Translations under genes and position numbers: made by a program
Source: Siderastrea radians
Taxonomy: Eukaryota; Cnidaria; Anthozoa; Scleractinia; Rhizangiidae
Direction: 5' to 3'
NCBI GenBank assembly: GCA_964017195.1
Contig: OZ024896.1
Location: 186,001 to 250,000 of the forward strand
DNA: 64,000 bases
Part shown: positions 1-64,000 of the stretch, piece by piece
Numbering within the stretch: position 1 is the first letter of the stretch
Layout of the letters: the number at the start of each line of letters is the position of its first letter
Notes under the pieces: generated by a model
Database searches by the model: none
Told to the model about the DNA's origin: nothing
The model's input: the letters and a program-made list of their open reading frames with translations, nothing else

Positions 1-51
1 CGGAGTGAACAGCCCAGAACAGCTAATAAAAAACCCACATTTTCGCCATTA

Positions 52-105
52 CCCCAGAGTCTCTTTTGGCGCCGCCCGCTGACTAAGACGCCTGAGGACT
101 CTGGG
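52..105. repeat. Short inverted-repeat hairpin (MITE-like end)
   Basis: CCCCAGAGTC at 52-61 is answered by GGACTCTGGG at 96-105, giving a hairpin with a GC-rich loop. This looks like a fragment of a small non-autonomous DNA transposon. No target-site duplication was identified. Confidence 0.4.
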
Positions 106-204
106 TACGACATTGATTGCATTTGAACGTACAATTGACCGCAATTTCAGAGTTTGGTGGAAACTGTAGCTGGAAAGATTGCATCCACAGTTTATACGGT
201 TCTC

Positions 205-597
205 AGAAATCCTGGCCAGAAAGTCCTGAAAAAGTTTAGTAGTTATTTTGAAAGTCATGAAAAGATACTGAAAAAATTTATAAATAATTTCCTATGTTGT
301 AGATCGCAGTTTGATTTGGTAAAATCATGGATAATGAAAGGACAATGACAATTGAGCCAAACCAAAATTGAACTACAACACGTCCAAGTAGCGGAAATTA
401 TGTACCTGTGTCAGCAGTGCTTTTTTAGGGGGAGGGGTGGAGGTTATCGAGTCTCTTAACTGCAGAATGTATTTTAGGCTTTGTTGGACACTGGAAAGTT
501 GCATGGGTCCTGGAAAAGTCATGTAAAATTGTTTCCGAGAGAAAATAGCAAGTCCTTCCACGCATTGTATATTAAGTTTTTGTCACGTGTCTTACAG
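205..597 (+). repeat. Dispersed segment also present at 33.3 and 34.1 kb
   Basis: The stretch beginning at the 'cctggccagaaagtcctgaa' region and running through a poly-T/G tract matches 34,093-34,480 almost base for base, and 33,310-33,560 more weakly. It is intron-like sequence ending in a cttacag splice acceptor at 591-597 just before the next exon. Short reading frames here are not conserved between copies, so I treat it as duplicated intronic sequence. Confidence 0.6.
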
Positions 598-702
598 AAT
601 TTTGTTGAAAGCGACGAGGAGAAGGAAGAAAAAGACCCAGACTGGGCCCCTACTCCGCGCCCGAAAAGAAAAAAAAAAGGAAAGGGCATCTCAGCGGAGC
701 AG
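598..702 (+). pseudogene. Exon copy: acidic-then-basic linker (NRF1-like host gene)
   Basis: This 105-nt open exon sits between a cttacag acceptor and a GTACGT donor. It encodes an acidic run (ESDEEKEEKDPDW) followed by a lysine-rich stretch (PKRKKKGKG) that looks like a nuclear localisation signal. A degenerate paralogue lies at about 34,493-34,605, 5' of the intact NRF1-like exon. The whole 0.2-4.2 kb block therefore seems to be a partial duplicate of the host gene at 27.7-35.6 kb. No intact upstream exons are visible, so I call it a gene fragment. Host protein identity is inferred from the linked NRF1-like exon. Confidence 0.45.
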
Positions 703-746
703 GTACGTCAAAAACTGAATCACAAGGAACTTACGCAAAGGCGTTT

Positions 747-1004
747 GTGATCCACGCACGACAACTGGAAGTTGATCGTTTCCCTTTTGACGCATCAGTG
801 GACGCTATTAGGTCCACAATGGTGGACACAGCATCCGTGGCTCATGAACTTCTCTGCTTATGTTCCCCAACGACAAAATTACCGCAACACTTTGCAGTGT
901 TTCACAGCATTTCTGAAAGGCATTCCGAGACAAAGCTAATTTGTGAAATTGCAAAAGGATTGAGACACTCGCTGTATTTCCAGTCAATTCGGACATTGTT
1001 ATAG
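747..1004 (+). pseudogene. Duplicated exon-like segment (copy at 35,880-36,003)
   Basis: Residues DAIRSTMVDTASVAHELLCL here reappear with few changes at 35,880-36,003. In the downstream copy they are fused directly to the end of an NRF1-like exon, whereas here they follow unrelated sequence. The open frame is short and lacks a recognised domain. The shared segment shows duplication and rearrangement; coding function is not supported. Confidence 0.3.
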
Positions 1005-1359
1005 TCAATACTCATTTACCCCCCTTCCCCCTTATCAATGTTGTTATGGATTTAGTTATAATTTTCAAAGTAACAAGCAACAACATTCAAAGGGGGAGGG
1101 TTTTCAAGAGTGCGTTTTCAGTTGGCAATCCAAGAATTGCATTGTTATTATTATTATTATTATTTCAGGAGAATGTCTCAACAATTTTGCAATTGCTTGT
1201 CTGGGCACGTTACCTCTATATAGCGCTCGTTCTGAATGTACTTTATGAACCAAAGTTGGCGTGCATTACCAGCGTAGTGAATCATTTAAAAATACCAGTC
1301 TCATTTAACACTGGTTATCCTATTTCTCTTATCTTCAACTCATGAAAGAGCTCGTCGCC

Positions 1360-1680
1360 CGTAATGGCTACAGAGAAAAAAATAAAGAAATGCAAACAAA
1401 GGTTAGTTCCATGAATAGTAACATTCATCTCGTAATTGCTCAACATGTATGTTAAGACCTTAAAGATAAAAAAGCATTTAATCTTTTACTATATTTATTG
1501 ATTTGTGTTTGCTTTGCACCTTATGAGAGGATAATTGTATTGCAACCAGAGGTCAATAATCTCGCTGTAAGTGGCAGTTGCCAGCTATTGTACTTGTTCC
1601 GTTGTGAAAGTCGCGCTCCCGTGGCACACGTTTATTTTTATTTTTATTTTCTATTTCAGTGCCTTCTTCTTCATGGCTAG
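1360..1680 (+). repeat. Duplicated exon/intron block (copy at 29,230-29,600)
   Basis: About 300 nt match 29,230-29,600, including a coding-looking segment ending at a 'ctcgctgtaagtggcag' splice donor. At 29.3 kb this encodes a short coiled-coil-like exon beginning PDERITALQAEVKNLA; the copy here has drifted (LVLQPEVNNLA-like) and carries no flanking intact exons. It is another piece of the duplicated host gene. Confidence 0.5.
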
Positions 1681-1906
1681 CGAAATGGTTCGCGGGCGCG
1701 TACGTATCTATGTTGTGCAACATCCGGGATATCGAATCGAGTCAAAGTACATATCGCTTGGGTTCGCAGCATTTGGCCGCAGTCCCGACGTCAAACATAG
1801 CAGAGCTAGTGCCTTCCAGTTTACGTCGATCGAGCTACGATCAGCCAACATCTGTTTAAGTATTAAAATGAAGACTATGGTTGAAGATGTTGCAGAAGTT
1901 GGCTAG
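1674..1906 (+). other. Duplicated 77-codon open frame of unknown role
   Basis: An ATG frame beginning MASEMVRGRVRIYV is about 90% identical to one at 34,697-34,930 beginning MASEMVRRHVSIYV. Both stay open over the same length, and both sit just 5' of the same AT-rich intron and NRF1-like exon. The differences include amino-acid changes, and the reverse strand is also open in the second copy, so selection is not demonstrated. I recognise no domain. It may be a transposon fragment caught in the duplication. Confidence 0.3.
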
Positions 1907-2248
1907 AGATTAATGAATTCTCCTTGTGCTCCAGTGAATTTGTGGCTTGGCGGTTCGATTCCCAGAGGGAGGAAGTTTTTTCATCATTATAATTTTTTCC
2001 CCTTTTTTTTTGGTAATCACTTTAAAAAATGAATAAGTTCCAAAAAAAGTGGGGCTCTGCTTTTAGGCTTGGCTACATCTATATCTCATGTCTGGTATCA
2101 TAAATTAGCATGTGCATTGTTTTCACTGACAGTCTGACTGGGAAGTCATTTTTGGTTTCTCTTTTGTCATAAACAGGGTTCCCAAGGAAATGCCACGCTA
2201 CTCACTGCATTTTATTTATTTATTATTTGCTTATTATTTTACCCACAG

Positions 2249-2541
2249 AACAAAAACCGGAGGCAACAATCTGCCATGGCTTGGAGGCGATTAACCTAAA
2301 ACACATAAACCAAGCAGATATGCGGACGTTCATCCCGCGAATGCTGAGGGCCGGTGAAAGTCCACAATAGAAAAAGGAGACATCGAAACCTCTTTGGTGG
2401 CCCTCAAACATACCGTGGCAGAACGTAAAAATGGACTACCGAAGTACAGATGAAAAAGCACGGATGTCGTGGACGAGTGCGCTGCAGGAAGTCATAAGAA
2501 ACTGTTACCATCACTACCGAAAGGAAGTCATGCTTGGTTGA
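2249..2541 (+). pseudogene. Decayed NRF1-like terminal exon
   Basis: It starts at a tttacccacag acceptor and aligns throughout with the intact exon at 35,270-35,567, ending in the same ACCATGCTTGGTTGA-type stop region. A small deletion removes the 'ccaccacgg' segment, and a TAG lies in the 'ccacaatagaaa' stretch. The signature of the family, a tryptophan pair followed by I/V-P, K-x-D and W-T-x-A-L, is still readable. It is a dead copy of the host gene's last exon. Confidence 0.6.
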
Positions 2542-3625
2542 CAGAAGGTAATGCACAGTAATTTTCAAAGAGTTATTTTAACTCCAAAAGAGGAGATAAA
2601 GTTTTAGGTTGTGTGTATACAATTTTAACCAAATATGATTTTTGTAGTGTCTTAGTCCATTTCCTATTTAAGCTGAGCAAGAGTTATTCACCAAGTGTGT
2701 ACAGAATTTTTTGGGCAGGGCAGCTTGTTGACCATTAGGGAGTGACATCCTTAACTCGTGGTATGCGTCGTCTGAAACCAAGCCACTATCCTTGGCAACA
2801 AGCACTCGCTGGGCAGTCTCACAACTAGGTTGTGCTGCTTTTACGTCGCCATCATTATCATCACCTCTGAGAGGAATTGTTATTTCCTCTCCTTCCACAT
2901 TAAACTTAAACATTAAACATTAAGCAAACAAAGAAACACCTGAAATTAGTAATGTATATTGCTTTTGGAGAGGAAATGTTTGTTTACAATTGTTTCCTTT
3001 TGCAACAGCATGATTACCTTGTGTTTTACTCTAACATTAAATGAATTCTTCCATTTTATTCCAAAAAGTGTATAAAGGCTGGTTTTTTAATCGCATTTGC
3101 AAAAGCGTTGTGTGATTTAGTTCAATGCTGTATTTTTCTTAAATAAACAAGAAAAATAAGAACAAAGAAGACAACATACCTCGAGGAGCAGAAACTCTTC
3201 CAGTCCCATGACTAATTGAATTACAAGTTGCCTAACTCGTCTTTTTTGTTATTTGTGGCTGCCTTTATCAATTGACAAAAGTGTTTTTGTGTGATAAAAG
3301 AAGTTTGAGGCCGTTTCTGTTTGGGTGATGTACTGCTTCAGCTGAAATATTTCAGCATAAGCTTGTTGAAGCTGAGCTTGAGCTGCATTTAGTTGCAGAA
3401 AGACGGAGTTGTGTTGCAGTTTTAAATGCTTGTTTTTCTCGCGAAGACGCCTGATTTCTGCTTCATATACCTCAATGAGAGGTAACTGTCAGGGTTCTAC
3501 TTTTTTAGCACGATTGTGCCTGAATCGAATAGACAGACTGTTTTCTTCATCAGACGTGATCTTAAACTTCGCCAGCATTTTGCTGAAGGCGATATCGCAA
3601 TGTTTACATTTGTGTTAAAAGTAGG

Positions 3626-3824
3626 GCCACCACGGGTGAAAGTCCACAATAGAAAAAGGAGACATTGAAACCTGTTTGGTGGCCCTCAAACATGCCGTGG
3701 CAGAACGTAAAAACGGACTGCCGAAGTACGGATGAAAAAGCACGGATGTCGTGGACGAGTGCGCTGCAGGAAGTCATAAGAAACTGTTACCATCACTACG
3801 GAAAGGAAGACATGCTTGGTTGAG
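3626..3824 (+). pseudogene. Second decayed NRF1-like exon fragment
   Basis: This repeats the 3' two thirds of the 2,249-2,541 copy, including the same in-frame TAG after 'agtccacaa'. The shared lesion shows that it was copied after that copy had already died. It lies 130 nt 5' of another, open copy. Confidence 0.55.
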
Positions 3825-3945
3825 AGAAGGTAACGCACAGTAATTTTCAAAGAGTTATTTTAACTCCAAAAGAGGAGATAAAATTTTAGGTTGTGTGTAT
3901 ACAATTTTAACCACATATGATTTTTGTAGTGTCTTAGTCCATTTC

Positions 3946-4157
3946 CGCGAATGCTGAGGGCCACCATGGGTGAAAGTCCACAATGGGCAAAAGAGTCAGC
4001 AAGACCTCCTTGGTGGCCCTCAAGCATTCCTTGGAAGAACGTGAAGACCGACAACAGATGTGCGGAGGAAAAGGCCCATAAAACATGGACAGAAGCATTA
4101 AGGGACATAGTGCACAAATGCTACGAATACTATGGGCAGGAAGATATGCTCACTTGA
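3946..4157 (+). pseudogene. NRF1-like domain exon, open but isolated
   Basis: The open segment encodes about 68 residues with PPWWPSSIPWKNVKTD and KTWTEALRDIVHKCYEYYG, ending QEDMLT and a stop. This matches my knowledge of the NRF-1/EWG DNA-binding region (WWP..IPW.NV..D ... WT.ALR.IV..CY...G.EDLL). A near-identical copy is at 35,690-35,885. There is no proper upstream acceptor like that of the 35.3-kb exon, so it looks like a fragment. It is the better preserved of two subtypes; the 35.3-kb exon is the other. Confidence 0.45.
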
Positions 4158-5077
4158 ACAAAGGTGACACATGGTAATTTTCAAGAGTTATTTTATTTCT
4201 AAAAGTGGAGCTAAATTTTTAGGTTGAAATAGCCCCTTTTTGGGGGTTATTTTAACTCCCTCATTTAACTCCAATTTTGAGGGTATAATAACTTCAGTGA
4301 TGTTAACTCCATGATGTTAACCTTCTTTGCACGGTAACCTCAATCTAGATAACGTTGCCTCTTTGGGGATAGAGGAATCCTTCACTAAATTGGTCACGTC
4401 CACATTTGACGAAAACAACTCTCCAAGTTTGGCGGGACACCAGACTGGTATAACTCTCTTATACGCATCAACAACAAGCCTTTATTATATAGACAAGAGT
4501 CAAGGAGGAAATAAAGGTGCTCCCATAATGCTTTGCAACCAAATATAATTATTATCACTGTTCACTGCTCACGTGATCTCACATTTCGCATTGAACACGA
4601 TGAGCGCAGTACGGTTTACGACGCGTTGCGAACATCCGTTTGATGTTTCTAATGTTTCTTCTGTATTGATCTTAAGACGGAAAAATATCATCCAGTGACC
4701 AGTTTCCCATGTTTGGAAATCTGTTGTGTGCTTGGGCACTTCAGTTTTCCAAGCGAATTGGCCGTTCGGTGTCTTTGTTGTATTGTGTGGAGCGATGAAT
4801 TGTAAGCCAATCTCGTAACTGCAAGAAGTTCCGTGCTTCCAAACATCAAATCATCCTGTTACCTCACGGTAAAGGTAAGGTTATTTATTATTTTCAATTT
4901 TGCTACAACGGCAGCGAGTGGTATATAAGCTCAGGAGCAGAATGCGGGATTTATTGGCAAGATTTTTGTCACATTGTCAATATAAACATCTCAGCTTATG
5001 CATTGTTCATTGGTCGAGTCTGGTCGATAGTTTGATCGTTATCACGGCTTTTATCTTTACTGTATAATAGGAATCAG
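4158..5077. other. Non-coding stretch between gene fragments
   Basis: It contains short repeats of the type 'tttaactcc' near 4,240-4,320 and an AT-rich stretch before the next open frame. No gene, RNA or clear repeat structure was supported. Confidence 0.3.
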
Positions 5078-5668
5078 ATGGAAGGAAGGTCTCTTATTGT
5101 CGATTTTGAAGTAGTTGGTGCTTCAATCTCTAAGCTGCCCCAGCCGAAATCACTGGAAGAACTAGAAAACTCAACAGAGGATGATTCCTTTGAGGATTGC
5201 AGTCCGTGGTTAGAGCTGACACACTGTGATTGTAACTGCACGAATTTCCCAGTGCTTGGAAATGTTCTGGTCGGTTCCAACAGCCCAGATGCCAATGCAG
5301 CCTACCTTGGTGATGAAGATTCTGAGAAATCGTACAAAGAAGAACAGGACATCGAACACGACGGTGATGTTGATCACGAGCAAAGTGATAAGAGAGAAGA
5401 AGAACCAGTGCCTTTGTACATAGAATATGTCAGCTTGCGTGGAAGTACTTTCCACGAGGATTGTCAGAGAACCCTCAAAAAATGCAGGGATAAATTGTTC
5501 TGTGCCAAGAAGGACATTACAGTGAGGGTATTACCGGAGCCAAGCAAGATAAGAGACTGTAATTATTATCCAAGCCCATTTTGACTCTCAGTGAGATAGA
5601 ATAGGATACATCCCTAAAGAAAAAGTGCCCAAATTTACCGTTGCTGTCATATCAAAGGTGGGTGAGGT
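5078..5668 (+). pseudogene. Frameshifted cnidarian multicopy gene (HIRAN-like end?)
   Basis: An ATG frame of 168 codons opens with an acidic N-terminus, has a Cys cluster (THCDCNC, about residues 48-54), a second acidic stretch, then PLYIEYVSLRGSTFHEDC and ITVRVLPEPSKIRDCN, and stops at 5,584. Sense-looking coding continues about 25 nt later in another frame (GYIPKEKVPKFTVAV) up to a GTGGGTGAG donor-like site. A frameshift plus stops therefore break the gene. The RVLPEP..IRD.N ... GYIP layout recalls HIRAN domains, but that is an inference from memory. No coding neighbours belong to it. Confidence 0.5.
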
Positions 5669-6569
5669 ACAATCATCAAGACGAGTGCAGGCCTGAAAAG
5701 GCCCGTTTGGTGTGGACACTGACTGACATTTCAACAACGTGAGCAGAAGTCTTCGTGTGGTGACTTCCATTCAGGTTGTCAGATGACTCCCGCTCAGGTT
5801 GTTGAAATGTCAGTAGTCAGTGACATCACAAACAGTCCTCACAAGACTACACCTACCTAGACAGTCATGGACAGATAAGCCTAGTAAGTCATGCAATGTC
5901 TGTTTACCTGTCTTTGGTTAATAAATCTTCACACAATTTCATCATCAAAATAATTAAAATAATCGTTATATAACATTTTGTTTTTAATTTATACGATGTA
6001 AACAGTGCAAGGGTTTTAAATTTTTTCTTTCTAGCAGATTTAGGACATCTTAAGGTCTAGTAAACAACAAATAAAAGAAAACATTTTTCTGAAATCGAAT
6101 ACATGAAGTGCTTGAGTAGACCAAATGCCAGGGCTGTCAGTAAGGGATGGAGGCCAGAGATTTCACCTGGGTATAAGCCTGAGCCTAGTCTACTTTGACA
6201 GAAAAACAAAAGGCTGATGCACGAGGATTTTCTTCATACCCAATCTCGGCATACTGTCGCCGCTGAAATTCCTGGCTTTCAATGTTTGTTGTGACTTCAA
6301 TAACAGTTTCTCTGGAAAAGCCTCTGATGCCCTTAATCGGTCTAAAAACAGCACAAAAGAAGCACGGAAAATTTACAGTAGAGGAAGAAATAAACAACAG
6401 TATTGGAGGACTGACTTCATGGCTACATTAGTTCAAAGTAGGCAGACTGAGAAACAAGGGAAGACTCTCTGAACCATGTGAAGTCTGGGTTAGCCTGTGC
6501 AGCAAGCGTTTCTGTAGGCTTTTCTGCCAATTTGGAAAAATGACGTACAAAAAAAATGAGGGCTAGTGG

Positions 6570-7045
6570 AAAGCTTACTTTTATAAATTAGAGACACGGC
6601 ATTCATGGAAAACAGAGTTAGGTATTATAGTAATGTTCAGATTAATATTTTTAATCGTAAGATTTTTATTTACCTAATGAATTTTAACCGTGTATTAATA
6701 AGTGTAATAAAAATAAATAAAAATAAACCTGTTTTAATTTCTGACTTGAGTTGTGTTGCATTTGTTTAATAGTTGTGACGTGTAATGTCTGTTTCGAGAT
6801 GCACAAAGATTTCTTTTAAAGGATTTTACACATACGATTGAGCAATTTATTATTTCTTCTATTTTTGTATTCCTGTGTATTAATTCTAGATATAAAATAG
6901 TGTTCCAAGACACTTTTTCCCTCCATATGGTAACCATTTGTCAGTATTATGACATTTATTGTGTAGTATTTTTCATGATAGCTAATTAGATGTTTGATAA
7001 TTTCATGGTGTAGTGGCCATTGCATTGGACCTTTAATCAGATTTG
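6570..7045. repeat. Dispersed AT-rich repeat, copy 1
   Basis: Segments such as 'ttaggtattatagtaatgttcagattaatattttt' recur at 7,895-7,960, 8,325-8,740 and 30,536-30,960, with the same internal order: AATAAA-rich part, 'gttgtgttgcatttgtttaatag', 'ccaagacactttttccctccatatgg', 'gtggccattgcattggacc'. It is a non-coding interspersed element with at least three full or partial copies in the window. Confidence 0.6.
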
Positions 7046-7624
7046 TTTACCAAATCCATTGCATTTACCTGGAAGGGGCTGGCAAGTGGGTTGAGTTCCA
7101 TATCTTTATCGGATGCTCGTGTTAATCTGTAGGAGTTGGTGGCCAAAGGACAGTTCCCCTTGGAGGTCAAATGGGACCAAACCGTTCCTCAAGCGAGTGA
7201 AGGGATGCAGACGAAAAAAGGAACCCGCTGAAGCCATCATTGATGATATCGAAGACTTGGATTGGGTGGTAGATAGGGTGAGTTTCATATAAGCGGCCAT
7301 CCATCACATGTAACAACAATTGAAGGAATCTGCGATCCAAGGAGGACGCTTCACCAACAGTCAGGGTTAGCACCCCTTGGTCACGTTTCGTTGGGATGGT
7401 GAGGAGCTGGTGAGCTGTTCAAGTTTAGGGAAATGCATAACAAGAAAGTGCCAGTGCCGTTTTAAGGGATGGCCGTGCCAGAAAAATTGCCGTTGCAAAA
7501 AAGAAAGGGAGCGCATGAACTGAGACGAGGTAATGACGCTCGTAACGTCAGCTTTCAATCTCCTTATGGTGGCCAATTTACCTCATCAACTCAGTTGATA
7601 AATCCAAAGTTTTGTGTTTCGCAT

Positions 7625-7661
<37 letters not shown>

Positions 7662-8319
7662 ACCCCATTGTTTGAATTTGGCAATGCCACGTTGCACTTC
7701 AAGAAGACATAAAAAGGCACGTGGTGTGATGGACTCTTACTGTGTTTTTTAGAGTGAGAGAGACAGAGAATGTAGGGAGGTAGTCTGATGCGATTTCGAC
7801 CCGACGACTACCAGGATGGTTGAGGGCTGTTCAATCAATTTATGGGATAACTTAATCTTAATTTTATAAATTAGAGACAGCATTCGCGGAAAAGAGATTT
7901 AGGTATTATAGTAATGTTCAGATTAATATTTTTCGTCGTAACAATTTTTATTTACCTAAAGAGCTTAAAGAAAAAACTACTGTGAAGATGACCGAGGCTG
8001 CTGCGGTAAGCAAAACAAAGGGCTTAGCCATGTTTATTATACTACATGTACAGTTTACCCAAGGTAAATGGCATTTTTATCCAAACCAATGAATACAAAG
8101 TCACTGCTCAGGTGTGATGTACCGTTTGAACAGCTCGTATCAACACAAATGAAAGATGTTATGCCTTAGACAGAAATAGGTTTGATGGACTCTTACTGTG
8201 TTTTCTAGAGTGAGAGAGACAGAGAATGTAGGGAGGTAGTCCTGATGCGATTTCGACCTGACGACTACCAGGATGGTTGACGGCTGTTCAATCAATTTAT
8301 GGGATAACTTAATCTTAAT

Positions 8320-8745
8320 TTTATGAATTAGAGACAGCAATCGTGGAAAAGAGATTTAGGTATTATAGTAATGTTCAGATTAATATTTTTCGTCGTAAGA
8401 TTTTTATTTACCTAATGAATTTTAACCCTGTATAAATAAATGTAATAAAGATAAACAAAAAAAACATGTTTTAATTTCTGACGAGTTGTGTTGCATTTGT
8501 TTAATAGTTCATGGTGTTCCAAGACACTTTTCCCCTCCATATGGTAACCATTTGTCAATATGACGTTTATTATGTGGTATTTTTCATGACAGCTGATTAG
8601 ATTTTTGATCATTTCATGATATACCATTATATGGTGTTGTGGCCATTGCATTGGTCCTTTAGTTAGGAGATGAGAGGATGGAAGGTTCAAGACTAATGTT
8701 TTCTGTATTACGTCAACATACAGGGAGTAAAAGAGGTAGGTTGTA
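8320..8745. repeat. Dispersed AT-rich repeat, copy 3
   Basis: Same family as at 6,570 and 30,536. This copy extends through 'gagatgagaggatggaaggttcaagac' and 'attacgtcaacatacaggga', matching 30,895-30,955. A partial duplicate of its upstream part (7,735-7,930 versus 8,185-8,380) shows a local tandem duplication of about 450 nt. Confidence 0.6.
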
Positions 8746-9005
8746 AACTTTGGTAACTCAATAGTTTAATATTTTTGGATGTAACAACACTTTTTGCCGT
8801 CAACATTTTAGACAAAGTTTTCACTTGTACCTGAATTACAATTATACCTATACAGTTGCTTCCTCTGATATTACAGCTATTTCAATTTATTAAAAAAGGT
8901 TTGGATAATAGAAAACAATGACCCACAAGCTGCATAGCTTTACAGTCAATGCGCTTCATGTACGAACCACTTTGGAATGAAGATTGTATTGTTCACAGGC
9001 ATTCG

Positions 9006-9500
9006 ATCATTTTACTGAAATATGTGCAATGAGTTTTTTTTTTCAGTTGTTCCCACTTGTCACAAGCTTTTAAAAAAATTCTGCACCGGAACGTGGATTA
9101 ATTGTGAAAACGCAGTCCAGAACAAAGAAGTTGAACTTCACTGTGTGCGAGTTCTGTGATGGAAGGCTCCCCTTGTTGCATTTTTTAACTTTGTTAGTAG
9201 ACAATTATCTAGGTTATTGCCACGGTTAAATGATGTCAAAGGCCGTTTCTCTTGTAGGAAATGCTAGCCTTAAGTAACAAATATTTCGTGTCATTTCCAG
9301 TTTCATTATTTTAACTGCATTTTATGGGTTCAACTGCTGACAAGTATGGAAGACCAAGCTATACACCCAACTGCAAAAACCTTGTCGGGTAACAAGCATA
9401 ATGAAGCAAAATTAACTTGATACAGAGTTGAATTGTCATTTTAATTCGAGAAAAACAATTGATGATGATGATGATGATGATGATGAGTGAGACCTAACTT
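9006..9500. repeat. Duplicated block A (partner 10,411-10,900)
   Basis: About 480 nt starting at 'gatcattttactgaaatatg' match 10,411-10,900 at roughly 95% identity and end in a (GAT)n run in both copies. The first ends with about nine GAT units and the second with about seven. The 1.4-kb offset marks a direct duplication spanning a retroelement remnant. Confidence 0.65.
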
Positions 9501-9854
9501 AGGACAAAGATAAAGTATTCTGCCATTTTTCTCAATTCAATTTTTTTTTCTGTTTTAATTTGTATTCAGTCTTATTAGGTGATTTAATAAGTTAAATTAA
9601 CCTAGGTTTTCTCATTTCAGAAAATCCTCTTAATCTTTGTTTTACGGCAAATTTTTTTTAAATCTGATAATTTTTTTATTTTGTTAATAATAGAATCCAT
9701 TTTATTATAGGACAGAAATCGAAAAAAAACTATTAAAGCGTTCGATGAAGAGTGGGACCTGAGTTAGGAGAGTGAGGCAAAAGCCTGTGGGAGAGCCACG
9801 AACACTTTATAACTGGCCAGTTTAAATCAAAAGCAAAAAATTAAATCAGATGGG

Positions 9855-10045
9855 TTTGTAGCCTGGGGGCAGGCTTACTACATTCTGTTATTACAGTGAA
9901 CAAACAAACAAACAAACAAACAAACAAGGCATGGCTGACCACACCTAAACTTTATTTTCTACCTCATTTTGTATCCTAGATGCACATTTACGTACACAAT
10001 CTCACAGAGGTGGTCTTGACGAGCGCAGAAGAAGCCTTACACCAT
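9855..10045 (+). pseudogene. Exon copy with CAAA microsatellite intron (partner 29,815-30,010)
   Basis: 'gtagcctgggggcaggctta', a (CAAA)n run and 'ggcatggctgaccacaccta' match 29,815-29,900. The following acceptor and exon (IYVHNLTEVVLTSAEEALHHLL here; IYIDDLKQEVVTSQEEVLSH at 29.95 kb) are homologous. The copy has diverged and then hits a stop. It is a displaced duplicate of a middle exon of the SAM-domain host gene. Confidence 0.5.
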
Positions 10046-10410
10046 CTGCTAGTCCAATGAAAATTTGAAACATTTTTTGTAGCCTGTACCTTGAAGCACT
10101 GACACAAGTCAGAAGTAACTTGAAGGGTGTAGTTCAAGGAAGACGTAGGGAGCAATTTATTATTTGGAGCATCTGCTCCAATCCAATCCTGCTCTTCCCA
10201 GGCACACCCCAAAACCAACACCCTGTAGTTAACTACTCGCATGCTACACTGTAACTGGCTATTGAAAACTGGGTATCCTGTCGTCTGTCTATGACAAGTC
10301 TTCAAGGGCTTACAGCATACATAAGACATGGAGTGTCGTGGGGATTTGAAGGACATCCAGGCACATGCCCTTAGCCTGATATAAAGCCACAAGCTTTAGG
10401 AAGTTTCTTT

Positions 10411-10900
10411 GATCATTTTACTGAAATATGTGCAATGAGTTTCTTTTTTCAGTCGTTCCCACTTCTCAAAAGCTTTTAAAAAAATTCTGCACCGGAACGT
10501 GGATTAATTGTGAAAATGCAGTCCAGAACAAAGAAGTTGAACTTCACTGTGTGCGAGTTCTGTGATGGAAGGCTCCCCTTGTTGCATTTTTGGAATTTGT
10601 TAGTAGATGATTATCTAGGTTATTGCCACAGTTAAATGATGTCAAAGGCCGTTTCTCTTGTAGGAAACACTAGCCTTAAGTAACAAATATTGTGTGTCAT
10701 TTCCACAGTTTTATTTTTTTAGTTGCATTTTATCGGGTTCAACTACTGACAAGTATGAAAGACCAAGCGATACACCCAACGGAAAAAACTTTGTCAGGTA
10801 AAAAGCATAATGAAGCAAAAGTCACTTGGTACAGAGTTGAATTGTCATATTAATTCGAAAAAACAATTGAAGATGATGATGATGATGATGAGTGGGACGC
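10411..10900. repeat. Duplicated block A, second copy
   Basis: Direct repeat of 9,006-9,500. It runs straight into the retroelement C-terminal segment that follows the GAT run. Confidence 0.65.
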
Positions 10901-11085
10901 TTTCGACTCCTCCTTCTACCTTGCCCCCTTCTCTACGTATACCAAACCCCGTAGAAACGGATCTGGCTACTAGCACTGCACCTCTACAATCTACCTGCGA
11001 CCCATTAGACCTGGAAACTTTCCCAAAAAGGTCAATGCGACAGCGCCAAGCCCCACAACGACTTCAGGACTACGTTCTCTATTAG
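10885..11085 (+). pseudogene. C-terminal tail of a retrotransposon polyprotein
   Basis: After the GAT run an open frame encodes a proline/threonine-rich tail ending SMRQRQAPQRLQDYVLY and TAG. The ending R-x-x-R-x-P-x-R-L-x-D-Y is common at the end of animal LTR-retrotransposon pol/integrase frames, by family knowledge. No reverse transcriptase or integrase core is present upstream, so only the last 60 or so codons survive. The GC-richer 250 nt that follow (to about 11,380) may be a decayed LTR. Confidence 0.4.
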
Positions 11086-11089
11086 AACG

Positions 11090-12125
11090 TCTTCGCCCCT
11101 GAGACTCTCAATTCTTGCAAGAGACAGAAAAAGACAATTGCGCCATTAGGCTTTGTTTGTCACGGCTGAATTTATCGTTTACTATTTATGAGCTGCAAGC
11201 ATTAAGGCAAGCGGACTCTGTTATTACCCAGACTTGTTTGCACTCGCGCTCTCGGGTTATCGATCGGCCATTTTGTCCGCAGTAGTTTTTGCTTCTTTGT
11301 AATTCGCCAGTTTCTCTGGGATTAAACCATTCCGCCGCTCGTTAGGATTGTGTACTGTTGCTTTACTTCCTCGTTGACTGGCGCTGAGTTAGGAGAAGGA
11401 TAAAGATTTTGGCCATTTTTCTCAATTCACGTTTTTCCCCCTTTTCTTTTCTATGTAGTCTAATTAGATGACTTAAATTGACCCAGATTTTCTTATTTTA
11501 GAAAATCCTCTTAAACCTTGTTTTAAGGCAAATTTTTTTAACTCTGGTTTCCTAGCAAGAACTATCACCATAACAACGGTAATGGACAACCCCTCATTTT
11601 AAATAATGTCGAATATCTCGAAAACTAGTCAGACACTTTATGACGAAACTTGAACTATTTGAACTACTCAACCTACACAAGTTGTATGCGAAATTAGGGA
11701 AAAATCTGTAAGAGCGTTTTCACGTAAATCATGATTCATTTTTTACGGGCTGATTTTGGTCATTCCTGCAATTTTCTCCAATATTTCAAGAAAGATAAAA
11801 CTTAACACTTTCTCTTTTCAGTTGAAGGAGCTTTTACGATATCAAAACATTCTTAATGTACATTGAGCTTCCTAGGTGGCTGCGATTTTAAGATAATTAT
11901 ATTTAACAACTGCTAAAATGCAGCACAAATCAGCCAAAAAGAGGGTAATTTGCATAAATAGAAATATTTCTAAACTGCCCTTACAGATTTTTCTCTTCAA
12001 TTGATTGCCATTAGAATAATAATTCTTTTTGATGTTCCAGTGAGTTTTAGGCTGAGTAAACATTTCTGTTATTAGATAAGAAGGCTGAATCTCGGTCAAG
12101 TTTCAGTCGTTATTAACTTTCAACG
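11090..12125. other. Non-coding stretch, possible decayed LTR at its start
   Basis: The first 300 nt are GC-richer than the surroundings and may be LTR sequence. The remainder is AT-rich without supported genes. A segment near 11,390-11,520 repeats sequence also found near 9,490-9,660 ('aggacaaagataaag...ttctcaattca' and 'gaaaatcctctt'). Confidence 0.3.
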
Positions 12126-12532
12126 AGCAACAGTTTTATTTTGTCTTTCCTGGTCTATTTCACGGTTATTCACGTGCAATGAATATTTATACACGCTGCA
12201 CTTGTGTCCTCTCGTGCGTTTATAATTCCTTCTCACAATAAAAAAAATATTCGTCTTCTGAGCTTGTTTCTCTTCATTTTTCGGCTCCCGTGTAATGCCA
12301 TCGTGGGCGTTAACATGTACGCAATCCGTAATTAAGAATGCTAAAACGTCAGTCAGTATTTAAAGAGTAATGGAAAAAAGTCTCCAGGAAAAAGTTCAGA
12401 AGACGAAAATTTTTTATTATTATGAGAAGGAATTATAAATGCACAAGAGGACGCAAGCGCAGCGTGTATAAATATTCATTGCACGCGAATAACCGTGAAA
12501 TAGACCTGGAAAAACAAAATAAAACTGTTGCT
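12126..12532. mobile_element. Foldback/MITE element, 407 bp
   Basis: Arms of about 138 nt at 12,126-12,263 and 12,394-12,532 are inverted complements at about 88% identity, beginning AGCAACAGTTTTATTTTG and ending with its complement. The central spacer is about 130 nt. There is no coding capacity. This is the structure of a foldback or MITE-type non-autonomous DNA transposon. A clean target-site duplication is not visible. Confidence 0.75.
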
Positions 12533-13575
12533 GCTGTGGTTTGGTCTGGTAGTAAAAACACAAGAATGCTGATATCATGGAAACAGGTTGACAAAACATT
12601 TTATTTTAACATGCTGTAGCATGGAACTGACCTACAGTATTCCCCACTTAGTGTATAAATAGTTGGATATTATTTTACAAGGCATAACCAAAAAAAATAC
12701 ACAATTGAACACGCACTTAAATATTATACAGCCTTGCAACAAAATTATTAAATTGTGATCAGCTGTAAGCTGAAGTTAATTGCAATGATTTTACTCGTTG
12801 AAGAAATAGTCAACAAATTCTTGCATAACTTTTCTGTAAAATCTGACCGATAACAGTGAGCAATACAGAGAAATTACAGAGCTCTATATGCTGGGTAAAA
12901 CTGTAAAGGCATAACAATTTTACATGAGCTCTGCTGATTTTCGGCCAATAAGCTCATTACGAAATTCGAAGTTAGGGAATTGAGATACTGTGAGGAAATT
13001 TTAACGCAGAAAAAAGACATAATGGTGGAAGAAAAGTGAAGGAAACTAAATGCAGTTACGCCTACTAAGTACTGACGTCTACTTCGCCGGCAAATTCAGT
13101 TCCTGTTCTTATTCAAGAGCCATGTTTCCTTTGTAGGGCGTGGCTTCTTCCAGGGTTGCGACTGGCTCTAAATCTTCATATTACGCGATGAAATTAGCCC
13201 CACTGATGTCCACCGATCAAATTTGGTAAGTGACCTATCTTTCACTGGAAGTGCATCATCCAAACCAGCGCTGGTTAACACAATGGTTGTTTTCTTTCAA
13301 ACTTTAAATTAAGTACTTGTGTATCTCTCAATCATGCCCTTGTCCTGTCTTTATTTTAAGAGAATTATGGCTGCCCGTCCAACAGACAAGATCAGAGTCG
13401 GGATTAGGGTTAGGCCATTAATTGGAAGGTAGGTTTGGACCGGTTGTTACAACTAGTCAATCTATAGATCTGACTGCTCATGATCACAGGGTAATCAGAT
13501 AGCTGGGAACCGAAAGCTGTGATTTTATAAACTAAACTGGCTGTGAAATGTTATTGTACATGTTCAGTGTACCTT
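12533..13575. other. AT-rich stretch without recognisable genes
   Basis: I see only short frames with no domain and no repeats shared with the rest of the window. Confidence 0.3.
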
Positions 13576-13579
13576 TGCT

Positions 13580-13830
13580 GCCAAGCGGAATTTCGCATTT
13601 CGCCACTAACTTTTCCGCTTTGGCTTTTCAGCATTTAGGATTTAGCTTTCAGCCCTCGGCGTTTTCCTGCCTTTTCAGCTTTCTGCATTTCGAGTTTTAT
13701 AGACTTCAGCTTTCACCGTTTTCGGAAGTTAGGATTTAGATTTGCAGCATTCGACATTTCGAGTTTTATGACTTCAGCTTTCTTTGAGAAATTTCAGCTT
13801 TCGCCGTTTCGGATTTAGCTTTCAGCACTC
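13580..13830. repeat. Degenerate TTTCAGC minisatellite
   Basis: The motif 'ttcagctttc' and relatives ('gcatttcg', 'ggatttag') recur about ten times in irregular spacing. The open frame through it is a by-product of the repeat. Confidence 0.5.
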
Positions 13831-14184
13831 ATTATTACCCTTACTATTAGTATACATAGAAAAAAATGAAGTTTGGGTCCTAGAAAATCAAAAGCGCTGT
13901 CAAGAGAAAACACCGCGGCAAAATGCACTGCGCATGAGTAGACGACTGAGCTTCCGGTCAATTTTTTTCTTTCCAGTCACTCACGCAAACAAAGAAATTT
14001 CCAGAGCACGAAATTCAAAAGCAAAAAGTAACAGTTTTAGAAAGAAAGTAGAAAAAATATCTTGTTGGAAAGCATTTTTTATACTTTAAGCGGCATACTT
14101 CTGCACCAAAGTGTTTACTACTTGCACCAAGGGTGAAATTACTATGTTTGGAGCCCCTCGCGCTCGAGGAGAGCATTGTTTTCA

Positions 14185-14594
14185 ATGCTAGTTCTTGTCG
14201 TGTTAGCTCATTTACTTTGTTTGGTCTTCGCTCAATGCTCAAGAAGGGGTAAGTCAGCTAGAAAATGTGGAGGTCTTAGCTATCCATTAGGTCCAGAACT
14301 AGCAAGGGCTGCTACACTCCCAGTGGGCTCGACAGTTTGTCGTGTCCACTGGGGCGAAGTACGCAGAAACAACAACAAGTGTTCGGTGCCGCGGAAGACT
14401 CATTCCAAAGCACTCCGCAAACAACCGATTCCGACAAGACTCCACTCAGTTCTGGATGCCATTGGCAAAGAAAAAGAACAGTACAATCCGGGGACGAGGT
14501 GGTGTACGGAATGCACTACGCAAGTTGACAAGGAAGACAAATTTATCACCCATCCTGAATACCAACCACCACCAACAAGAACGGCCAGACAAAA
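14185..14594 (+). CDS. Cys-containing exon of an unrecognised gene
   Basis: A frame open from ATG 14,185 runs about 137 codons to a possible GTTAGT donor at 14,595. It begins with a hydrophobic run (MLVLVVLAHLLCLVFAQC) and a GGTAAG site follows at about 14,247. Later it reads VCRVHWGEVRRNNNKCSVP and GTRWCTECTTQVDKEDKF, with the spaced cysteines of a small metal-binding module. The middle and end look conserved; the hydrophobic start may be an accident of unspliced sequence. I cannot name the gene. It could also be a transposon exon. Confidence 0.35.
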
Positions 14595-14599
14595 GGTTA

Positions 14600-15960
14600 G
14601 TTTAAATGCCCACCGATAATTTTTGTGAACTGTGGCAAAATCGCAAGATGTAAAAAAAAAAAAAAAAAAACGGGAAAGAAAAACACCGAGTAAACGATTA
14701 TCTTATTCCATCTTTGCGTTTCTCTATACAGTTGTTACAATGTATTTTCTTTATTGAGTTTAATTTAACAAATAAACAAGAAAGCCCACTGGGCATTTTA
14801 ACCGGCCATTCTGACCCTCCCCACCCCTAGGTTTCACAAATGTTAGCGCGATCCCCTTTTTTTACGAACCGGCGTGACGAAAAGTGTGATTGTGTGACAC
14901 AATATTTTGACTATAGCGGTACTGGATGACGTAATGTTTAAACTCTGATGACTCAGCTTATCTTTCTTATCGCTTTATTTGTGCTGAAAAACGCAAAATC
15001 ACTCAAACGTTGAATGTCGATATGAATTCGTCCACAACTGAGAATGCTCACACAGGGACGACGAAGTATTTACTGTTGTGCCTAGACCTTAAATACAAAC
15101 AGTGAACATAGCAGTAGAATCAAAAAACACGAGCTCGAGCAGATCGTCAGAGTATGGGGCACGTCAAGATATCTCATGACGTGATGTTTAAATCCAGTTT
15201 GCTAACCCGCTAACCAGGTAAACAAGCGAGCGGGGACGAAAGTCGCCCACGTCTTTGAAAGCTAACGCGCCTGTCGAGCCGCAATCGATTTCGCGCTCAC
15301 TCGCCTGTTTTTCTTTTCCTTCACTATCTACCTCTGAACGGAAAGTGAGACTGCTCGTAGCCTTTAGCGAACACCACACGCAAACCACACAAATCCGTCG
15401 ATAATATTCAGATATTTTCGTTCTTTCAATGCAAAAAGACTCGTAACACCTGCCTTATTAATAAAAAAACTCCTTATTAATGACGATTCCTTCGTATCAA
15501 CTTCTCGCCTCAAATAAACACTCATTTCTCTCCGTTCACAAGAACTATCATGTACTGATGTGCAATCAACTAATATTGCATCATCATACTAGTACCAATT
15601 CCTTCTCTTCCTAGCCCACGCCGGCAAAACGCAACTGTCCTTTTTGTCCGCTGCGAAATACAAGTTAGCCAATCAGAAACCTTACAATCCACTTCGCAAA
15701 CCACCCCCCCCCCCCGCATAAAACGCCAAGGGAAACTGCCTCTCACGCAAAACGCAACTTTCAAAGCAAATCACATTCACAGAAGCGTGATATGGTCCTG
15801 ACATTCACAAATCCTTCTGACTCCCACATTTTTACACCCCTCAAAATGTCAATCCCAATTAAAAAAACTCCTGCGCTAAAAAAAATTTCACCATAGCCAC
15901 TAACTAGATCAGACAACACAGTCAATTTCGCATTCAATCCTATTTTCGCATTCAATTCTA
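14600..15960. other. Non-coding stretch
   Basis: It holds a poly-A run near 14,652, a C13 run near 15,701 and no supported gene. Confidence 0.3.
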
Positions 15961-15961
15961 T

Positions 15962-17757
15962 CAAAAATAATGCACGCGCAAGAAGTGGCGCAAGAAGTTC
16001 TTGCGCCGCAAGAACATGCAAGCCCGCGCAAGAAGTGAAAGTGCTAGGTTTTTGCAGTTTACCCGCAAGAACATTCGAAACGCAAGAAGTTGAAAATCTA
16101 GCCGCAAGAAGTTACTAATGTTACCGCAAGCCGCAAGAAGGCGCAAGAAGTACTGAGGGTCCAGCCGAAGAAACTTGTAGTGCTCGTGTTAGTGTGAGGT
16201 ATTGCAAAAGTAATGAGAGCGAATCTCGCGCTCTATTCTCTTTGAAATATCACCGAGCTTTCGAGCGATTTTTCGTCGTGTTGGCGTGTTGGCGCGACAA
16301 TTCGCCAAGTCAAGCGAAAGTTCACAAGGCTAATCAAAAAATCAAGGAAGCAAATGTTCGAACAACCGAAGTATCGAAGAAAATTTACATCACGAAATGG
16401 AATATCCGCCAGCTTTCCGACTGCAAGATAAACACCCGGTAAACATGATCTCCGGCACATGACAAAACATGAACAATTTTTTTAAGCGTGTCTCAGATAC
16501 AGTGATACGGGTTCAACTCAGAACTGAGTCAATTCAGTTTTTCATTCCATCCAAGAAAAAGAAACAAAAAGGTCCAAAAGCTATAATTGCGGCAAACTGC
16601 GCGAACTCTTCTTTGACAGGCAAGACAAGACCAGACTTACACATGCAGGAGGTCATGCCATCGCGTGGGTGAAGTCATCAAGAATCCCTGCATCTTTACC
16701 AGTTTAATTTCCCAGCAAAAAAGGGATACTCGAAGAAATAGCATAGACATATGATTTCAACTACACATTCGCCTTTCGACACAGCTTGCTGCCCGGGGCT
16801 TGCTGTCTTGACGACTTAGAGAACTGCTCATGCATTGCGTTACAAAATGTCAATCAAGCAAATCATACCAAATTTGCATACGGCAGATTTGTGTTTACTC
16901 AGGTTAGAATTGACTTGCCGAATTTCTTTCAGATCGCGGAGTTTTAGTTTCCTTCAGACTTTTTTGGTTTACTTCGAAGATTTAAAATGTGATATCGACT
17001 TCAGCGTAATGAGTGGAACTATTTTTACAAACATAATGTGTTTTTCCAATTAAGACTTCGGGTATTATTTCTTCTCATCTGAGTGACCATGTTCATTTCT
17101 CACACGTGTGAGCGCAACTAATTAAAAGTATTTGTCCGAGTTTAATATGTTGGTGGAAGTACAGCAACACTGAACAGGTGAATGTCGGTTCTTTAATAAT
17201 GTGACTGATGGACTGTGCTTTGCCATTGTTCCTCATTTAAGTGAAATAAATCGAGCGAAACCTTTCGCGCCGCTAAGCGTACCGCATGTCTGGGACTCCG
17301 GGACACATAAACAATAACACGCGTGCTTCGTTTGAGTCTCGTTTCTCCCTAGCCGTTAAAAAATAACATAGAAGGCGACCAGTGTCAAATTCAGAACCTA
17401 GTGAACTCTTTATCGGATAAAAAATTCAAAACCGAAGAAAAAAACTTACAAGGGACCAAATAAACAACTGATTGCAAGTTACAAAGGCAGCCAATTTCGA
17501 ACGTGCCTTGCGCTATAAAGTGGTCTCTTTTTTACCTTCTCCGGGTTCCGGGTTTTTAAGATGTTAGGGCAAAGACGTTCTTGCGCTTACTTGCGGTCCA
17601 GATATCTTACCACAAAGAAGTTCTTGCGGTTTTAACTTCTAAACGCAAAGACGTTCTTGCGGCTTGCAGTATTCAAGTGCAGGCATCCTGCAAGTAGCCG
17701 CAAGAAGTTCTCGGCTTGCGGACGCAAAAAGAAGTTCTTGCGCGTGCATTATTTTTG
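15962..17757. mobile_element. 1.8-kb TIR element with CGCAAGAAGTT subterminal arrays
   Basis: The ends are perfect inverted repeats of about 21 nt (CAAAAATAATGCACGCGCAA at 15,962 and its complement ending 17,757). Inside each end lies an array of the motif CGCAAGAAGTT: about ten copies at 15,975-16,155 and, mainly in the opposite sense, about eight at 17,575-17,745. The middle has only short frames without domains. This matches a non-autonomous DNA transposon whose arrays could bind a transposase. No target-site duplication could be read. Confidence 0.7.
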
Positions 17758-18429
17758 GGCTGTACTGTACAAAAAACCCCAAACTTAAACAACCCTTCGC
17801 CGTTCATATCTTAAATACTGTAAATTAAAAGACAAAAACATAGGAAGGTAACATTCAGAAGACTAACATGCGCATGCGTCTTGTATAAGACAGTACCGCT
17901 CTTGAGTACCCGTACCACAAGCTTTACAGCACTTTCTTCGTATGTTAAGCCAACTTGCTTTCACCAAAAACCGTGTCCATTTTATAAACCGGCGGTCGCC
18001 ATGGCGACGGCCGGTTAATAATAAATGAAGAAACACTTCAAATGTCAAGATCCACTCGGAAAAAAGCGGCTCCACCACTGAGCTATTTACAATATGAATA
18101 GACAATGCAACACTTCTCCATTATTCTCCATTCTTATCATATTTTTTTTAATATATCTCAATCTATCCTATCCTATCCTCAATTTATAGGGTGCTGTAAA
18201 CATACAAACCACAACTGTTGAACAACTGAAAAAGGTACAGTAATTATTACAACGTGAATAGTTAAAAAATAAGTACCACAGCACACCACAGTATTACTTT
18301 TTTAGAAGAGAAATTTAAATTGACTGTTGCACTAAAAAAAAGAAATTTTTTAAAAGGTGTAAATATTCAGCAAAGGTAAAAATACAGTGGCACTAAATTT
18401 ATACAGTATTGTCTTTCTCTGATGCTTTG

Positions 18430-19440
18430 TTTATTTTCCCTTTTGATTTAGATTTGGCCCACAGTATTCGTGTCGGGAAGGAGGTCCTTACTTATGTGGC
18501 GCGGGCCCAAGCAATGTATTATCATTTCATGCGGCACTGGCCCTTGCATCGATCGATTTATGTAGAATTAAATCATGAAGTAAATCATGGAAAGGCTTCG
18601 TCACTGAGCGTTCGTCAGGTTTTAGAGGCGATGTTCAAGTCCAGAGCTGATGCAACTGTCAAAACCTACATGCCTGTCATTAAAAAGTTTATGGACTGGT
18701 GTAAAAAGTAGGCAAATATGCATGCAGTTACCTTTTCCTTTAGGTGTCGTATCCCCTTATTTGCTTGAAGTCCAGCAGTCTTGTACTTCTAGTTTTTCAG
18801 TCATTTTGGCTCATGCCGCCCTTAAATGGCTGCATTCATTCGTCCCTTGTCTTGATCGTGACCCGTTGGATAGTGATTTTTGCAGGAATATTGTCGAGTC
18901 TGCCACGCACCATAAATCGCAGCCGATTATGAAAAAGAAGCCTATTACCACAGAAATCATTAAGAATATCTTAGATGTTTATAGCAAGGAGAATGCTAAT
19001 TTAAAGGATCTTCATATTGCAGCGTTATGCTCTTTAGCCTTCGCCGGTTTTTTTTCCGGTATGATGAATTATGTAATATTGTTCCTAAGCATATTGAGTT
19101 TTGCAGTGGATAGGTAAGGATCTTCTTGCCTCGTAGTAGGACAGATATTTATAGAGAAGGGAATTATGTCCATATTAGTAAATCCAAGTCTAAGTACTGC
19201 CCTGTTGGTGTTTCACGAAGGTACTTGGATTTATCTGGCATTGACGTATGTAGCACTCTTCCTTTGTTTAGACCTCTTGTTTTTCACCGTAGTAGTTCTA
19301 GCTATACCCTAAGGGGTGGTAAGATTTCTTCCTCTACTTGTAGGGAGATTCTAAGAGATAGCTTAAGCCAGCTGGGCTATAGCCCTAATGATTATGGTCT
19401 TCATACTTTAAGATCCAGTGGTGCTACATCTGCGATGTAA
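18430..19440 (+). pseudogene. Tyrosine recombinase relic (Crypton/DIRS-type)
   Basis: Three consecutive frames carry pieces of a tyrosine recombinase. The first is an N-terminal SAM-like arm-binding segment (RADATVKTYMPVIKKFMDWC). The second is the catalytic-domain start (DLHIAALCSLAFAGFF, after which the expected Arg region is lost to a frameshift). The third carries KSKSKYCPVGV and the HxxR box (YGLHTLRSSGATSA), which runs into TAA before the catalytic tyrosine. At least two frameshifts and a 3' truncation make it inactive. The family is the XerD-like recombinases common in cnidarian genomes; which element class it came from is undecided. Confidence 0.65.
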
Positions 19441-21270
19441 TAGACTGTTGGATCCGCTTGCATATCCTCCCATATTTGTTGTTTGCCTTGTCTGTATTAA
19501 GGGAATTTAAGGGTAAAATAATTTACGTTCGTTTGAGCGCAACAAATTAGAACGTAATTGAACTTTTCGAAGCTATCCATTAAATCATAAGGATGTATTC
19601 CTTTTTTCTTCATTAGTTTAAACTTTTTTCTTTCTTGGAAATTTTTCATGTATATTTGGAATTCATCATCCGGTAGATTGCTCACCAGCTTATCGAGACT
19701 CGAGCTCAATGTATGTTTTTTCTTTAGCAATCTTGCCAATCTCTTGCATAATGAAATGTGAATCGTAACCTCTTAAATTGTGGAATATTACAGGAATTTT
19801 GATATCATCTGGTTTTCTTTTTGGTTTTAAATTACAATAGTCATGTGCTTACAAGAGCGCGTTATAGTTCCAAGTTGTAATAATGTGTCACAAGAGTCTT
19901 GGTATCTGTCTGTCTTAATGAAACAATTGAATGTAAGTTACATTGTCACTGGTGAAAGATGTGTATAAATTATCTTACTGTCGAGATGTGCTTAACAGAG
20001 AAATGAGTCTCATATATAGCAAGGAAGATGGCAATGCAAGATAATGTACATTTATAAACTGATAGATTATAGTACACAGAACATGTACCTAACTATACAC
20101 AGAGGACAGAAAATCATGTTGTTCCAAGGGAGTGTGTGTGAATGACATAAAAGATTACCAATAAAATGACAGACGTTAGCCTTCCTCAATTGATTGAAAT
20201 TCATTGACGTCATTTGAAGGTAAAGTAAAGTTTCAGAATAATACCTGGTTGAAAAGCTTTCTCATTATTCGAAGGAAGAGGTGCAATGTATCCACGACAA
20301 CTCTATCAAAGGGGACATGTGTTAAGGGCTCCTTGCTATTTCGCAAGCACTTATCTGCACTTTTTTGCAACAGTCCTGGAACATCCTCATGGTTGTTTGT
20401 TACAGGGTGTTTTGTTACCACTAAACTAAAAGGATGTTTTCTTTAGAGTGACACGTCATTTAAGCCTGGTTTAGTATGCTTCTTTTCATTTCAAACGAAA
20501 TGAAATAGGACGTAATCAAATGATTCAATTTTGAATGTTTCAAACGTTTGTTAAAAAATGCTATCAACTCATTGAGTGTATACTGTAACACTAAATAAAT
20601 CTGGTTTTCCAGTAAAGGGGTTGTGTTTGCATGTGTCATTTAAAGAACTATCTTATTGATTATTATCTGAAATAAAAAAACACTCAAAAAGTCAAGAATT
20701 TGTTCCTTGGAACATTTACACCATGTGCAAAAGTATTTGGCTTTCGCGCCAGAAAGTCCTAGCAATATGGCCAGAAATTCCAGTCACTGCACACCAACCT
20801 GACAAAAAATTCAAACAGAAAGCAAATTAGATTTCTTAGGACAATAGTAGCTGTCATCCAGCTATAACTTCCAACAATCGTTAGTAATGCTACAATGAGT
20901 TTCAAACGTGATGTTATAAATAAACATAACACGATCACTATTTATTGGTCTTCATTGACAATGTGCTTTTGGGTGTATCTATTAGATAGTGAGACGTGGG
21001 ATAGGGCCTATTTTCGTTTGGGCCACCAGCCAGGGTTACTTACATGTAACAACAAATTGGATATTTATGTCATTCGGCCAGTCCTCTCAAAGCAATAAAT
21101 GATATAATTCCTGATGAATTTAAATACGTATTTTCTGCAGAATGGGACTTGCTATTAAAATGTCAATATTCTGGTCCTGTACGGCTTTACAGACAGTTTG
21201 AAGGCCTCTTTGAAATCGGAAGGCATCGCATATTGCAGGTCATCCCAAGAGCTCATGGTCAGGAAACGTC
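19441..21270. other. Non-coding stretch
   Basis: Only short frames without domains or conserved repeats were seen. The frame on the minus strand at 19,497-19,739 is lysine-rich and unsupported. Confidence 0.3.
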
Positions 21271-21273
21271 GCA

Positions 21274-22006
21274 TTAATTCCACCTCGATTTCACGGTTAT
21301 TGGTGTAGGAACTTCCCAGTTAAGGCCATTATACCACTCGAAACTGAACAACCAAAAACCATAAACACTGCCATAATTGTGACCACAGTCTCTCAAATGA
21401 AGATGCAAATGCACGTTTGGTGTTATTACTAGCTTTCCGTATAAAGATTCGACGCTTTTGCAATAGTCCAAGAGTTTCTGGTCAGCAATAAGATCAGTTT
21501 TTGAAATGCAAGAACTGCAAAGGTAACGGCAAGCCAAAACAAAGTTTTGCCAACGATGAACATGTTCTTCACTTAAGATGCCTTCAAGAGCATACATAGA
21601 ATAGTAAAGAACCCGGTTTTTCCACTGATCTGCAGTAAATCCTCCATAGTTGGACCTTATGTTTCCAGGTAAACGACCTAGGTCTGATGGGGCCTCTACT
21701 TTCTCTATGCGTTTGTTCAACTTTCTTAGGTTTGCCTTTGTCAAAAGATCGTTTTCACACCAGATTTTGAACATCTTCTTTGCCAGTGGACAAGTCCTTA
21801 CGGTGTTTAAAGGCTGAAACTAATCTACGTTTAACATTAGTCCAAAGCTTCTTGGCAGTGACAGGAAGTCTCTGTTGTTCCAACGAATAATGATTTCCAA
21901 ACTTCACCATTATAAACATCACGGTAGGTGTTTTCATCGGCTTGACGATGTCGCCAATGTTCACATTTTTTCCACATGTGGACGTTTTAAGAGCGAATGT
22001 TGCCAA
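21274..22006 (-). pseudogene. CACTA (EnSpm)-type transposase remnant
   Basis: The minus frame at 21,274-21,774 contains LPGNIRSNYGGFTADQWKN, SMYALEGILSEEHVHRWQNF, SLYGKLVITPNVHLHLHL and YGFWLFSFEWYNG. In my knowledge this is the conserved C-terminal block of animal and plant CACTA transposases. The upstream minus frame at 21,755-22,006 overlaps it in another phase, implying a frameshift or exon junction. The upstream DDE catalytic part is missing, replaced by the inverted repeat that begins at about 21,985. It is non-functional. Confidence 0.6.
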
Positions 22007-23475
22007 AAATCAAACATTTTCGAAATATTGTGGCAACAGCTCCAATATCAATTCCGCTCATATTCTTATGTTAGGTAGACTTTAATGTGAAACAAATCAC
22101 TGCATAGTTCGTTTGGCTGAATATCGATTTATTTTCACGAAAATCAATATTAACGGAATTCGCTCAAAATACCGCTTTTGAAGCTCAAAATTTAAGGCAA
22201 ATCTCGAAGCTTCGCGTGACAAAATGAAGCATTCCAGAGCAATAAAAAGTAACCAAACTTGTAGACCGATGTTTAAATATATGTCAAAAGCAATTTCAGC
22301 AATTTCTGCTGATTTATTTACGAGCTCTAATTAAATTTATCCGACATAATTTTGACTAGATAAAAAGTATATCAAGTTTAACCCCTAAAAAAAGTATGTG
22401 GTACTTAATATTATTCGTCAAGAATCTGGATTTCAAGAGGAGAAGGGATGTCCTTTTAATTCCTTACAGGATTTTTTGGGGAAATTTATTGACGCGATGT
22501 TATAGAATTTTAAAGTTGGACAAAATGCGTTGATTCAAGCGACCAGAAAAGTCAGCCTAATTAACTCAGTGTACACATACACAAACAACTTCACGTTTAC
22601 CGCAGGTTTTGATCAGCCAACAACCGATTTTAACACAAAATCCTCTAACCTTCATGTTGCTGTATCACAGATGAGAGCTGTGGTCCTTGTTAATGATAAA
22701 ATTCAAGCAAACTGCAAGGAAACTTGACAGGATATCGCAACTTACCATGTCGTTTCACCGAAAATCCGCCGTTTTTGATGTGAGGATTCTCTTTTCCTAT
22801 TTTCGTTAGAAAACAGGCTTAAGGTGTTGTACAAAAGATGCCGTTCCTTAGAAACTAGCTCTGAACTGAACAGCGAGACAAGAAGTCGTTAATACAAAAA
22901 CATCTGTTGCTTTGGGTGATGCCGCTAATTAATTCAGGCAGAACGAGTTTTAGTGAAATCGACAACTGCAGGCATGTACCGCGGTAACGAAATTTTGAGT
23001 GCATCGGGTGACTTTGGGGAATAAGGTTAAATTGTTTTTTCAAATAAGCTATTCTTGTCATTCTACGTTTATTAATTTAAGGACTGAGCGAAGATTCTCA
23101 GTAGATTGGTTTCAGATGAACACTTAAAAATGCGTGAAACTGAAAAAACGTACGTTGGTTGCGTGACATTAACCATAGAGCTTTTTTCTGGTGGGCAGGG
23201 CGAAGGGATTTAAAAAATATATTCTGTTGGTTTTCGAAGAGGTAGCACAGTTAATGAATTATGGCTGGATTAAAATACAAAGTTGGACATGAAAATCTCC
23301 TTTTCAGTCTGAGAATGTTTTCTTTCTTTTTGTTTAGGGTGGGGTGGGGTTTGGGCTAAAGGTGTTTGAAAAGACGTTTAAGAGAATACTAAATCGACTG
23401 ATTGTAAGTGCCCGGGTGAAAGTGGTAGTATAAGTAAATGATTCTTGGCATTAAAGGATTTTCAAATAAAGTGGA
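21985..23475 (+). repeat. Left arm of a 1.5-kb inverted repeat
   Basis: Sequence from about 21,985 to 23,475 is complementary in order to 26,245-24,735. Identity is high in the outer 850 nt (for example 'aattccgctcatattcttatgttagg') and lower toward the centre ('aaggactgagcgaagattctcagtagattgg'). A 65-codon frame at 22,530 is shared by both arms but has no recognised domain. Confidence 0.75.
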
Positions 23476-24734
23476 GCTTTTCCATCTCTTGTTTCAGAAC
23501 TCACCTAACCCCACCTTTAATGTATCAATTATGCAGAAGTGAAACCTTTTGCTTTACAACATCACACAACATTCAAGCCAGCCACCTGCATGTGATAAAG
23601 CTTTGTTCAGTAATTATAAAAGCGGATCGGAAAGGAATTTGCAGGTTCTCGATTTTCTGAAAACTGATTTCACAGACCCAAAAGGCTCCGATTAGAAATA
23701 CTTAGTCCGCGCCTGCACCCTTTCCTCGTGTGTTTTAATATTCTTTAAAGGCATCTTGAGGGGACGTGGACATCTATGTCACCCTCATATCAAGGTCTTC
23801 GAATACCTTTAAGAGTGATAGCGGGTCGCTGTAAAATGACAGTTTTGAGGACTTAATTTTTAATCAAGGCTCGCTTGGAATTATTTTCTTGGAATTACCT
23901 TTCCCTTTTGCTTAACCGACCCACTTTCGCGAGGATGGGGGCGATGGGTGGGTGGGGGGTGGGGGGGGGGTTGGAAACCTACTTAAGGGGAAACCTTTTC
24001 ATGTTGGGGGATTAAGGGTTCAAACTTCCCCCTTCTCTTAGCCTTCAACCCCGGCTGCGCCCTCATTTTGTTGGCTCACGCTCTTTGCGTTTTTCGTTTG
24101 CAAACTTTATGACTCGGCCAAACTCATTCAACATTATTCAGCAATCTTGAGCACAACTTTGTTGTGCGATGTTGAACAAGGTGGGCAAACGAATTCAATA
24201 CTTTTAAGCACACCTGAGAACATAGAAAAAGTTGAATCAATATTACAGAACATCATTGCACAGAGTGGCACACCTGAGAACAAAAGAAAAGTCGGCAAAA
24301 TTGTGAAACATCATTAAGCTAGAAGGCCAAACTTGTTTTAAAAATTCAACAGCGTTGATCGGTGTTGAATAGAACGTTCAACCCCCCAGTTAACCGTTTT
24401 GTAGTTTTCTTCACTGTTGGAAGCTTTAAAAAAAGACTGCACGCACTACAGTGTCAGTCGAGTAGAGTCGTTTATCGTTGGTGCCTGTTGAGCATCGAAA
24501 GCGGAAAACCCAAGACTCATAAAAAGTCATCCAAGTTAAGCCCGTCGTGGGTTGTATTTTGTGCCATAGGACGAAGCTCTTAACAATCTTGCAGATCATT
24601 AAATTTATTCCCTGAGAACCGATACGAAATTTGATTTCTTATTAATGTCTATTCTCCGTAAATAATTGTCTGTGTGTTAAATGTACACTAGCACGTAAAT
24701 ACGAACAAGAACCAGGTAAAAATAAAAAGGAGGT
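23476..24734. other. Spacer of the large inverted repeat
   Basis: It holds a run of G tracts at about 23,936-23,971 (GGGG, GGG, GGG, GGGGGG, G10) able to form a quadruplex, and short degenerate repeats ('gcacacctgagaaca' twice near 24,210 and 24,270). No gene was supported. Confidence 0.45.
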
Positions 24735-26245
24735 TTAAGGTATCACCACTGCCTTATTTGAAAGTCTTTGAATGCCAGGAATCGATACAATCAGTCGATT
24801 CGGTGTTCTCTAAAACTTCTTTCCCCGAAACCTATAGCCCCAGCCCCTCCCCACCCTCACCCCAACAAAACGAAAAAAGAATTTTAAGACCGAACAGGAA
24901 ATTTTCATGCCTGACTTTGTATTTTAATCTAGCCATAGTATCTAAAATAGCGTTCATTATCTGTGCTACTTCTTGGAAAACCAACAGAGAATATATTTTT
25001 AAAACCCCCTTTGCGGCTTTGCCGTGCCCATCAGGTAAAAAGCTCAGTCTCGGGTATGTCACGCAACCAACGTGCGCTTTTTTAAGTTGTACAGATTTCA
25101 AAGTACTCATCGAACCCAATCTACTGAGAATCTTCGCTCAGTCCTTAAAGTAGTAAACGTAGGAAGACAGAAATAGCTTATTTGAAAAAAAAATTAAACC
25201 TAATTCCCCAAAGTCACCCGATGTACCCAAAATTTCGTTACCGCGGTACATGCATGCCTGCAGTAGTCGATTTCACTAAAACTCGTTCTGCCTGAATTAA
25301 TTAGCGGCATCACCCAAAGCACGTAACAGATGTTTTTGTATTAACGACTTCTTGTTTCGCTGTTCAGTTCAGAGCTAGTTTGAAAGGAAAGACATCTTAT
25401 GTACAACACCTTAAGCCTGCTTTCCAACGAAAATAGGAAAAGAGAATCCTCACATCAAAAACGGCGGATTTTCGGTGAAACGGCATGGCAAGTTGCGATA
25501 TCCTGTCAAGTTTCCTTGCAGTTTGCTTGAATTTTATCATTAACAAGGACCACAGCTCTCATCTGTGATACAGCAACATGAAGGTTAGAGGATATTGTGT
25601 TAAAATCGGTTGTTGGCTGATCAAAGCCTGCAGTAAACGTGAAGTTGTTTGTGTATGTGTACACTGAGTTAATTAGGCTGACTTTTCTGATCGCTTAAAT
25701 CAACGCAATTTGTCCAACTTTAAAATTCTTTAACATCGCGTCAATAAATTTCCCCAAAATATCCTTTTAGGAGGGAAAAGAACATCCCTTCTCCTCTTGA
25801 AATCCAGATTCTTGACGAATAATATTCGGTACCACATACTTTTTTAGGGGTTAAATGTGATATACTTTTTATCTAGTCAAAAGTATGTCGGATAAATTTA
25901 ATTAGAGCGCGCAAATAAATAAGCAGAAATTGCTGAAATTGCTTTTGACATATATTTAAACATCGTTCTACAAGTTTGGTTACTTTTTATTGCTCTGGAA
26001 TGCTTCATTTTGTCACGCGAAGCTTCGAGATTTGCCTTAAATTTTGAGCTTCAAAAGCGGTATTTTGAGCGAATTCCGTTAATATCGATTTTTTTGAAAA
26101 TAAATCGATATTCAGCCAAACGAACCATGCAGTGATTTGTTTGACATTAAGGTCTCCCTAACATAAGAATATGAGCGGAATTGATTTTTGAGCTGTTGCC
26201 ACCAAATGTTTGACCGTTGGTAACATTCGCTCTTAAGAAGGTTTC
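24735..26245 (-). repeat. Right arm of the 1.5-kb inverted repeat
   Basis: Partner of 21,985-23,475 in opposite orientation. It lies next to a minus-strand frame at 26,147-26,401 (KVCDIILFPRSKRRKPCGSK) whose outer end is outside the repeat. Confidence 0.75.
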
Positions 26246-27205
26246 TAACGTATCGATCACAGTTCCGTAACAGTACACCTTCAAAGGATAGTACTTAGGT
26301 GTCCCGTCCTTTAGAATTCCTTTTATTGCGAGCTTACTTCCACAAGGTTTTCTTCTCTTGGACCGTGGAAATAGAATGATGTCACAGACCTTTGCCTGCA
26401 CTCAATCTCCGACTCTTCGCAGGCACTCCCTGGGTCTATACAACTTTGTACACGTGGGACGTACCACGTATCTTTCAAAGTGTTCGCAATTTACACGTAG
26501 AAAGGCTCTCAATGCATACATAGTTGATGGCACCATAGCAGCTAAGGAAATAAAAACTCTGCACCTGATCTTCTTTGGTGTAACTGGCCTTGCAGAAATG
26601 GAACTTGCAGTCTGGCACTGTGAAGAATGCCTAAGGTATTAGGTTGATCATGTTAGTGTATGAGCCAGAGGGGGTGGTCGGTACCATATTTAGGGACAAA
26701 GAGTGATATGGATTTTCTTAAAGTGCTTAACCCATAGTCTAGGAATATGTGTGATACCATTGGCTTATCTGTCATACGGCCTTCTGGTTTAGAATAATGG
26801 CTAACAACTAATAATTTACAGATCTCTCATTCCACAAACAGCCACTTTGTTTATAGATACATATATGTTCATGACGTAAAAAGTACAGTGGCGATAGTAT
26901 ATATAATTATTGTCTCTACTTTCAGATTGGTTACACCAAGGAGAGCAGTAACATTAAAAAGTCTTCAACCCACTTTTTGCCTGGTTTTATTACTATATAA
27001 TTACAAGTGTAGGTAAGCTCACATATATCAGTCAATTCCAAAAGCGCCCAACTAAATAAGCTTATTTATTTTCTCCCACGATTTTGGATTTGTTAGAAAA
27101 GGTATCTCAAAAGAAATTACTTAAAAGCTTTTGGCTCCTGTTTTCCAAAGGGAGGGGCATTTAAATTATGTTCAAAATCGAAATTAAACCTGACTTTTCT
27201 CATTA

Positions 27206-27460
27206 TTATGTAAAGAGAAAAATAAAGCGGACTGACCTGGTGACGTCAGAGTGATCGGCGGGGAAATCCAGACAGTTGTTGTATTGCCACTGGCGATATT
27301 CGGTAGATGTAGGCACCACTTTCCCACGGCATTGATCACACGGACAATGTACATGTTTGTATGCCAAATCCTCACAATGACAGACACAAATTTCAACTCT
27401 TTGCCAGCCCTTTGATGTACGTTTTCTTTTTCGAGAACAGGGAACACTCTCCATATCTCG
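27206..27460 (-). pseudogene. Cys-rich exon typical of cnidarian CACTA elements
   Basis: The minus frame reads ICVCHCEDLAYKHVHCPCDQCRGKVVP and then TEYRQW. A Cys/His-rich segment followed by T-E-Y-R-x-W precedes the transposase in cnidarian CACTA-like elements, as far as I recall. It ends at a GTCAGT donor-like site on the minus strand. It may be the 5' exon of the element whose 3' end is at 21.3 kb, with the inverted repeat between. No complete gene is present. Confidence 0.4.
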
Positions 27461-27697
27461 CGCTTCGGTAATCTCTCGAGTCTTCGTTCCTTACAGCGCA
27501 GGCTTGACGAACCGCTGGTCAAGGGGAATGAAGACCCTGGGTCTGACGGTGGGTCATGATAACCAAATATGGCAAAGTGTTCATGCGCAGTTTCCTAATT
27601 CTATTTCGCGCCTTTTCCCTGGCATGGAAAGTTTTTGCTCTCGTTTAGTGGTACGGTTTGTTCTTCGTTGTTTGTTCTTCGTATTTTTTTTCGAAAT

Positions 27698-29220
27698 ATG
27701 GAAGATTTAGATACAAGTATCTCGCAGATGAACAAAGAATCTCTTCTTAACTGGCTGAAAGAAAAATTTAACGACGATATCGCCTCGAAGTTTGAGGGTA
27801 AGTCTTACTGGAGCACCAAACTAAATTTTAGCGCCAAGTGAAGATTTCCAAAACTGCCTTTCGGCTAACAATAAAAACAGACCTAACTTGCGTTTATTTT
27901 TGCTTTTGTAATTATGCTAACAGAGCAAGGAGTTGTTAATGGTCAGCTGCTAATTGTTCTGGGTACGAAAGGAAGTACAAGCCAGCTTGAGGCATGCGGA
28001 TTGGAAACCGTCGGTGATCAGCTTCGATTAAAGCAGTTGGTTGATGTCGAAGCAGGTTCTACTTGCTCTTCCTCCTCATCTTCGGCATTTGTTAGGATGA
28101 ACAGAAAGAAGCTGTCAAGAGATGCTCTTGAGGATGTTGGGGACCTTAACAAGAGAATTTTCCATGCAAAGTAAGGGCTTTTTCGATTATCCTTGTACTA
28201 TAAACTCTAAGTTTTTCTTAAAATGTTTAAAATAGCTCAAAGCTGATTGTTTGTTTTTAGGAAGAAAGCTGTCCGTGCAGCCACCTTGAAGAAATGGCCA
28301 GGGAACGAGATACCAACTTTTAGGAAAGATAAGGATAGTATGAAGCAACTTGATGAATTAGTTTAAGAACTGCTGGAGGAGTGTGCGTTTCCACAGGTCG
28401 GCTTTGACGCCCAAGCAATTCGCCAACGTATACTGGACATACTGAATGAAAGAAGGTCTGTGAGGAAAGGTCATGACTACACCAAGGTAAAGTAGTTTTT
28501 GTGCTATGAAGGATGTTAGCCTAGAGGAATGGGCTTAAAACAGGAAACATAAGACATTTTATTCCTTTTATCGCTTCGTCAAGCTTTTAGCAGTGCAAGA
28601 TATAAGCTTATTATTTGCTAATATTTAACAATGTCTTTAACACCAAAAATTATTTCCCACTTTTACACAGAATTACGCTTAACTACTGTTTGAAAATCAT
28701 CTTTTTCTGGGCCACCACTCATCGACCAGCTTACCTTTTCGTAGTCTCAAATTTAAATATATTGTTATATTTCACAGCCAGACAAGCGAACTCTTAAAAA
28801 GAAAAAAATTGAGGCAGCCACGACAAGCTGTGAGGAGGATGAGGGAGGAGACACCGATACACTTACAGGTTCATCATCTAGCAGTGAGAACAGTCACCCT
28901 GTGATGATAGCAGAATCTTCTAACACTGAAAAAGGTGTGTATGCAGATGGCAATTATATTTAAAAGGTCATTCCCTTGTTTCAATGAGTTTCATTGGCAG
29001 GGAAATAAAAAATCACTTTCAGCTGGAAGAGAGACTGAGACGGACGGGAACAAAGCAAAGGTGACGGCAAAGGTTGGCGACATGTACCTCAGTTCTTTTC
29101 CTCCCTTATGGCACTGTGGTTCTCCTCGTTGACTGTAACTTGTTTTTGATCCTTTACAGAGGCGTTTGACCTGGTGGCCCGGTGGTGCTCTATCCAGGAC
29201 ACCTGTCGCTTCTGCTGATC
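27698..29220 (+). pseudogene. SAM-domain host gene, 5' exons (nonsense mutation in exon 3)
   Basis: Exon 1 starts at ATG 27,698 (MEDLDTSISQMNKESLLNWL) and ends at GTAAGT 27,798. Exon 2 begins after an AG near 27,924 and runs to GTAAGG at about 28,171. Together they encode a SAM-like domain (LNWLKEKF ... GVVNGQLLIVLG ... GDQLRLKQLV) and a Ser-rich linker. Exon 3 (about 28,261-28,486) has an in-frame TAA inside LDELV-stop-ELLEECAFPQ. Exon 4 (about 28,782-28,934) is Lys-rich then acidic; further short exons follow to 29,220. The stop suggests a pseudogene or a null allele. Middle exons at 29.3-30.0 kb and NRF1-like exons at 35.3 kb are probably its continuation. Confidence 0.5.
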
Positions 29221-29229
29221 AGGAAATAC

Positions 29230-30010
29230 AAACAGACGTTAGTTCCATGAACAGTAGTAACATTCATCTCGTAATTACTTAACATGTATGTTAAGACCTT
29301 AAAGATAAAAAAAGCATTTAATTTTTAAATATATTTATTGATTTGAGTTTGCTTTGCAGCCCGATGAGAGGATAACTGCACTTCAAGCAGAAGTCAAGAA
29401 TCTCGCTGTAAGTGGCAGTTGCCAGCTGTTGTACTTGGTCCGTTGTGAAACGGCTTTCTTCCTTCTTTGAGATATTGGTCAGGAATTTTTTTTCTAGTTT
29501 GCCTTTTTTTTCTTTGCTGGAGCCTTTAGTCTCGCTCCCACGGCACACGTTTATTGTTCCTTTTTTTTTTCCTATTTCAGTGCCTTCTTTTTCATTAAAC
29601 GGTTGTGTTTTGCGATGTTCGAAAGCTTAACTTGGCCACAGCCCTCCTTGACTGTGGCAATTTATTCGCTTGTTTATATCCAACACAAATTAATGATATT
29701 AATAGTTAGGAACATTGTAATACTAATAGAATCATTCATGTGTCTAAGAACAGGGTCGAACTGATTATGGCACGTATGAGATAAACGCGATTCTGCTAGT
29801 AGACAGTTGGTTTTGTAGCCTGGGGGCAGGCTTACTTCATTGTGTTATTACAGTGAACAAACAAACAAACAAACAAACAAGGCATGGCTGACCACACCTA
29901 ATCTTTTTTCTTCTACCTTATTTTGTATTGTAGAACCAGATTTACATAGACGATTTGAAGCAGGAGGTGGTAACATCTCAAGAAGAAGTCTTAAGCCATC
30001 TGCTCTGTGG
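29230..30010 (+). pseudogene. Coiled-coil-like middle exons of the SAM-domain gene
   Basis: One exon near 29,358-29,408 reads PDERITALQAEVKNLA and ends at a GTAAGT site. The next, after a ttgtag acceptor near 29,935, reads NQIYIDDLKQEVVTSQEEVL. The heptad-like spacing suggests a short coiled coil. Each has a displaced copy elsewhere (1,500-1,570 and 9,980-10,040). A (CAAA)n run lies in the intron between them. Confidence 0.45.
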
Positions 30011-30535
30011 GGACAGTAAGATGCAAAATTATATGTTATTGCATCAGGGACCAGAGTGCGGCATTGTATAAATTATATTAACATTGCATAAAATAATTAT
30101 TTGCGTTAACCAGTCCATTCTATCGAACATTTTACACACCATTTTCCAAGAGGTTTAAAATCATTTTGTGGTTCTTCAAAACTATGAATTTCCATATCAC
30201 CAAAAGAATTTACCATGGAATCAAAAGTTGTCCCTTAGAGCTTTTGGTTTTATTTTCCCTTCCATAATTTGCAGTGTCTTGTTTTTGTACAGTTGTTTCG
30301 GAATCGTTGTCTTACATCAACTGCATAGTTGCCACAAAACAATTTGGTAGACAAACTGAGACAGCTAATAGAGATGCTTTCTATCAATTCTTTGTAACTG
30401 ATATTTTCCAGAAATCAGAGATTTTGAGAGAGAGAGCGCGCTGCAAGGAAAACTTGGAAATGGCAAATAAACTACACTCGTTTGAGTACAACTGTACAGG
30501 GTATATAACAGTAACAGTTACGCCAATTGTGTTAA

Positions 30536-30960
30536 CTTGATTTAGGTGTTATAGTTATGTTCAGATTAATATCTTTTGTCGTAAGAATTTTATTTACCTA
30601 ATGAATCTTAACCCTGTATAAATAAATGTAATAAAAATAAATGTGTACAAAATTCTTGAGAGGGAAAGAGCCAAGAGAAAAAAATGCCACTTCACAGGTT
30701 TTAATTTTTGACTTGAGTTGTGTTGCATTTGTTTAATAGTTGGTGTTCCAAGACACTTTTTCCCTCCATATGGTGACCATTTGTCAGTATGACATTTATT
30801 ATGTAGTATTTTTCATGACAGCTGATTAGATTTTTGATAATTTCATGGTGTACCATTTCATGGTGTAATGGCCATTGGATTGGACCTTTAATCAGGAGAT
30901 GAGAGGATGGAAGGTTCAAGACTAATGTTTTCTGTATTACGTCAACATACAGGGACTAAA
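30536..30960. repeat. Dispersed AT-rich repeat, copy at 30.5 kb
   Basis: Same family as 6,570-7,045 and 8,320-8,745, with an insertion of about 45 nt ('gtgtacaaaattcttgagag') absent from the other copies. Confidence 0.6.
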
Positions 30961-31337
30961 AGAGGTAGGTTGTAAGCTTTATTAACTCAATAGTTTAATA
31001 TTTTTGGCTGTAACGACACTTTCTGCCATCAAAATTTTAGATAAAGTTTTCACTTGAACCTGAATGACAATTATACATATACAGTTGCTTCCTCTGATAT
31101 TACAGCTATTTCAATTTATTAAAATATGTTTGGATCATAGAAAACAATGACCCACAAGCTTCATAGCTTTACAGTCAATGCACTACATGTATGAACCAAT
31201 TTGGAATGAAGATTGTATTCTTCACATGCATATTCCTTTCTTTAATTATGTATCCTTGCACATAGATTTGTTTGACAACGATTTTTTCAATCAACGAAAG
31301 TTTAAACGTGACTATAACATCAGAATTAGTGGTCAAC

Positions 31338-31490
31338 ATGGCCTGCGCAGAAGTGATAATCAAGATCAAACTCAAAAGACAGAGCAATGCACTTGCATTT
31401 GTTGAATGGCAGAAAAAGCACCCCGATAAGCAACTTAAGAAGGCCAGAATAGACATGCTGAGTGAAGGAAGAGGAGGTACCTCCTCGTAG
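31338..31490 (+). other. Short open frame, possible terminal exon
   Basis: Residues MACAEVIIKIKLKRQSNALA and FVEWQKKHPDKQLKKARIDM run to a TAG at 31,488. It is basic and helix-prone, with no recognised domain. It could be a 3' exon of the SAM-domain gene or an unrelated fragment. Confidence 0.2.
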
Positions 31491-32777
31491 TTTCGACTTT
31501 GTCAGCCAGGGTATATCAGAGAACCGTAAACTAGAAGATACTCAAAGCCTCCAAAAGTGCAAAACAGAAGAGACAGCGATGGTAAAACCTGATAGTACAC
31601 TGGAAAATAAACAATAATGAGATCCTACCAAAAGTGGTAAGGCATCCCATCGACGAAAAGCGACTACAGTGCCTTTGAGAGGATTTATAAACAAATTATG
31701 CAAGAATTGAATTTTTAGAGGAAGACATTCAAATCACCAGAGCTAAACTTCAAAGTTACTCATCAAAATTATTCAACTCCGTTGGATTATTCTTGTTGGG
31801 TTCTTGTTCTCAGGATTTTTTTGCGATGCACTAAAATAACGAAAATATAACGTGTGCGAAAATTGCGGTAATTTAAGGGTAAAAAATACCTTTACATTTC
31901 CTAATAAATGTTGAATAACTAAATTATTGTGTGTCGATTATTGAATCCAAGATTTGAAGAATCACCAAAAGTTTTTGACAAATGAAAAAGAATGAATTAA
32001 TCAACGAATATTTCAAGTTAAGTATCGGTAAAGTAAATTTAAGCCTAGAAACAGAAGTGTGCCAACAGCCCAGTCATCATCTTGAACATGTTCAAATGTA
32101 CCTTAAATGTGAATTCATCAGCATTACAGCTGCAGTTTCTGTTTTTGCTCTGCTTCTGTCAACAATTTCATTTTATTTTTAAAAATACCTTCCCCGAGGC
32201 AACAGACAAAAATAAATAAATAAGTAAGTAAAGGTTACCTTTAATTTTATTGTCGAATATAATGTAAGCAGGCTACAAAACAAGTGTGAACACTACCATT
32301 TTATGAACAAAAAACCGGAAGTGGAGAATTAATCATTCAATTTGTAATGACAATAGGGAAGGGTGGGGTCCACGTTAGTAAACCAAAAGCATACACAGTT
32401 CAACAGTGCCCCCGTTGCATAATAGTTTTAAACAATGCTGGATTCATTTGACAAAAATGTAACACATGATCTGAAAATACTGTGCCCAACCTATATGTAT
32501 TAGCTACATAAATGTTATTTTGCAGCTCTCTGTGTCACTAGAGAAAGATAATATATGGCTTGTATCATTTTTTTGGGAATGAAAAAAGTTATAGGACTAG
32601 GGTGGTCAGTAATATACATAAGAGAGAAAGAATTTTATGACATGTTCATTACGTGACCTTCTTAGGGCAATTTTCTTGGGAAATTTTCAAACTCACGAAC
32701 ATATTTAATTAAACATATTTAATTAACATATTTAATTAAACTAGGTTGTTGGTGCAACGTGCCAATTGCCATTTTTT

Positions 32778-32965
32778 TGTTAGCTCAATTGGTTAGAGCG
32801 CTGCACCGGTATCGCAGAGGTCAGGGTTCGAATCCCGGCTAGCCTGATTTGTTTCAGGCTTTCTTTTCGCAACTGCATAAGTTGCGTTAATAACTGCGAG
32901 GATCTTCTTTACATTTATTTCTTCATTCTGCAGTTGAAATATATGAATTTCATATATTCATAATT
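32778..32965 (+). mobile_element. tRNA-derived SINE, copy 1
   Basis: The head carries a Pol III A box (TTAGCTCAATTGGTTAGAGC) and B box (GGTTCGAATCC). The body ('aactgcataagttgcgttaa', 'ctgcgaggatcttctttaca') and the tail ('gaatttcatatattca') match copy 2 at 33,022. This family is typical of coral genomes in my knowledge. Confidence 0.8.
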
Positions 32966-33021
32966 TTATCTTCATCTTTCCCGGGTATATTACGAACCAA
33001 TTTGATGACCAGCTCCCAGTT

Positions 33022-33220
33022 GGCTTGTTAGCTCAATTGATTAGAGTGCTGCACCGGTATCGCAGAGGTCAGGGTTCGAATCCCGGCAAGCCTGTTTTTT
33101 TTCAGGATTTCTTTTCACAACTGCATACAGCTGTAAGTTGCGTTAATAACTGCGAGGATCTTCTTTACATTTATTTCTTCATTCCACAATTCAAATATAT
33201 GAATTTCATATATTCAATTT
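33022..33220 (+). mobile_element. tRNA-derived SINE, copy 2
   Basis: The head at 33,022-33,092 still folds as a tRNA: GGCTTGT pairs with GCAAGCC, and the T arm is GGTTCGAATCC. The anticodon loop, CCGGTAT, has C at position 33 instead of U, so it is a SINE promoter and not a tRNA gene. The body and tail match copy 1, 240 nt upstream, in the same orientation. Confidence 0.85.
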
Positions 33221-33299
33221 CAAAATGCAGCTAGGTTCGTGTTTTCATGTTTTCTTCTCTACGCACGTCGTGTTCGGCTGTTTGACAGTCATAAAAAGA

Positions 33300-34480
33300 C
33301 AAAAATTTACAAACAATAAATAATTTCCTATGTTGTAGCTCGTAGTTTAATTTGGTAAAATCATGGACAATGAAAATTGGCCCAAACAAAAATTGAACTA
33401 CAGCACATGCAAGTGGCTGAAATTATGCACCTGTGCCAGCAGTGCTTTTTTAGGGGGGGGGGGGTGAAGGGGATTAGATCTGGTACCTGCAGAATGTATT
33501 TTAAGGCTTTGTTGGACACTGCAAAGTTGCCTGCGTCCTGGAAAAGTCATGTAAGAGAAGATGCTAAAGTACATGTTAGCAATGCAACCTCAGAAGAACC
33601 AGCAATGTACTCCAAAAGGTTGGCAGCAAATTCAAATATATTTTGCTGATAGAAAACCATGGGGAGTGCAAGGAAAGAGCACATTTCCATTTGTACGGAT
33701 TACTCTGTGAGGTGGACAGCTTTGGCTTGAGCTGACCAAGCTGAATTATGTATGTTTGTCTGTAACTGAGCTCTCTTAAAGGCAAACAGCTATACTTTGT
33801 TATTTTCAAGAATCCAGTGGAAGGAGTTCTTGGCATTGCCACTACATGCACTGTATCTGTGAAGGAGCCGTTGATCAGCACTTGAAGGCTTGGTTCGAGG
33901 ATAAGTCCTGTAACCAATACTTGGTTAACAGTCTGAGTGAGATTGACATTAACCTGCTTTTTCTAAGGCCAATTTCTGAGATAACTTGTCGACTCAGAAG
34001 AACATGTTACTGGAAACAGTGGAAGGGTACGTAACTGTAGATGTGTATGGGCCTGGGAAACGTTCACAAGCGTGTTTATGAAACTCTGTTTAGAAATCCT
34101 GGCCAGAAAGTCCTGAAAAGTTTAGTGGTTGTTTTCACGGTCATGAAAACACAAAAAAATTATAAATAATTTCCTATGTTGTAGCTTGCAGTTTGATTTG
34201 GTAAAATCATGGACAATGAAAGGACAATGACAATTGAACCAAACCAAAATTGAACTACAGCATGTGCAAGTGGCTGAAATTATGCACCTGTGTCAGCAGT
34301 GCATTTTTTACGAGGAAGGGGTCAACGTTATCGAATCTGTTAAATGCAGAACGTATTTTGGGCTTTGTTGGACACTGGAAAGTTGCATGGGTCCTGGAAA
34401 AGTCATGTAAAATTGTTTCCGAGAGAAAATAGCAAGTCCTTCCACGCATTGTATACCAAGTTTTTGTCACGTGTCTTACA
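33300..34480 (+). repeat. Two further copies of the 0.2-0.6 kb segment
   Basis: 33,310-33,560 and 34,093-34,480 each repeat the intronic block seen at 205-597, with G-tract expansion in the first ('aggggggggggggtgaagg'). The second leads to a cttacag acceptor and a degenerate linker exon (about 34,493-34,605) homologous to 598-702. Confidence 0.55.
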
Positions 34481-34696
34481 GAAAGTCAACAGAAGCTAGA
34501 GCAAATAAGAAGAAAATGAGAGTGAAGAAGAAAACAAAAATGATCCCGACTGGGCTGCAACTCCGCACCCGAAAAGGAAAAAAGGAAAGGGCCTCTCAGC
34601 GAGCAGGTACGTAAAAGATGAATTACAAGGAACTTACGCAAAGGCGTTTGTGATCAACGCCAAGCCCAATAACCAAGCCCAATAATTTTCATGGTC

Positions 34697-34930
34697 ATGG
34701 CTAGCGAAATGGTTCGCAGGCACGTAAGTATCTACGTTGCGCAACATCCAGGATATCGAATCGAGTCGAAGTACATATCGCTTGGATTCGCAGCATTTGG
34801 CCGCAGTCCTGACGTCAAACATAGCAGAGCTAGTGCCTTCCAGTTTATGTCGATCGAGCTGCGATCAGTCAACATCTGTTTAAGTATTAAAATGAAGACT
34901 ATGGTTGAAGATGGTGCAGAAGTTGGCTAG
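34697..34930 (+). other. Second copy of the 77-codon MASEMV frame
   Basis: See 1,674-1,906. The frame is intact and of equal length here. It lies between the linker exon and the NRF1-like exon, in the position expected of an intron, which argues that it may be a repeat and not an exon. Confidence 0.3.
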
Positions 34931-35270
34931 AGATTAACGTGTTCTCCTTGTGCTTCGGTGAATTTGCGGCTCGGCGGTTCGATTCCCAAATTTTTTTCAT
35001 TATTATTTTTTTTTGTTTTCCTTTTTTTTTTTGGTAATTACTTTAAAAAAGGAATAAGTTCCAAAAAAGTGGGGCTCTGCTTTTAGGCTTTGCTAAATCT
35101 ATATCTTATGTCTGGTATCATAAATTAGCATGTGCATTGTTTGCACTGACAGTCTGACTGGGAAGTCATTTTTGGTTTCTCTTTTATCATTAACAGGGTT
35201 CCCAAGGAAATGCCACGCTACTCACTGCGTTTTATTTATTTATTATTTGCTTATTATTTTACCCACAGAA

Positions 35271-35567
35271 CAAAAACCGGAGGCAACAATCTGCCATGGC
35301 TTGGAGGCAATTAACCTAAAAAACATGACTCAAGCAGACATGTGGTCATTCATCCCACGAATGCTGAGGGCCACCACGGGTGAAAGTCCACAATGGGGAA
35401 AGAAGTCATCTAAACCTCTGTGGTGGCCCTCAAACATACCGTTCCAGAATATAAAAACGGACTACAGAAGTAAAGAGGAAAAAGGACAGATGTCGTGGAC
35501 AAGTGCCCTTCAAGAAATCATCATAAAGTGTTACCGCCACTACCGAAAGGAAGACATGCTTGTTTGA
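35271..35567 (+). CDS. NRF1-like DNA-binding exon (3' exon of host gene)
   Basis: A tttacccacag acceptor opens a frame of 98 codons. It starts EQKPEATICHGLEAINLK, continues with MTQADMWSFIPRMLRATTG, PLWWPSNIPFQNIKTDYRS and MSWTSALQEIIIKCYRHYRK, then EDMLV and TGA. The WWP..IP..N.K.D ... W..AL..I...CY ... EDML order is that of the NRF-1/erect-wing DNA-binding domain, so a nuclear transcription-factor-like role is likely. It is the least damaged of five copies in the window. Whether it is joined to the SAM exons at 27.7 kb is inference from the shared duplication pattern. Confidence 0.5.
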   Translation, partial: QKPEATICHGLEAINLKNMTQADMWSFIPRMLRATTGESPQWGKKSSKPLWWPSNIPFQNIKTDYRSKEEKGQMSWTSALQEIIIKCYRHYRKEDMLV

Positions 35568-35689
35568 CAGAAGGTAATGCACAGTAATTTACAAAGAGTT
35601 ATTTTAACTCCAAAAGAGGACATAAAGTTTTAGGTTGTGTGTACAATTTTAACCACATATGATCTTTGTAGTGTCTTAGTCCATTTGCG

Positions 35690-36003
35690 CGAATGCTGAG
35701 GGCCACCACGGGTGAAAGTCCACAATGGCAAAAAGAGTCAGCAAGACCTCCGTGGTGGCCCTAAAGCGTTCCTTGGAAGAATGTGAAGACCGACAACAGA
35801 TGTGCGAGAAAAGGCCCATAAAACATGGACAGAAGCATTAAGGGACAACGTGCACAAATGCTACGAATACTATGGGCAGGAAGCGGACGCTATTAGGTCC
35901 ATAATGGTGGACACAGCGTCCGTGGCTCGTGAACTTCTCTGCTTATGTTCCCTAACGATAAAAATTACCGCAACACTTTGCAGTGTTTTGCGGGGTTTCT
36001 GAA
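35690..36003 (+). pseudogene. Chimeric NRF1-like fragment
   Basis: The first 195 nt copy the 3,946-4,140 subtype; one base is missing in 'tgtgcgagaaaagg', shifting the frame. At 35,885 it switches to the segment found at 785-905 (DAIRSIMVDTASVARELL). The junction falls inside the GQED motif. It is a recombination product. Confidence 0.55.
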
Positions 36004-36606
36004 CGGCTTTGCAAGACAAAGCTAATTTGTGAACTCAAAACTAGCTTGTGTACATGCGTTCGCTCTTCTCAAGAGGGGGGCTGAACACAGGCTAACTCGA
36101 AACTGGACACAACATGTGAGCAATGAAAGCGGTTGCTTTTTCTGTATTTCTTTCTTGAGATCATTACGTCATCCATTTTGTGATTAATTCCTACGGATCT
36201 TTGCGCTTGTTTTTAATTGGACAAAATATTCCAAGCACAGAAAAAACGTAATTAGTTAGAGATTTCTTGCTTTCTTAGTATTCTCTTTTAACTTAAGTTT
36301 CTTGGAATCAAGGTTAATGTTGTTGCACATAGATAATTGTGTCCCTTAAAATGTTTTTTCTTACGTGATTTTTTGTTTCTCCTTCTCTGCTTTTAGCAAC
36401 TGAAAAACTGACACCTTCATCCCAGCCAAAGAAACAAACAGGTAAGAATACTCAGTTTACGGTCGTATAATCTTGTTTTTTTTTTGTTTAACTGACTTCA
36501 GTTTTATTCTTACCTTATCACTTCAGTTGGTTCGTTCGTTTTGTACTCCAATTCTGTTCAACTTTTAGCTGTTTTAGTTGCTTACTGCTTTGGGTGTTGT
36601 TTGCAG

Positions 36607-37278
36607 ACCAACCTTTTCAAGAAAGTGTCAATATCAATCAAAGTCTACAAGCACTTGGAAACACCATCGCCAAGCGAAGGAGCAACGTAAGAATCAAAAA
36701 ATGCTTAAATAGCATTTAATGCCGGTATACTTTAATTGAACTGATTTCTAATAAAGTTTAAACCTTGCTGAACTTTTTACATTACTGTATGCAAGCCGTT
36801 CATTTATTACTTCAACAATATAGGGACCCTTGTAAACTATAGGCCTATTAACTGATTTCTCGTTAAATGTTCGTTTATCGTATTTCTTTTATATTTAAAG
36901 GTATGTGCCATATCGCAATTCAAAACTTACGCGGATTTTACAGTCATCACTGGGTGGAAATGCCAAGACGTCAATTATCTACTCTTAAGGTAAAAAAAAC
37001 CGTAATAGAAAACTATTATAAGGATATATGAATTTCACTTGTCACATATTTATGCAAGCTGGGGAAAATTTATTTCAGTTGGAATAAGGGGTACAGATAG
37101 TTTTAGTGGTGCAATTGTGTCAAATTGATTTTTTTCTCCTTTTTTACTTCAACCGTCTTTTTTGTACTTAGAAACTGATCTTTGATACCCTGATGATGAT
37201 TTCTTATTTGATTATTTTGTTTTATTACAGTTTGCTAGTCGCGCAAAAAAAGTCAAGATTTGCCCAGAAGTTAATGAA
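36607..37278 (+). pseudogene. Kinesin motor-domain gene fragment (kinesin-7/CENP-E-like)
   Basis: Three exon-like segments with correct splice signals carry the end of a kinesin motor. 36,607-36,686 reads ESVNINQSLQALGNTIAKR (switch II/alpha-4 region). 36,901-36,989 reads YVPYRNSKLTRILQSSLGGN followed by AKTSII. 37,231-37,278 reads FASRAKKVKICPEVNE (motor end/neck). The second exon then loses about a dozen codons and shifts frame before TLK. The phases at the first junction also disagree. The P-loop half of the motor is absent. This is a decayed fragment. The CENP-E-like assignment rests on NYRDSKLTRIL-type wording and the neck start. Confidence 0.6.
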
Positions 37279-37599
37279 GTAAGCGTTACTTTCATCTTAT
37301 TTTTTTTTCTCTTCAGGTGTCAGATCTTGCAAGTCACCTGAAAAAGTGCAAACAGGCACAGGAAAATTTTCCAACAAACCATGGATGGAATTTGTGATTC
37401 CCATGATGGGAATTAGTCATTTCCCATGCTAAGGGATAACCCATTAATGGGTTTTACCTGCAGTTCCCATTTTACAGCGTTTCCCATTAATGTGAATTTG
37501 GCTTTGTAAATGTAAAATGAAGTTATTTCCATTAATGTTAATCAGCTTCAAGTACAGGTAATGGATATTTCAAAAACCATTATACGATTTTACGAAAAA

Positions 37600-37975
37600 A
37601 CCATTCATGGACAAAATGCACTTTCCAGTAATGGTATTTAGAGTGACACTATTATCTGAATTTCCATGAATGTAATTATATTTTGTGGATGTGATTCATT
37701 ATAATTCCATTAATGGTAATCACAGTAACATACATTGCAAAGTCCATTCTAGGAGTTTACACAAAAGCCATTCATGGACAAAATGCACTTTCCAGTAATG
37801 GTATTGAGAGTGACACTATTATCTGAATTTCCATGAATGTAATTATATTTTGTGGATGTGATTCATCATAATTCCATTAATGGTAATCACAGTAACATAT
37901 ATTGCAAAGTCCATTCTAGGAGTTTACACAAAAACCATTCATGGACAAAATGCACTTCCCAATACTGTAATTAGA
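37600..37975. repeat. Tandem repeat, period about 168 nt
   Basis: The unit starting 'ccattcatggacaaaatgca' begins at 37,601, 37,769 and 37,936. The first two units are over 95% identical; the third is partial. The surroundings (37,380-38,040) are rich in 'ttaatgg'/'ccatt' words. No coding capacity. Confidence 0.7.
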
Positions 37976-38395
37976 TTAAACTTACATCTGAATTTCCAGC
38001 CCATTTCCCCCTAAGTCAACATATCTTAATTGATGTGATTATATTTTCTGGATGGTAGAGTTCGTTAAATTCCAATGATCATTCAAAGAAAGATTCATAG
38101 CATTTCCCATACCACATTCTTTTCCACACATATAACTGATAAGTTGTCCACCAATGATATTTTTCGCACCATTAAAATTGACAAAAAACAGGTGAGGTAA
38201 TATAGTTGAATGGTTTCTCAAATAATTTACCGCTGTTAAGCAATGTTAGTGCCCTTTTACACTGTACATGTACAGTTAACTACACTAATATATCTTTGTT
38301 TCATTAGAAAGATCAACTTCAGAAATTTGACATACAATTATGGTTAAGTCCATGGAAGTGTTTATAAATTATTACTAATTTAACAGTTTACTTCC

Positions 38396-38884
38396 TCAAA
38401 TTAACAATTCAAATGCTTCCTCTTTCCATTCTCCATAGGCTGAATTCAAAATACAATCCCATGAAACAGAGTCATGTGCATGACGTGTGTTGCAATATGG
38501 AATAAATAGCACTTGTCCTGGCCTGTCTTCATCTTTCCTGTTGTAAAGCACTCTTACAGTTCTTGATCTTTCCTGAATTGTGAGTACTTTGGCTAACCAG
38601 GGATCAGGGTCATCTCCTTTGATGAATATCATGTCATTTTGTTGGGGAAAGAAAGGCACAGTGATGTCGGCAAGTGACATAGGCAGTTTTTCCCTTTGAA
38701 AATCGATCACTGTTCTTGAATTGGAATTGGAAATTTGGTCTGAGTTGTAGAGGATTACCTTGCGGGAAATTGCTGTTACAGGGGCAATCATATGTTCATG
38801 AACTGACACATCAACCAGATCACCTCCACTAAAAGGATCTGTCAAAGTGCAACCCTCCTCATCCAGCAACTTCTTGCACTTCAT
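38396..38884 (-). CDS. Unrecognised 162-aa frame, probably transposon-derived
   Basis: From ATG 38,884 the frame encodes MKCKKLLDEEGCTLTDPFSG, then a hydrophilic region, then FFPQQNDMIFIKGDDPDPWLA, VRVLYNRKDEDRPGQVLFIP and a conserved-looking end around SVSWDCILN. The alternating strand pattern after residue 85 suggests a small beta-barrel. Similar tails occur in multicopy cnidarian transposon proteins, from memory. The frame is also open for 18 codons upstream of the ATG, so it may be an internal exon. Confidence 0.4.
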   Translation of the reverse strand: MKCKKLLDEEGCTLTDPFSGGDLVDVSVHEHMIAPVTAISRKVILYNSDQISNSNSRTVIDFQREKLPMSLADITVPFFPQQNDMIFIKGDDPDPWLAKVLTIQERSRTVRVLYNRKDEDRPGQVLFIPYCNTRHAHDSVSWDCILNSAYGEWKEEAFELLI

Positions 38885-39009
38885 TGCTTTCACAAGTTTT
38901 ACAGTTTTTCCTTCAATCCAACTCCTTCAGCAGTTTCTCAGTTTCCCTCCAGTTTTTTGTCCAGTAGAGTATATGTAAGGTACTTCAGAGGATTTAATTA
39001 GCATACTAA

Positions 39010-39305
39010 TGAGGTAACCCTAGCCCGCGAAGCGGGCCTAACCCTAACCTTAATTTATGCGTAACCCTAACCCGCCATCTTGGATTTAACCCTAAGTTTA
39101 TTTTGGTTTTCTAAGTCGCCATCTTGGATTTAACCCTAAGTTTATTTTGGTTTTCTAAGTCGCCATCTTGGATCGGGAAGGTTTCTTCTCCGAAGTCGCC
39201 ATTTTGTTTTTAACCCTAATTTATTCTATCGGGAAGGTTTCTTGTTCGGTCGCCATTTTGTTTATTTCTTACGAAGCAAAGCTTCTAACCCTAACCCTTC
39301 CCCGT
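39010..39305. repeat. CCCTAA-rich flank with 44-bp tandem repeats
   Basis: AACCCTAA words occur about seven times. A 44-bp unit starting CGCCATCTTGGATTTAACCC begins at 39,073, 39,117 and 39,161 (the last partial). A strong hairpin GCCCGC-GAA-GCGGGC lies at 39,023-39,037. This is where host-like sequence stops and element sequence starts, so it may be the terminal region of the virus-like element. The matching right end is outside the window. Confidence 0.5.
39269..39286. repeat. GAAGC mini-hairpin, copy 1
   Basis: TTACGAAGCAAAGCTTCT: a 5-bp stem GAAGC/GCTTC around an AAA triloop. First of eight copies inside the element. Confidence 0.8.
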
Positions 39306-39384
39306 TTTAAAGTCACTGAGTGACTGTAAGTCATCTTTGTGACTTTATCCCTCTTACTTAGAAAAAAGAAAAAAGAATTTGGGA

Positions 39385-39470
39385 TGCTGCTGCTGGATTC
39401 GAACCTGCAAGATGAGAAGAGAATTAGAATTAGTAACCTGTTACCTACCTACCTGCGCCACGCCGCGGCG
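39385..39470 (-). tRNA. Degenerate tRNA-like gene
   Basis: On the minus strand an A-box-like TGGCGCAGGTAGG and a perfect B box GGTTCGAATCC are about 50 nt apart. The T arm is one mismatch from perfect. The acceptor stem does not pair and the anticodon arm is weak (a possible loop CTAATTC). It is a tRNA relic or a Pol III promoter, grouped with two intact tRNA genes 200-400 nt away. Confidence 0.35.
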
Positions 39471-39546
39471 GGCTGAGAAACGACTCAAATAAAATCTATA
39501 GAATGGTTCGGACAATTTGCATACGAATCATAACAAAGTTTAATTC

Positions 39547-39564
39547 TTACGAAGCGAAGCTTCT
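39547..39564. repeat. GAAGC mini-hairpin, copy 2
   Basis: TTACGAAGCGAAGCTTCT: stem GAAGC/GCTTC, triloop GAA. It contains GCGAAGC, known as an unusually stable DNA mini-hairpin. It lies between the tRNA relic and tRNA-Ala. Confidence 0.8.
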
Positions 39565-39628
39565 ATTGTTCTCGAATTACCATACGGACCAAAACAAAGT
39601 TTATAATTTTTAAAAAGAAAAAAGAATT

Positions 39629-39701
39629 TGGAGGCGCAAGGATTCGAACCCCGGACCCTCCGCATGCAAAGCGGATGCTCTACCAACTGAGCTACACCCC
39701 C
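39629..39701 (-). tRNA. tRNA-Ala (TGC)
   Basis: 73 nt. The acceptor GGGGGTG pairs with CGCCTCC (two G-T pairs). D arm GCTCAGTTGGTAGAGC, anticodon loop TTTGCAT, T arm with GGTTCGAATCC, discriminator A. No intron. It is intact in all arms. Confidence 0.9.
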
Positions 39702-39736
39702 ATTAGATGTTATTTTATTTTATTTAAAGTAAGACA

Positions 39737-39808
39737 TGCAGAATGGCGCAGTGGGAGCGTACTGGGCTCATAACCCAGAGGTCCGAGGATCGAAACCTCG
39801 TTCTGCTA
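39737..39808 (+). tRNA. tRNA-Met (CAT), initiator type
   Basis: 72 nt. The anticodon arm CTGGG-CTCATAA-CCCAG has the three G-C pairs of initiator tRNAs. The T loop reads ATCGAAA instead of TTCGAAT, the eukaryotic initiator hallmark. The acceptor pairs GCAGAA with TTCTGC; position 1 is T opposite T72 instead of the usual A1-U72. It may therefore be a diverged or captured copy. Confidence 0.85.
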
Positions 39809-39819
39809 TTTTTGGTTTC

Positions 39820-39838
39820 TTATAAAGCGAAGCTTTTA
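39820..39838. repeat. GAAGC mini-hairpin, copy 3 (compensated)
   Basis: TTATAAAGCGAAGCTTTT: the stem is AAAGC/GCTTT. Both outer bases changed together relative to other copies, which preserves pairing. It lies 12 nt after tRNA-Met. Confidence 0.75.
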
Positions 39839-39926
39839 TTCTTTCAATCGTTTCGATTGCGCAAAATATTTTTTGCTAGACACAAAACTATCGTTTTGTT
39901 TGGTCATCACTTTATTAAAATGTTGT

Positions 39927-39968
39927 GGTTCTTAAAAGAACCGTTGGTTTTTGGCTCCTAAAAGAGCC
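39927..39968 (-). terminator. Two histone-type 3' stem-loops plus downstream box
   Basis: On the minus strand, 3 nt after the stop of the gene ending at 39,972, GGCTCTTTTAGGAGCC (39,968-39,953) is followed by GGTTCTTTTAAGAACC (39,942-39,927) and then, near 39,900-39,915, AATAAAGTGATGACCA. The stem-loop matches the metazoan histone mRNA 3'-end consensus. The downstream box recurs after the other copies. Confidence 0.75.
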
Positions 39969-39971
39969 GAG

Positions 39972-40394
39972 TTAGAAGTGAACAGTGACAATTTCTTGGG
40001 TGATTTTCTTGATGTAGGCTTGAGTGGATGGTTTCAGTAGTTCTTTTCTGTAGAGGCAGAGAAACGGGTGGGTTGGACGTTGACAGCGGACAAACCGATG
40101 CCAGATCTTCTTTCCCTCTTTCTTGGTTTTCTGCTGGTAAAGTCTCGCTACATACCACTGCTGCGTGTCTTCATCGTAGACAAAAGTCTTCTTCTTTAAC
40201 AGGATACAGGTTTGAATCAGGATACCCGTAGAATCATACAAATGATAGCGTTTGGAATCTAATAAACCAAATCCACAAACAGTCTCTTCGTTTTCAAGCA
40301 TAGGTAAAATTTGTTGAAAAGCCTCAACCTTAAGTGGAGGAATTTTGAAACCGAAATAGGAATTGACTTGATCAAAAAGTTGTTTAGTCTCCAT
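39972..40394 (-). CDS. Rossmann/SLOG-like protein A (divergent)
   Basis: 140 aa from ATG 40,394. The block ETVCGFGLLDSKRYHLYDST plus KKKTFVYDEDTQQWYVARL parallels the AFG.L.E......GG.GW..Q.A......VYVYD....W block of the two proteins at 58,166 and 58,818. Here the Gly-rich GW segment is degraded (STGILIQTC). The family resembles small Rossmann-type SLOG/YpsA nucleotide-binding proteins carried by phages and large viruses; the role is unknown. A TATAAG box overlaps the stop codon of the upstream gene, and a TCATTCTAC motif precedes the ATG. The transcript would end in the histone-type stem-loop. Confidence 0.7.
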   Translation of the reverse strand: METKQLFDQVNSYFGFKIPPLKVEAFQQILPMLENEETVCGFGLLDSKRYHLYDSTGILIQTCILLKKKTFVYDEDTQQWYVARLYQQKTKKEGKKIWHRFVRCQRPTHPFLCLYRKELLKPSTQAYIKKITQEIVTVHF

Positions 40395-40398
40395 GGTA

Positions 40399-40434
40399 GT
40401 AGAATGAATAAACTCTGAAAACGTTCAGCTTATA
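40399..40434 (-). promoter_or_regulatory. Promoter of the 39,972-40,394 gene
   Basis: Reading down the minus strand: TATAAG (40,434-40,429), ACGTTTTCAG (40,424-40,415), TCATTCTAC (40,407-40,399), ATG at 40,394. The same three blocks in the same order precede the gene starting at 57,451. The TATAAG overlaps the stop of the gene at 40,430. Confidence 0.65.
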
Positions 40435-41011
40435 TGAGTTTGTCGCCCCGCTCTTTTAATTGATTTTGTAACCATTGAAAAAATAAAAAGGTTTCTTGTT
40501 TGGGACAATGAATAAACTTAAAGGTGTCTTGTTTATGATGCCCGCATGATTTTCCCGGTGGATAACAATGATCACGAAGCGGTGGATAACCATAAAGCGA
40601 ATCGGCTTTCGGACAACCAAACTCTTCTAAGTTTACCGACGGTAATCCCATCTTGTCAAGTAAATCTTTTTCTAAATGTCCGCCTTTGTAAGCCACAACA
40701 CCACCGCGGTAGAGCGCCCGAATTACACCCTCAAGATCTCGTTGCGGTAAAGCCGCTTCTTGGAAACTGGCCTCAAAGCGTAAACCGTGCACGTGGTGGT
40801 AGACGCATTTGACCGTTCGCCGATCTTTATAATTTAAATCGCGGTAGCGTAGGCGAGAATAAAAATGTTGACTATCATTTTCACCTTGCATTGTACACCA
40901 ACCTAACTCGCGAACGATAAAACCGCTAGAAAGACGAAAGCCTTCCAGATCAATAATCAATGTGATCTCTTCCATATCTTTTCTAAAATAAAACTTTGTT
41001 CTCTCGGTCAT
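40430..41011 (-). CDS. DEDDh exonuclease-like protein
   Basis: 193 aa from ATG 41,011. The segment TLIIDLEGF (residues 17-25) gives the D-x-E of exonuclease motif I. Then come RTVKCVYHHVHGLRFE, GGVVAYKGGHLEKDLLDKM and LEEFGCPKADSL, and a Cys/His-containing end. This order matches a family of uncharacterised DEDD/RNase-H-fold-like proteins multicopy in cnidarians and arthropods and often tied to mobile elements, from memory. The third acidic residue and final His were not placed with confidence. It is divergently arranged with the DNA polymerase across a 1-kb regulatory region. Activity is inferred. Confidence 0.55.
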   Translation of the reverse strand: MTERTKFYFRKDMEEITLIIDLEGFRLSSGFIVRELGWCTMQGENDSQHFYSRLRYRDLNYKDRRTVKCVYHHVHGLRFEASFQEAALPQRDLEGVIRALYRGGVVAYKGGHLEKDLLDKMGLPSVNLEEFGCPKADSLYGYPPLRDHCYPPGKSCGHHKQDTFKFIHCPKQETFLFFQWLQNQLKERGDKLI

Positions 41012-41089
41012 TGATATTATAAAATCGCATAAGCGAAAAGAACAATGAAGCGGGCTTGCCCGAACATGTCGCTAACCGACACAATAGAA

Positions 41090-41172
41090 CTCGACGTCAG
41101 AATAGAGCTACACCCAATTCAATAGAAACTACGTCACAGCTGCACCCAATTCAATAGAACCCACGTCACAAT
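41090..41172. promoter_or_regulatory. ACGTCA cluster upstream of the polymerase promoter
   Basis: Three diverged repeats of about 33 nt carry ACGTCA-type half sites followed by 'caatag' or 'cagctgc' (41,094, 41,132, 41,163). The same 'cgtcacaatag' word marks the 72-bp repeats at 57.6-57.8 kb. They probably bind the same CREB/ATF-type factor. Confidence 0.5.
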
Positions 41173-41200
41173 AGACGCGCGCGTGCGACCCAAAATTTGT

Positions 41201-41230
41201 TATAAAAACCCGCGATTTTCAGTCAGTTTA
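41201..41230 (+). promoter_or_regulatory. DNA polymerase promoter (TATA + initiator)
   Basis: TATAAAAACC at 41,201 is followed by GCGATTTTCAGTCAGTT, an initiator-like sequence about 20 nt downstream. The ATTTTCAG word matches the ACGTTTTCAG box of other promoters in the element. Transcription from here needs splicing to reach the polymerase ATG. Confidence 0.6.
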
Positions 41231-41621
41231 TCCCAAACCTTGAGACGAGTTACTGTTATCAGCCACGAGTTTCGCAACAATCAAGAACCAAGCTAGAAGC
41301 CAAGAACTTGACGCTTTCAGCTACGCATTGGACCACGATTGTAAGTATCCTTTTACTTATCTACTAGAAAAAAACAATTCGGCTGATTTTCTTAAAAAAC
41401 CAACGAGCGCGAGGACGCGTAGGTTCGTTGTCAGTAGACATTCGCCTCAAGCAGCCTACTTTGTTGCCCAAAGCGTGTTTACTTATCAACAACCGCTACT
41501 GAAAACTCAAACCGTTGATTTTTCTGAAGAAAGTCCACCATTCTTAAAGTGTCTTTAAGTAGATAAAACGTGTATCAGTTTTAAATAGAAAAACTTTATC
41601 GAACGAACCAAAAACAAAATT

Positions 41622-41640
41622 AGAAGCTTTGCTTCGCAAG
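41622..41640. repeat. GAAGC mini-hairpin, copy 4 (reverse orientation)
   Basis: AGAAGCTTTGCTTCGCAAG; complement of the standard form with an AAA triloop. It lies within the inferred intron. Confidence 0.8.
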
Positions 41641-41673
41641 AAAAAGAGTCACTCGCTTTCTACGTGCCAAAAA

Positions 41674-41937
41674 CAAGTCACCCAACCAGGAAACAACCGC
41701 TCACGACTGGACTTAACTTACCAAAAAACAAGTTACCCAACCGGTGAACAACCGCTCACGACTGGACTTAACTTACCAAAAACAAGTTACCCAACCGGTG
41801 AACAACCGCTCACGACTGGACTTAACTTACCAAAAAACAAGTCACCCAACCGGTGAACAACCGCTTACGACTGGACTTAACTTACCAAAAACAAGTTACC
41901 CAACCGGTGAACAACCGCTCACGACTGGACTTAACTT
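41674..41937. repeat. 54/55-bp minisatellite, five units
   Basis: Units beginning CAAGTTACCCAACCGGTGAA start at 41,674, 41,729, 41,783, 41,838 and 41,892. The first is the most diverged. The unit length alternates 55 and 54 because an A run varies (A6 or A5), so frames through it are incidental. Confidence 0.85.
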
Positions 41938-41999
41938 TTTTCAAAAATTTTTTCTACGCCAAACTGATACACGGGTTTTTCCTTAACTTGTAGTCAAGT

Positions 42000-44900
42000 A
42001 TGGATACGTACATGGATTTGTTCGATGACGATGCGGTTTTACTGGAAGCCATGGAGGCATATGAAGACGGCGAGTTTGCGGACCGCGCGATGGAATTGTA
42101 TTTACGTCGGGAAGAGCAACGGGAATTTCAGCGACAACTAATTGAGCAGGATGGTGGAGCGGTCGATCCCAATCAACCAGGACGTTTCGAATTTGAACTG
42201 CAACCTCTCCCTCGCCGTACCAACCGTCGTTATGGAGTCGCCGAACGCAATTACAACGTGCAGCTTCGCCAAGTGGGGAACGTAGTAGATCAACTTGCAC
42301 CAGCTATCCGCGACGCGATGCAGCGTTCCGTCGCTCAAGTCCTGGATAATGACGCCATTCCAGACAACCACCGTCTTTTCTTTGACCTGTTCTCCAACCG
42401 TCTGGCCCAAGGTACCTACCGCTCTAATGGCATGACAGTGGGTGATTGGAGACACAACCCTAACCGCGTGGATGAGATCTTCAACAATTTACAGAACACT
42501 CTCAATAGTAACGAGGAATTTGTGATGAACGATACTTTCCATATGGAGGTAACTACCGTAGCGCCCGTCTACCGGAATGTCCGTGGTCGCCGCAACCGTG
42601 GAAGACGTAGTAAAGCCGCGTACCAAGGAATCACCAAGTTCCTCGCCACCAACAAGTCCATTATTAAGATCGATAACACTAAGGACAATATGTGTGCTGC
42701 TCGTGCCATCACTGCTTCTAAAGCTGCTATGGACTACCCCGCCAACCACCCTATGAGGAAAAAACTTATGAAAACAGAAAAGAAGATTTCAGACAAGACG
42801 CAGCGAGACGCAGCCCTCGCCTTATGTCAATCAGCTGGTGTCGACCCCGAGTGTGCCGTAGGCGCGGACGAGTTAGCGAAATTTCAAGCGGTCCTCACTG
42901 GCTACCAATTGGTCTGCATTTACAGTGGTCGTAATCACGAGGCGGTTGCGTTTTCCCCCTATGCTCCAGACAAGAAGGTCCTACCAATAGTGCATGTTGA
43001 CGACCATTATCATGGATGCCGCAGTCTGACCGGTTACCGTCAAACCTCGTATGTGTGCAAGTACTGTTTCCGTGGTTATGAAGTGGAGGGTCATCACCGA
43101 TGTGAGTCTGTGGAGAATGTGAAATTCTGCCCTTGCTGTAGACGCGATGAATGTCCCGGATTTCTAGAATCCCAACCGCAAGGGTTAAAACCTAAGCACA
43201 AGTGCGGTCCTTGTGGTCGATATTTCCATGGGGAAACCTGCTTCAACCATCACCTCAAGTTTAACGCAGCTGGTAAAGAATCACCCAGCGACAGCATCTG
43301 TCAGACCGTCCGTCGTTGCCCGCGCTGTAAGAAGATCAACCGCACTAAACAAGAGATCAAGTCCCACGTCTGCGGTTACGCCTCCTGTCCCACCTGTTTA
43401 GACTACGTGCTGTTAGAAGATCACAAATGCTTCATTGAAAGTGCAGGCAAAGTGCGGGCGAAACGTCAAGCAGCCGCTCTCGAGAAGAAACTGGCGAAAC
43501 GCCGCAAGAAGGCAGCAGAAGCCGCAGCCGCAGACGCAGATTCCGATGTGGAGCCCTCTGACCTAGCCGAAGAATTGTTTGGAGAGGAAGAAGCAGACAA
43601 CCTCAAAGAACCTAATCCGTACTATGACAATCCACCGATTCACGTCTATTATGACATTGAAGCACAGCAAGAAACAGGGACGCACGTGGCTAACCTCTTG
43701 ATCTATCAGACGGATCGGGGAGAGGAAGTGACCTTGTGGGGAGAAACCTGTATCGAACGCTTTATCAAAGAACTCAAGGAACTTAGTGACAAAAATCAAC
43801 GAAGAGTGATAGCGATCGCCCACAACATGCAAGCCTACGATGGCTACTTTGTCGTCAACGAAATGTACCGCGACGGATTAGAAGTCTCTCAGATACGCAA
43901 TGGGGCTAAGATTTTAGAACTCGAGCATTTTCATGTTCGCTTCATAGATTCATTAAATTTCTTCGCCATGCCGTTGAAGGCGTTCCCAGCTACCTTCGGT
44001 CTCAGCTACAAGGACTCGAACGGAGAGGAACTGCACTACGCCAAGGGATACTTCCCGCATCTTTTCAATACCAAGCAGAATGAAGACTACGTAGGACCGC
44101 TACCTGACAAGTCCTTCTACATGCCGGAGACCATGGGAGTAGATGATCTCAAAAAGTTCGAAAAGTGGCATGCGGATCAAGTCAAGAGCAATGCTGTGTT
44201 TGATATGCGTCGAGACATTAAGAGTTACTGTGCTATGGATGTCACCATATTACGTGAAGGTTGTCAAACCTTTCAAAAACTGTTCCAGAAGGAGACGGAG
44301 ACTGTGGACGCCAAAGGAAACCTCATCCCAGGTTTTAATCCATTTGATCATGTTACTATCGCGAGTGCGTGTAATCGGGACATGATAAACCGTACGGACG
44401 ACAACACCATTGCTTCTGAACCTCCGTACGGCTGGGCTGGTCTGAAGGGGAATCAGTCAAAACAAGCTCTGGAATGGCTTCTCTGGATGCAACATCAAAA
44501 ACTTCAAGATTACACAACGGAGCAAGAACAGCAAGATGATGAAATGAAAGTCCCTCACTCTGAACGCGCCTACTTCATCCAGCACGCAGCCAATGGGGGC
44601 GAGAAAGTGATCCAGTACTGCGGTCAAGTGGACGGATTCTGCCAGAGCACCAACACCATTTACGAGTTTCAAGGATGCTTCTGGCATGGTTGTCAGACAT
44701 GCTTCCCAAACAGAACCGAGAGGCATACCCGACTGGACAACCGACAGATGTACGAAGTCCGCGAGGTCACCCGCGAGAAAGTCGCTAAACTCCGTAGCTG
44801 TGGGTACGAAGTCGTAGAAATGTGGTCCTGTCAATGGGAGGAGCAGAAAAAGCAGAACCCGGAGATTGCTGCCTTCGTGAAGAATTTAAGCCTCAAAGAC

Positions 44901-46409
44901 CGAATGAACCCCAGGGATGCGTTCTTCGGGGGAAGGACGAATGCAGCGACTCTGTACCACCGATGTGAAGATGGAGAGGTCATCAAGTATTACGACTTCA
45001 CTTCACTTTACCCGTACTGTAATAAGTATTCTGAATATCCGACGGGACATCCAGAAGTCCACTACAATCCGGAGAACCAGAACATCCACGGTTATTTTGG
45101 AGTGGCACAGTGCATTGTCCGCCCACCGCGTCAGTTGTACCACCCCGTCCTCCCCGTTCGTATTCAAGGCAAGTTGTTGTTCCCGCTCTGCACCGCCTGT
45201 GCTGAAGACCAATTAGAACGCCCGCTGTTGGAACGAAGCCCCGCCTGCCCGCACACCGACCTCGAAAGAGAGATGATGGGGACATGGTGCACTCCTGAAA
45301 TTGAAGAAGCCGTCAGTCAAGGTTATGAAGTAGTTCGTATCATTGAAGTCTACCACTTCCCCGAGGAACAGCGGAAAAAGGGGCTTTTTGCGAACTATAT
45401 TGACAAGTGGTACAGAATCAAAACCGAGGCGAGCGGATGGCCAGCTTGGTGTGACACGGAGGAGAAAAAATCAGAATTCATCAGACGTTTCAAAGCACGG
45501 GAGAACATTGATCTTAGAAGAGAAGAACTCGACAAAGGCGCCAATCCAGGACTCCGAAGTTTAGCCAAACTAATGTTGAACTCAATGTGGGGGAAGTTCG
45601 GTCAGCGTCCCAACAAGACCCAAGTGGCACACATTACCAACCCTCAGGAATTCCATGAATTCTTGGAATCGGACCGCATTGACATCCAGAAGATCCAACT
45701 ATTACCTGACCGAACGGACCCCACCAAAACCAGTGAGGAAGCCCTAGACGTCTTCTACACCCTCCGCAAAGAAGCAGAGGACATCAATGGCAAGTGTAAT
45801 ATTTTCGTGGCAGCATTTACCACCTGCTGGGCACGGCTCAAATTGTACCAGGAGTTGAAGAAAGGAGGTGAGCAGATATTGTACTACGACACAGACAGCA
45901 TCTTACTCAGAATCGACCCGTCCAACCCGTCCCACTACCAACCCGTCACAGGTGATTACCTCGGCGACCTTACCGATGAGTTATGGTGTAAGAAAACCAA
46001 ACAGTTCCGTACCATCCAGGAGTTCGCTAGTGCCGGTCCGAAAAACTATGGTTATGTGCGTGATGACCTCAAGGAGGAATGTAAAGTCAAAGGATTCAGC
46101 CTAAACGTGGAAGGTAGTAAGCAGCTAAACTATACTATTCTCAGGAACAACGTGCTTGAGGAGATTCAAAATCCTCAGTTCATTCAAGGACAAGTGGTAC
46201 GTCGTAAACATCCTATTACCAGAGCTCACAAAATTGTGCGGGACGTCGAACATTTGCAGTTGAAAACGGTCTCAGAGACCAAGAACTACCAGTTGGTGTT
46301 TGATAAGCGGGTGGTCGATGCTGACACATTTATGACTTACCCTTATGGGTACGGAACCTTGGATACCACGGGTATGGATATTGATATTAACGCACTCTTA
46401 GATTTGTAA
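42000..46409 (+). CDS. polB: Family-B DNA polymerase, protein-primed type (Polinton)
   Basis: 1469 aa from ATG 42,000. It replicates the element. Residues 1-330 form an acidic, then basic region; 350-520 hold many C-x2-C/H pairs (zinc-binding). Exonuclease motifs: D552/E554 in VYYDIEAQ, then IAHNMQAYDGYF and YCAMDVTIL. A segment VDGF ... YEFQGCFWHGC (about residues 873-897) is the endonuclease-like insertion typical of Polinton polymerases. Polymerase motif A is YYDFTSLYPYC (D999), motif B KLMLNSMWGKFG (K1190) and motif C YYDTDS (D1297, D1299). All catalytic acids are present and the frame is intact, so it should be active. It is the only large + strand gene and converges with the late block. 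Confidence 0.95.
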   Translation: MDTYMDLFDDDAVLLEAMEAYEDGEFADRAMELYLRREEQREFQRQLIEQDGGAVDPNQPGRFEFELQPLPRRTNRRYGVAERNYNVQLRQVGNVVDQLAPAIRDAMQRSVAQVLDNDAIPDNHRLFFDLFSNRLAQGTYRSNGMTVGDWRHNPNRVDEIFNNLQNTLNSNEEFVMNDTFHMEVTTVAPVYRNVRGRRNRGRRSKAAYQGITKFLATNKSIIKIDNTKDNMCAARAITASKAAMDYPANHPMRKKLMKTEKKISDKTQRDAALALCQSAGVDPECAVGADELAKFQAVLTGYQLVCIYSGRNHEAVAFSPYAPDKKVLPIVHVDDHYHGCRSLTGYRQTSYVCKYCFRGYEVEGHHRCESVENVKFCPCCRRDECPGFLESQPQGLKPKHKCGPCGRYFHGETCFNHHLKFNAAGKESPSDSICQTVRRCPRCKKINRTKQEIKSHVCGYASCPTCLDYVLLEDHKCFIESAGKVRAKRQAAALEKKLAKRRKKAAEAAAADADSDVEPSDLAEELFGEEEADNLKEPNPYYDNPPIHVYYDIEAQQETGTHVANLLIYQTDRGEEVTLWGETCIERFIKELKELSDKNQRRVIAIAHNMQAYDGYFVVNEMYRDGLEVSQIRNGAKILELEHFHVRFIDSLNFFAMPLKAFPATFGLSYKDSNGEELHYAKGYFPHLFNTKQNEDYVGPLPDKSFYMPETMGVDDLKKFEKWHADQVKSNAVFDMRRDIKSYCAMDVTILREGCQTFQKLFQKETETVDAKGNLIPGFNPFDHVTIASACNRDMINRTDDNTIASEPPYGWAGLKGNQSKQALEWLLWMQHQKLQDYTTEQEQQDDEMKVPHSERAYFIQHAANGGEKVIQYCGQVDGFCQSTNTIYEFQGCFWHGCQTCFPNRTERHTRLDNRQMYEVREVTREKVAKLRSCGYEVVEMWSCQWEEQKKQNPEIAAFVKNLSLKDRMNPRDAFFGGRTNAATLYHRCEDGEVIKYYDFTSLYPYCNKYSEYPTGHPEVHYNPENQNIHGYFGVAQCIVRPPRQLYHPVLPVRIQGKLLFPLCTACAEDQLERPLLERSPACPHTDLEREMMGTWCTPEIEEAVSQGYEVVRIIEVYHFPEEQRKKGLFANYIDKWYRIKTEASGWPAWCDTEEKKSEFIRRFKARENIDLRREELDKGANPGLRSLAKLMLNSMWGKFGQRPNKTQVAHITNPQEFHEFLESDRIDIQKIQLLPDRTDPTKTSEEALDVFYTLRKEAEDINGKCNIFVAAFTTCWARLKLYQELKKGGEQILYYDTDSILLRIDPSNPSHYQPVTGDYLGDLTDELWCKKTKQFRTIQEFASAGPKNYGYVRDDLKEECKVKGFSLNVEGSKQLNYTILRNNVLEEIQNPQFIQGQVVRRKHPITRAHKIVRDVEHLQLKTVSETKNYQLVFDKRVVDADTFMTYPYGYGTLDTTGMDIDINALLDL

Positions 46410-46621
46410 AGCTGCTAGTTGGTTGACAAGGATTAGTAAGAAAGGATTAGGGCACTTAAGTTTTTGTAAGAATATAAGTTGTAAGTAGATTTCATTAGGG
46501 CTTCGCCAAACACATGTTAAAAGGGATTGTAAATAGACTTAGGATTAGAACATAGGTGTTTGTAAATAGGTTTAGATTAGAATAAACAGGCAGATTTTTA
46601 TAATCAAGGCTGGTTTATTGA
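46410..46621. terminator. Convergent 3' ends with poly(A) signals
   Basis: After the polymerase stop, AATAAA occurs at about 46,581 on the + strand. On the minus strand AATAAA at 46,617-46,612 lies just after the phospholipase stop. The two transcripts end within about 40 nt of each other. No histone-type stem-loop is here, unlike the accessory genes. Confidence 0.55.
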
Positions 46622-47005
46622 CTACAATTTCAGTTTCTTTTTCGTTTGCATGATACGTTTGACAATTTTTTCCGGCACTGTTTTCTTACCGGGTAACGCC
46701 TCAATCGCTTTAATCATTTTCGTGTCTGCTTTCCACTTGTCCCTCAAATTTTTAGCTTGATCATAATCGATATCATGTTGTTTAGCAATTTTATCCAGAC
46801 GATTAATGCCAGGGTCTCCTCGTGCCAATCGTTTCTTCAATTTAGTACCAGGTCCTAAATATTGATAGCCGGGCCAATGAAATTCAATCCCTGTTTTGGT
46901 GAGGGCTTTTTGTACATCAAAGGCGCCTCCTTGCTGAATCCCTAAGGGCTTTCGTCGTACTCGAGTTGTCTTCTTAGTTTTCTTCCGAGACCCCATTCTT
47001 CCCAT
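46622..47005 (-). CDS. Parvovirus-type phospholipase A2 protein
   Basis: 127 aa from ATG 47,005 (a second ATG at 46,996 is possible). After a basic start comes WPGYQYLGPGT (calcium loop YLGPG, residues 49-53) and then DKIAKQHDIDYDQA, with the catalytic His77-Asp78 of the parvovirus VP1 PLA2 family. In parvoviruses this domain breaches the endosomal membrane during entry. It is known in some adintovirus-like elements. The GGA after QQ (residues 24-28) could be an adenain-type cleavage site. It overlaps the next gene upstream by 64 nt in another frame and is the last gene of the minus-strand block. Confidence 0.85.
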   Translation of the reverse strand: MGRMGSRKKTKKTTRVRRKPLGIQQGGAFDVQKALTKTGIEFHWPGYQYLGPGTKLKKRLARGDPGINRLDKIAKQHDIDYDQAKNLRDKWKADTKMIKAIEALPGKKTVPEKIVKRIMQTKKKLKL

Positions 47006-47418
47006 CCGGGTCTGGGTTGTAGTTTTTCGACTTCGGTTTGCCGTTTTCGTTTTCTGGGTTTGGGGTTGGTTTCGTCAGGGCGGGTAGGGAGTAACCGTCT
47101 TCTTCCTGTACTTGGTTTAGGTTTAGGTGTGACTTTGGGTGTTTTGACTTTAATCCTTTTTATAGGTTTAGGTGGAATCGGGTTTCCTTCCTCTTCCCCT
47201 TCCTCTCTAAGTCGTTTGGTTAAATGCCCCAATTCTTTAGACAAGGGTTTAATGTTGGCGTTAATAATAGAGGGTGGGTATCCCGAAGCCAGCCATAAAT
47301 TCTTTTCCGCGGCTAATTTGGCGGCTTTGGTAAGTTGCGAATTATCCGTCAAATCCTCACGATACGATTCAATCAGTTGTTCCCAGACTTTAGCGGGTAC
47401 TCTATAAAATCCCTCCAT
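46942..47418 (-). CDS. Basic, proline-rich virion-like protein
   Basis: 158 aa from ATG 47,418. Residues 1-75 are helical and mixed-charge (MEGFYRVPAKVWEQLIESYR). The rest is Lys/Arg/Pro-rich (KRIKVKTPKVTPKPKPSTGR). The 3' end overlaps the phospholipase frame. The composition suggests DNA or capsid binding. I do not recognise a family. Confidence 0.65.
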   Translation of the reverse strand: MEGFYRVPAKVWEQLIESYREDLTDNSQLTKAAKLAAEKNLWLASGYPPSIINANIKPLSKELGHLTKRLREEGEEEGNPIPPKPIKRIKVKTPKVTPKPKPSTGRRRLLPTRPDETNPKPRKRKRQTEVEKLQPRPGWEEWGLGRKLRRQLEYDESP

Positions 47419-47482
47419 TTGTTTTCTTTCGCTTTTTCAAGCTCTAAATGAAAAATGGCCTGGTTTGCAACCTTTTAAAGGT

Positions 47483-47800
47483 TTAAGATAAGCATACACA
47501 GACCAAGTCGTGTAAATCACGAAACAGTTGATTTCCTTTGGTATCCATCAGCATCTGACGACGTTTTTTCACGGAATGTTGACGTAGTCGTAGTTGTCTT
47601 AAAATCTGTTTATGTTTTCGAAGTCTAGCCATCAAACTAGGATCCACACTCACATTTTGTTTCAGCAAGTTTAAAATCACTTCACTCAACATGTTGATTT
47701 GATCTTTGGTGGCTTGTAACAAGAGTTGTCGTCTGGAGACTTGACTCGGTTGATCTGCCAAGGCTTTGAAAAAAGGTTTATGTTGTTCCAATCGCCTCAT
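47483..47800 (-). CDS. Helical 105-aa Polinton-associated protein
   Basis: From ATG 47,800. All-helical, with KPFFKALADQPSQVSRRQLL, then INMLSEVILNLLKQNVSV and a basic end. The pattern (P-F-x-K-x-L ... RR-x-LL ... L-SEV-x-LN-LL) is one I have seen in many cnidarian and molluscan Polinton proteins without known function. Its ATG overlaps the stop of the upstream gene as ATGA, so it is packed like an operon. Confidence 0.65.
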   Translation of the reverse strand: MRRLEQHKPFFKALADQPSQVSRRQLLLQATKDQINMLSEVILNLLKQNVSVDPSLMARLRKHKQILRQLRLRQHSVKKRRQMLMDTKGNQLFRDLHDLVCVCLS

Positions 47801-47991
47801 CGTCGTCGTCGTCGGTAATGTCTGATATTATCGGTAATTCCTTTAAGCGCTTGACCTGCGAGTTTACCGGCTGCGGTTGTAAACGTGGGAGCTGGTCCTG
47901 CTAACAAAAAACTAGCGCCGTAAGCCAATTTATCCACTAAACGTGGCTTTCTTCGACGTAAGGCACCTCCTCGCTGAAAAATTTTTGACAT
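47797..47991 (-). CDS. Small basic membrane-active-like protein (64 aa)
   Basis: MSKIFQRGGALRRRKPRLVD, a hydrophobic stretch (LAYGASFLLAGPAPTFTTA) and an Arg-rich end (HYRRRRR). The GG near the N-terminus is a possible adenain-type cleavage site. The layout resembles small core or membrane-lytic proteins of adenovirus-like virions, which is inference. It overlaps both neighbours. Confidence 0.6.
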   Translation of the reverse strand: MSKIFQRGGALRRRKPRLVDKLAYGASFLLAGPAPTFTTAAGKLAGQALKGITDNIRHYRRRRR

Positions 47992-48467
47992 CGTGGGTAC
48001 GGGGTCGCTGGTCTTTTATAGTTATCCACTTCACAAGGTTGATACTTGCTTTTATAGGCTTCCGACACCCGAGTGGGAATCGGTGGGGCTAAATCCACAA
48101 TGATATCATCCAAACTTGTCATTTTGATAATAAAACTTTGAAGAGACTCAGTGTGATTGTCTCTCATACTTTGTCGTAATTCGTTCAAGGCTTTCGCATA
48201 GGTGGTATAAGCAAACGCACTCATTCTCAGTTTATGTCGATATTGTTTAAACTCGTTCCATCCTTTGACAAAGGTTCCTGCAGCCGCTAAGACTGCGACT
48301 AAAATGGAATTGTGAATGATAGGACCTACAATCATGCCTGTGGCTACTAAAAGTAAAGCCAAAGCATTCAATACCGTGTAGATCCATTTAAAATAACTCC
48401 AACGTTGTTTATAGGTCCACCATTGACGGTGATAAAAATCAAACAAAGTTTTTAGTCGTGGGTCCAT
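47937..48467 (-). CDS. Two-helix membrane protein (SLATT-like)
   Basis: 176 aa from ATG 48,467. A Trp/Tyr-rich N-terminal helix is followed by two membrane segments (about residues 30-52, IYTVLNALALLLVATGMIVG; and 54-72, NSILVAVLAAAGTFVKGW) and a long helical region (FKQYRHKLRMSAFAYTTYAK). That order recalls SLATT-type two-TM domains. A Pro/Tyr-rich tail follows. It could sit in host membranes during assembly or entry; the function is unproven. Confidence 0.65.
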   Translation of the reverse strand: MDPRLKTLFDFYHRQWWTYKQRWSYFKWIYTVLNALALLLVATGMIVGPIIHNSILVAVLAAAGTFVKGWNEFKQYRHKLRMSAFAYTTYAKALNELRQSMRDNHTESLQSFIIKMTSLDDIIVDLAPPIPTRVSEAYKSKYQPCEVDNYKRPATPYPRCQKFFSEEVPYVEESHV

Positions 48468-48670
48468 GGTTTACACGTTTCAATCAGTTCACGAAAATAG
48501 GATTCTCCATAGTCGTCTATCATCTTATTTATAGGAATTTGTCCATGCTTGATTCGTTCAAAGAAAAACCATATCATAGCATAATCCATAGAATCAGGGG
48601 ACATGGCTTTCGCTTTGTCTTTCACATTTTCCACAAATTGCTGCCATTCTTTTACTGTCACCAACATCAT
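48452..48670 (-). CDS. Small helical protein (72 aa)
   Basis: Starts at ATG 48,670, which overlaps the ATPase stop (ATGA). An upstream GTG extension is unlikely. MMLVTVKEWQQFVENVKDKA, then MDYAMIWFFFERIKHGQIP. It is a compact helical fold of unknown role, tightly packed between ATPase and membrane protein. Confidence 0.6.
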   Translation of the reverse strand: MMLVTVKEWQQFVENVKDKAKAMSPDSMDYAMIWFFFERIKHGQIPINKMIDDYGESYFRELIETCKPWTHD

Positions 48671-49557
48671 GGTTCTTCGTAGATATTTTCCCACTTGCCT
48701 GTTTTAGGGTTTTTAATCGTACGACTAATCGTTCCCTTCTTAGGATGAGTCCAAAATTTCTTAGTAAATAGTCCCGCTTTTCCTGCAAACGCACTCTTGG
48801 CAATATCTCCACTCCAAAATCGGTCAAAAACGTGTCGTGTGGAAGGAATGAATTTTTTAGTAAGCCACTCGGCTTTCTTCGCCACCGTCCAAGGGGTAGT
48901 AAGACCTTGTCCTTTCTGATAACTTCGGGTCCAACCTTGGTCTTTTAACACATGGGATAACACGCGTTCCTCATCTCCCGAAGCGGGATGTAAGTCTAAC
49001 CACATGTAGCCAAAAGGTTCTTGCGTACAGGTTTGATAGGTCTCTAAACATTCTTTCCAACAAGTAGGAAAACTTTGTAGCAGTAAATTTCGGACCCCTA
49101 ATTGATCTCGAGGGTTTTTAAACGCAATGACATAATGGGCGTTTCGTGAAATACTTTTCGCATATTTCCCCGCTGGAAACATATCCTGACATAAGTACAA
49201 CACCGTAATGTCTCGATGATGGGAATGTTTGGTAAATAAATCCAAAACCCGTTTATCATGACTTCCTTCATCCATGAGGTCATCCATGACTAAAATTCCT
49301 TTACCTTGCGGAAACCATTGATCTAACTCTTCTAATTCAGGGATCCCCTCATGAAATTGCGCAAACGTCATATCGTTAAACTTGGGTTGCCAAGCTCCAT
49401 AACAATAATGAATACTTTCAGGGTAGGTTTCAAACAAATTCAAGTTCTCCCCTAACAATTTGTGGGTAAAGACTGTTTTTCCACACCCCGAAGGGCCTAC
49501 TATTAAGATGGAGGAAGGGGTATGAATCTGAAACGGTTGCACTAACGGAAATTCCAT
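48667..49557 (-). CDS. Genome-packaging ATPase (FtsK/A32-like)
   Basis: 296 aa from ATG 49,557 (MEFPLVQPFQIHTPSSILIV). An ATG at 49,599, overlapping the protease stop, would add 14 residues. Walker A is GPSGCGKT (residues 21-28); Walker B is ILVMDD (about 88-93), followed by the sensor region TKHSHHRDITVLYLCQDMFP. This is the A32/FtsK packaging motor of Polintons and large DNA viruses, which drives DNA into capsids. The C-terminus is basic. Confidence 0.9.
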   Translation of the reverse strand: MEFPLVQPFQIHTPSSILIVGPSGCGKTVFTHKLLGENLNLFETYPESIHYCYGAWQPKFNDMTFAQFHEGIPELEELDQWFPQGKGILVMDDLMDEGSHDKRVLDLFTKHSHHRDITVLYLCQDMFPAGKYAKSISRNAHYVIAFKNPRDQLGVRNLLLQSFPTCWKECLETYQTCTQEPFGYMWLDLHPASGDEERVLSHVLKDQGWTRSYQKGQGLTTPWTVAKKAEWLTKKFIPSTRHVFDRFWSGDIAKSAFAGKAGLFTKKFWTHPKKGTISRTIKNPKTGKWENIYEEP

Positions 49558-49592
49558 TCTTGTATAGGATAGACATAAAATGAGACATAGAG

Positions 49593-50141
49593 TTACCATG
49601 CTACGCTTTTTATTACTTTTTCACGAGGTTGACAACATTGATTCAGAAAGGTCGTACTAGGCATAGGTAGTGGATCTAATATCGTGGCTACTTTTTGATC
49701 ATTTTGGACATAATCGTGATCGGAAAATAAAGCTAAGAAATCTGATAAAGTCCCACCCCTTGCTTTTAATTTAAGATAAGCTAAACAATAATGTCCACAG
49801 GCGGCACTGTGTAATCCTTGTAAAGTGGTTCCATTCGTCACCCACCACCCTGGTGGTTCTCGGGTCGTGATCCAGTCAATCAGGGGTTGTGTCGTTCGAT
49901 ACCATTCCAAAGGTAACCCATAGCTATCCATGACTTCAATCAATTGGTTTTCTAACCAGAGCGCTATCCAATGTTGACCCGGTTGTCCTGTGGGATCCGT
50001 GTTAACAATATAACACACATTCTTTTTAGGTGGACGGGGTAACCCATCACAAGGAAACGTTCCACCAAAGATCTTCTTCAATGTAGGGTCTTGATTGACT
50101 ACCAGATTCAATTCTTGGGTGGATAAGGGCACATACTCCAT
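49593..50141 (-). CDS. Adenain-type maturation cysteine protease
   Basis: 182 aa from ATG 50,141. The catalytic set is visible: His57 in GQHWIALW, Asp72 in VMDSYG, Gln108 in TLQGL and Cys115 in SAACGHYC. It is the Polinton/adenovirus protease that cleaves capsid and core precursors after GG-type motifs. Several small basic proteins of this block carry such GG sites near the N-terminus. A TATAAC box lies near 50,185. The 3' end overlaps the longer ATPase start. Confidence 0.9.
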   Translation of the reverse strand: MEYVPLSTQELNLVVNQDPTLKKIFGGTFPCDGLPRPPKKNVCYIVNTDPTGQPGQHWIALWLENQLIEVMDSYGLPLEWYRTTQPLIDWITTREPPGWWVTNGTTLQGLHSAACGHYCLAYLKLKARGGTLSDFLALFSDHDYVQNDQKVATILDPLPMPSTTFLNQCCQPREKVIKSVAW

Positions 50142-50188
50142 GTTTTTTCACTCGCTTTCAAAAGCTCGCAAACTTAAGGTTATAGAGT

Positions 50189-50208
50189 TAGAAGCTTTGC
50201 TTCGTAGG
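50189..50208. repeat. GAAGC mini-hairpin, copy 5 (reverse orientation)
   Basis: TAGAAGCTTTGCTTCGTAGG between the capsid stop (50,216) and the protease start (50,141). It is the only copy inside the structural block. Confidence 0.8.
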
Positions 50209-50215
50209 AATTCAA

Positions 50216-51592
50216 CTAGTGCTGGTAGATGTCGTAGAGAACAGCCCCGTTGGGATCAATCTCCAGCAGATTTTCAAACTCACCGTACACCAAGATGGTG
50301 ATATTACTAGCAGGCGCTGCTCGGAACTCCAATTTAAGCTGTAGGTCTCCAGATTGCTTGGGGTTGAGGTTTCGGCTATCCGCACACCCATTGGCTACAT
50401 TGTCAATCATGAAGAGAGTACACCCTTTGTCTTCTCCCCAATCTTTTTCTTCCAGCATGTTACCAGTCAAATGACACCAAGCACCGCTGGCGAGTAGATA
50501 ACGAAAGTAGCCTAGCAAATCTCGACTGCTATCATTGCCTACCAAGTCCAGGGTTTCATAGGGATATTCTTCTCCGCGCACAATCTGTTTGATGGACGTC
50601 AGATCAAATTTCTGGAAACAGAAGCAGTTTCTGTCATAGGCTCCATTGAAAGCCCGACTGTCAAGCAGAGCGACAATCATACGGTCTGGGATACGATTCT
50701 GAAACAAATCGCGAATTTCTTCTCGGCTCTTGGTATTTTCCATGCTGTAGGTACGAATTTCACTCCGAACTGTTGGGTACTTGGCAATGGCTTTCCCATT
50801 ATGTCTTTTACTTTCCAAGGATCGGTACACAGCTTCATTGAGTCTGAGCTGACACACATGAAATCGTATCTTGATATCCGACTCAGTCAAACGCCCTGCT
50901 TTGCCCACTCCATCCAGGAACACTTTAGGGTCATTAAAGTGAAACCTCATCTTGATTTCAACCCCTGGTACCAGAGCTTTACCTGTGTGAAACACTTCTA
51001 GGTGAGGCACAAAGACATAATGTCTGACTTTACCTCCAGCCAGTTCCTTTCTTTCAGCACTCATGTTAGCTAGTAAGAGTTTGGTATTCGCTGCCAAATT
51101 TTGGTAATCATTATGTCCCGCGCCTGAATTTGAGGTGGTATCCACATTGTTCGCTGTCCACTGTGGAGGGGGGTTGATCCCATTAAACCATCCTGCGGGT
51201 CTGAGCACGGTGCGTCCATCTTTGGTGTCAAAGTTGGTCAGGGTTTGGAGATAAGCCTTGTAGTGATAGGTGTCCGATTGAGGGCTGATCAAGGTCCCAT
51301 TCAAGTACAGATCAATCTGTTTGATGATAGTGTGCGTGATATTGTTGGCCGGCCACAAAGTTTCCGAGTTCACCCAGTTGTTGCCATCACTCTTTTTCAT
51401 CTGGAGTTCCATGGTAAAGTAACTTCGGTTCAAATCCACAAAACTTTCCAGTTTAGGTATAATAAATTCCATAGGGTTAATACCAGTGGTGGTTGGTTGG
51501 ATAGTCACCATCCGATAGGATTCAATACTATAATCCGTCGCTGGTTTCTTAAACAAATCCAGCGTGGAGCTCATCACCATGTTGGTAGCCAT
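50216..51592 (-). CDS. Major capsid protein (double jelly-roll)
   Basis: 458 aa from ATG 51,592. STLDLFKKPATDYSIESYRM, then PMEFIIPKLESFVDLNRSYF, then IDLYLNGTLISPQSDTYHYK and AYLQTLTNF. This is the F54H12.2-like family that represents the Polinton double-jelly-roll capsid protein in cnidarians and nematodes. Later segments (VFHTGKALVPGVEIKMRFHF; PNGAVLYDIYQH at the end) fit the second barrel. Full length, no breaks. A TATATAAG box lies 40-47 nt upstream of the ATG, inside the next gene upstream. Confidence 0.85.
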   Translation of the reverse strand: MATNMVMSSTLDLFKKPATDYSIESYRMVTIQPTTTGINPMEFIIPKLESFVDLNRSYFTMELQMKKSDGNNWVNSETLWPANNITHTIIKQIDLYLNGTLISPQSDTYHYKAYLQTLTNFDTKDGRTVLRPAGWFNGINPPPQWTANNVDTTSNSGAGHNDYQNLAANTKLLLANMSAERKELAGGKVRHYVFVPHLEVFHTGKALVPGVEIKMRFHFNDPKVFLDGVGKAGRLTESDIKIRFHVCQLRLNEAVYRSLESKRHNGKAIAKYPTVRSEIRTYSMENTKSREEIRDLFQNRIPDRMIVALLDSRAFNGAYDRNCFCFQKFDLTSIKQIVRGEEYPYETLDLVGNDSSRDLLGYFRYLLASGAWCHLTGNMLEEKDWGEDKGCTLFMIDNVANGCADSRNLNPKQSGDLQLKLEFRAAPASNITILVYGEFENLLEIDPNGAVLYDIYQH

Positions 51593-51605
51593 GATGAAAT
51601 GGGGT

Positions 51606-51782
51606 TTACTTTTTCTGTTTTCGTCGTCTTATATACTTTGTCCGTGCTAGTCTTCTCGCCAAGTCATAGCCAGGTGGTTTAGGTAGTTCGGCACTAATCC
51701 ATCCCCCTGTTTGCTGACCACGCGTTCTTACTAACCCTCTATCCGCCATGCGAAACGTGGCTACGGATGGGATGGGTTCCAT
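51606..51782 (-). CDS. Small basic protein, 58 aa
   Basis: From ATG 51,782: MEPIPSVATFRMADRGLVRT, then a QTGGWIS segment (a possible protease site), PPGYDLARRLART and a basic end RRRKQKK. It fills the gap between the capsid gene and its upstream neighbour and ends 14 nt before the capsid ATG. Its last 15 codons contain the capsid TATATAAG box. It is below usual ORF length cut-offs. The arrangement suggests a core or minor virion protein. Confidence 0.6.
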   Translation of the reverse strand: MEPIPSVATFRMADRGLVRTRGQQTGGWISAELPKPPGYDLARRLARTKYIRRRKQKK

Positions 51783-51822
51783 TTTTGTGTGAAATTCTTA
51801 GCAAATTCTTTGCGTGTGAAAG

Positions 51823-52128
51823 CTAACGACCTAGGATATCTCGAACTTTTTTAACTTGTTTCGGAAAAAGAGCAGTAGTAACTTTAACGGCTTGTTTGAC
51901 TTTAGGTTTTTTCAAAACTTTGCCCAATTCCTTTTCCAAGACTTGTTCTGCTTTTCGTTTGAGTCCTTTTTTAAACCCTTCTTTGGCTCCTTTAGAAATG
52001 TTACTGGGTAACTTGAGTGGGTTTCGTGTTTTTATAGCTCCTTTGAGTCCTCCTTTCAAGGTTTCTTTAATCACCCCCTCTCCTTCTTGGTCGTCGGTTC
52101 GAAACCGGGTTAAACTACCGCCGCGCAT
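51823..52128 (-). CDS. Basic core-like protein (101 aa)
   Basis: MRGGSLTRFRTDDQEGEGVI, then Lys-rich amphipathic helices (KGAKEGFKKGLKRKAEQVLE; KVLKKPKVKQAVKV). GG at residues 3-4 and again at KGGLKG are candidate adenain sites. It is a likely processed DNA-binding or membrane-lytic virion peptide, similar in style to adenovirus VI/VII/X proteins. It overlaps the upstream gene by 14 nt. Confidence 0.65.
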   Translation of the reverse strand: MRGGSLTRFRTDDQEGEGVIKETLKGGLKGAIKTRNPLKLPSNISKGAKEGFKKGLKRKAEQVLEKELGKVLKKPKVKQAVKVTTALFPKQVKKVRDILGR

Positions 52129-52306
52129 GATAGTATCGTTTGAGTCCTCGTCCTTTTTGTGTCTTCCTTTTATTCTTTTTCTTCAACCACTGTTTGGTTT
52201 TATGTCCTACGGCGGCTCCTAAAGCGGCTAAGCCTGCTGTTTTACCGGCTGCTATTAAACCGGGGACGAGTGCTGCAATAGGGATCACACCACCTTTTTG
52301 CTTCAT
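52115..52306 (-). CDS. Core peptide X/mu-like protein (63 aa)
   Basis: MKQKGGVIPIAALVPGLIAA begins with a GG site and a hydrophobic Ala/Gly-rich helix (AGLAALGAAVG) and ends basic (KKKNKRKTQKGRGLKRYYHA). This layout matches adenovirus mu-like precursors. The ATG overlaps the upstream stop as ATGA. Confidence 0.65.
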   Translation of the reverse strand: MKQKGGVIPIAALVPGLIAAGKTAGLAALGAAVGHKTKQWLKKKNKRKTQKGRGLKRYYHARR

Positions 52307-53339
52307 TCTTGTTTAAAGTGTAAGGTCAAAAGGGTATGACCTGGCCCAAATTGTGCTAAATTGTCGGAGGTTCCTGTTGTTTCGGCCACTTGTACTTCAA
52401 TAATGTCCATCACCTCACGCCGTACCGGTATATATTGAATATGGCGGGGTTCAAAGTAAACTTGTCCTCGGGTGGTACGATCATATTTGACTTCACGCAG
52501 TAAATCCACAATTTTATCCCCCACCATGGTACTACTTCCTACATCCGAATAAATGTGGAGGGTTCGTGTAGGATCTTGAACCACATTTCGAAAGGCATGA
52601 TTTAAATTAATAAAAGTCCAATTGACACGCATACTGAGAAGCATCCAGGTTGTGTTGCTAGGATCCGTATCACTCTTAAAATACAAGGGATCCGTTCCAC
52701 TTAGAAAATCTGCTTCATTCTTGGGAGGGATCCTTCCTTTGGGAAAACTCATTTTTAGGTTCGGTCCTAGTTTGTACCCGCTGTCACCATTCTTTTCAAA
52801 CCAACCCATTTTTAAACATACTTTGAGGTTAATACCTATGGATGGTACGAAGACGGATGATCTTAATTCAAATCGTGCCACATTGTTATATTATCCAAGA
52901 ACAAATCTTCTCCTTGCCATGTCCACTTTAAACAAGTATTCTTGTTGTTCTCTAAGTACCAAAAGCCATATCTACTCCAATTTTCTTCGTTAAACGTCTT
53001 ATCCACCCATTTTAAAATTGCTTTCATAAAACTCACTCCATCCGAAATAGGCCAGCGATCCTTGGTTAGGATGTCCATACGTAAATTGTGTGTTCTGGTC
53101 CAGCGTGTGCTCCCATAATCAATGACGTAGCAGCTTTCTCCAAAAATGTATTCGTCAGGGCTGGCTAGTGTAGACAAATTGACATCCGTGTCTGGTAACG
53201 ACAAGGAACTTAAACCCACTTGCCAATGGTCCCCCATTAAACGCAATGGTTCTGGTAAACGGACTTTAAACGCATTGGACTGATTGTTGGGAAATTCTTT
53301 AAGACTACTATGACTAGGCAGGGTCACAAAGAACGACAT
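52303..53339 (-). pseudogene. Penton/minor-capsid-like gene, frameshifted copy
   Basis: Two overlapping minus frames together match the intact neighbour at 53,377-54,411 over its whole length. The first runs from ATG 53,339 (MSFFVTLPSHSSLKEFPNN) to a TAA at 52,863. The second is open from just after a stop near 52,891 to 52,303 and contains INLKVCLKMGWFEKNGDSGY and VGSSTMVGDKIVDLLREV. The second frame has no ATG at its start, only GTG. A one-base change within about 52,863-52,890 accounts for the split. No canonical slippery heptamer is evident there. It is either a recent mutation, a sequence error or recoding. The family is the second virion protein of cnidarian Polintons; penton is inference. 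Confidence 0.65.
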
Positions 53340-53376
53340 CCTTCTGTTGAAAGCTTTGGTTTTTAATGACTTCAAG

Positions 53377-54411
53377 TTATTCGGTAGCCTTTTTAAAGTG
53401 TAGGGTGAGTAAGGTGTGGTCGTCTTTAAACTTGACCAGTTCTTCGCCAGATGTTGTGTTTTCCGTCAGGTTCACTGTAATGATATCAATCACTTCCCGT
53501 CGTACGGATAAATAGTGAATATGTTCTGGTTCATAGTAAACTTTACCTCGACCTTGACGTGGATAATGCACTTCCTTTAACAAATCTGTAAAACGATTCC
53601 CTACCATAGAACTACCACCCACATCGGAATACACATACAAAGAACGGTTCGGGTGAGTCACCAAACGATCAAACATACGGTTCAACTCTGAAAATCTCCA
53701 ACTACAACGACCTGTCAAATAAAACCAAGTGACTCCTTGACTATCGGTTTCCTCTCGCATGTACAAGTTCTTACCATCTTTGTCCCGAAAATCGTATTGA
53801 CCCCGTGTGACAATCCGGCCACCATGGTAAACAATCTGGAGATTTAACCCAAGTTCCCAAGCTTTTTGATCATTTTGACGAACCCACCCCATTTTCACAC
53901 CAAAATCCTGGGAAAAAGCAAAGATGGGTAGTGGATCATTGACTCCACTGAACCGCTTTCGTATCAGTTTGCTGTTATCCATAAGGACATCACCCTCGTC
54001 TATAGAAAACTTGAGATAGGTATGTTTTCCAGCATCCTCATCCAGACTTTCATACTCTCGCTTGAATTCTTGATTAAATTGATCTTGATACCATAACTGT
54101 ACGGCTTTCATAAAGGTCACACCATCTTGAATAGGAAACTTGGTTAAATCCTGTAAGGTCAGACGATGTATCTTGTAAGCAAACGTAGTATCTTTTTTCT
54201 TACGCACCGAGGACATGATGAACAAATCCTGATCCAAAGGTTGAATATGCGATAAATCCAATCCACGATCCGGTATAGACATGGAAGCTAAACCGACTTG
54301 CCAATCATCTCCTAACAGACGTAACGGTTCCGCCAGACGGACTTTAAACGAACTGGGTTGATTGTTAGGAAATTCTTTAAGGCTACTATGACTGGGTAGG
54401 GTCACGTACAT
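53377..54411 (-). CDS. Penton/minor-capsid-like protein (intact copy)
   Basis: 344 aa from ATG 54,411. It starts MYVTLPSHSSLKEFPNNQPS, followed by FKVRLAEPLRLLGDDWQVGL, the conserved start of this Polinton-associated family. Late conserved blocks are SLYVYSDVGGSSMVGNRF, YEPEHIHYLSVRREV and the end DDHTLLTLHFKK. The neighbour 52,303-53,339 is a tandem duplicate at roughly 40-45% identity, so the pair is old and both may once have been used. TATAAC lies about 30 nt 5' of the ATG. The ATG lies 26 nt inside the integrase frame. Confidence 0.7.
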   Translation of the reverse strand: MYVTLPSHSSLKEFPNNQPSSFKVRLAEPLRLLGDDWQVGLASMSIPDRGLDLSHIQPLDQDLFIMSSVRKKKDTTFAYKIHRLTLQDLTKFPIQDGVTFMKAVQLWYQDQFNQEFKREYESLDEDAGKHTYLKFSIDEGDVLMDNSKLIRKRFSGVNDPLPIFAFSQDFGVKMGWVRQNDQKAWELGLNLQIVYHGGRIVTRGQYDFRDKDGKNLYMREETDSQGVTWFYLTGRCSWRFSELNRMFDRLVTHPNRSLYVYSDVGGSSMVGNRFTDLLKEVHYPRQGRGKVYYEPEHIHYLSVRREVIDIITVNLTENTTSGEELVKFKDDHTLLTLHFKKATE

Positions 54412-55453
54412 CTTCCTTGCTTATCCAACTGTTATACTTGGTCGGCCACCCTTTCCATTGAACCAACAACTGATTCTTGCGACGTTTAAGTACTTTTTCG
54501 ATGCGAAACACATCATCCGTATAGACTTTTTGTAAGTCCTCCTCGTAAAAAGTTCCATCAACAGGGGTCCCATCCCATTCCGTGATCTTGTAAGCCGGAA
54601 AGGGTTTGACTTTCTCTACCAAAAACACTTCTTCTGTCCACCCGGGTAAATATCCTTTAGCAAAAGGACGATGAATTTTATTCAGACGAACCTTGTCTCC
54701 TTTTTTCAAAGTGGGTTTACGAATTTTGGGTGGTTTTCCGTACAGCGTTTTCCAAACTTGTTTTTCATTTTTGAGGGTCACCTCTTTCGGAGCCATCTTG
54801 ATACTACTATGTTCACTCGCATTGTAGCCTTTGACTAACTCGGGTAACACATCTGTAAATTTGAGTGTATTCGCTGCCGTAAAATACCGATACAACCTTT
54901 CTTTGAGGGTCCGATTAAATCGTTCTACCACCGCTGCTTTGGCATCGCCACCCGTGGAAAAATGATGAATGTTGTTCTTTTTCAACCAGACTGTCATCTC
55001 CTTGTTGTAAAACTCTTTACCTTTATCCGTTTGTAACTTCAAAGGTTGTCGTCCTTCTTTCAGAATTTGGTCAAAGGCTTTCACAACCGTCGGTCCTTTC
55101 TTGTCTTTAAGGGGTTGAACCCATGCATATTTGGATAAAATATCAATCACTGTCAGCAAATAGCGAATCCCCTTGTTTTCTTTGGCAATATTTTGCGTTT
55201 CGATCAAATCCGCTTGCCATTGCTCATCTCGACTCATGACTTGAATGGGTAAGGTGGGAAAGCCTTTACGTCGCCTAGGTCGATGTAGGGTATAGGCTAA
55301 ATCTTTGCGCAATAAATTTTGAGCGCGTTTGTTAGAAATTTTCCATGTTTTAGCAAAACGTTCCACTCCACCTAAACTACCGGGTTTAGAGGGATCTCGA
55401 TATCGTTTAAGGAGAGCTTGGGCTGGAGTGACTTGTTTCTTTTTAGAAACCAT
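54386..55453 (-). CDS. int: Retroviral-type integrase with chromodomain
   Basis: 355 aa from ATG 55,453. It inserts the element into host DNA. An N-terminal helical segment is followed by the DDE core: D82 in WQADLIE, D143 in LQTDKGKEF and E177 in AAVVERFNR. An SH3-like region (KKGDKVRLNKIHRPFAKGYL) and a C-terminal chromodomain (RIEKVLKRRKNQLLVQWKGW, then WISKEDV) follow. This is the standard Polinton integrase. All catalytic residues are present. Chromodomains can guide insertion to modified histones. It overlaps the upstream gene by 82 nt. Confidence 0.95.
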   Translation of the reverse strand: MVSKKKQVTPAQALLKRYRDPSKPGSLGGVERFAKTWKISNKRAQNLLRKDLAYTLHRPRRRKGFPTLPIQVMSRDEQWQADLIETQNIAKENKGIRYLLTVIDILSKYAWVQPLKDKKGPTVVKAFDQILKEGRQPLKLQTDKGKEFYNKEMTVWLKKNNIHHFSTGGDAKAAVVERFNRTLKERLYRYFTAANTLKFTDVLPELVKGYNASEHSSIKMAPKEVTLKNEKQVWKTLYGKPPKIRKPTLKKGDKVRLNKIHRPFAKGYLPGWTEEVFLVEKVKPFPAYKITEWDGTPVDGTFYEEDLQKVYTDDVFRIEKVLKRRKNQLLVQWKGWPTKYNSWISKEDVRDPTQS

Positions 55454-55746
55454 AACAGTTGATGGAGCTCCGAGAGGGAGGGTATTTTATGTTTTTGTAA
55501 AATTTTCCGAAACCAGTAAAAAGGTTTATCACTCTGTTGGAGCCATAGGACATAAGCCACCCAACGATAAAAATTGTATTCAATATGGGATTCTCCTAAA
55601 ATTTCGAGTGGCTGGTCATAATAAACGGGTATTGACGCCTTATCCCCACCGTTTAACTCAAATAGTTGTTGGCAGACATCCACATGGCTTTTATACAAGA
55701 GCCACTGTCTTAGCAAGTCGCAGAGAAACAACACACACGTACTCAT
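55372..55746 (-). CDS. Unrecognised 124-aa helical protein
   Basis: From ATG 55,746: MSTCVLFLCDLLRQWLLYKS, then YNFYRWVAYVLWLQQSDKPF and SLSELHQLLWFLKRNKSL. Rich in Trp/Tyr/Leu and helical. TATAAAAC lies near 55,780 on the minus strand. Its last 82 nt overlap the integrase start, as is usual in this block. It has no family I can name. Confidence 0.6.
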   Translation of the reverse strand: MSTCVLFLCDLLRQWLLYKSHVDVCQQLFELNGGDKASIPVYYDQPLEILGESHIEYNFYRWVAYVLWLQQSDKPFYWFRKILQKHKIPSLSELHQLLWFLKRNKSLQPKLSLNDIEIPLNPVV

Positions 55747-55862
55747 GATGTGAAATGATACTATTTATTAAAAAAGTCAGGTTTTATAGCCTGAGGCCTT
55801 TTTCTATGCATACATTATTTTACACAACTATCTCAATTCAGACAAACACGAATTTAAGGTTC

Positions 55863-56021
55863 CTAGGATCGTCGTCGTGAACGTGAAGGAGAACCATAAA
55901 AGCCTTGATTTTGGTGAGGAAGGAAAACCCATTCTGGCTTTAGAGTACAACGAAGGACCAAGTATTTTGGTTTAATCAAGTGCAAAGTATTACCTCCACG
56001 CAAGTTGTACCATCCGATCTA
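55863..56021 (-). other. Open segment without ATG, possible spliced small gene
   Basis: The minus frame reads WYNLRGGNTLHLIKPKYLVL, then KPEWVFLPHQNQGFYGSPSR and SRRRS-stop. The GG site near the start and the SR-rich basic end resemble the other small virion proteins. There is no in-frame ATG; a CACTAG acceptor-like site sits just upstream, near 56,021. It may be a second exon or a remnant. Confidence 0.35.
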
Positions 56022-56140
56022 GTGACAAGATGGGATATGTGGTCTAAGACCTTTTTACTTCTCAGCAAATGAATTTGCGAATGAATACAACAAATAAAAA
56101 CATAAAACCTATTACATCCTAACGGAAGAACTTAAAATAT

Positions 56141-57451
56141 CTAAAATAACCCTAGTTTCGCGTTTTCAAGCACACCTGGGTGTAATGGTACATAGTCTTT
56201 TTCAAAGTTCGCTTGGTAGGGATCCACAAACTCTCCTTGGGTGGGTGGACTTTCCTGTCGCCCCAACCTGGAATCCGTCACTTTGTTTCGTCCGTAATAA
56301 GTCTGCTGCAGTCTTTGTTCCGCTTGAGCGAGTCCTTCTCCATAGATGGGGGGTCTGATTTCTTTACCATTGTTACTTTCTCCTAGGTCTGGGCGTGGAA
56401 TATCGCTTAACCAATCTTGAACAGCCAGAGGATCTTTGAAATTTTCCTTGTCTACAGGCATGTCCGTCCAACGGAAAAAATCACAACGCTTCTCACCACA
56501 AGCCAAGTACAAACGGTCGGGATTCTTGGTACTCCCACTCTGCTTGATGATGGGTACCTCTCCACACAAACAACTCATTTTGTCCCACCGATCACAAATA
56601 TCGGGATGAATGTTTTTTCTTACAGCCGACATGTATTTCTCTCCCTTGGTTTTGTCACAAAACAGCAAACATCTCCAAGCGGGACATCTGAGATACTGCC
56701 ATCCTGATTTCGCGGTACGCTCTTCCATTTTTTCCAAATGACAGGGACAAGTCATGACATCTTCAGGATCTGCTATCGGTTGATCTGCCCATCGGAAGAA
56801 CTTACACTTGTGATGTCTGCACGCCAAGTACATCCGATCCGGGTTGTTTTCTGACTTGCTTTGTCGAAGTCCTGGTAGAAATCCACAATCACACGCCAAG
56901 TTTTCCCATTTCCTATAGAGATCTTTGTGGACTTTGTTGTAGACACCCTTCAGGTAAGAGACTTTGTTTTCATCGTTGAAGATAGAAATCAAGCAAGGTT
57001 GATCACTGCACTTGGATAACTGATACCCCTTGTCGTTGACGACCGGTCCAATGATCGCCATATGAAAAGGGCATATCCTTAGATGCTCCACATCTTCTTC
57101 ATCTACCGGTTGATAACCTTCACTTACAGCTTTGACAGGTGTGTCGAGTGGTGTCATCTGCTGAATGGCTTGATCCAGTTTGGCAGCATCTTGGTCGAGT
57201 TGTTCCAGTAAGTCTACAGCTTCTTGACGGACTTCCCGTTTCTTTCGTTTGGTGACTAGTTTAGCTTCTTCTTCTTGACGGATTTGCTCAACAGCATGAT
57301 ACACTTCTGGGTCATACGGACCTCTTTTCTTCTTCTTAGGTTGGTTGGTCTTTGTGGATAAAGTAGCAGATAACGTAGCGGATAAAGTAGCACCATCTTG
57401 GTGAACAGCACTGAGGTCGAGTGGAGCAGGTCGTTTCTTCTTGCTGGGCAT
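56141..57451 (-). CDS. Protein with two GRF zinc fingers
   Basis: 436 aa from ATG 57,451 (MPSKKKRPAPLDLSAVHQ). A basic N-terminus contains a short 'SATLSATLSTK' repeat and a coiled-coil-like stretch. Two similar modules follow, each a C-P-x-H segment plus a zf-GRF motif: CDCGFLPG ... NNPDRMYLACRHHKCKFFRW and CLCGEVPI ... KNPDRLYLACGEKRCDFFRW. GRF fingers bind single-stranded DNA in topoisomerase III and NEIL3, so a replication or repair role is likely. The tandem modules show internal duplication. Its promoter has TATAAG, ACGTTTTCAG and TCATTC. Confidence 0.7.
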   Translation of the reverse strand: MPSKKKRPAPLDLSAVHQDGATLSATLSATLSTKTNQPKKKKRGPYDPEVYHAVEQIRQEEEAKLVTKRKKREVRQEAVDLLEQLDQDAAKLDQAIQQMTPLDTPVKAVSEGYQPVDEEDVEHLRICPFHMAIIGPVVNDKGYQLSKCSDQPCLISIFNDENKVSYLKGVYNKVHKDLYRKWENLACDCGFLPGLRQSKSENNPDRMYLACRHHKCKFFRWADQPIADPEDVMTCPCHLEKMEERTAKSGWQYLRCPAWRCLLFCDKTKGEKYMSAVRKNIHPDICDRWDKMSCLCGEVPIIKQSGSTKNPDRLYLACGEKRCDFFRWTDMPVDKENFKDPLAVQDWLSDIPRPDLGESNNGKEIRPPIYGEGLAQAEQRLQQTYYGRNKVTDSRLGRQESPPTQGEFVDPYQANFEKDYVPLHPGVLENAKLGLF

Positions 57452-57458
57452 GTTGACT

Positions 57459-57493
57459 GAATGATCTGAACTGAAAACGTAACTCATCTTATA
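57459..57493 (-). promoter_or_regulatory. Promoter of the GRF-finger gene
   Basis: Down the minus strand: TATAAG at 57,493-57,488, ACGTTTTCAG at 57,480-57,471, TCATTC at 57,464-57,459, ATG at 57,451. The 29-nt TATA-to-TCATTC spacing fits TATA-to-start-site distance. It is the twin of the 40.4-kb promoter. Confidence 0.65.
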
Positions 57494-57578
57494 CTCTACA
57501 ACAGTCCCGACATGCACTATTTTTGTTGTGACGTATTACTACAAAAGAGTTTGGGCTTACCCTAGGATAAACATCCGG

Positions 57579-57794
57579 TATAAGACAAAAGAGCTGCACC
57601 TGTTTGACGTCACAATAGTTTGTCTGAACCTGCCCTTAGCGTGGGGACGCTATAAGACAATAGAGCTGCACCTGTTTGACGTCACAATAGTTTGTCTGAA
57701 CCTGCCCTTAGCGTGGGGACGCTATAAGACAATAGAGCTGCACCTGTTTGACGTCACAATAGTTTGTCTGAACCTGCCCTTAGCGTGGGATAAA
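57579..57794. promoter_or_regulatory. Three 72-bp tandem repeats with CRE sites
   Basis: Units start at 57,579, 57,651 and 57,723 and differ by one or two bases. Each has TATAAGACAA, GAGCTGCACCTG (an E-box) and a perfect TGACGTCA (CREB/ATF site) followed by CAATAG. The repeats lie between the divergent GRF-finger gene and the + strand accessory genes, the position of a shared enhancer. The long + frame through them is an artefact of a 72-nt period. Further CGTCACAATA words occur at about 57,815 and 58,081. Confidence 0.8.
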
Positions 57795-57835
57795 CATCCG
57801 GTTCTTTGACAACACGTCACAATACCCTACATAAG

Positions 57836-57845
57836 TATAAAAACA
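57836..57845 (+). promoter_or_regulatory. TATA box of the 57,873 gene
   Basis: TATAAAAACA is about 37 nt 5' of the ATG. The same TATAAAAAC starts the polymerase promoter at 41,201. Confidence 0.55.
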
Positions 57846-57872
57846 CTACAGATATGAACACTTGGTAAAAAG

Positions 57873-58091
57873 ATGGAGTATTACCGAGATCTCAACAGTG
57901 ATGGCTTTCCTACGCAAACAGCTTACAATGAAGAACGTATCAAACGTGGTTTGGCTGCTGGATTTACACCAAAACAAATTGGTCTACATACAATCATTGA
58001 TTTAGGGTTATATTTAGGTATGACCCCGGAAGAGATTGTGAAAGAGGTTGGTCACGACACGGGTTATGTGTTCTCTACTACGTCACAATAG
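57873..58091 (+). CDS. Small protein, possibly HTH-like (72 aa)
   Basis: MEYYRDLNSDGFPTQTAYNE, then RGLAAGFTPKQIGLHTIIDL and GMTPEEIVKEVGHDTGYVF. Two short helical units with the G-x-T-P-x-x-I pattern could form helix-turn-helix segments. It has no family I can name. It is the first gene of the + strand accessory set and has its own TATA. Confidence 0.55.
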   Translation: MEYYRDLNSDGFPTQTAYNEERIKRGLAAGFTPKQIGLHTIIDLGLYLGMTPEEIVKEVGHDTGYVFSTTSQ

Positions 58092-58165
58092 ACTTGTCTA
58101 AACTTGTTCGTGATGACGTCACACGCATTCACTATAAAGACTGACTTTTTACACGGAGAAATCAA

Positions 58166-58654
58166 ATGCCTCCCAACATGTTGGCTACGACTGTTGCTGA
58201 ACCGATGGCTGAACCGTGGGAATTGATCACCCTAGATGACAGGTATGATGAAATGGAAGCAGCGGCTTATGTTTTGGATCGCCCCTTACCTACAAAGATG
58301 GATGCGCTTTACCGCAAGTACCACAAAGTCAAGAATTCCGAGACGACCTATGCGTTTGGTGTGTTAGCTGAGAATCGCAAATATGTGGAAGGAAGTCAAG
58401 GATGGTCCGTACAACTAGCTCTACAGCTTAATAAGAAGGTCTACGTGTATGATGACAAGACCCGTCAATGGTATAAAGGAGATCGCTTTGTAGCAACTCT
58501 AGGAGAATCTCACTGGACGTTGGTGAACCGGTTTAAACCCTGCGACCCGCCAACCTTGGATCAAAAGTCTAATCTCAGCCTACCTACCTGTTTGGACAAT
58601 CACACCAGTTACGAGTTGGAGCAATTGTTGGCTCGCCGATGCTCAACCGACTAG
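58166..58654 (+). CDS. Rossmann/SLOG-like protein B
   Basis: 162 aa from ATG 58,166, with TATAAAGAC about 35 nt upstream. Conserved block: TTYAFGVLAENRKYVEGSQG, then WSVQLALQLNKKVYVYDD and RQWYKG. The G-x-x-GW-x-x-Q-x-A followed by VYVYD resembles the nucleotide-binding loop and strand of SLOG/YpsA-type Rossmann folds found in phages and large viruses. The substrate is unknown; nucleotide-derivative binding is inferred. It is the second of three family members in the element. Confidence 0.65.
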   Translation: MPPNMLATTVAEPMAEPWELITLDDRYDEMEAAAYVLDRPLPTKMDALYRKYHKVKNSETTYAFGVLAENRKYVEGSQGWSVQLALQLNKKVYVYDDKTRQWYKGDRFVATLGESHWTLVNRFKPCDPPTLDQKSNLSLPTCLDNHTSYELEQLLARRCSTD

Positions 58655-58818
58655 ACTTGATTTTAGCAGACTACGAGAAGGAACGTCAAAGCGCCACTAC
58701 CTTACATCAATTACACGAAGCAGCGAAAAGAGTGGTGGAAAGAATAGAGACTTTACCCGGAGAAAAAACACAAATTAAACTTTGGATTTTAGCTTTATTC
58801 AAAGGATTGTCGCAGTGA
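58639..58818 (+). CDS. Small overlapping frame linking two SLOG-like genes (59 aa)
   Basis: ATG 58,639 lies inside the end of the preceding gene. The frame (MLNRLDLILADYEKERQSAT, then LHEAAKRVVERIETLPGEK) is helical and ends TGA at 58,818, which overlaps the next gene's ATG as TGATG. Overlap at both ends suggests termination-reinitiation on one mRNA. It is too short for most ORF filters. No family is recognised. Confidence 0.5.
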   Translation: MLNRLDLILADYEKERQSATTLHQLHEAAKRVVERIETLPGEKTQIKLWILALFKGLSQ

Positions 58819-59387
58819 TGGAAGACTGTCAACGTGATTTAGCCCGACTCTATCGGGTGTATGCGGATGGAATTACCGATGTCAGCTGGGTGGCTGAAAC
58901 GATGGCGCAAGAATATGGTATTCCCTTTCAAGTACCAAGAATTACCAAAGATCGTAAGGACGTTATGGTAGCTATTCAACAAGCCAACTTTTTGGATATG
59001 TCAAGAGAAGCTATACCCGAGAGATTTATTTCTATATTAGAGCGAAAATATGCTGTTCTTTTACAAGCAGATACTCTTTTTGCTTTTGGTTATTTGACAG
59101 AGGATTGTAAAATGTTACGTGGAGGCACAGGATGGTGTGTAAAAATAGCTATGGACATGGGAAAAACAATCTACGTCTACGATATTGAAAGTGGTATGTG
59201 GTTTCATTTTAAAAACAATCAGTTTTGTTTAAAACAAGAGACACCTACCCTCGCTTTAAAAAGTATGATCTTAGGTTCCAAAGAAATCGGACCTATTACT
59301 AATAACGCAATTCAAGCTTTATTTCATAGAACGTTTAGTACTCATTTACAAGAATTGACTCGCTGTTTCCAGGAATTTAACTTGTAA
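58818..59387 (+). CDS. Rossmann/SLOG-like protein C
   Basis: 190 aa from ATG 58,818 (MEDCQRDLARLYRV); the longer non-ATG frame is not used. Conserved block: TLFAFGYLTEDCKMLRGGTG, then WCVKIAMDMGKTIYVYDIES, and further on ILGSKEIGPITNNAIQALF, which resembles the G-S/T-R-E-x-x-P-x-x-x-x-A-I motif after the second strand of SLOG-type proteins. This is the most complete of the three copies. No TATA or own promoter is evident, consistent with reading from the upstream mRNA. Confidence 0.65.
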   Translation: MEDCQRDLARLYRVYADGITDVSWVAETMAQEYGIPFQVPRITKDRKDVMVAIQQANFLDMSREAIPERFISILERKYAVLLQADTLFAFGYLTEDCKMLRGGTGWCVKIAMDMGKTIYVYDIESGMWFHFKNNQFCLKQETPTLALKSMILGSKEIGPITNNAIQALFHRTFSTHLQELTRCFQEFNL

Positions 59388-59422
59388 TTGCTTTGTAGGT
59401 CATTGCTTTACTTAGAAGTGGT

Positions 59423-59438
59423 GGTTCCTAAAAGAACC
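59423..59438 (-). terminator. Histone-type 3' stem-loop of the kinase gene
   Basis: On the minus strand GGTTCTTTTAGGAACC followed by ACCAC, 20 nt after the kinase stop, then TAAAGCAATGACC about 12 nt on. Same module as at 39.9, 63.25 and 63.58 kb. The loop strand orientation (TTTTA) matches the minus strand. Confidence 0.75.
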
Positions 59439-59457
59439 GTTGTTGTAAAATAAAAAT

Positions 59458-60156
59458 TTAAAACTGCAACTGCTCCGCGTCTGGTCTCTGTGTAGGGTCT
59501 TTGTGCCATAACATCTGAAACTCAGGGTCGGGGCTCGGGCGTCGGTTAAATGCGACGACTTGATAGATGAGTACGACATCTTGTTTTCCGTGGTAGGGAA
59601 TCTGCTGGTGTTTTAACGCCCACAAGGTCACAGCGAGCGAATAAATGTCTGCCTTGATCGTTGGTAGCTCCCCTTGAAAAAGTTCCGGCGCGCGATAGGC
59701 GATCGTTCCTAAGCAGGCGGAATGGCGGGGTTGATCACGTGGTTGCGAGCATCCAAAGTCGATGATCTTGCATTGCTCTTGTGGGTTGATTAAAATGTTC
59801 GCGGGTTTCAGGTCTAGATGTAGGATGTTGTGAGCGTGTAGGTAGCTGACCGCTTCGACGAGTTGTTGAGCCAAGGTTCTCCAACGGTAAAGTAGATGAT
59901 CCTCGATCAGCGTTTGCAAAGTGGAGGCTTCAGGAATGAACTCCATGACAATCATCTCAGGTTCGGCGGCGAGTAGGCGGATGATGTGTGGATGGTTTAC
60001 ATTCAGAGCGCGTGCTTCTGCTTGAAATGCTTCGCGGGTGGCATTAGGATTTTTTGTTGAAGTTTTCATACGTTTCACAGCAACTAATTTTCCTTGGTAG
60101 ACCCCCTCATACACCTCAGCAAAACCACCGCTACCTAAACGCTTACGCAGCTCCAT
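59458..60156 (-). CDS. Mos-like serine/threonine protein kinase
   Basis: 232 aa from ATG 60,156; a TCATTCATTCTAC initiator-like motif lies just upstream, so the longer frames to 60,264, which read through repeats, are unlikely. Gly loop LGSGGFAEVYEG (7-18), Lys28 in LVAVKRMK, Glu47, catalytic loop ILHLDLKPANIL (Asp115, Asn120), DFG 133-135, RAPELF and ADIYSLAVTLW. HLD in place of HRD and the DFGCS wording point to the Mos family, kinases upstream of MAPK in oocyte meiosis. All catalytic residues remain, so it should be active. It is compact, with no other domain: a captured host signalling gene, by inference. Confidence 0.85.
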   Translation of the reverse strand: MELRKRLGSGGFAEVYEGVYQGKLVAVKRMKTSTKNPNATREAFQAEARALNVNHPHIIRLLAAEPEMIVMEFIPEASTLQTLIEDHLLYRWRTLAQQLVEAVSYLHAHNILHLDLKPANILINPQEQCKIIDFGCSQPRDQPRHSACLGTIAYRAPELFQGELPTIKADIYSLAVTLWALKHQQIPYHGKQDVVLIYQVVAFNRRPSPDPEFQMLWHKDPTQRPDAEQLQF

Positions 60157-60160
60157 CGTA

Positions 60161-60192
60161 GAATGAATGAAAGCAACCATGTGCGTTTTATA
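60161..60192 (-). promoter_or_regulatory. Kinase promoter
   Basis: Minus strand TATAAA at 60,192-60,187 and TCATTCATTCTAC at about 60,170-60,158, right before ATG 60,156. The TCATTCTAC word is shared with the 40.4-kb promoter. The 5' UTR would be only a few nt. Confidence 0.5.
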
Positions 60193-60195
60193 CCG

Positions 60196-60300
60196 GCTTT
60201 GATAAACCGCTCGGATCGAAAAACGCATACTAATGTGAACGCTTTGAAAAACCGCTCGAATCAAATAACGCCTACTAATGTGAACGCTTTGAAACGCCGC
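60196..60300. repeat. 45-bp tandem repeat upstream of the kinase
   Basis: AAACCGCTCGGATCGAAAAA at 60,204 and its copy at 60,249 lie in units ending 'ctaatgtgaacgctttga'; about 2.3 units. It lies between the divergent kinase and F-box-like genes. Confidence 0.65.
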
Positions 60301-60367
60301 GCCAATGAAAAAATTCCTATGTTTCCTACGAGGTCCTATTTTCTGTTACAAAGCGCGCGTTTATTTT

Positions 60368-60385
60368 ATACGAAGCATAGCTTCT
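60368..60385. repeat. GAAGC mini-hairpin, copy 6
   Basis: TATACGAAGCATAGCTTCTG with an ATA triloop, 10 nt before the ATG of the F-box-like gene. Confidence 0.8.
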
Positions 60386-60395
60386 GAGCTAAACC

Positions 60396-60671
60396 ATGGC
60401 GAACGCTATTCAGAGATCAAAGTTCTACGACTACTTGGCGCTCGTGAACGCGGGTGCGGTTCAGAAAACCAGCTGGTGGGATTACCTTCCGACCGAAATA
60501 CAAATTTATATCATCCAGTTAGCCATCCGACAGAACCATAGAGATCAACTAGCAGACGTTCACCAGGTAATGCGTCATTATTGGAACATTTGCGATTGCG
60601 GTCCCTTCCATATGCTGATGGAAATTATTTTTTGCGAAGAATATCGTATCTCCTGCGGTATTCGTGCTTAC
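60396..60671 (+). pseudogene. F-box-like gene: common 5' exon and module A, split by piggyBac
   Basis: From ATG 60,396: MANAIQRSKFYDYLALVNAG, then WWDYLPTEIQIYIIQLAIRQ and DQLADVHQ. The LP.E....I ... L..V pattern is F-box-like, suggesting a Cullin-ligase adaptor; that is inference. After DVHQ a GTAATG donor-like site occurs at 60,576. Unspliced reading continues into module A (HYWNICDCGPFHMLM). The frame is cut at TTAA 60,672 by a piggyBac element and resumes in the same phase at 63,121. With splicing to 63,361 the same 5' part would instead join module B. Confidence 0.6.
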
Positions 60672-63120
60672 TTAACCCATTGCTGTCCAAAGGTTCTATC
60701 GCGCGTGACACCCCCCAAAAGCCAGCCATTTTACATTCTTCCCTGCGTTACGCAAGCACTAAAAATAAACCATATGCGCAGTAAACACACACACAAGATC
60801 GGGTTTCCAAACAAAGTTTATTCAAAACCATGGTAACGGAAAGGCCAAAATGTGCCAAAACATTGAAAATGAAAGACCAAAAACGTGTCTAAAAGCCAAT
60901 CTGAAAACCAAAAATCGAAAAAATCCAATTGCCGCGCGATACTTCGCGAAAGTGAAATGAACAACGCACACAAACAAAAGACATTTCGAAACCAAATGGA
61001 AGCCAAACATGACAGCTAACAATATGTACATTAACAGTATTATTTCGTTGAGTTTCTTGCAGGATCACGTTGTGGATTTTTCGGCAGCTGAAGACTCAGG
61101 ATACGAAGAAGTTCAACCCAGATTAACCGCATGATAAATAGGAAAACAATTTACCCGACACAAAGCAACCCCGCACTGCACGCATTCATAACTAGTTTCT
61201 ACAGGCCCGCCCTTTGGAGTCTTAATTCCCACCCTCTTACACCGGACACATTGTCTTTTCCCCCTCTTAATACCCTTAATTTTCTCACAGAAATGCTTAC
61301 CAGCGTTCTCCTCTTCGAGCGAAAAATTCTCAATTTTGCGACGCTTTGTTGATTGCGCGGCCGAAACGCTAGATGAAAACCCCCCGATAAGTTGCTTTGA
61401 AAGAGTAGTGCGAAAATCTACCTGCTTCAATTTGGGTTTCCCCTGCCCAACACAGAAATGATTATACAAAATGAAAGCATTACAAACTGAAACATCAATG
61501 GAATACCAAAACAAATACTTATACCACTTCTTACAAGAACGCCCTGTTGAATAATACTTACGAAGTTGATCAGCGAGATCAACACCCCCCATGTTTTCGT
61601 TGTACAAAGCGATTACAGCTGGCTTGTGGACCTGTTGATTGTGTCTTCGAATGACAACATCAGGGACATCTGGACTCGAATTTGAGGAAAGGACAAGGAC
61701 ATCCCTTTTATCGTGCCATTTAGTAAAAACTATCTTACCCTTTTGCCTAACAATCTTCCCCCCGGGACGCAATTTTTGCCGAGCACATGGCGGCAAGTCT
61801 TTGCGGTTTACTCTCACGGTCGCACAAGCAAAAGTGTCTTGAACCCGCAAATGCTCTAAAAGCCTAACCGAACTGAAAAAATTATCGAAGTAAACATGGT
61901 GGTTTTTATTCATAAAAGGGGTAATCATCTTAGTAACAACATCATAACCCAAACCATGAATTCGCCGTTGCCCCGTTTCCTTCCCCAAATAAACATCAAA
62001 ATTCAATACGTACCCGTTGCTTGAGTCCGCGGCCATCCAAACCTTGATTCCGTATTTTGTCGGCTTTGCCGGCATGTACTGACGAAAAGAAAGTCTACCC
62101 CTAAATGGAACCATACCTTCATCGACAGAAATATTTTTAGTGGGACTGAAATTAGTTTCGCATTTAGTTCTAACATAATTTAGAACGGGCCTTACCTTGA
62201 ACAGTCGATCATAGCCGGGAGTTCCACGGGCCACTTCTTGAGTGGAATCATTGAAATGAAGAAAACTGCTAATTTCTCTAAATCTATTCCTTGGCATTAC
62301 CTTCTTAATTCCTACATTTCCGAAAAAATCATCGCTTGACCAGTACGAGTCTATAGTGGGAAGCCTAACCATGCCCATAATTATATTTACCGCAAGGAAA
62401 GCTTTCAATTCAACGAGTGTAACGGGATGAAAATTTGCGAGGCGCGCGGGGAAATCTGCAAGCTTTTGGCGAGCATAAAGGTTAGTTTCTGTAACTAGTT
62501 TATTTAGCAGATCATCACCCATAAAAGCTAAAAAGAAATCTACTGGTTTGGGATTATCGGGAAGCTGAAAATTAATGCCGGAAGCCGAAACAAAATCAGG
62601 AATACGAAGGTCAGTGAGCTGGTCGGTCCAGCGCAATTCATCAAAATCTTCATTATCACCCACCTCTTGTTCGGCATCTTCTCCAGCTTCACTCCCATCT
62701 TCGTCGCTATCTAAATCGCTAAAATCAAGATCAGAATCATCGTTAGAAACGGTTCCCCCAGTATTAAACCCATAGAAACTTTCTTCGTCCCCTGAGTCCT
62801 CAGAAACTGACGCGTTATCTGAAACGTGATCTCCATTGTCAGCCATCGTAATTCGATCGCGCGAGATTAAAAAATCTGGGAAATTCCCGACCTCGTGGCT
62901 CATCTCACAACCTGTCAAAAAATGCGCAAAACACAGCATTTGATTGGTTAATTTGTCCTTTAGGTATCTATGACAACAAACAACGACAAAAACGCTGTTG
63001 GAGGGTGGGGAGGGTTCGTTTATTTTCGTGCTTCATTACGGCCGGCTCAGGCCGGCACGGCTTTTAGAGGGGGTGTTTTCGCGCGGCCGGCTCAGGCCGG
63101 CACGGACGCCAATGGGTTAA
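60672..63120. mobile_element. piggyBac transposon with TTAA duplication
   Basis: TTAA at 60,672-60,675 and at 63,117-63,120 flank a 2,441-bp insert. The terminal repeats are CCCATTGCTGTCC (60,676) and, complemented, CCCATTGGCGTCC (ending 63,116): 11 of 13 match. A duplicated subterminal block GGCCGGCTCAGGCCGGCACG lies near 63,040 and 63,085. It encodes a full-length transposase on the minus strand. It interrupts the F-box-like gene of the virus-like element, so it arrived later. Confidence 0.9.
61113..62903 (-). CDS. piggyBac transposase
   Basis: About 596 aa from ATG 62,903; ATGs at 62,939 and 62,846 are alternatives. An acidic N-terminus is followed by the DDE_Tnp_1_7 domain: ELKAFLAVNIIMGMVRLPTI and YWSSDDFF, first Asp in ISVDEGMVPFRGR, second in HVYFDNFFSS, third in ENMGGVDLADQ. 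The C-terminal Cys-rich domain (CVRCKRVG ... TSYECVQCGVALC) binds the ends. All catalytic residues are present and there are no stops, so the copy looks young and possibly active. The gene fills most of the 2.4-kb element. Confidence 0.95.
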   Translation of the reverse strand: MSHEVGNFPDFLISRDRITMADNGDHVSDNASVSEDSGDEESFYGFNTGGTVSNDDSDLDFSDLDSDEDGSEAGEDAEQEVGDNEDFDELRWTDQLTDLRIPDFVSASGINFQLPDNPKPVDFFLAFMGDDLLNKLVTETNLYARQKLADFPARLANFHPVTLVELKAFLAVNIIMGMVRLPTIDSYWSSDDFFGNVGIKKVMPRNRFREISSFLHFNDSTQEVARGTPGYDRLFKVRPVLNYVRTKCETNFSPTKNISVDEGMVPFRGRLSFRQYMPAKPTKYGIKVWMAADSSNGYVLNFDVYLGKETGQRRIHGLGYDVVTKMITPFMNKNHHVYFDNFFSSVRLLEHLRVQDTFACATVRVNRKDLPPCARQKLRPGGKIVRQKGKIVFTKWHDKRDVLVLSSNSSPDVPDVVIRRHNQQVHKPAVIALYNENMGGVDLADQLRKYYSTGRSCKKWYKYLFWYSIDVSVCNAFILYNHFCVGQGKPKLKQVDFRTTLSKQLIGGFSSSVSAAQSTKRRKIENFSLEEENAGKHFCEKIKGIKRGKRQCVRCKRVGIKTPKGGPVETSYECVQCGVALCRVNCFPIYHAVNLG

Positions 63121-63224
63121 GAGGCCGAAATCGTGTCATCTTTCGATGTCAAACCTGGTGTAGAAAACCTAACCCAATCTATCAACAATTTGCTTTGGAG
63201 CAGCCAGAAGACGAGGAAGATTAA
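63121..63224 (+). pseudogene. 3' remainder of the F-box-like gene, module A
   Basis: After the right TTAA the frame continues with RGRNRVIFRCQTWC and ends EQPEDEED-stop at 63,224. The phase agrees with the 5' part across the insert. The acidic end matches that of module B (RKDEEEED). A histone-type stem-loop follows 26 nt later. Confidence 0.65.
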
Positions 63225-63250
63225 ATACTCATTTGCGAATGAGCAAAAAC

Positions 63251-63266
63251 GGCTCTTTTAGGAGCC
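63251..63266 (+). terminator. Histone-type 3' stem-loop, module A
   Basis: GGCTCTTTTAGGAGCC followed by ACCAAATCTAAATAAAGTGATGACC. It matches the histone mRNA consensus stem-loop with ACC flank; the downstream box is shared with three other copies. Confidence 0.8.
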
Positions 63267-63308
63267 ACCAAATCTAAATAAAGTGATGACCAGCAAAAGA
63301 ATTATTTC

Positions 63309-63326
63309 TTACGAAGCATAGCTTCT
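63309..63326. repeat. GAAGC mini-hairpin, copy 7
   Basis: TTACGAAGCATAGCTTCT, identical to copy 8, between modules A and B. Confidence 0.85.
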
Positions 63327-63360
63327 GATTACTTATTTTGTGTATCTTTTTATTTGACAG

Positions 63361-63555
63361 ATTCTCGAAAAGCTGTGGAACATTTGCCGCTGCGGCCCCA
63401 TCCATGTCCTGAAGGAGTACAACTTCATCAAAAAAAGAAAATGGAAAGTGACCTGTGGTATACGACAATCCCTCGGACTCCAAGGCTACCGATTTACCAA
63501 AAGTTGGGCGCTGAAAACCTTAGGCTGCCGTAAAGACGAAGAAGAAGAGGATTAA
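63361..63555 (+). CDS. F-box-like gene: alternative 3' exon, module B
   Basis: A pyrimidine-rich acceptor (TTTTTATTTGACAG, ending 63,360) opens a frame with LWNICRCGPIHVLKEYNFI, RKWKVTCGIRQSLGLQGYRF and the end CRKDEEEED-stop. It is homologous to module A (YWNICDCGPFHM, CGIRAY). There is no ATG of its own in a good position. Splicing from GTAATG at 60,576 would place it right after DVHQ, exactly where module A starts. So it looks like an alternative terminal exon. The Cys pattern (C-x-C ... C) suggests a metal-binding C-terminal module. Confidence 0.55.
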   Translation: MLEKLWNICRCGPIHVLKEYNFIKKRKWKVTCGIRQSLGLQGYRFTKSWALKTLGCRKDEEEED

Positions 63556-63575
63556 AACCTCAATAAAAAATCAAC

Positions 63576-63591
63576 GGCTCTTTTAGGAGCC
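63576..63591 (+). terminator. Histone-type 3' stem-loop, module B
   Basis: GGCTCTTTTAGGAGCC then ACCACATCTAAAATAAAGTTATGACC, 21 nt after the module B stop. The stem is identical to module A's and the downstream box nearly so. Confidence 0.8.
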
Positions 63592-63630
63592 ACCACATCT
63601 AAAATAAAGTTATGACCAATAAACTGTAGC

Positions 63631-63648
63631 TTACGAAGCATAGCTTCT
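63631..63648. repeat. GAAGC mini-hairpin, copy 8
   Basis: TTACGAAGCATAGCTTCT between the F-box-like cassette and tRNA-Trp. Confidence 0.85.
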
Positions 63649-63660
63649 AAAAATAAAAGA

Positions 63661-63735
63661 GTGACCCAAAGTGGATTCGAACCACTAATCTTCTGATCTG
63701 GAGTCAGATGCGATAACCATTACGCTACCGGGCCA
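63661..63735 (-). tRNA. tRNA-Trp (CCA)
   Basis: 75 nt. Acceptor TGGCCCG pairs with TGGGTCA (two G-T pairs). Anticodon arm TCTGA-CTCCAGA-TCAGA. T arm AGTGG-TTCGAAT-CCACT. No intron; the discriminator would be C. Confidence 0.85.
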
Positions 63736-63873
63736 TCCCACAAGGAAGCGAGACAAATGATACAGTCTTATATAAAACAAGCTATGACTTATTGAAAAGT
63801 ACTAGGTAACTAGAGTGTATTTGGGAGAGTTAGTCCTAATATCTCAAATATAGCTAGGAGACCTGGTACCGAA

Positions 63874-63944
63874 ACTTCAATCGTCTAACGGTAAGACAGT
63901 GCGTTGTGGCCGCAAAAATCTAGGTTCGATTCCTAGTTGAGGTA
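63874..63944 (+). tRNA. tRNA-His (GTG)
   Basis: 71 nt. Acceptor ACTTCAA pairs with TTGAGGT. Anticodon arm TGCGT-TGTGGCC-GCAAA with one imperfect pair. T arm CTAGG-TTCGATT-CCTAG; discriminator A. The acceptor is unlike the usual GCCGTGA of animal tRNA-His, so it is diverged. Confidence 0.85.
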
Positions 63945-64000
63945 ATTTTTATGCGCGCACATCCCATAAGAGTCCGAAATCAACCACTACCACATATATA

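Follow-up and report, generated by a model that had tools for sequence, protein, structure and literature searches.

In animals, a stem-loop at the 3' end is described as a feature of histone mRNA that sets it apart from all other transcripts (PMC12775136, as excerpted). The locus described here raises the question of why five hairpins of this kind lie behind genes that do not code for histones. We analyzed a stretch of 64,000 nucleotides of Siderastrea radians contig OZ024896.1 (the window), in which all five hairpins fall within a 25.7-kb Maverick/Polinton-type element (38,966-64,650). The termini of the element are 392-bp inverted repeats that are 99.2% identical, with a target duplication of 7 nt; the usual length for Maverick/Polinton elements is 6 nt. 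The element has in common with Maverick/Polinton elements and adintoviruses a PolB gene, an rve integrase with a chromodomain, an adenovirus-type protease, and terminal inverted repeats with a target duplication, and it has a candidate A32-like packaging ATPase with a weak match (Table 1). It differs from them in that a defined set of accessory genes bears histone-type ends. We searched 50,216-51,592, 52,303-52,809 and 53,377-54,411 with Pfam for a double jelly-roll major capsid protein and a penton, and there was no match in these three intervals.

Table 1. Features of the element and its histone-type gene ends, in window numbering.
Feature	Position	Strand	Remark
Left terminal inverted repeat	38966..39357	+	partner at 64,260-64,650, just past the window end
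tRNA-Ala(TGC)	39628..39702	-	inside element
tRNA-Met(CAT)	39737..39808	+	inside element
Downstream box TAAAGTGATGACC, ORF A	39902..39914	-	HDE-type
Histone-type stem 2 of ORF A	39927..39942	-	pair 3 is T-A, not C-G
Histone-type stem 1 of ORF A	39953..39968	-	no box of its own; in tandem with stem 2
ORF A ("SLOG-like A")	39972..40394	-	140 aa; ends in tandem histone-type stems
EXO, DEDD-exonuclease fold	40430..41011	-	no stem of its own in the window; ORF A directly next
Type B DNA polymerase	42000..46409	+	PF03175, 150 bits
A32-like packaging ATPase, candidate	48667..49599	-	PF04665, 19.4 bits, sub-threshold (cut-off 22.8)
Adenovirus-type protease	49593..50141	-	PF00770, 22.0 bits (cut-off 21.3)
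Retroviral-type integrase with chromodomain	54386..55453	-	PF00665, 46.8 bits; PF00385
Downstream box TAAAGCAATGACC, kinase	59398..59410	-	
Histone-type stem, kinase	59423..59438	-	
Protein kinase	59458..60228	-	PF00069
F-box-like module 1, first part	60396..60836	+	gene split by piggyBac element
piggyBac-type transposase	61113..62939	-	PF13843; separates both pieces of module 1
Histone-type stem, F-box-like module 1	63251..63266	+	
Downstream box TAAAGTGATGACC, F-box-like module 1	63279..63291	+	
F-box-like module 2, part homologous to module 1	63358..63474	+	
Histone-type stem, F-box-like module 2	63576..63591	+	
Downstream box TAAAGTTATGACC, F-box-like module 2	63605..63617	+	
tRNA-Trp(CCA)	63661..63734	-	inside element
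tRNA-His(GTG)	63874..63944	+	inside element

The hairpins had been predicted from the letters of the window, and their coordinates and coding strands were confirmed for all five. The distance from stop codon to stem, given in the original prediction as 3-45 nt, was found to be 3-29 nt (3 and 29 nt for stems 1 and 2 of ORF A, 19 nt for the kinase, and 26 and 20 nt for the F-box-like modules). A downstream box was present in all four clusters, as predicted, and its start was 12-13 nt after the stem rather than anywhere from 12 to 20 nt. Among the gene names proposed at the same time, that of the kinase agrees with its Pfam match. For "F-box-like" there was only a PRANC match below threshold (17.6 bits, cut-off 25.8), and "SLOG-like" drew no support from a fold search of ORF A. 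Protein searches, which do not include DNA context, identified 90 relatives of EXO, the protein from the window among them, and 17 relatives of ORF A. A search of the phages collection with EXO yielded no match.

The stems stand out from the rest of the window. A 16-nt stem pattern allowing up to two mismatches matched 12 times, compared with 0.83 expected from shuffles, and these matches represent six palindromic places, namely the five stems and a sixth at 50,639-50,654. A generic GG(6 bp)TT..CC hairpin occurred five times, in every case at a known stem, compared with 0-3 times in each of 20 Markov resamples. The letters of the box, with up to three mismatches, matched 24 times against 21.05 expected and are thus not rarer than chance; what makes the box meaningful is where it lies and how well it agrees with host histone genes, not its letters alone. 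The Rfam histone 3' end model (RF00032, Histone3) reached its gathering score in two of the four clusters, at 39,902-39,947 on the minus strand (35.5 bits) and 63,571-63,614 on the plus strand (35.0 bits). Under an E-value threshold the model also matched 63,246-63,290 on the plus strand (34.0 bits, absent from the gathering list with its cut-off of 34) and 59,399-59,443 on the minus strand (31.4 bits, below that cut-off). Stem 1 of ORF A had no Rfam match of its own.

The Histone3 model was also run across the genome, and it matched the ends of element genes. There were 75 scored matches, of which 73 were above the cut-off, histone genes included. We examined 71 of the 75 together with the surrounding locus and found that the preceding gene belonged to the element family in 44 cases and was a histone gene in 25, with two assigned to neither. 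The seven best-scoring matches were all downstream of element genes. In total, 36 hairpin-bearing element loci were examined in this one genome, some of them being the two ends of a single copy. We also considered "unpicked" gene ends, that is, ends that no scored match had selected, at loci that had been entered through another matching end. A hairpin was present at 25 of 33 unpicked ends in the four accessory families and at none of the 40 unpicked ends belonging to the remaining element genes (Fisher p = 6e-13), and the same comparison without the window gave 22 of 28 and 0 of 23 (Fisher p = 2e-9). By family, the unpicked ends with a hairpin were 4/4 for the kinase, 18/21 for the F-box-like genes, 1/1 for ORF A and 2/7 for EXO. 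The stem was therefore absent from five of these seven EXO genes, and EXO homologues at several other loci do bear one. Outside this genome, three protein scans of viral_contigs with the capsid-region ORF, EXO and the integrase found no related elements, and two DNA-pattern scans found no histone-type ends.

We compared 57 unique non-histone ends with 33 unique histone ends. The UUUA loop was found in 54/57 non-histone and 32/33 histone ends, AAC 5' of the stem in 54/57 and 31/33, and ACC 3' of the stem in 48/57 and 32/33. A GA[CT] box was located 17-24 nt past the stem in 55/57 non-histone ends and 16-21 nt past it in 30/33 histone ends. Forms of the box include AAAGCAATGACC, AAAGTTATGACC and AAGCTTTTGACC, the last being present in 13 of 55 element or other ends and in none of 30 histone ends. 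Metazoan replication-dependent histone 3' ends (RF00032, SLBP/U7 pathway) likewise have a 6-bp GG..CC stem, a 4-nt U-rich loop, AAC and ACC flanks, and a similarly spaced downstream box, and they too lie some tens of nucleotides past the stop codon. The ends described here differ from them in that they belong to a mobile element and terminate its kinase, F-box-like, exonuclease-fold and ORF A genes, in the tandem stems behind some ORF A copies, and in the AAGCTTTTGACC box variant; they share the dialect of the histone genes of their own host. Because host histone genes share the hairpin, flanks, box and approximate distance, we conclude that the box is a host-type histone downstream element. 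It had been suggested that the box might replace the U7 site; since the box is also present in host histone genes, this alternative is unnecessary. The Sm-type site of U7 snRNA is AATTTGTCTAG. An Rfam search at gathering level in 15 examined loci found no U7 gene, the matches being to tRNA and Histone3 only.

The presence of histone-type hairpins at the ends of several element genes suggests that the machinery of host histone mRNA has been borrowed, and a stem, loop, flanks, box and spacing that all match host histone ends are best explained if the element uses the pathway by which its host forms histone 3' ends. The same features could be read in a different way, since polyadenylation is possible where box regions hold AATAAA or ATTAAA, as many do. 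If the AATAAA overlapping the box were the main signal, most accessory mRNAs would be polyadenylated and the stem would be active under some conditions only. In 26 of 55 element or other ends one of the two motifs falls between the stem and GA[CT], and about half of the ends have it overlapping or preceding the box. Human H2AC18, a histone gene rather than a virus-like element, shows alternative processing where PAS and HDE overlap (PMC9756948, as excerpted). Host histone genes, however, show the same overlap in 13 of 30 ends, and the other 29 of the 55 have neither motif and still keep stem and box. We consider such dual use unlikely. A further possibility is that the stems act as decoys that titrate SLBP or 3'hExo and upset host histone supply, with the processing of the element's own mRNAs being secondary. 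Each element has several stems, in tandem behind ORF A in the window and at locus L033, and EXO has the general fold of 3'hExo. That fold match is tied with many other nucleases, and both a position at gene ends and a box at histone spacing would be superfluous for a decoy, which we regard as very improbable.

Among the 57 ends, several stem pairs were altered on both sides. Pair 3 changed from C-G to T-A in five ends and pair 1 from G-C to A-T in one, while pair 6 was T-G in 45, C-G in seven and T-A in four. Three cells were non-standard (C-C at pair 1 in L002, C-C at pair 2 and A-G at pair 6). This covariation and the restriction to certain gene families give the borrowing of host 3' ends further support. 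When kinase copies were compared in 78 pairs, identity was 36% at fourfold-degenerate sites and 92% in the stem plus 3 nt, the latter figure being biased because the RNA search had picked 10 of the 13 copies. In the three other copies (the window, L014 and L022), stem identity was 68-79% against 31-44% at fourfold sites, and all six pairs are still formed. These data also bear on the idea that histone 3' UTRs were accidental captures that multiplied along with the element and serve no function, which has a precedent in a suggestion made for rRNA genes of polinton-like viruses (PMC12220804, as excerpted). Most copies do have identical stem letters, as passive spread would predict, but stems occur on four gene families and are absent from others, and they persist despite near-saturated synonymous sites with pairs that change together. 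Hitch-hiking of this kind is exceedingly improbable.

Building on the observed sequence, position, gene specificity, host match and conservation of the ends, we predict how these transcripts would be made. Behind four accessory gene families, the Maverick/Polinton-type endogenous virus has complete histone-type 3' ends in the dialect of its host. The stem would most likely be bound by host SLBP and the downstream box paired by the U7 snRNP, with the pre-mRNA cleaved a few nucleotides past the stem. The accessory mRNAs would then end in the stem-loop without poly(A), would be stabilized and translated in the manner of histone mRNA, and would be expressed mainly in S phase, when element DNA can replicate. 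Judging from sequence, we think it likely that host SLBP/U7 processing yields accessory mRNAs lacking poly(A), and that these are probably linked to S phase. An E2F-like site in a shared kinase/F-box promoter was found in only 2 of 18 loci, so that S-phase control received no support from this test. More tentatively, the element may represent a family of endogenous DNA viruses with a poly(A)-independent accessory programme, in which host-regulating proteins are made from SLBP/U7-processed, histone-like mRNAs, accompanied by adjoining tRNA genes of its own. Such a programme would couple expression to S phase or to those stages of germ line and embryo in which the machinery for histone mRNA is abundant. 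It would also free accessory genes from host poly(A)-based control.

In Mimivirus, too, the ends of viral mRNAs are set by a hairpin, which differs in leading to viral polyadenylation and in having no histone consensus. Here a virus-like element carries the histone signal on non-histone genes throughout the 36 loci of one genome. If the ends are processed as expected, they would be natural evidence of a parasite capturing the SLBP/U7 pathway, would supply non-histone substrates for testing the effect of the signal alone, and would offer a direct way to study how the accessory genes of an endogenous virus are coordinated with DNA replication in the host. Among the literature matches listed, which cover few subscription journals, there was no report of histone-type ends of this sort apart from one count. 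A 2025 scan that included 8300 PLV genomes counted 6 Histone3 matches and 558 tRNA matches in polinton-like virus and virophage genomes (PMC12220804). In the excerpted text of that study, Histone3 appears as a bare count with a single main-text mention and without discussion of gene, host or function, whereas the ends reported here form a gene-specific, host-matched and conserved set.

The histone-type hairpins lie in a Maverick/Polinton (adintovirus-like) element, which is bordered at either end by TCCAGTA and carries its genes between inverted repeats (see table). Because a piggyBac-type transposase splits F-box-like module 1, the stem at 63,251 lies behind the second piece of that module. 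The SLATT domain, familiar from bacterial defence systems, is encoded here by a eukaryotic virus-like element. Upstream of the GRF gene, each tandem repeat contains TGACGTCA (CRE-like) and ACGTCACAATA, and six copies of the latter lie in the element's portion of the window, with none in the 39-kb host flank. EXO belongs to a protein family (P0001-P0090) that has no convincing Pfam match, and Maelstrom is among its best matches.

Features of the element (window numbering)
Feature	Position	Evidence or remark
Inverted repeat	38,966-39,357; 64,260-64,650	392 bp, 99.2%; second copy just outside window
Histone-type stems	39,953-39,968; 39,927-39,942; 59,423-59,438; 63,251-63,266; 63,576-63,591	
Type B DNA polymerase	between inverted repeats	domain search
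Retroviral-type integrase with chromodomain	between inverted repeats	domain search
Adenovirus-type protease	between inverted repeats	domain search
A32-like ATPase	between inverted repeats	sub-threshold match
Phospholipase A2-like ORF	between inverted repeats	domain search
GRF zinc-finger protein	between inverted repeats	domain search
Protein kinase	between inverted repeats	domain search
SLATT_1 domain protein	47937-48467	PF18181, 40.1 bits, cut-off 26.3
piggyBac-type transposase	61,113-62,939	separates two pieces of F-box-like module 1
EXO	40430-41011	DEDD-exonuclease fold
Tandem repeats	57576-57791	three of 72 bp
tRNA genes	39628-39808; 63661-63944	inside inverted repeats; also L029 132-206

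The original prediction placed five stems on the coding strands of named accessory genes, and inspection of the window sequence confirmed both positions and strands. The histone stem-loop covariance model (Rfam Histone3, RF00032) reached its gathering score at two places in the window; two further places scored 34.0 and 31.4 bits. A generic hairpin of histone-type shape occurred five times, each time as one of the five stems, and 0 to 3 times in 20 resamples. Scans with the stem pattern and the generic hairpin found no such structure in the host DNA that borders the element on its left. Behind ORF A, two stems stand in tandem (window 39927-39968; L033 528-569 (-)), the first without the downstream box and the second, 10 nt on, with it. 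At L045 535-571 (-) and L027 4973-5011 (-), a variant first stem lies 5-7 nt ahead of the common one.

The window covers 186,001-250,000 of contig C10 in an 805-Mb genome (G000), which its histone clusters with stem-loop ends suggest to be that of an animal. We searched the whole genome with RF00032 and scored 75 of 169,525 first-look candidates, so that the counts are lower bounds. The surrounding DNA was examined for 71 of the 75 (4 were left out), and the preceding gene was assigned by translation and tblastn of upstream DNA. Of the 71 matches, 44, at 36 loci, lay 3' of element genes (F-box-like 17, kinase 15, EXO 8, ORF A 4). Histone genes preceded 25 (H2B 10, H2A 7, H1 4, H3 4), and two strong histone-type ends, L018 4811 (+) and L027 4988 (-), could be assigned to no histone gene and to no recognised element gene. 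Among the matches scored and examined, the top seven scores were all 3' of element genes. Polymerase, integrase or GRF genes were also present at 13 of the 18 element-gene loci among L001-L028, where the main matches have ~49-97% protein identity to the window copy; the remaining five loci, each a 3-kb piece, show accessory genes only. At L051-L053 (G000:C1 14356438, 14382029, 14407620), three matching histone-type ends follow one another at intervals of exactly 25,591 bases, close to the length of one element, which suggests that three element copies stand in tandem. Four places (L015, L016, L017, L057), distributed over three contigs, have near-identical element ends, a sign of recent copying.

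Most loci had been selected by an RNA-model match. For a less biased count we therefore used only gene ends that no scored match had picked, after removing six near-identical loci and near-identical ends. The hairpin was present at 25 of 33 such ends (kinase 4/4, F-box-like 18/21, ORF A 1/1, EXO 2/7) versus 0 of 40 ends of other element genes, namely polymerase, capsid-region, ATPase, protease, integrase, GRF, SLATT, phospholipase, two ORF A paralogues and small ORFs (Fisher p = 6e-13). Excluding the window, which was sampled because of the finding itself, the counts were 22/28 versus 0/23 (p = 2e-9). Neither of two piggyBac ends had the hairpin. The three F-box-like misses were the piggyBac-cut piece in the window, a fragment (L022) and L004, where the stem is actually present and the stop was mis-mapped. 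For two of the five EXO misses (window, L021), an ORF A gene or piece lies immediately downstream, and at L033, L045 and L046 the scored match sits 3' of ORF A. EXO and ORF A may share one transcript at these loci.

Across 57 unique non-histone ends, the stem showed compensatory changes, with pairs varying on both sides: pair 3 was C-G in 51, T-A in 5 and T-G in 1; pair 6 was T-G in 45, C-G in 7, T-A in 4 and A-G in 1; pair 1 was G-C in 55, A-T in 1 and C-C in 1; and pair 2 was G-C in 56 and C-C in 1. Thirteen kinase copies (78 pairwise comparisons) had a mean protein identity of 66%. Their fourfold-degenerate sites were 36% identical, near saturation, versus 92% for the stem plus three nucleotides, a value inflated because the RNA search had picked 10 of the 13. 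In the three unpicked copies, stem identity was 68-79% versus 31-44% at fourfold sites, and six of six pairs were retained.

Host histone genes served as a control. The same kind of hairpin ends H1, H2A, H2B, H3 and H4 genes (L009, L010, L012, L013, L020, L023, L024), and host boxes include AAAGCAATGACC and AAAGTCATGACC. We compared 33 unique histone ends with 57 unique non-histone ends, two or three of which are really histone-related. The UUUA loop was found in 32/33 versus 54/57, AAC before the stem in 31/33 versus 54/57, ACC after it in 32/33 versus 48/57, and a GA[CT] box ~20 nt after it in 30/33 versus 55/57. The original prediction had also noted a second box, possibly an element-specific substitute for the U7 site. 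Since histone and non-histone ends agree in these features, this box is a histone downstream element of the host type. A variant, AAGCTTTTGACC, occurred at 13/55 element or other ends and 0/30 histone ends.

In histone 3'-end formation, SLBP recognises the stem together with its flanks, the U7 snRNP base-pairs to the downstream element, and CPSF73 cuts between the two; the resulting mRNA has no poly(A), is most abundant in S phase and is degraded at its end. At the level of sequence, the element ends hold the parts of this signal in the host's dialect. We infer that accessory transcripts would be processed as histone mRNAs, by SLBP, U7 snRNP and CPSF73. If expression were also of the S-phase type, which is a guess, the kinase, F-box-like and exonuclease-fold proteins would be made during the cell's DNA replication; E2F-like promoter sites occurred in just 2 of 18 loci and give this no backing. 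AATAAA or ATTAAA lies between the stem and box end at 26/55 element or other ends and 13/30 histone ends. The layout resembles one described for human H2AC18, at which either machinery is able to act (PMC9756948).

A 2025 Rfam scan of polinton-like virus and virophage genomes counted six histone 3' UTR stem-loops and 558 tRNAs; the stem-loops have a single mention in the main text and are undiscussed in section 16 (PMC12220804). The motif's presence in such elements was therefore already recorded, as a number. Added here are the gene specificity, the host-histone match, the downstream element and the conservation. Among the papers listed in our literature search, which covered few subscription journals, nothing further on such motifs appeared. 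Relatives in other genomes are known here as proteins only. tRNAs in polinton-like viruses were likewise published previously (PMC12220804). In our element, tRNA genes for Ala and Met lie on the left and for Trp, His and Ala on the right, and tRNAs were found in 12 of 20 loci scanned (L004, L006, L011, L014-L017, L019, L021, L022, L025, L026). A Trp and His pair repeatedly adjoins the F-box-like module (L014-L017, L019, L021, L022, L025).
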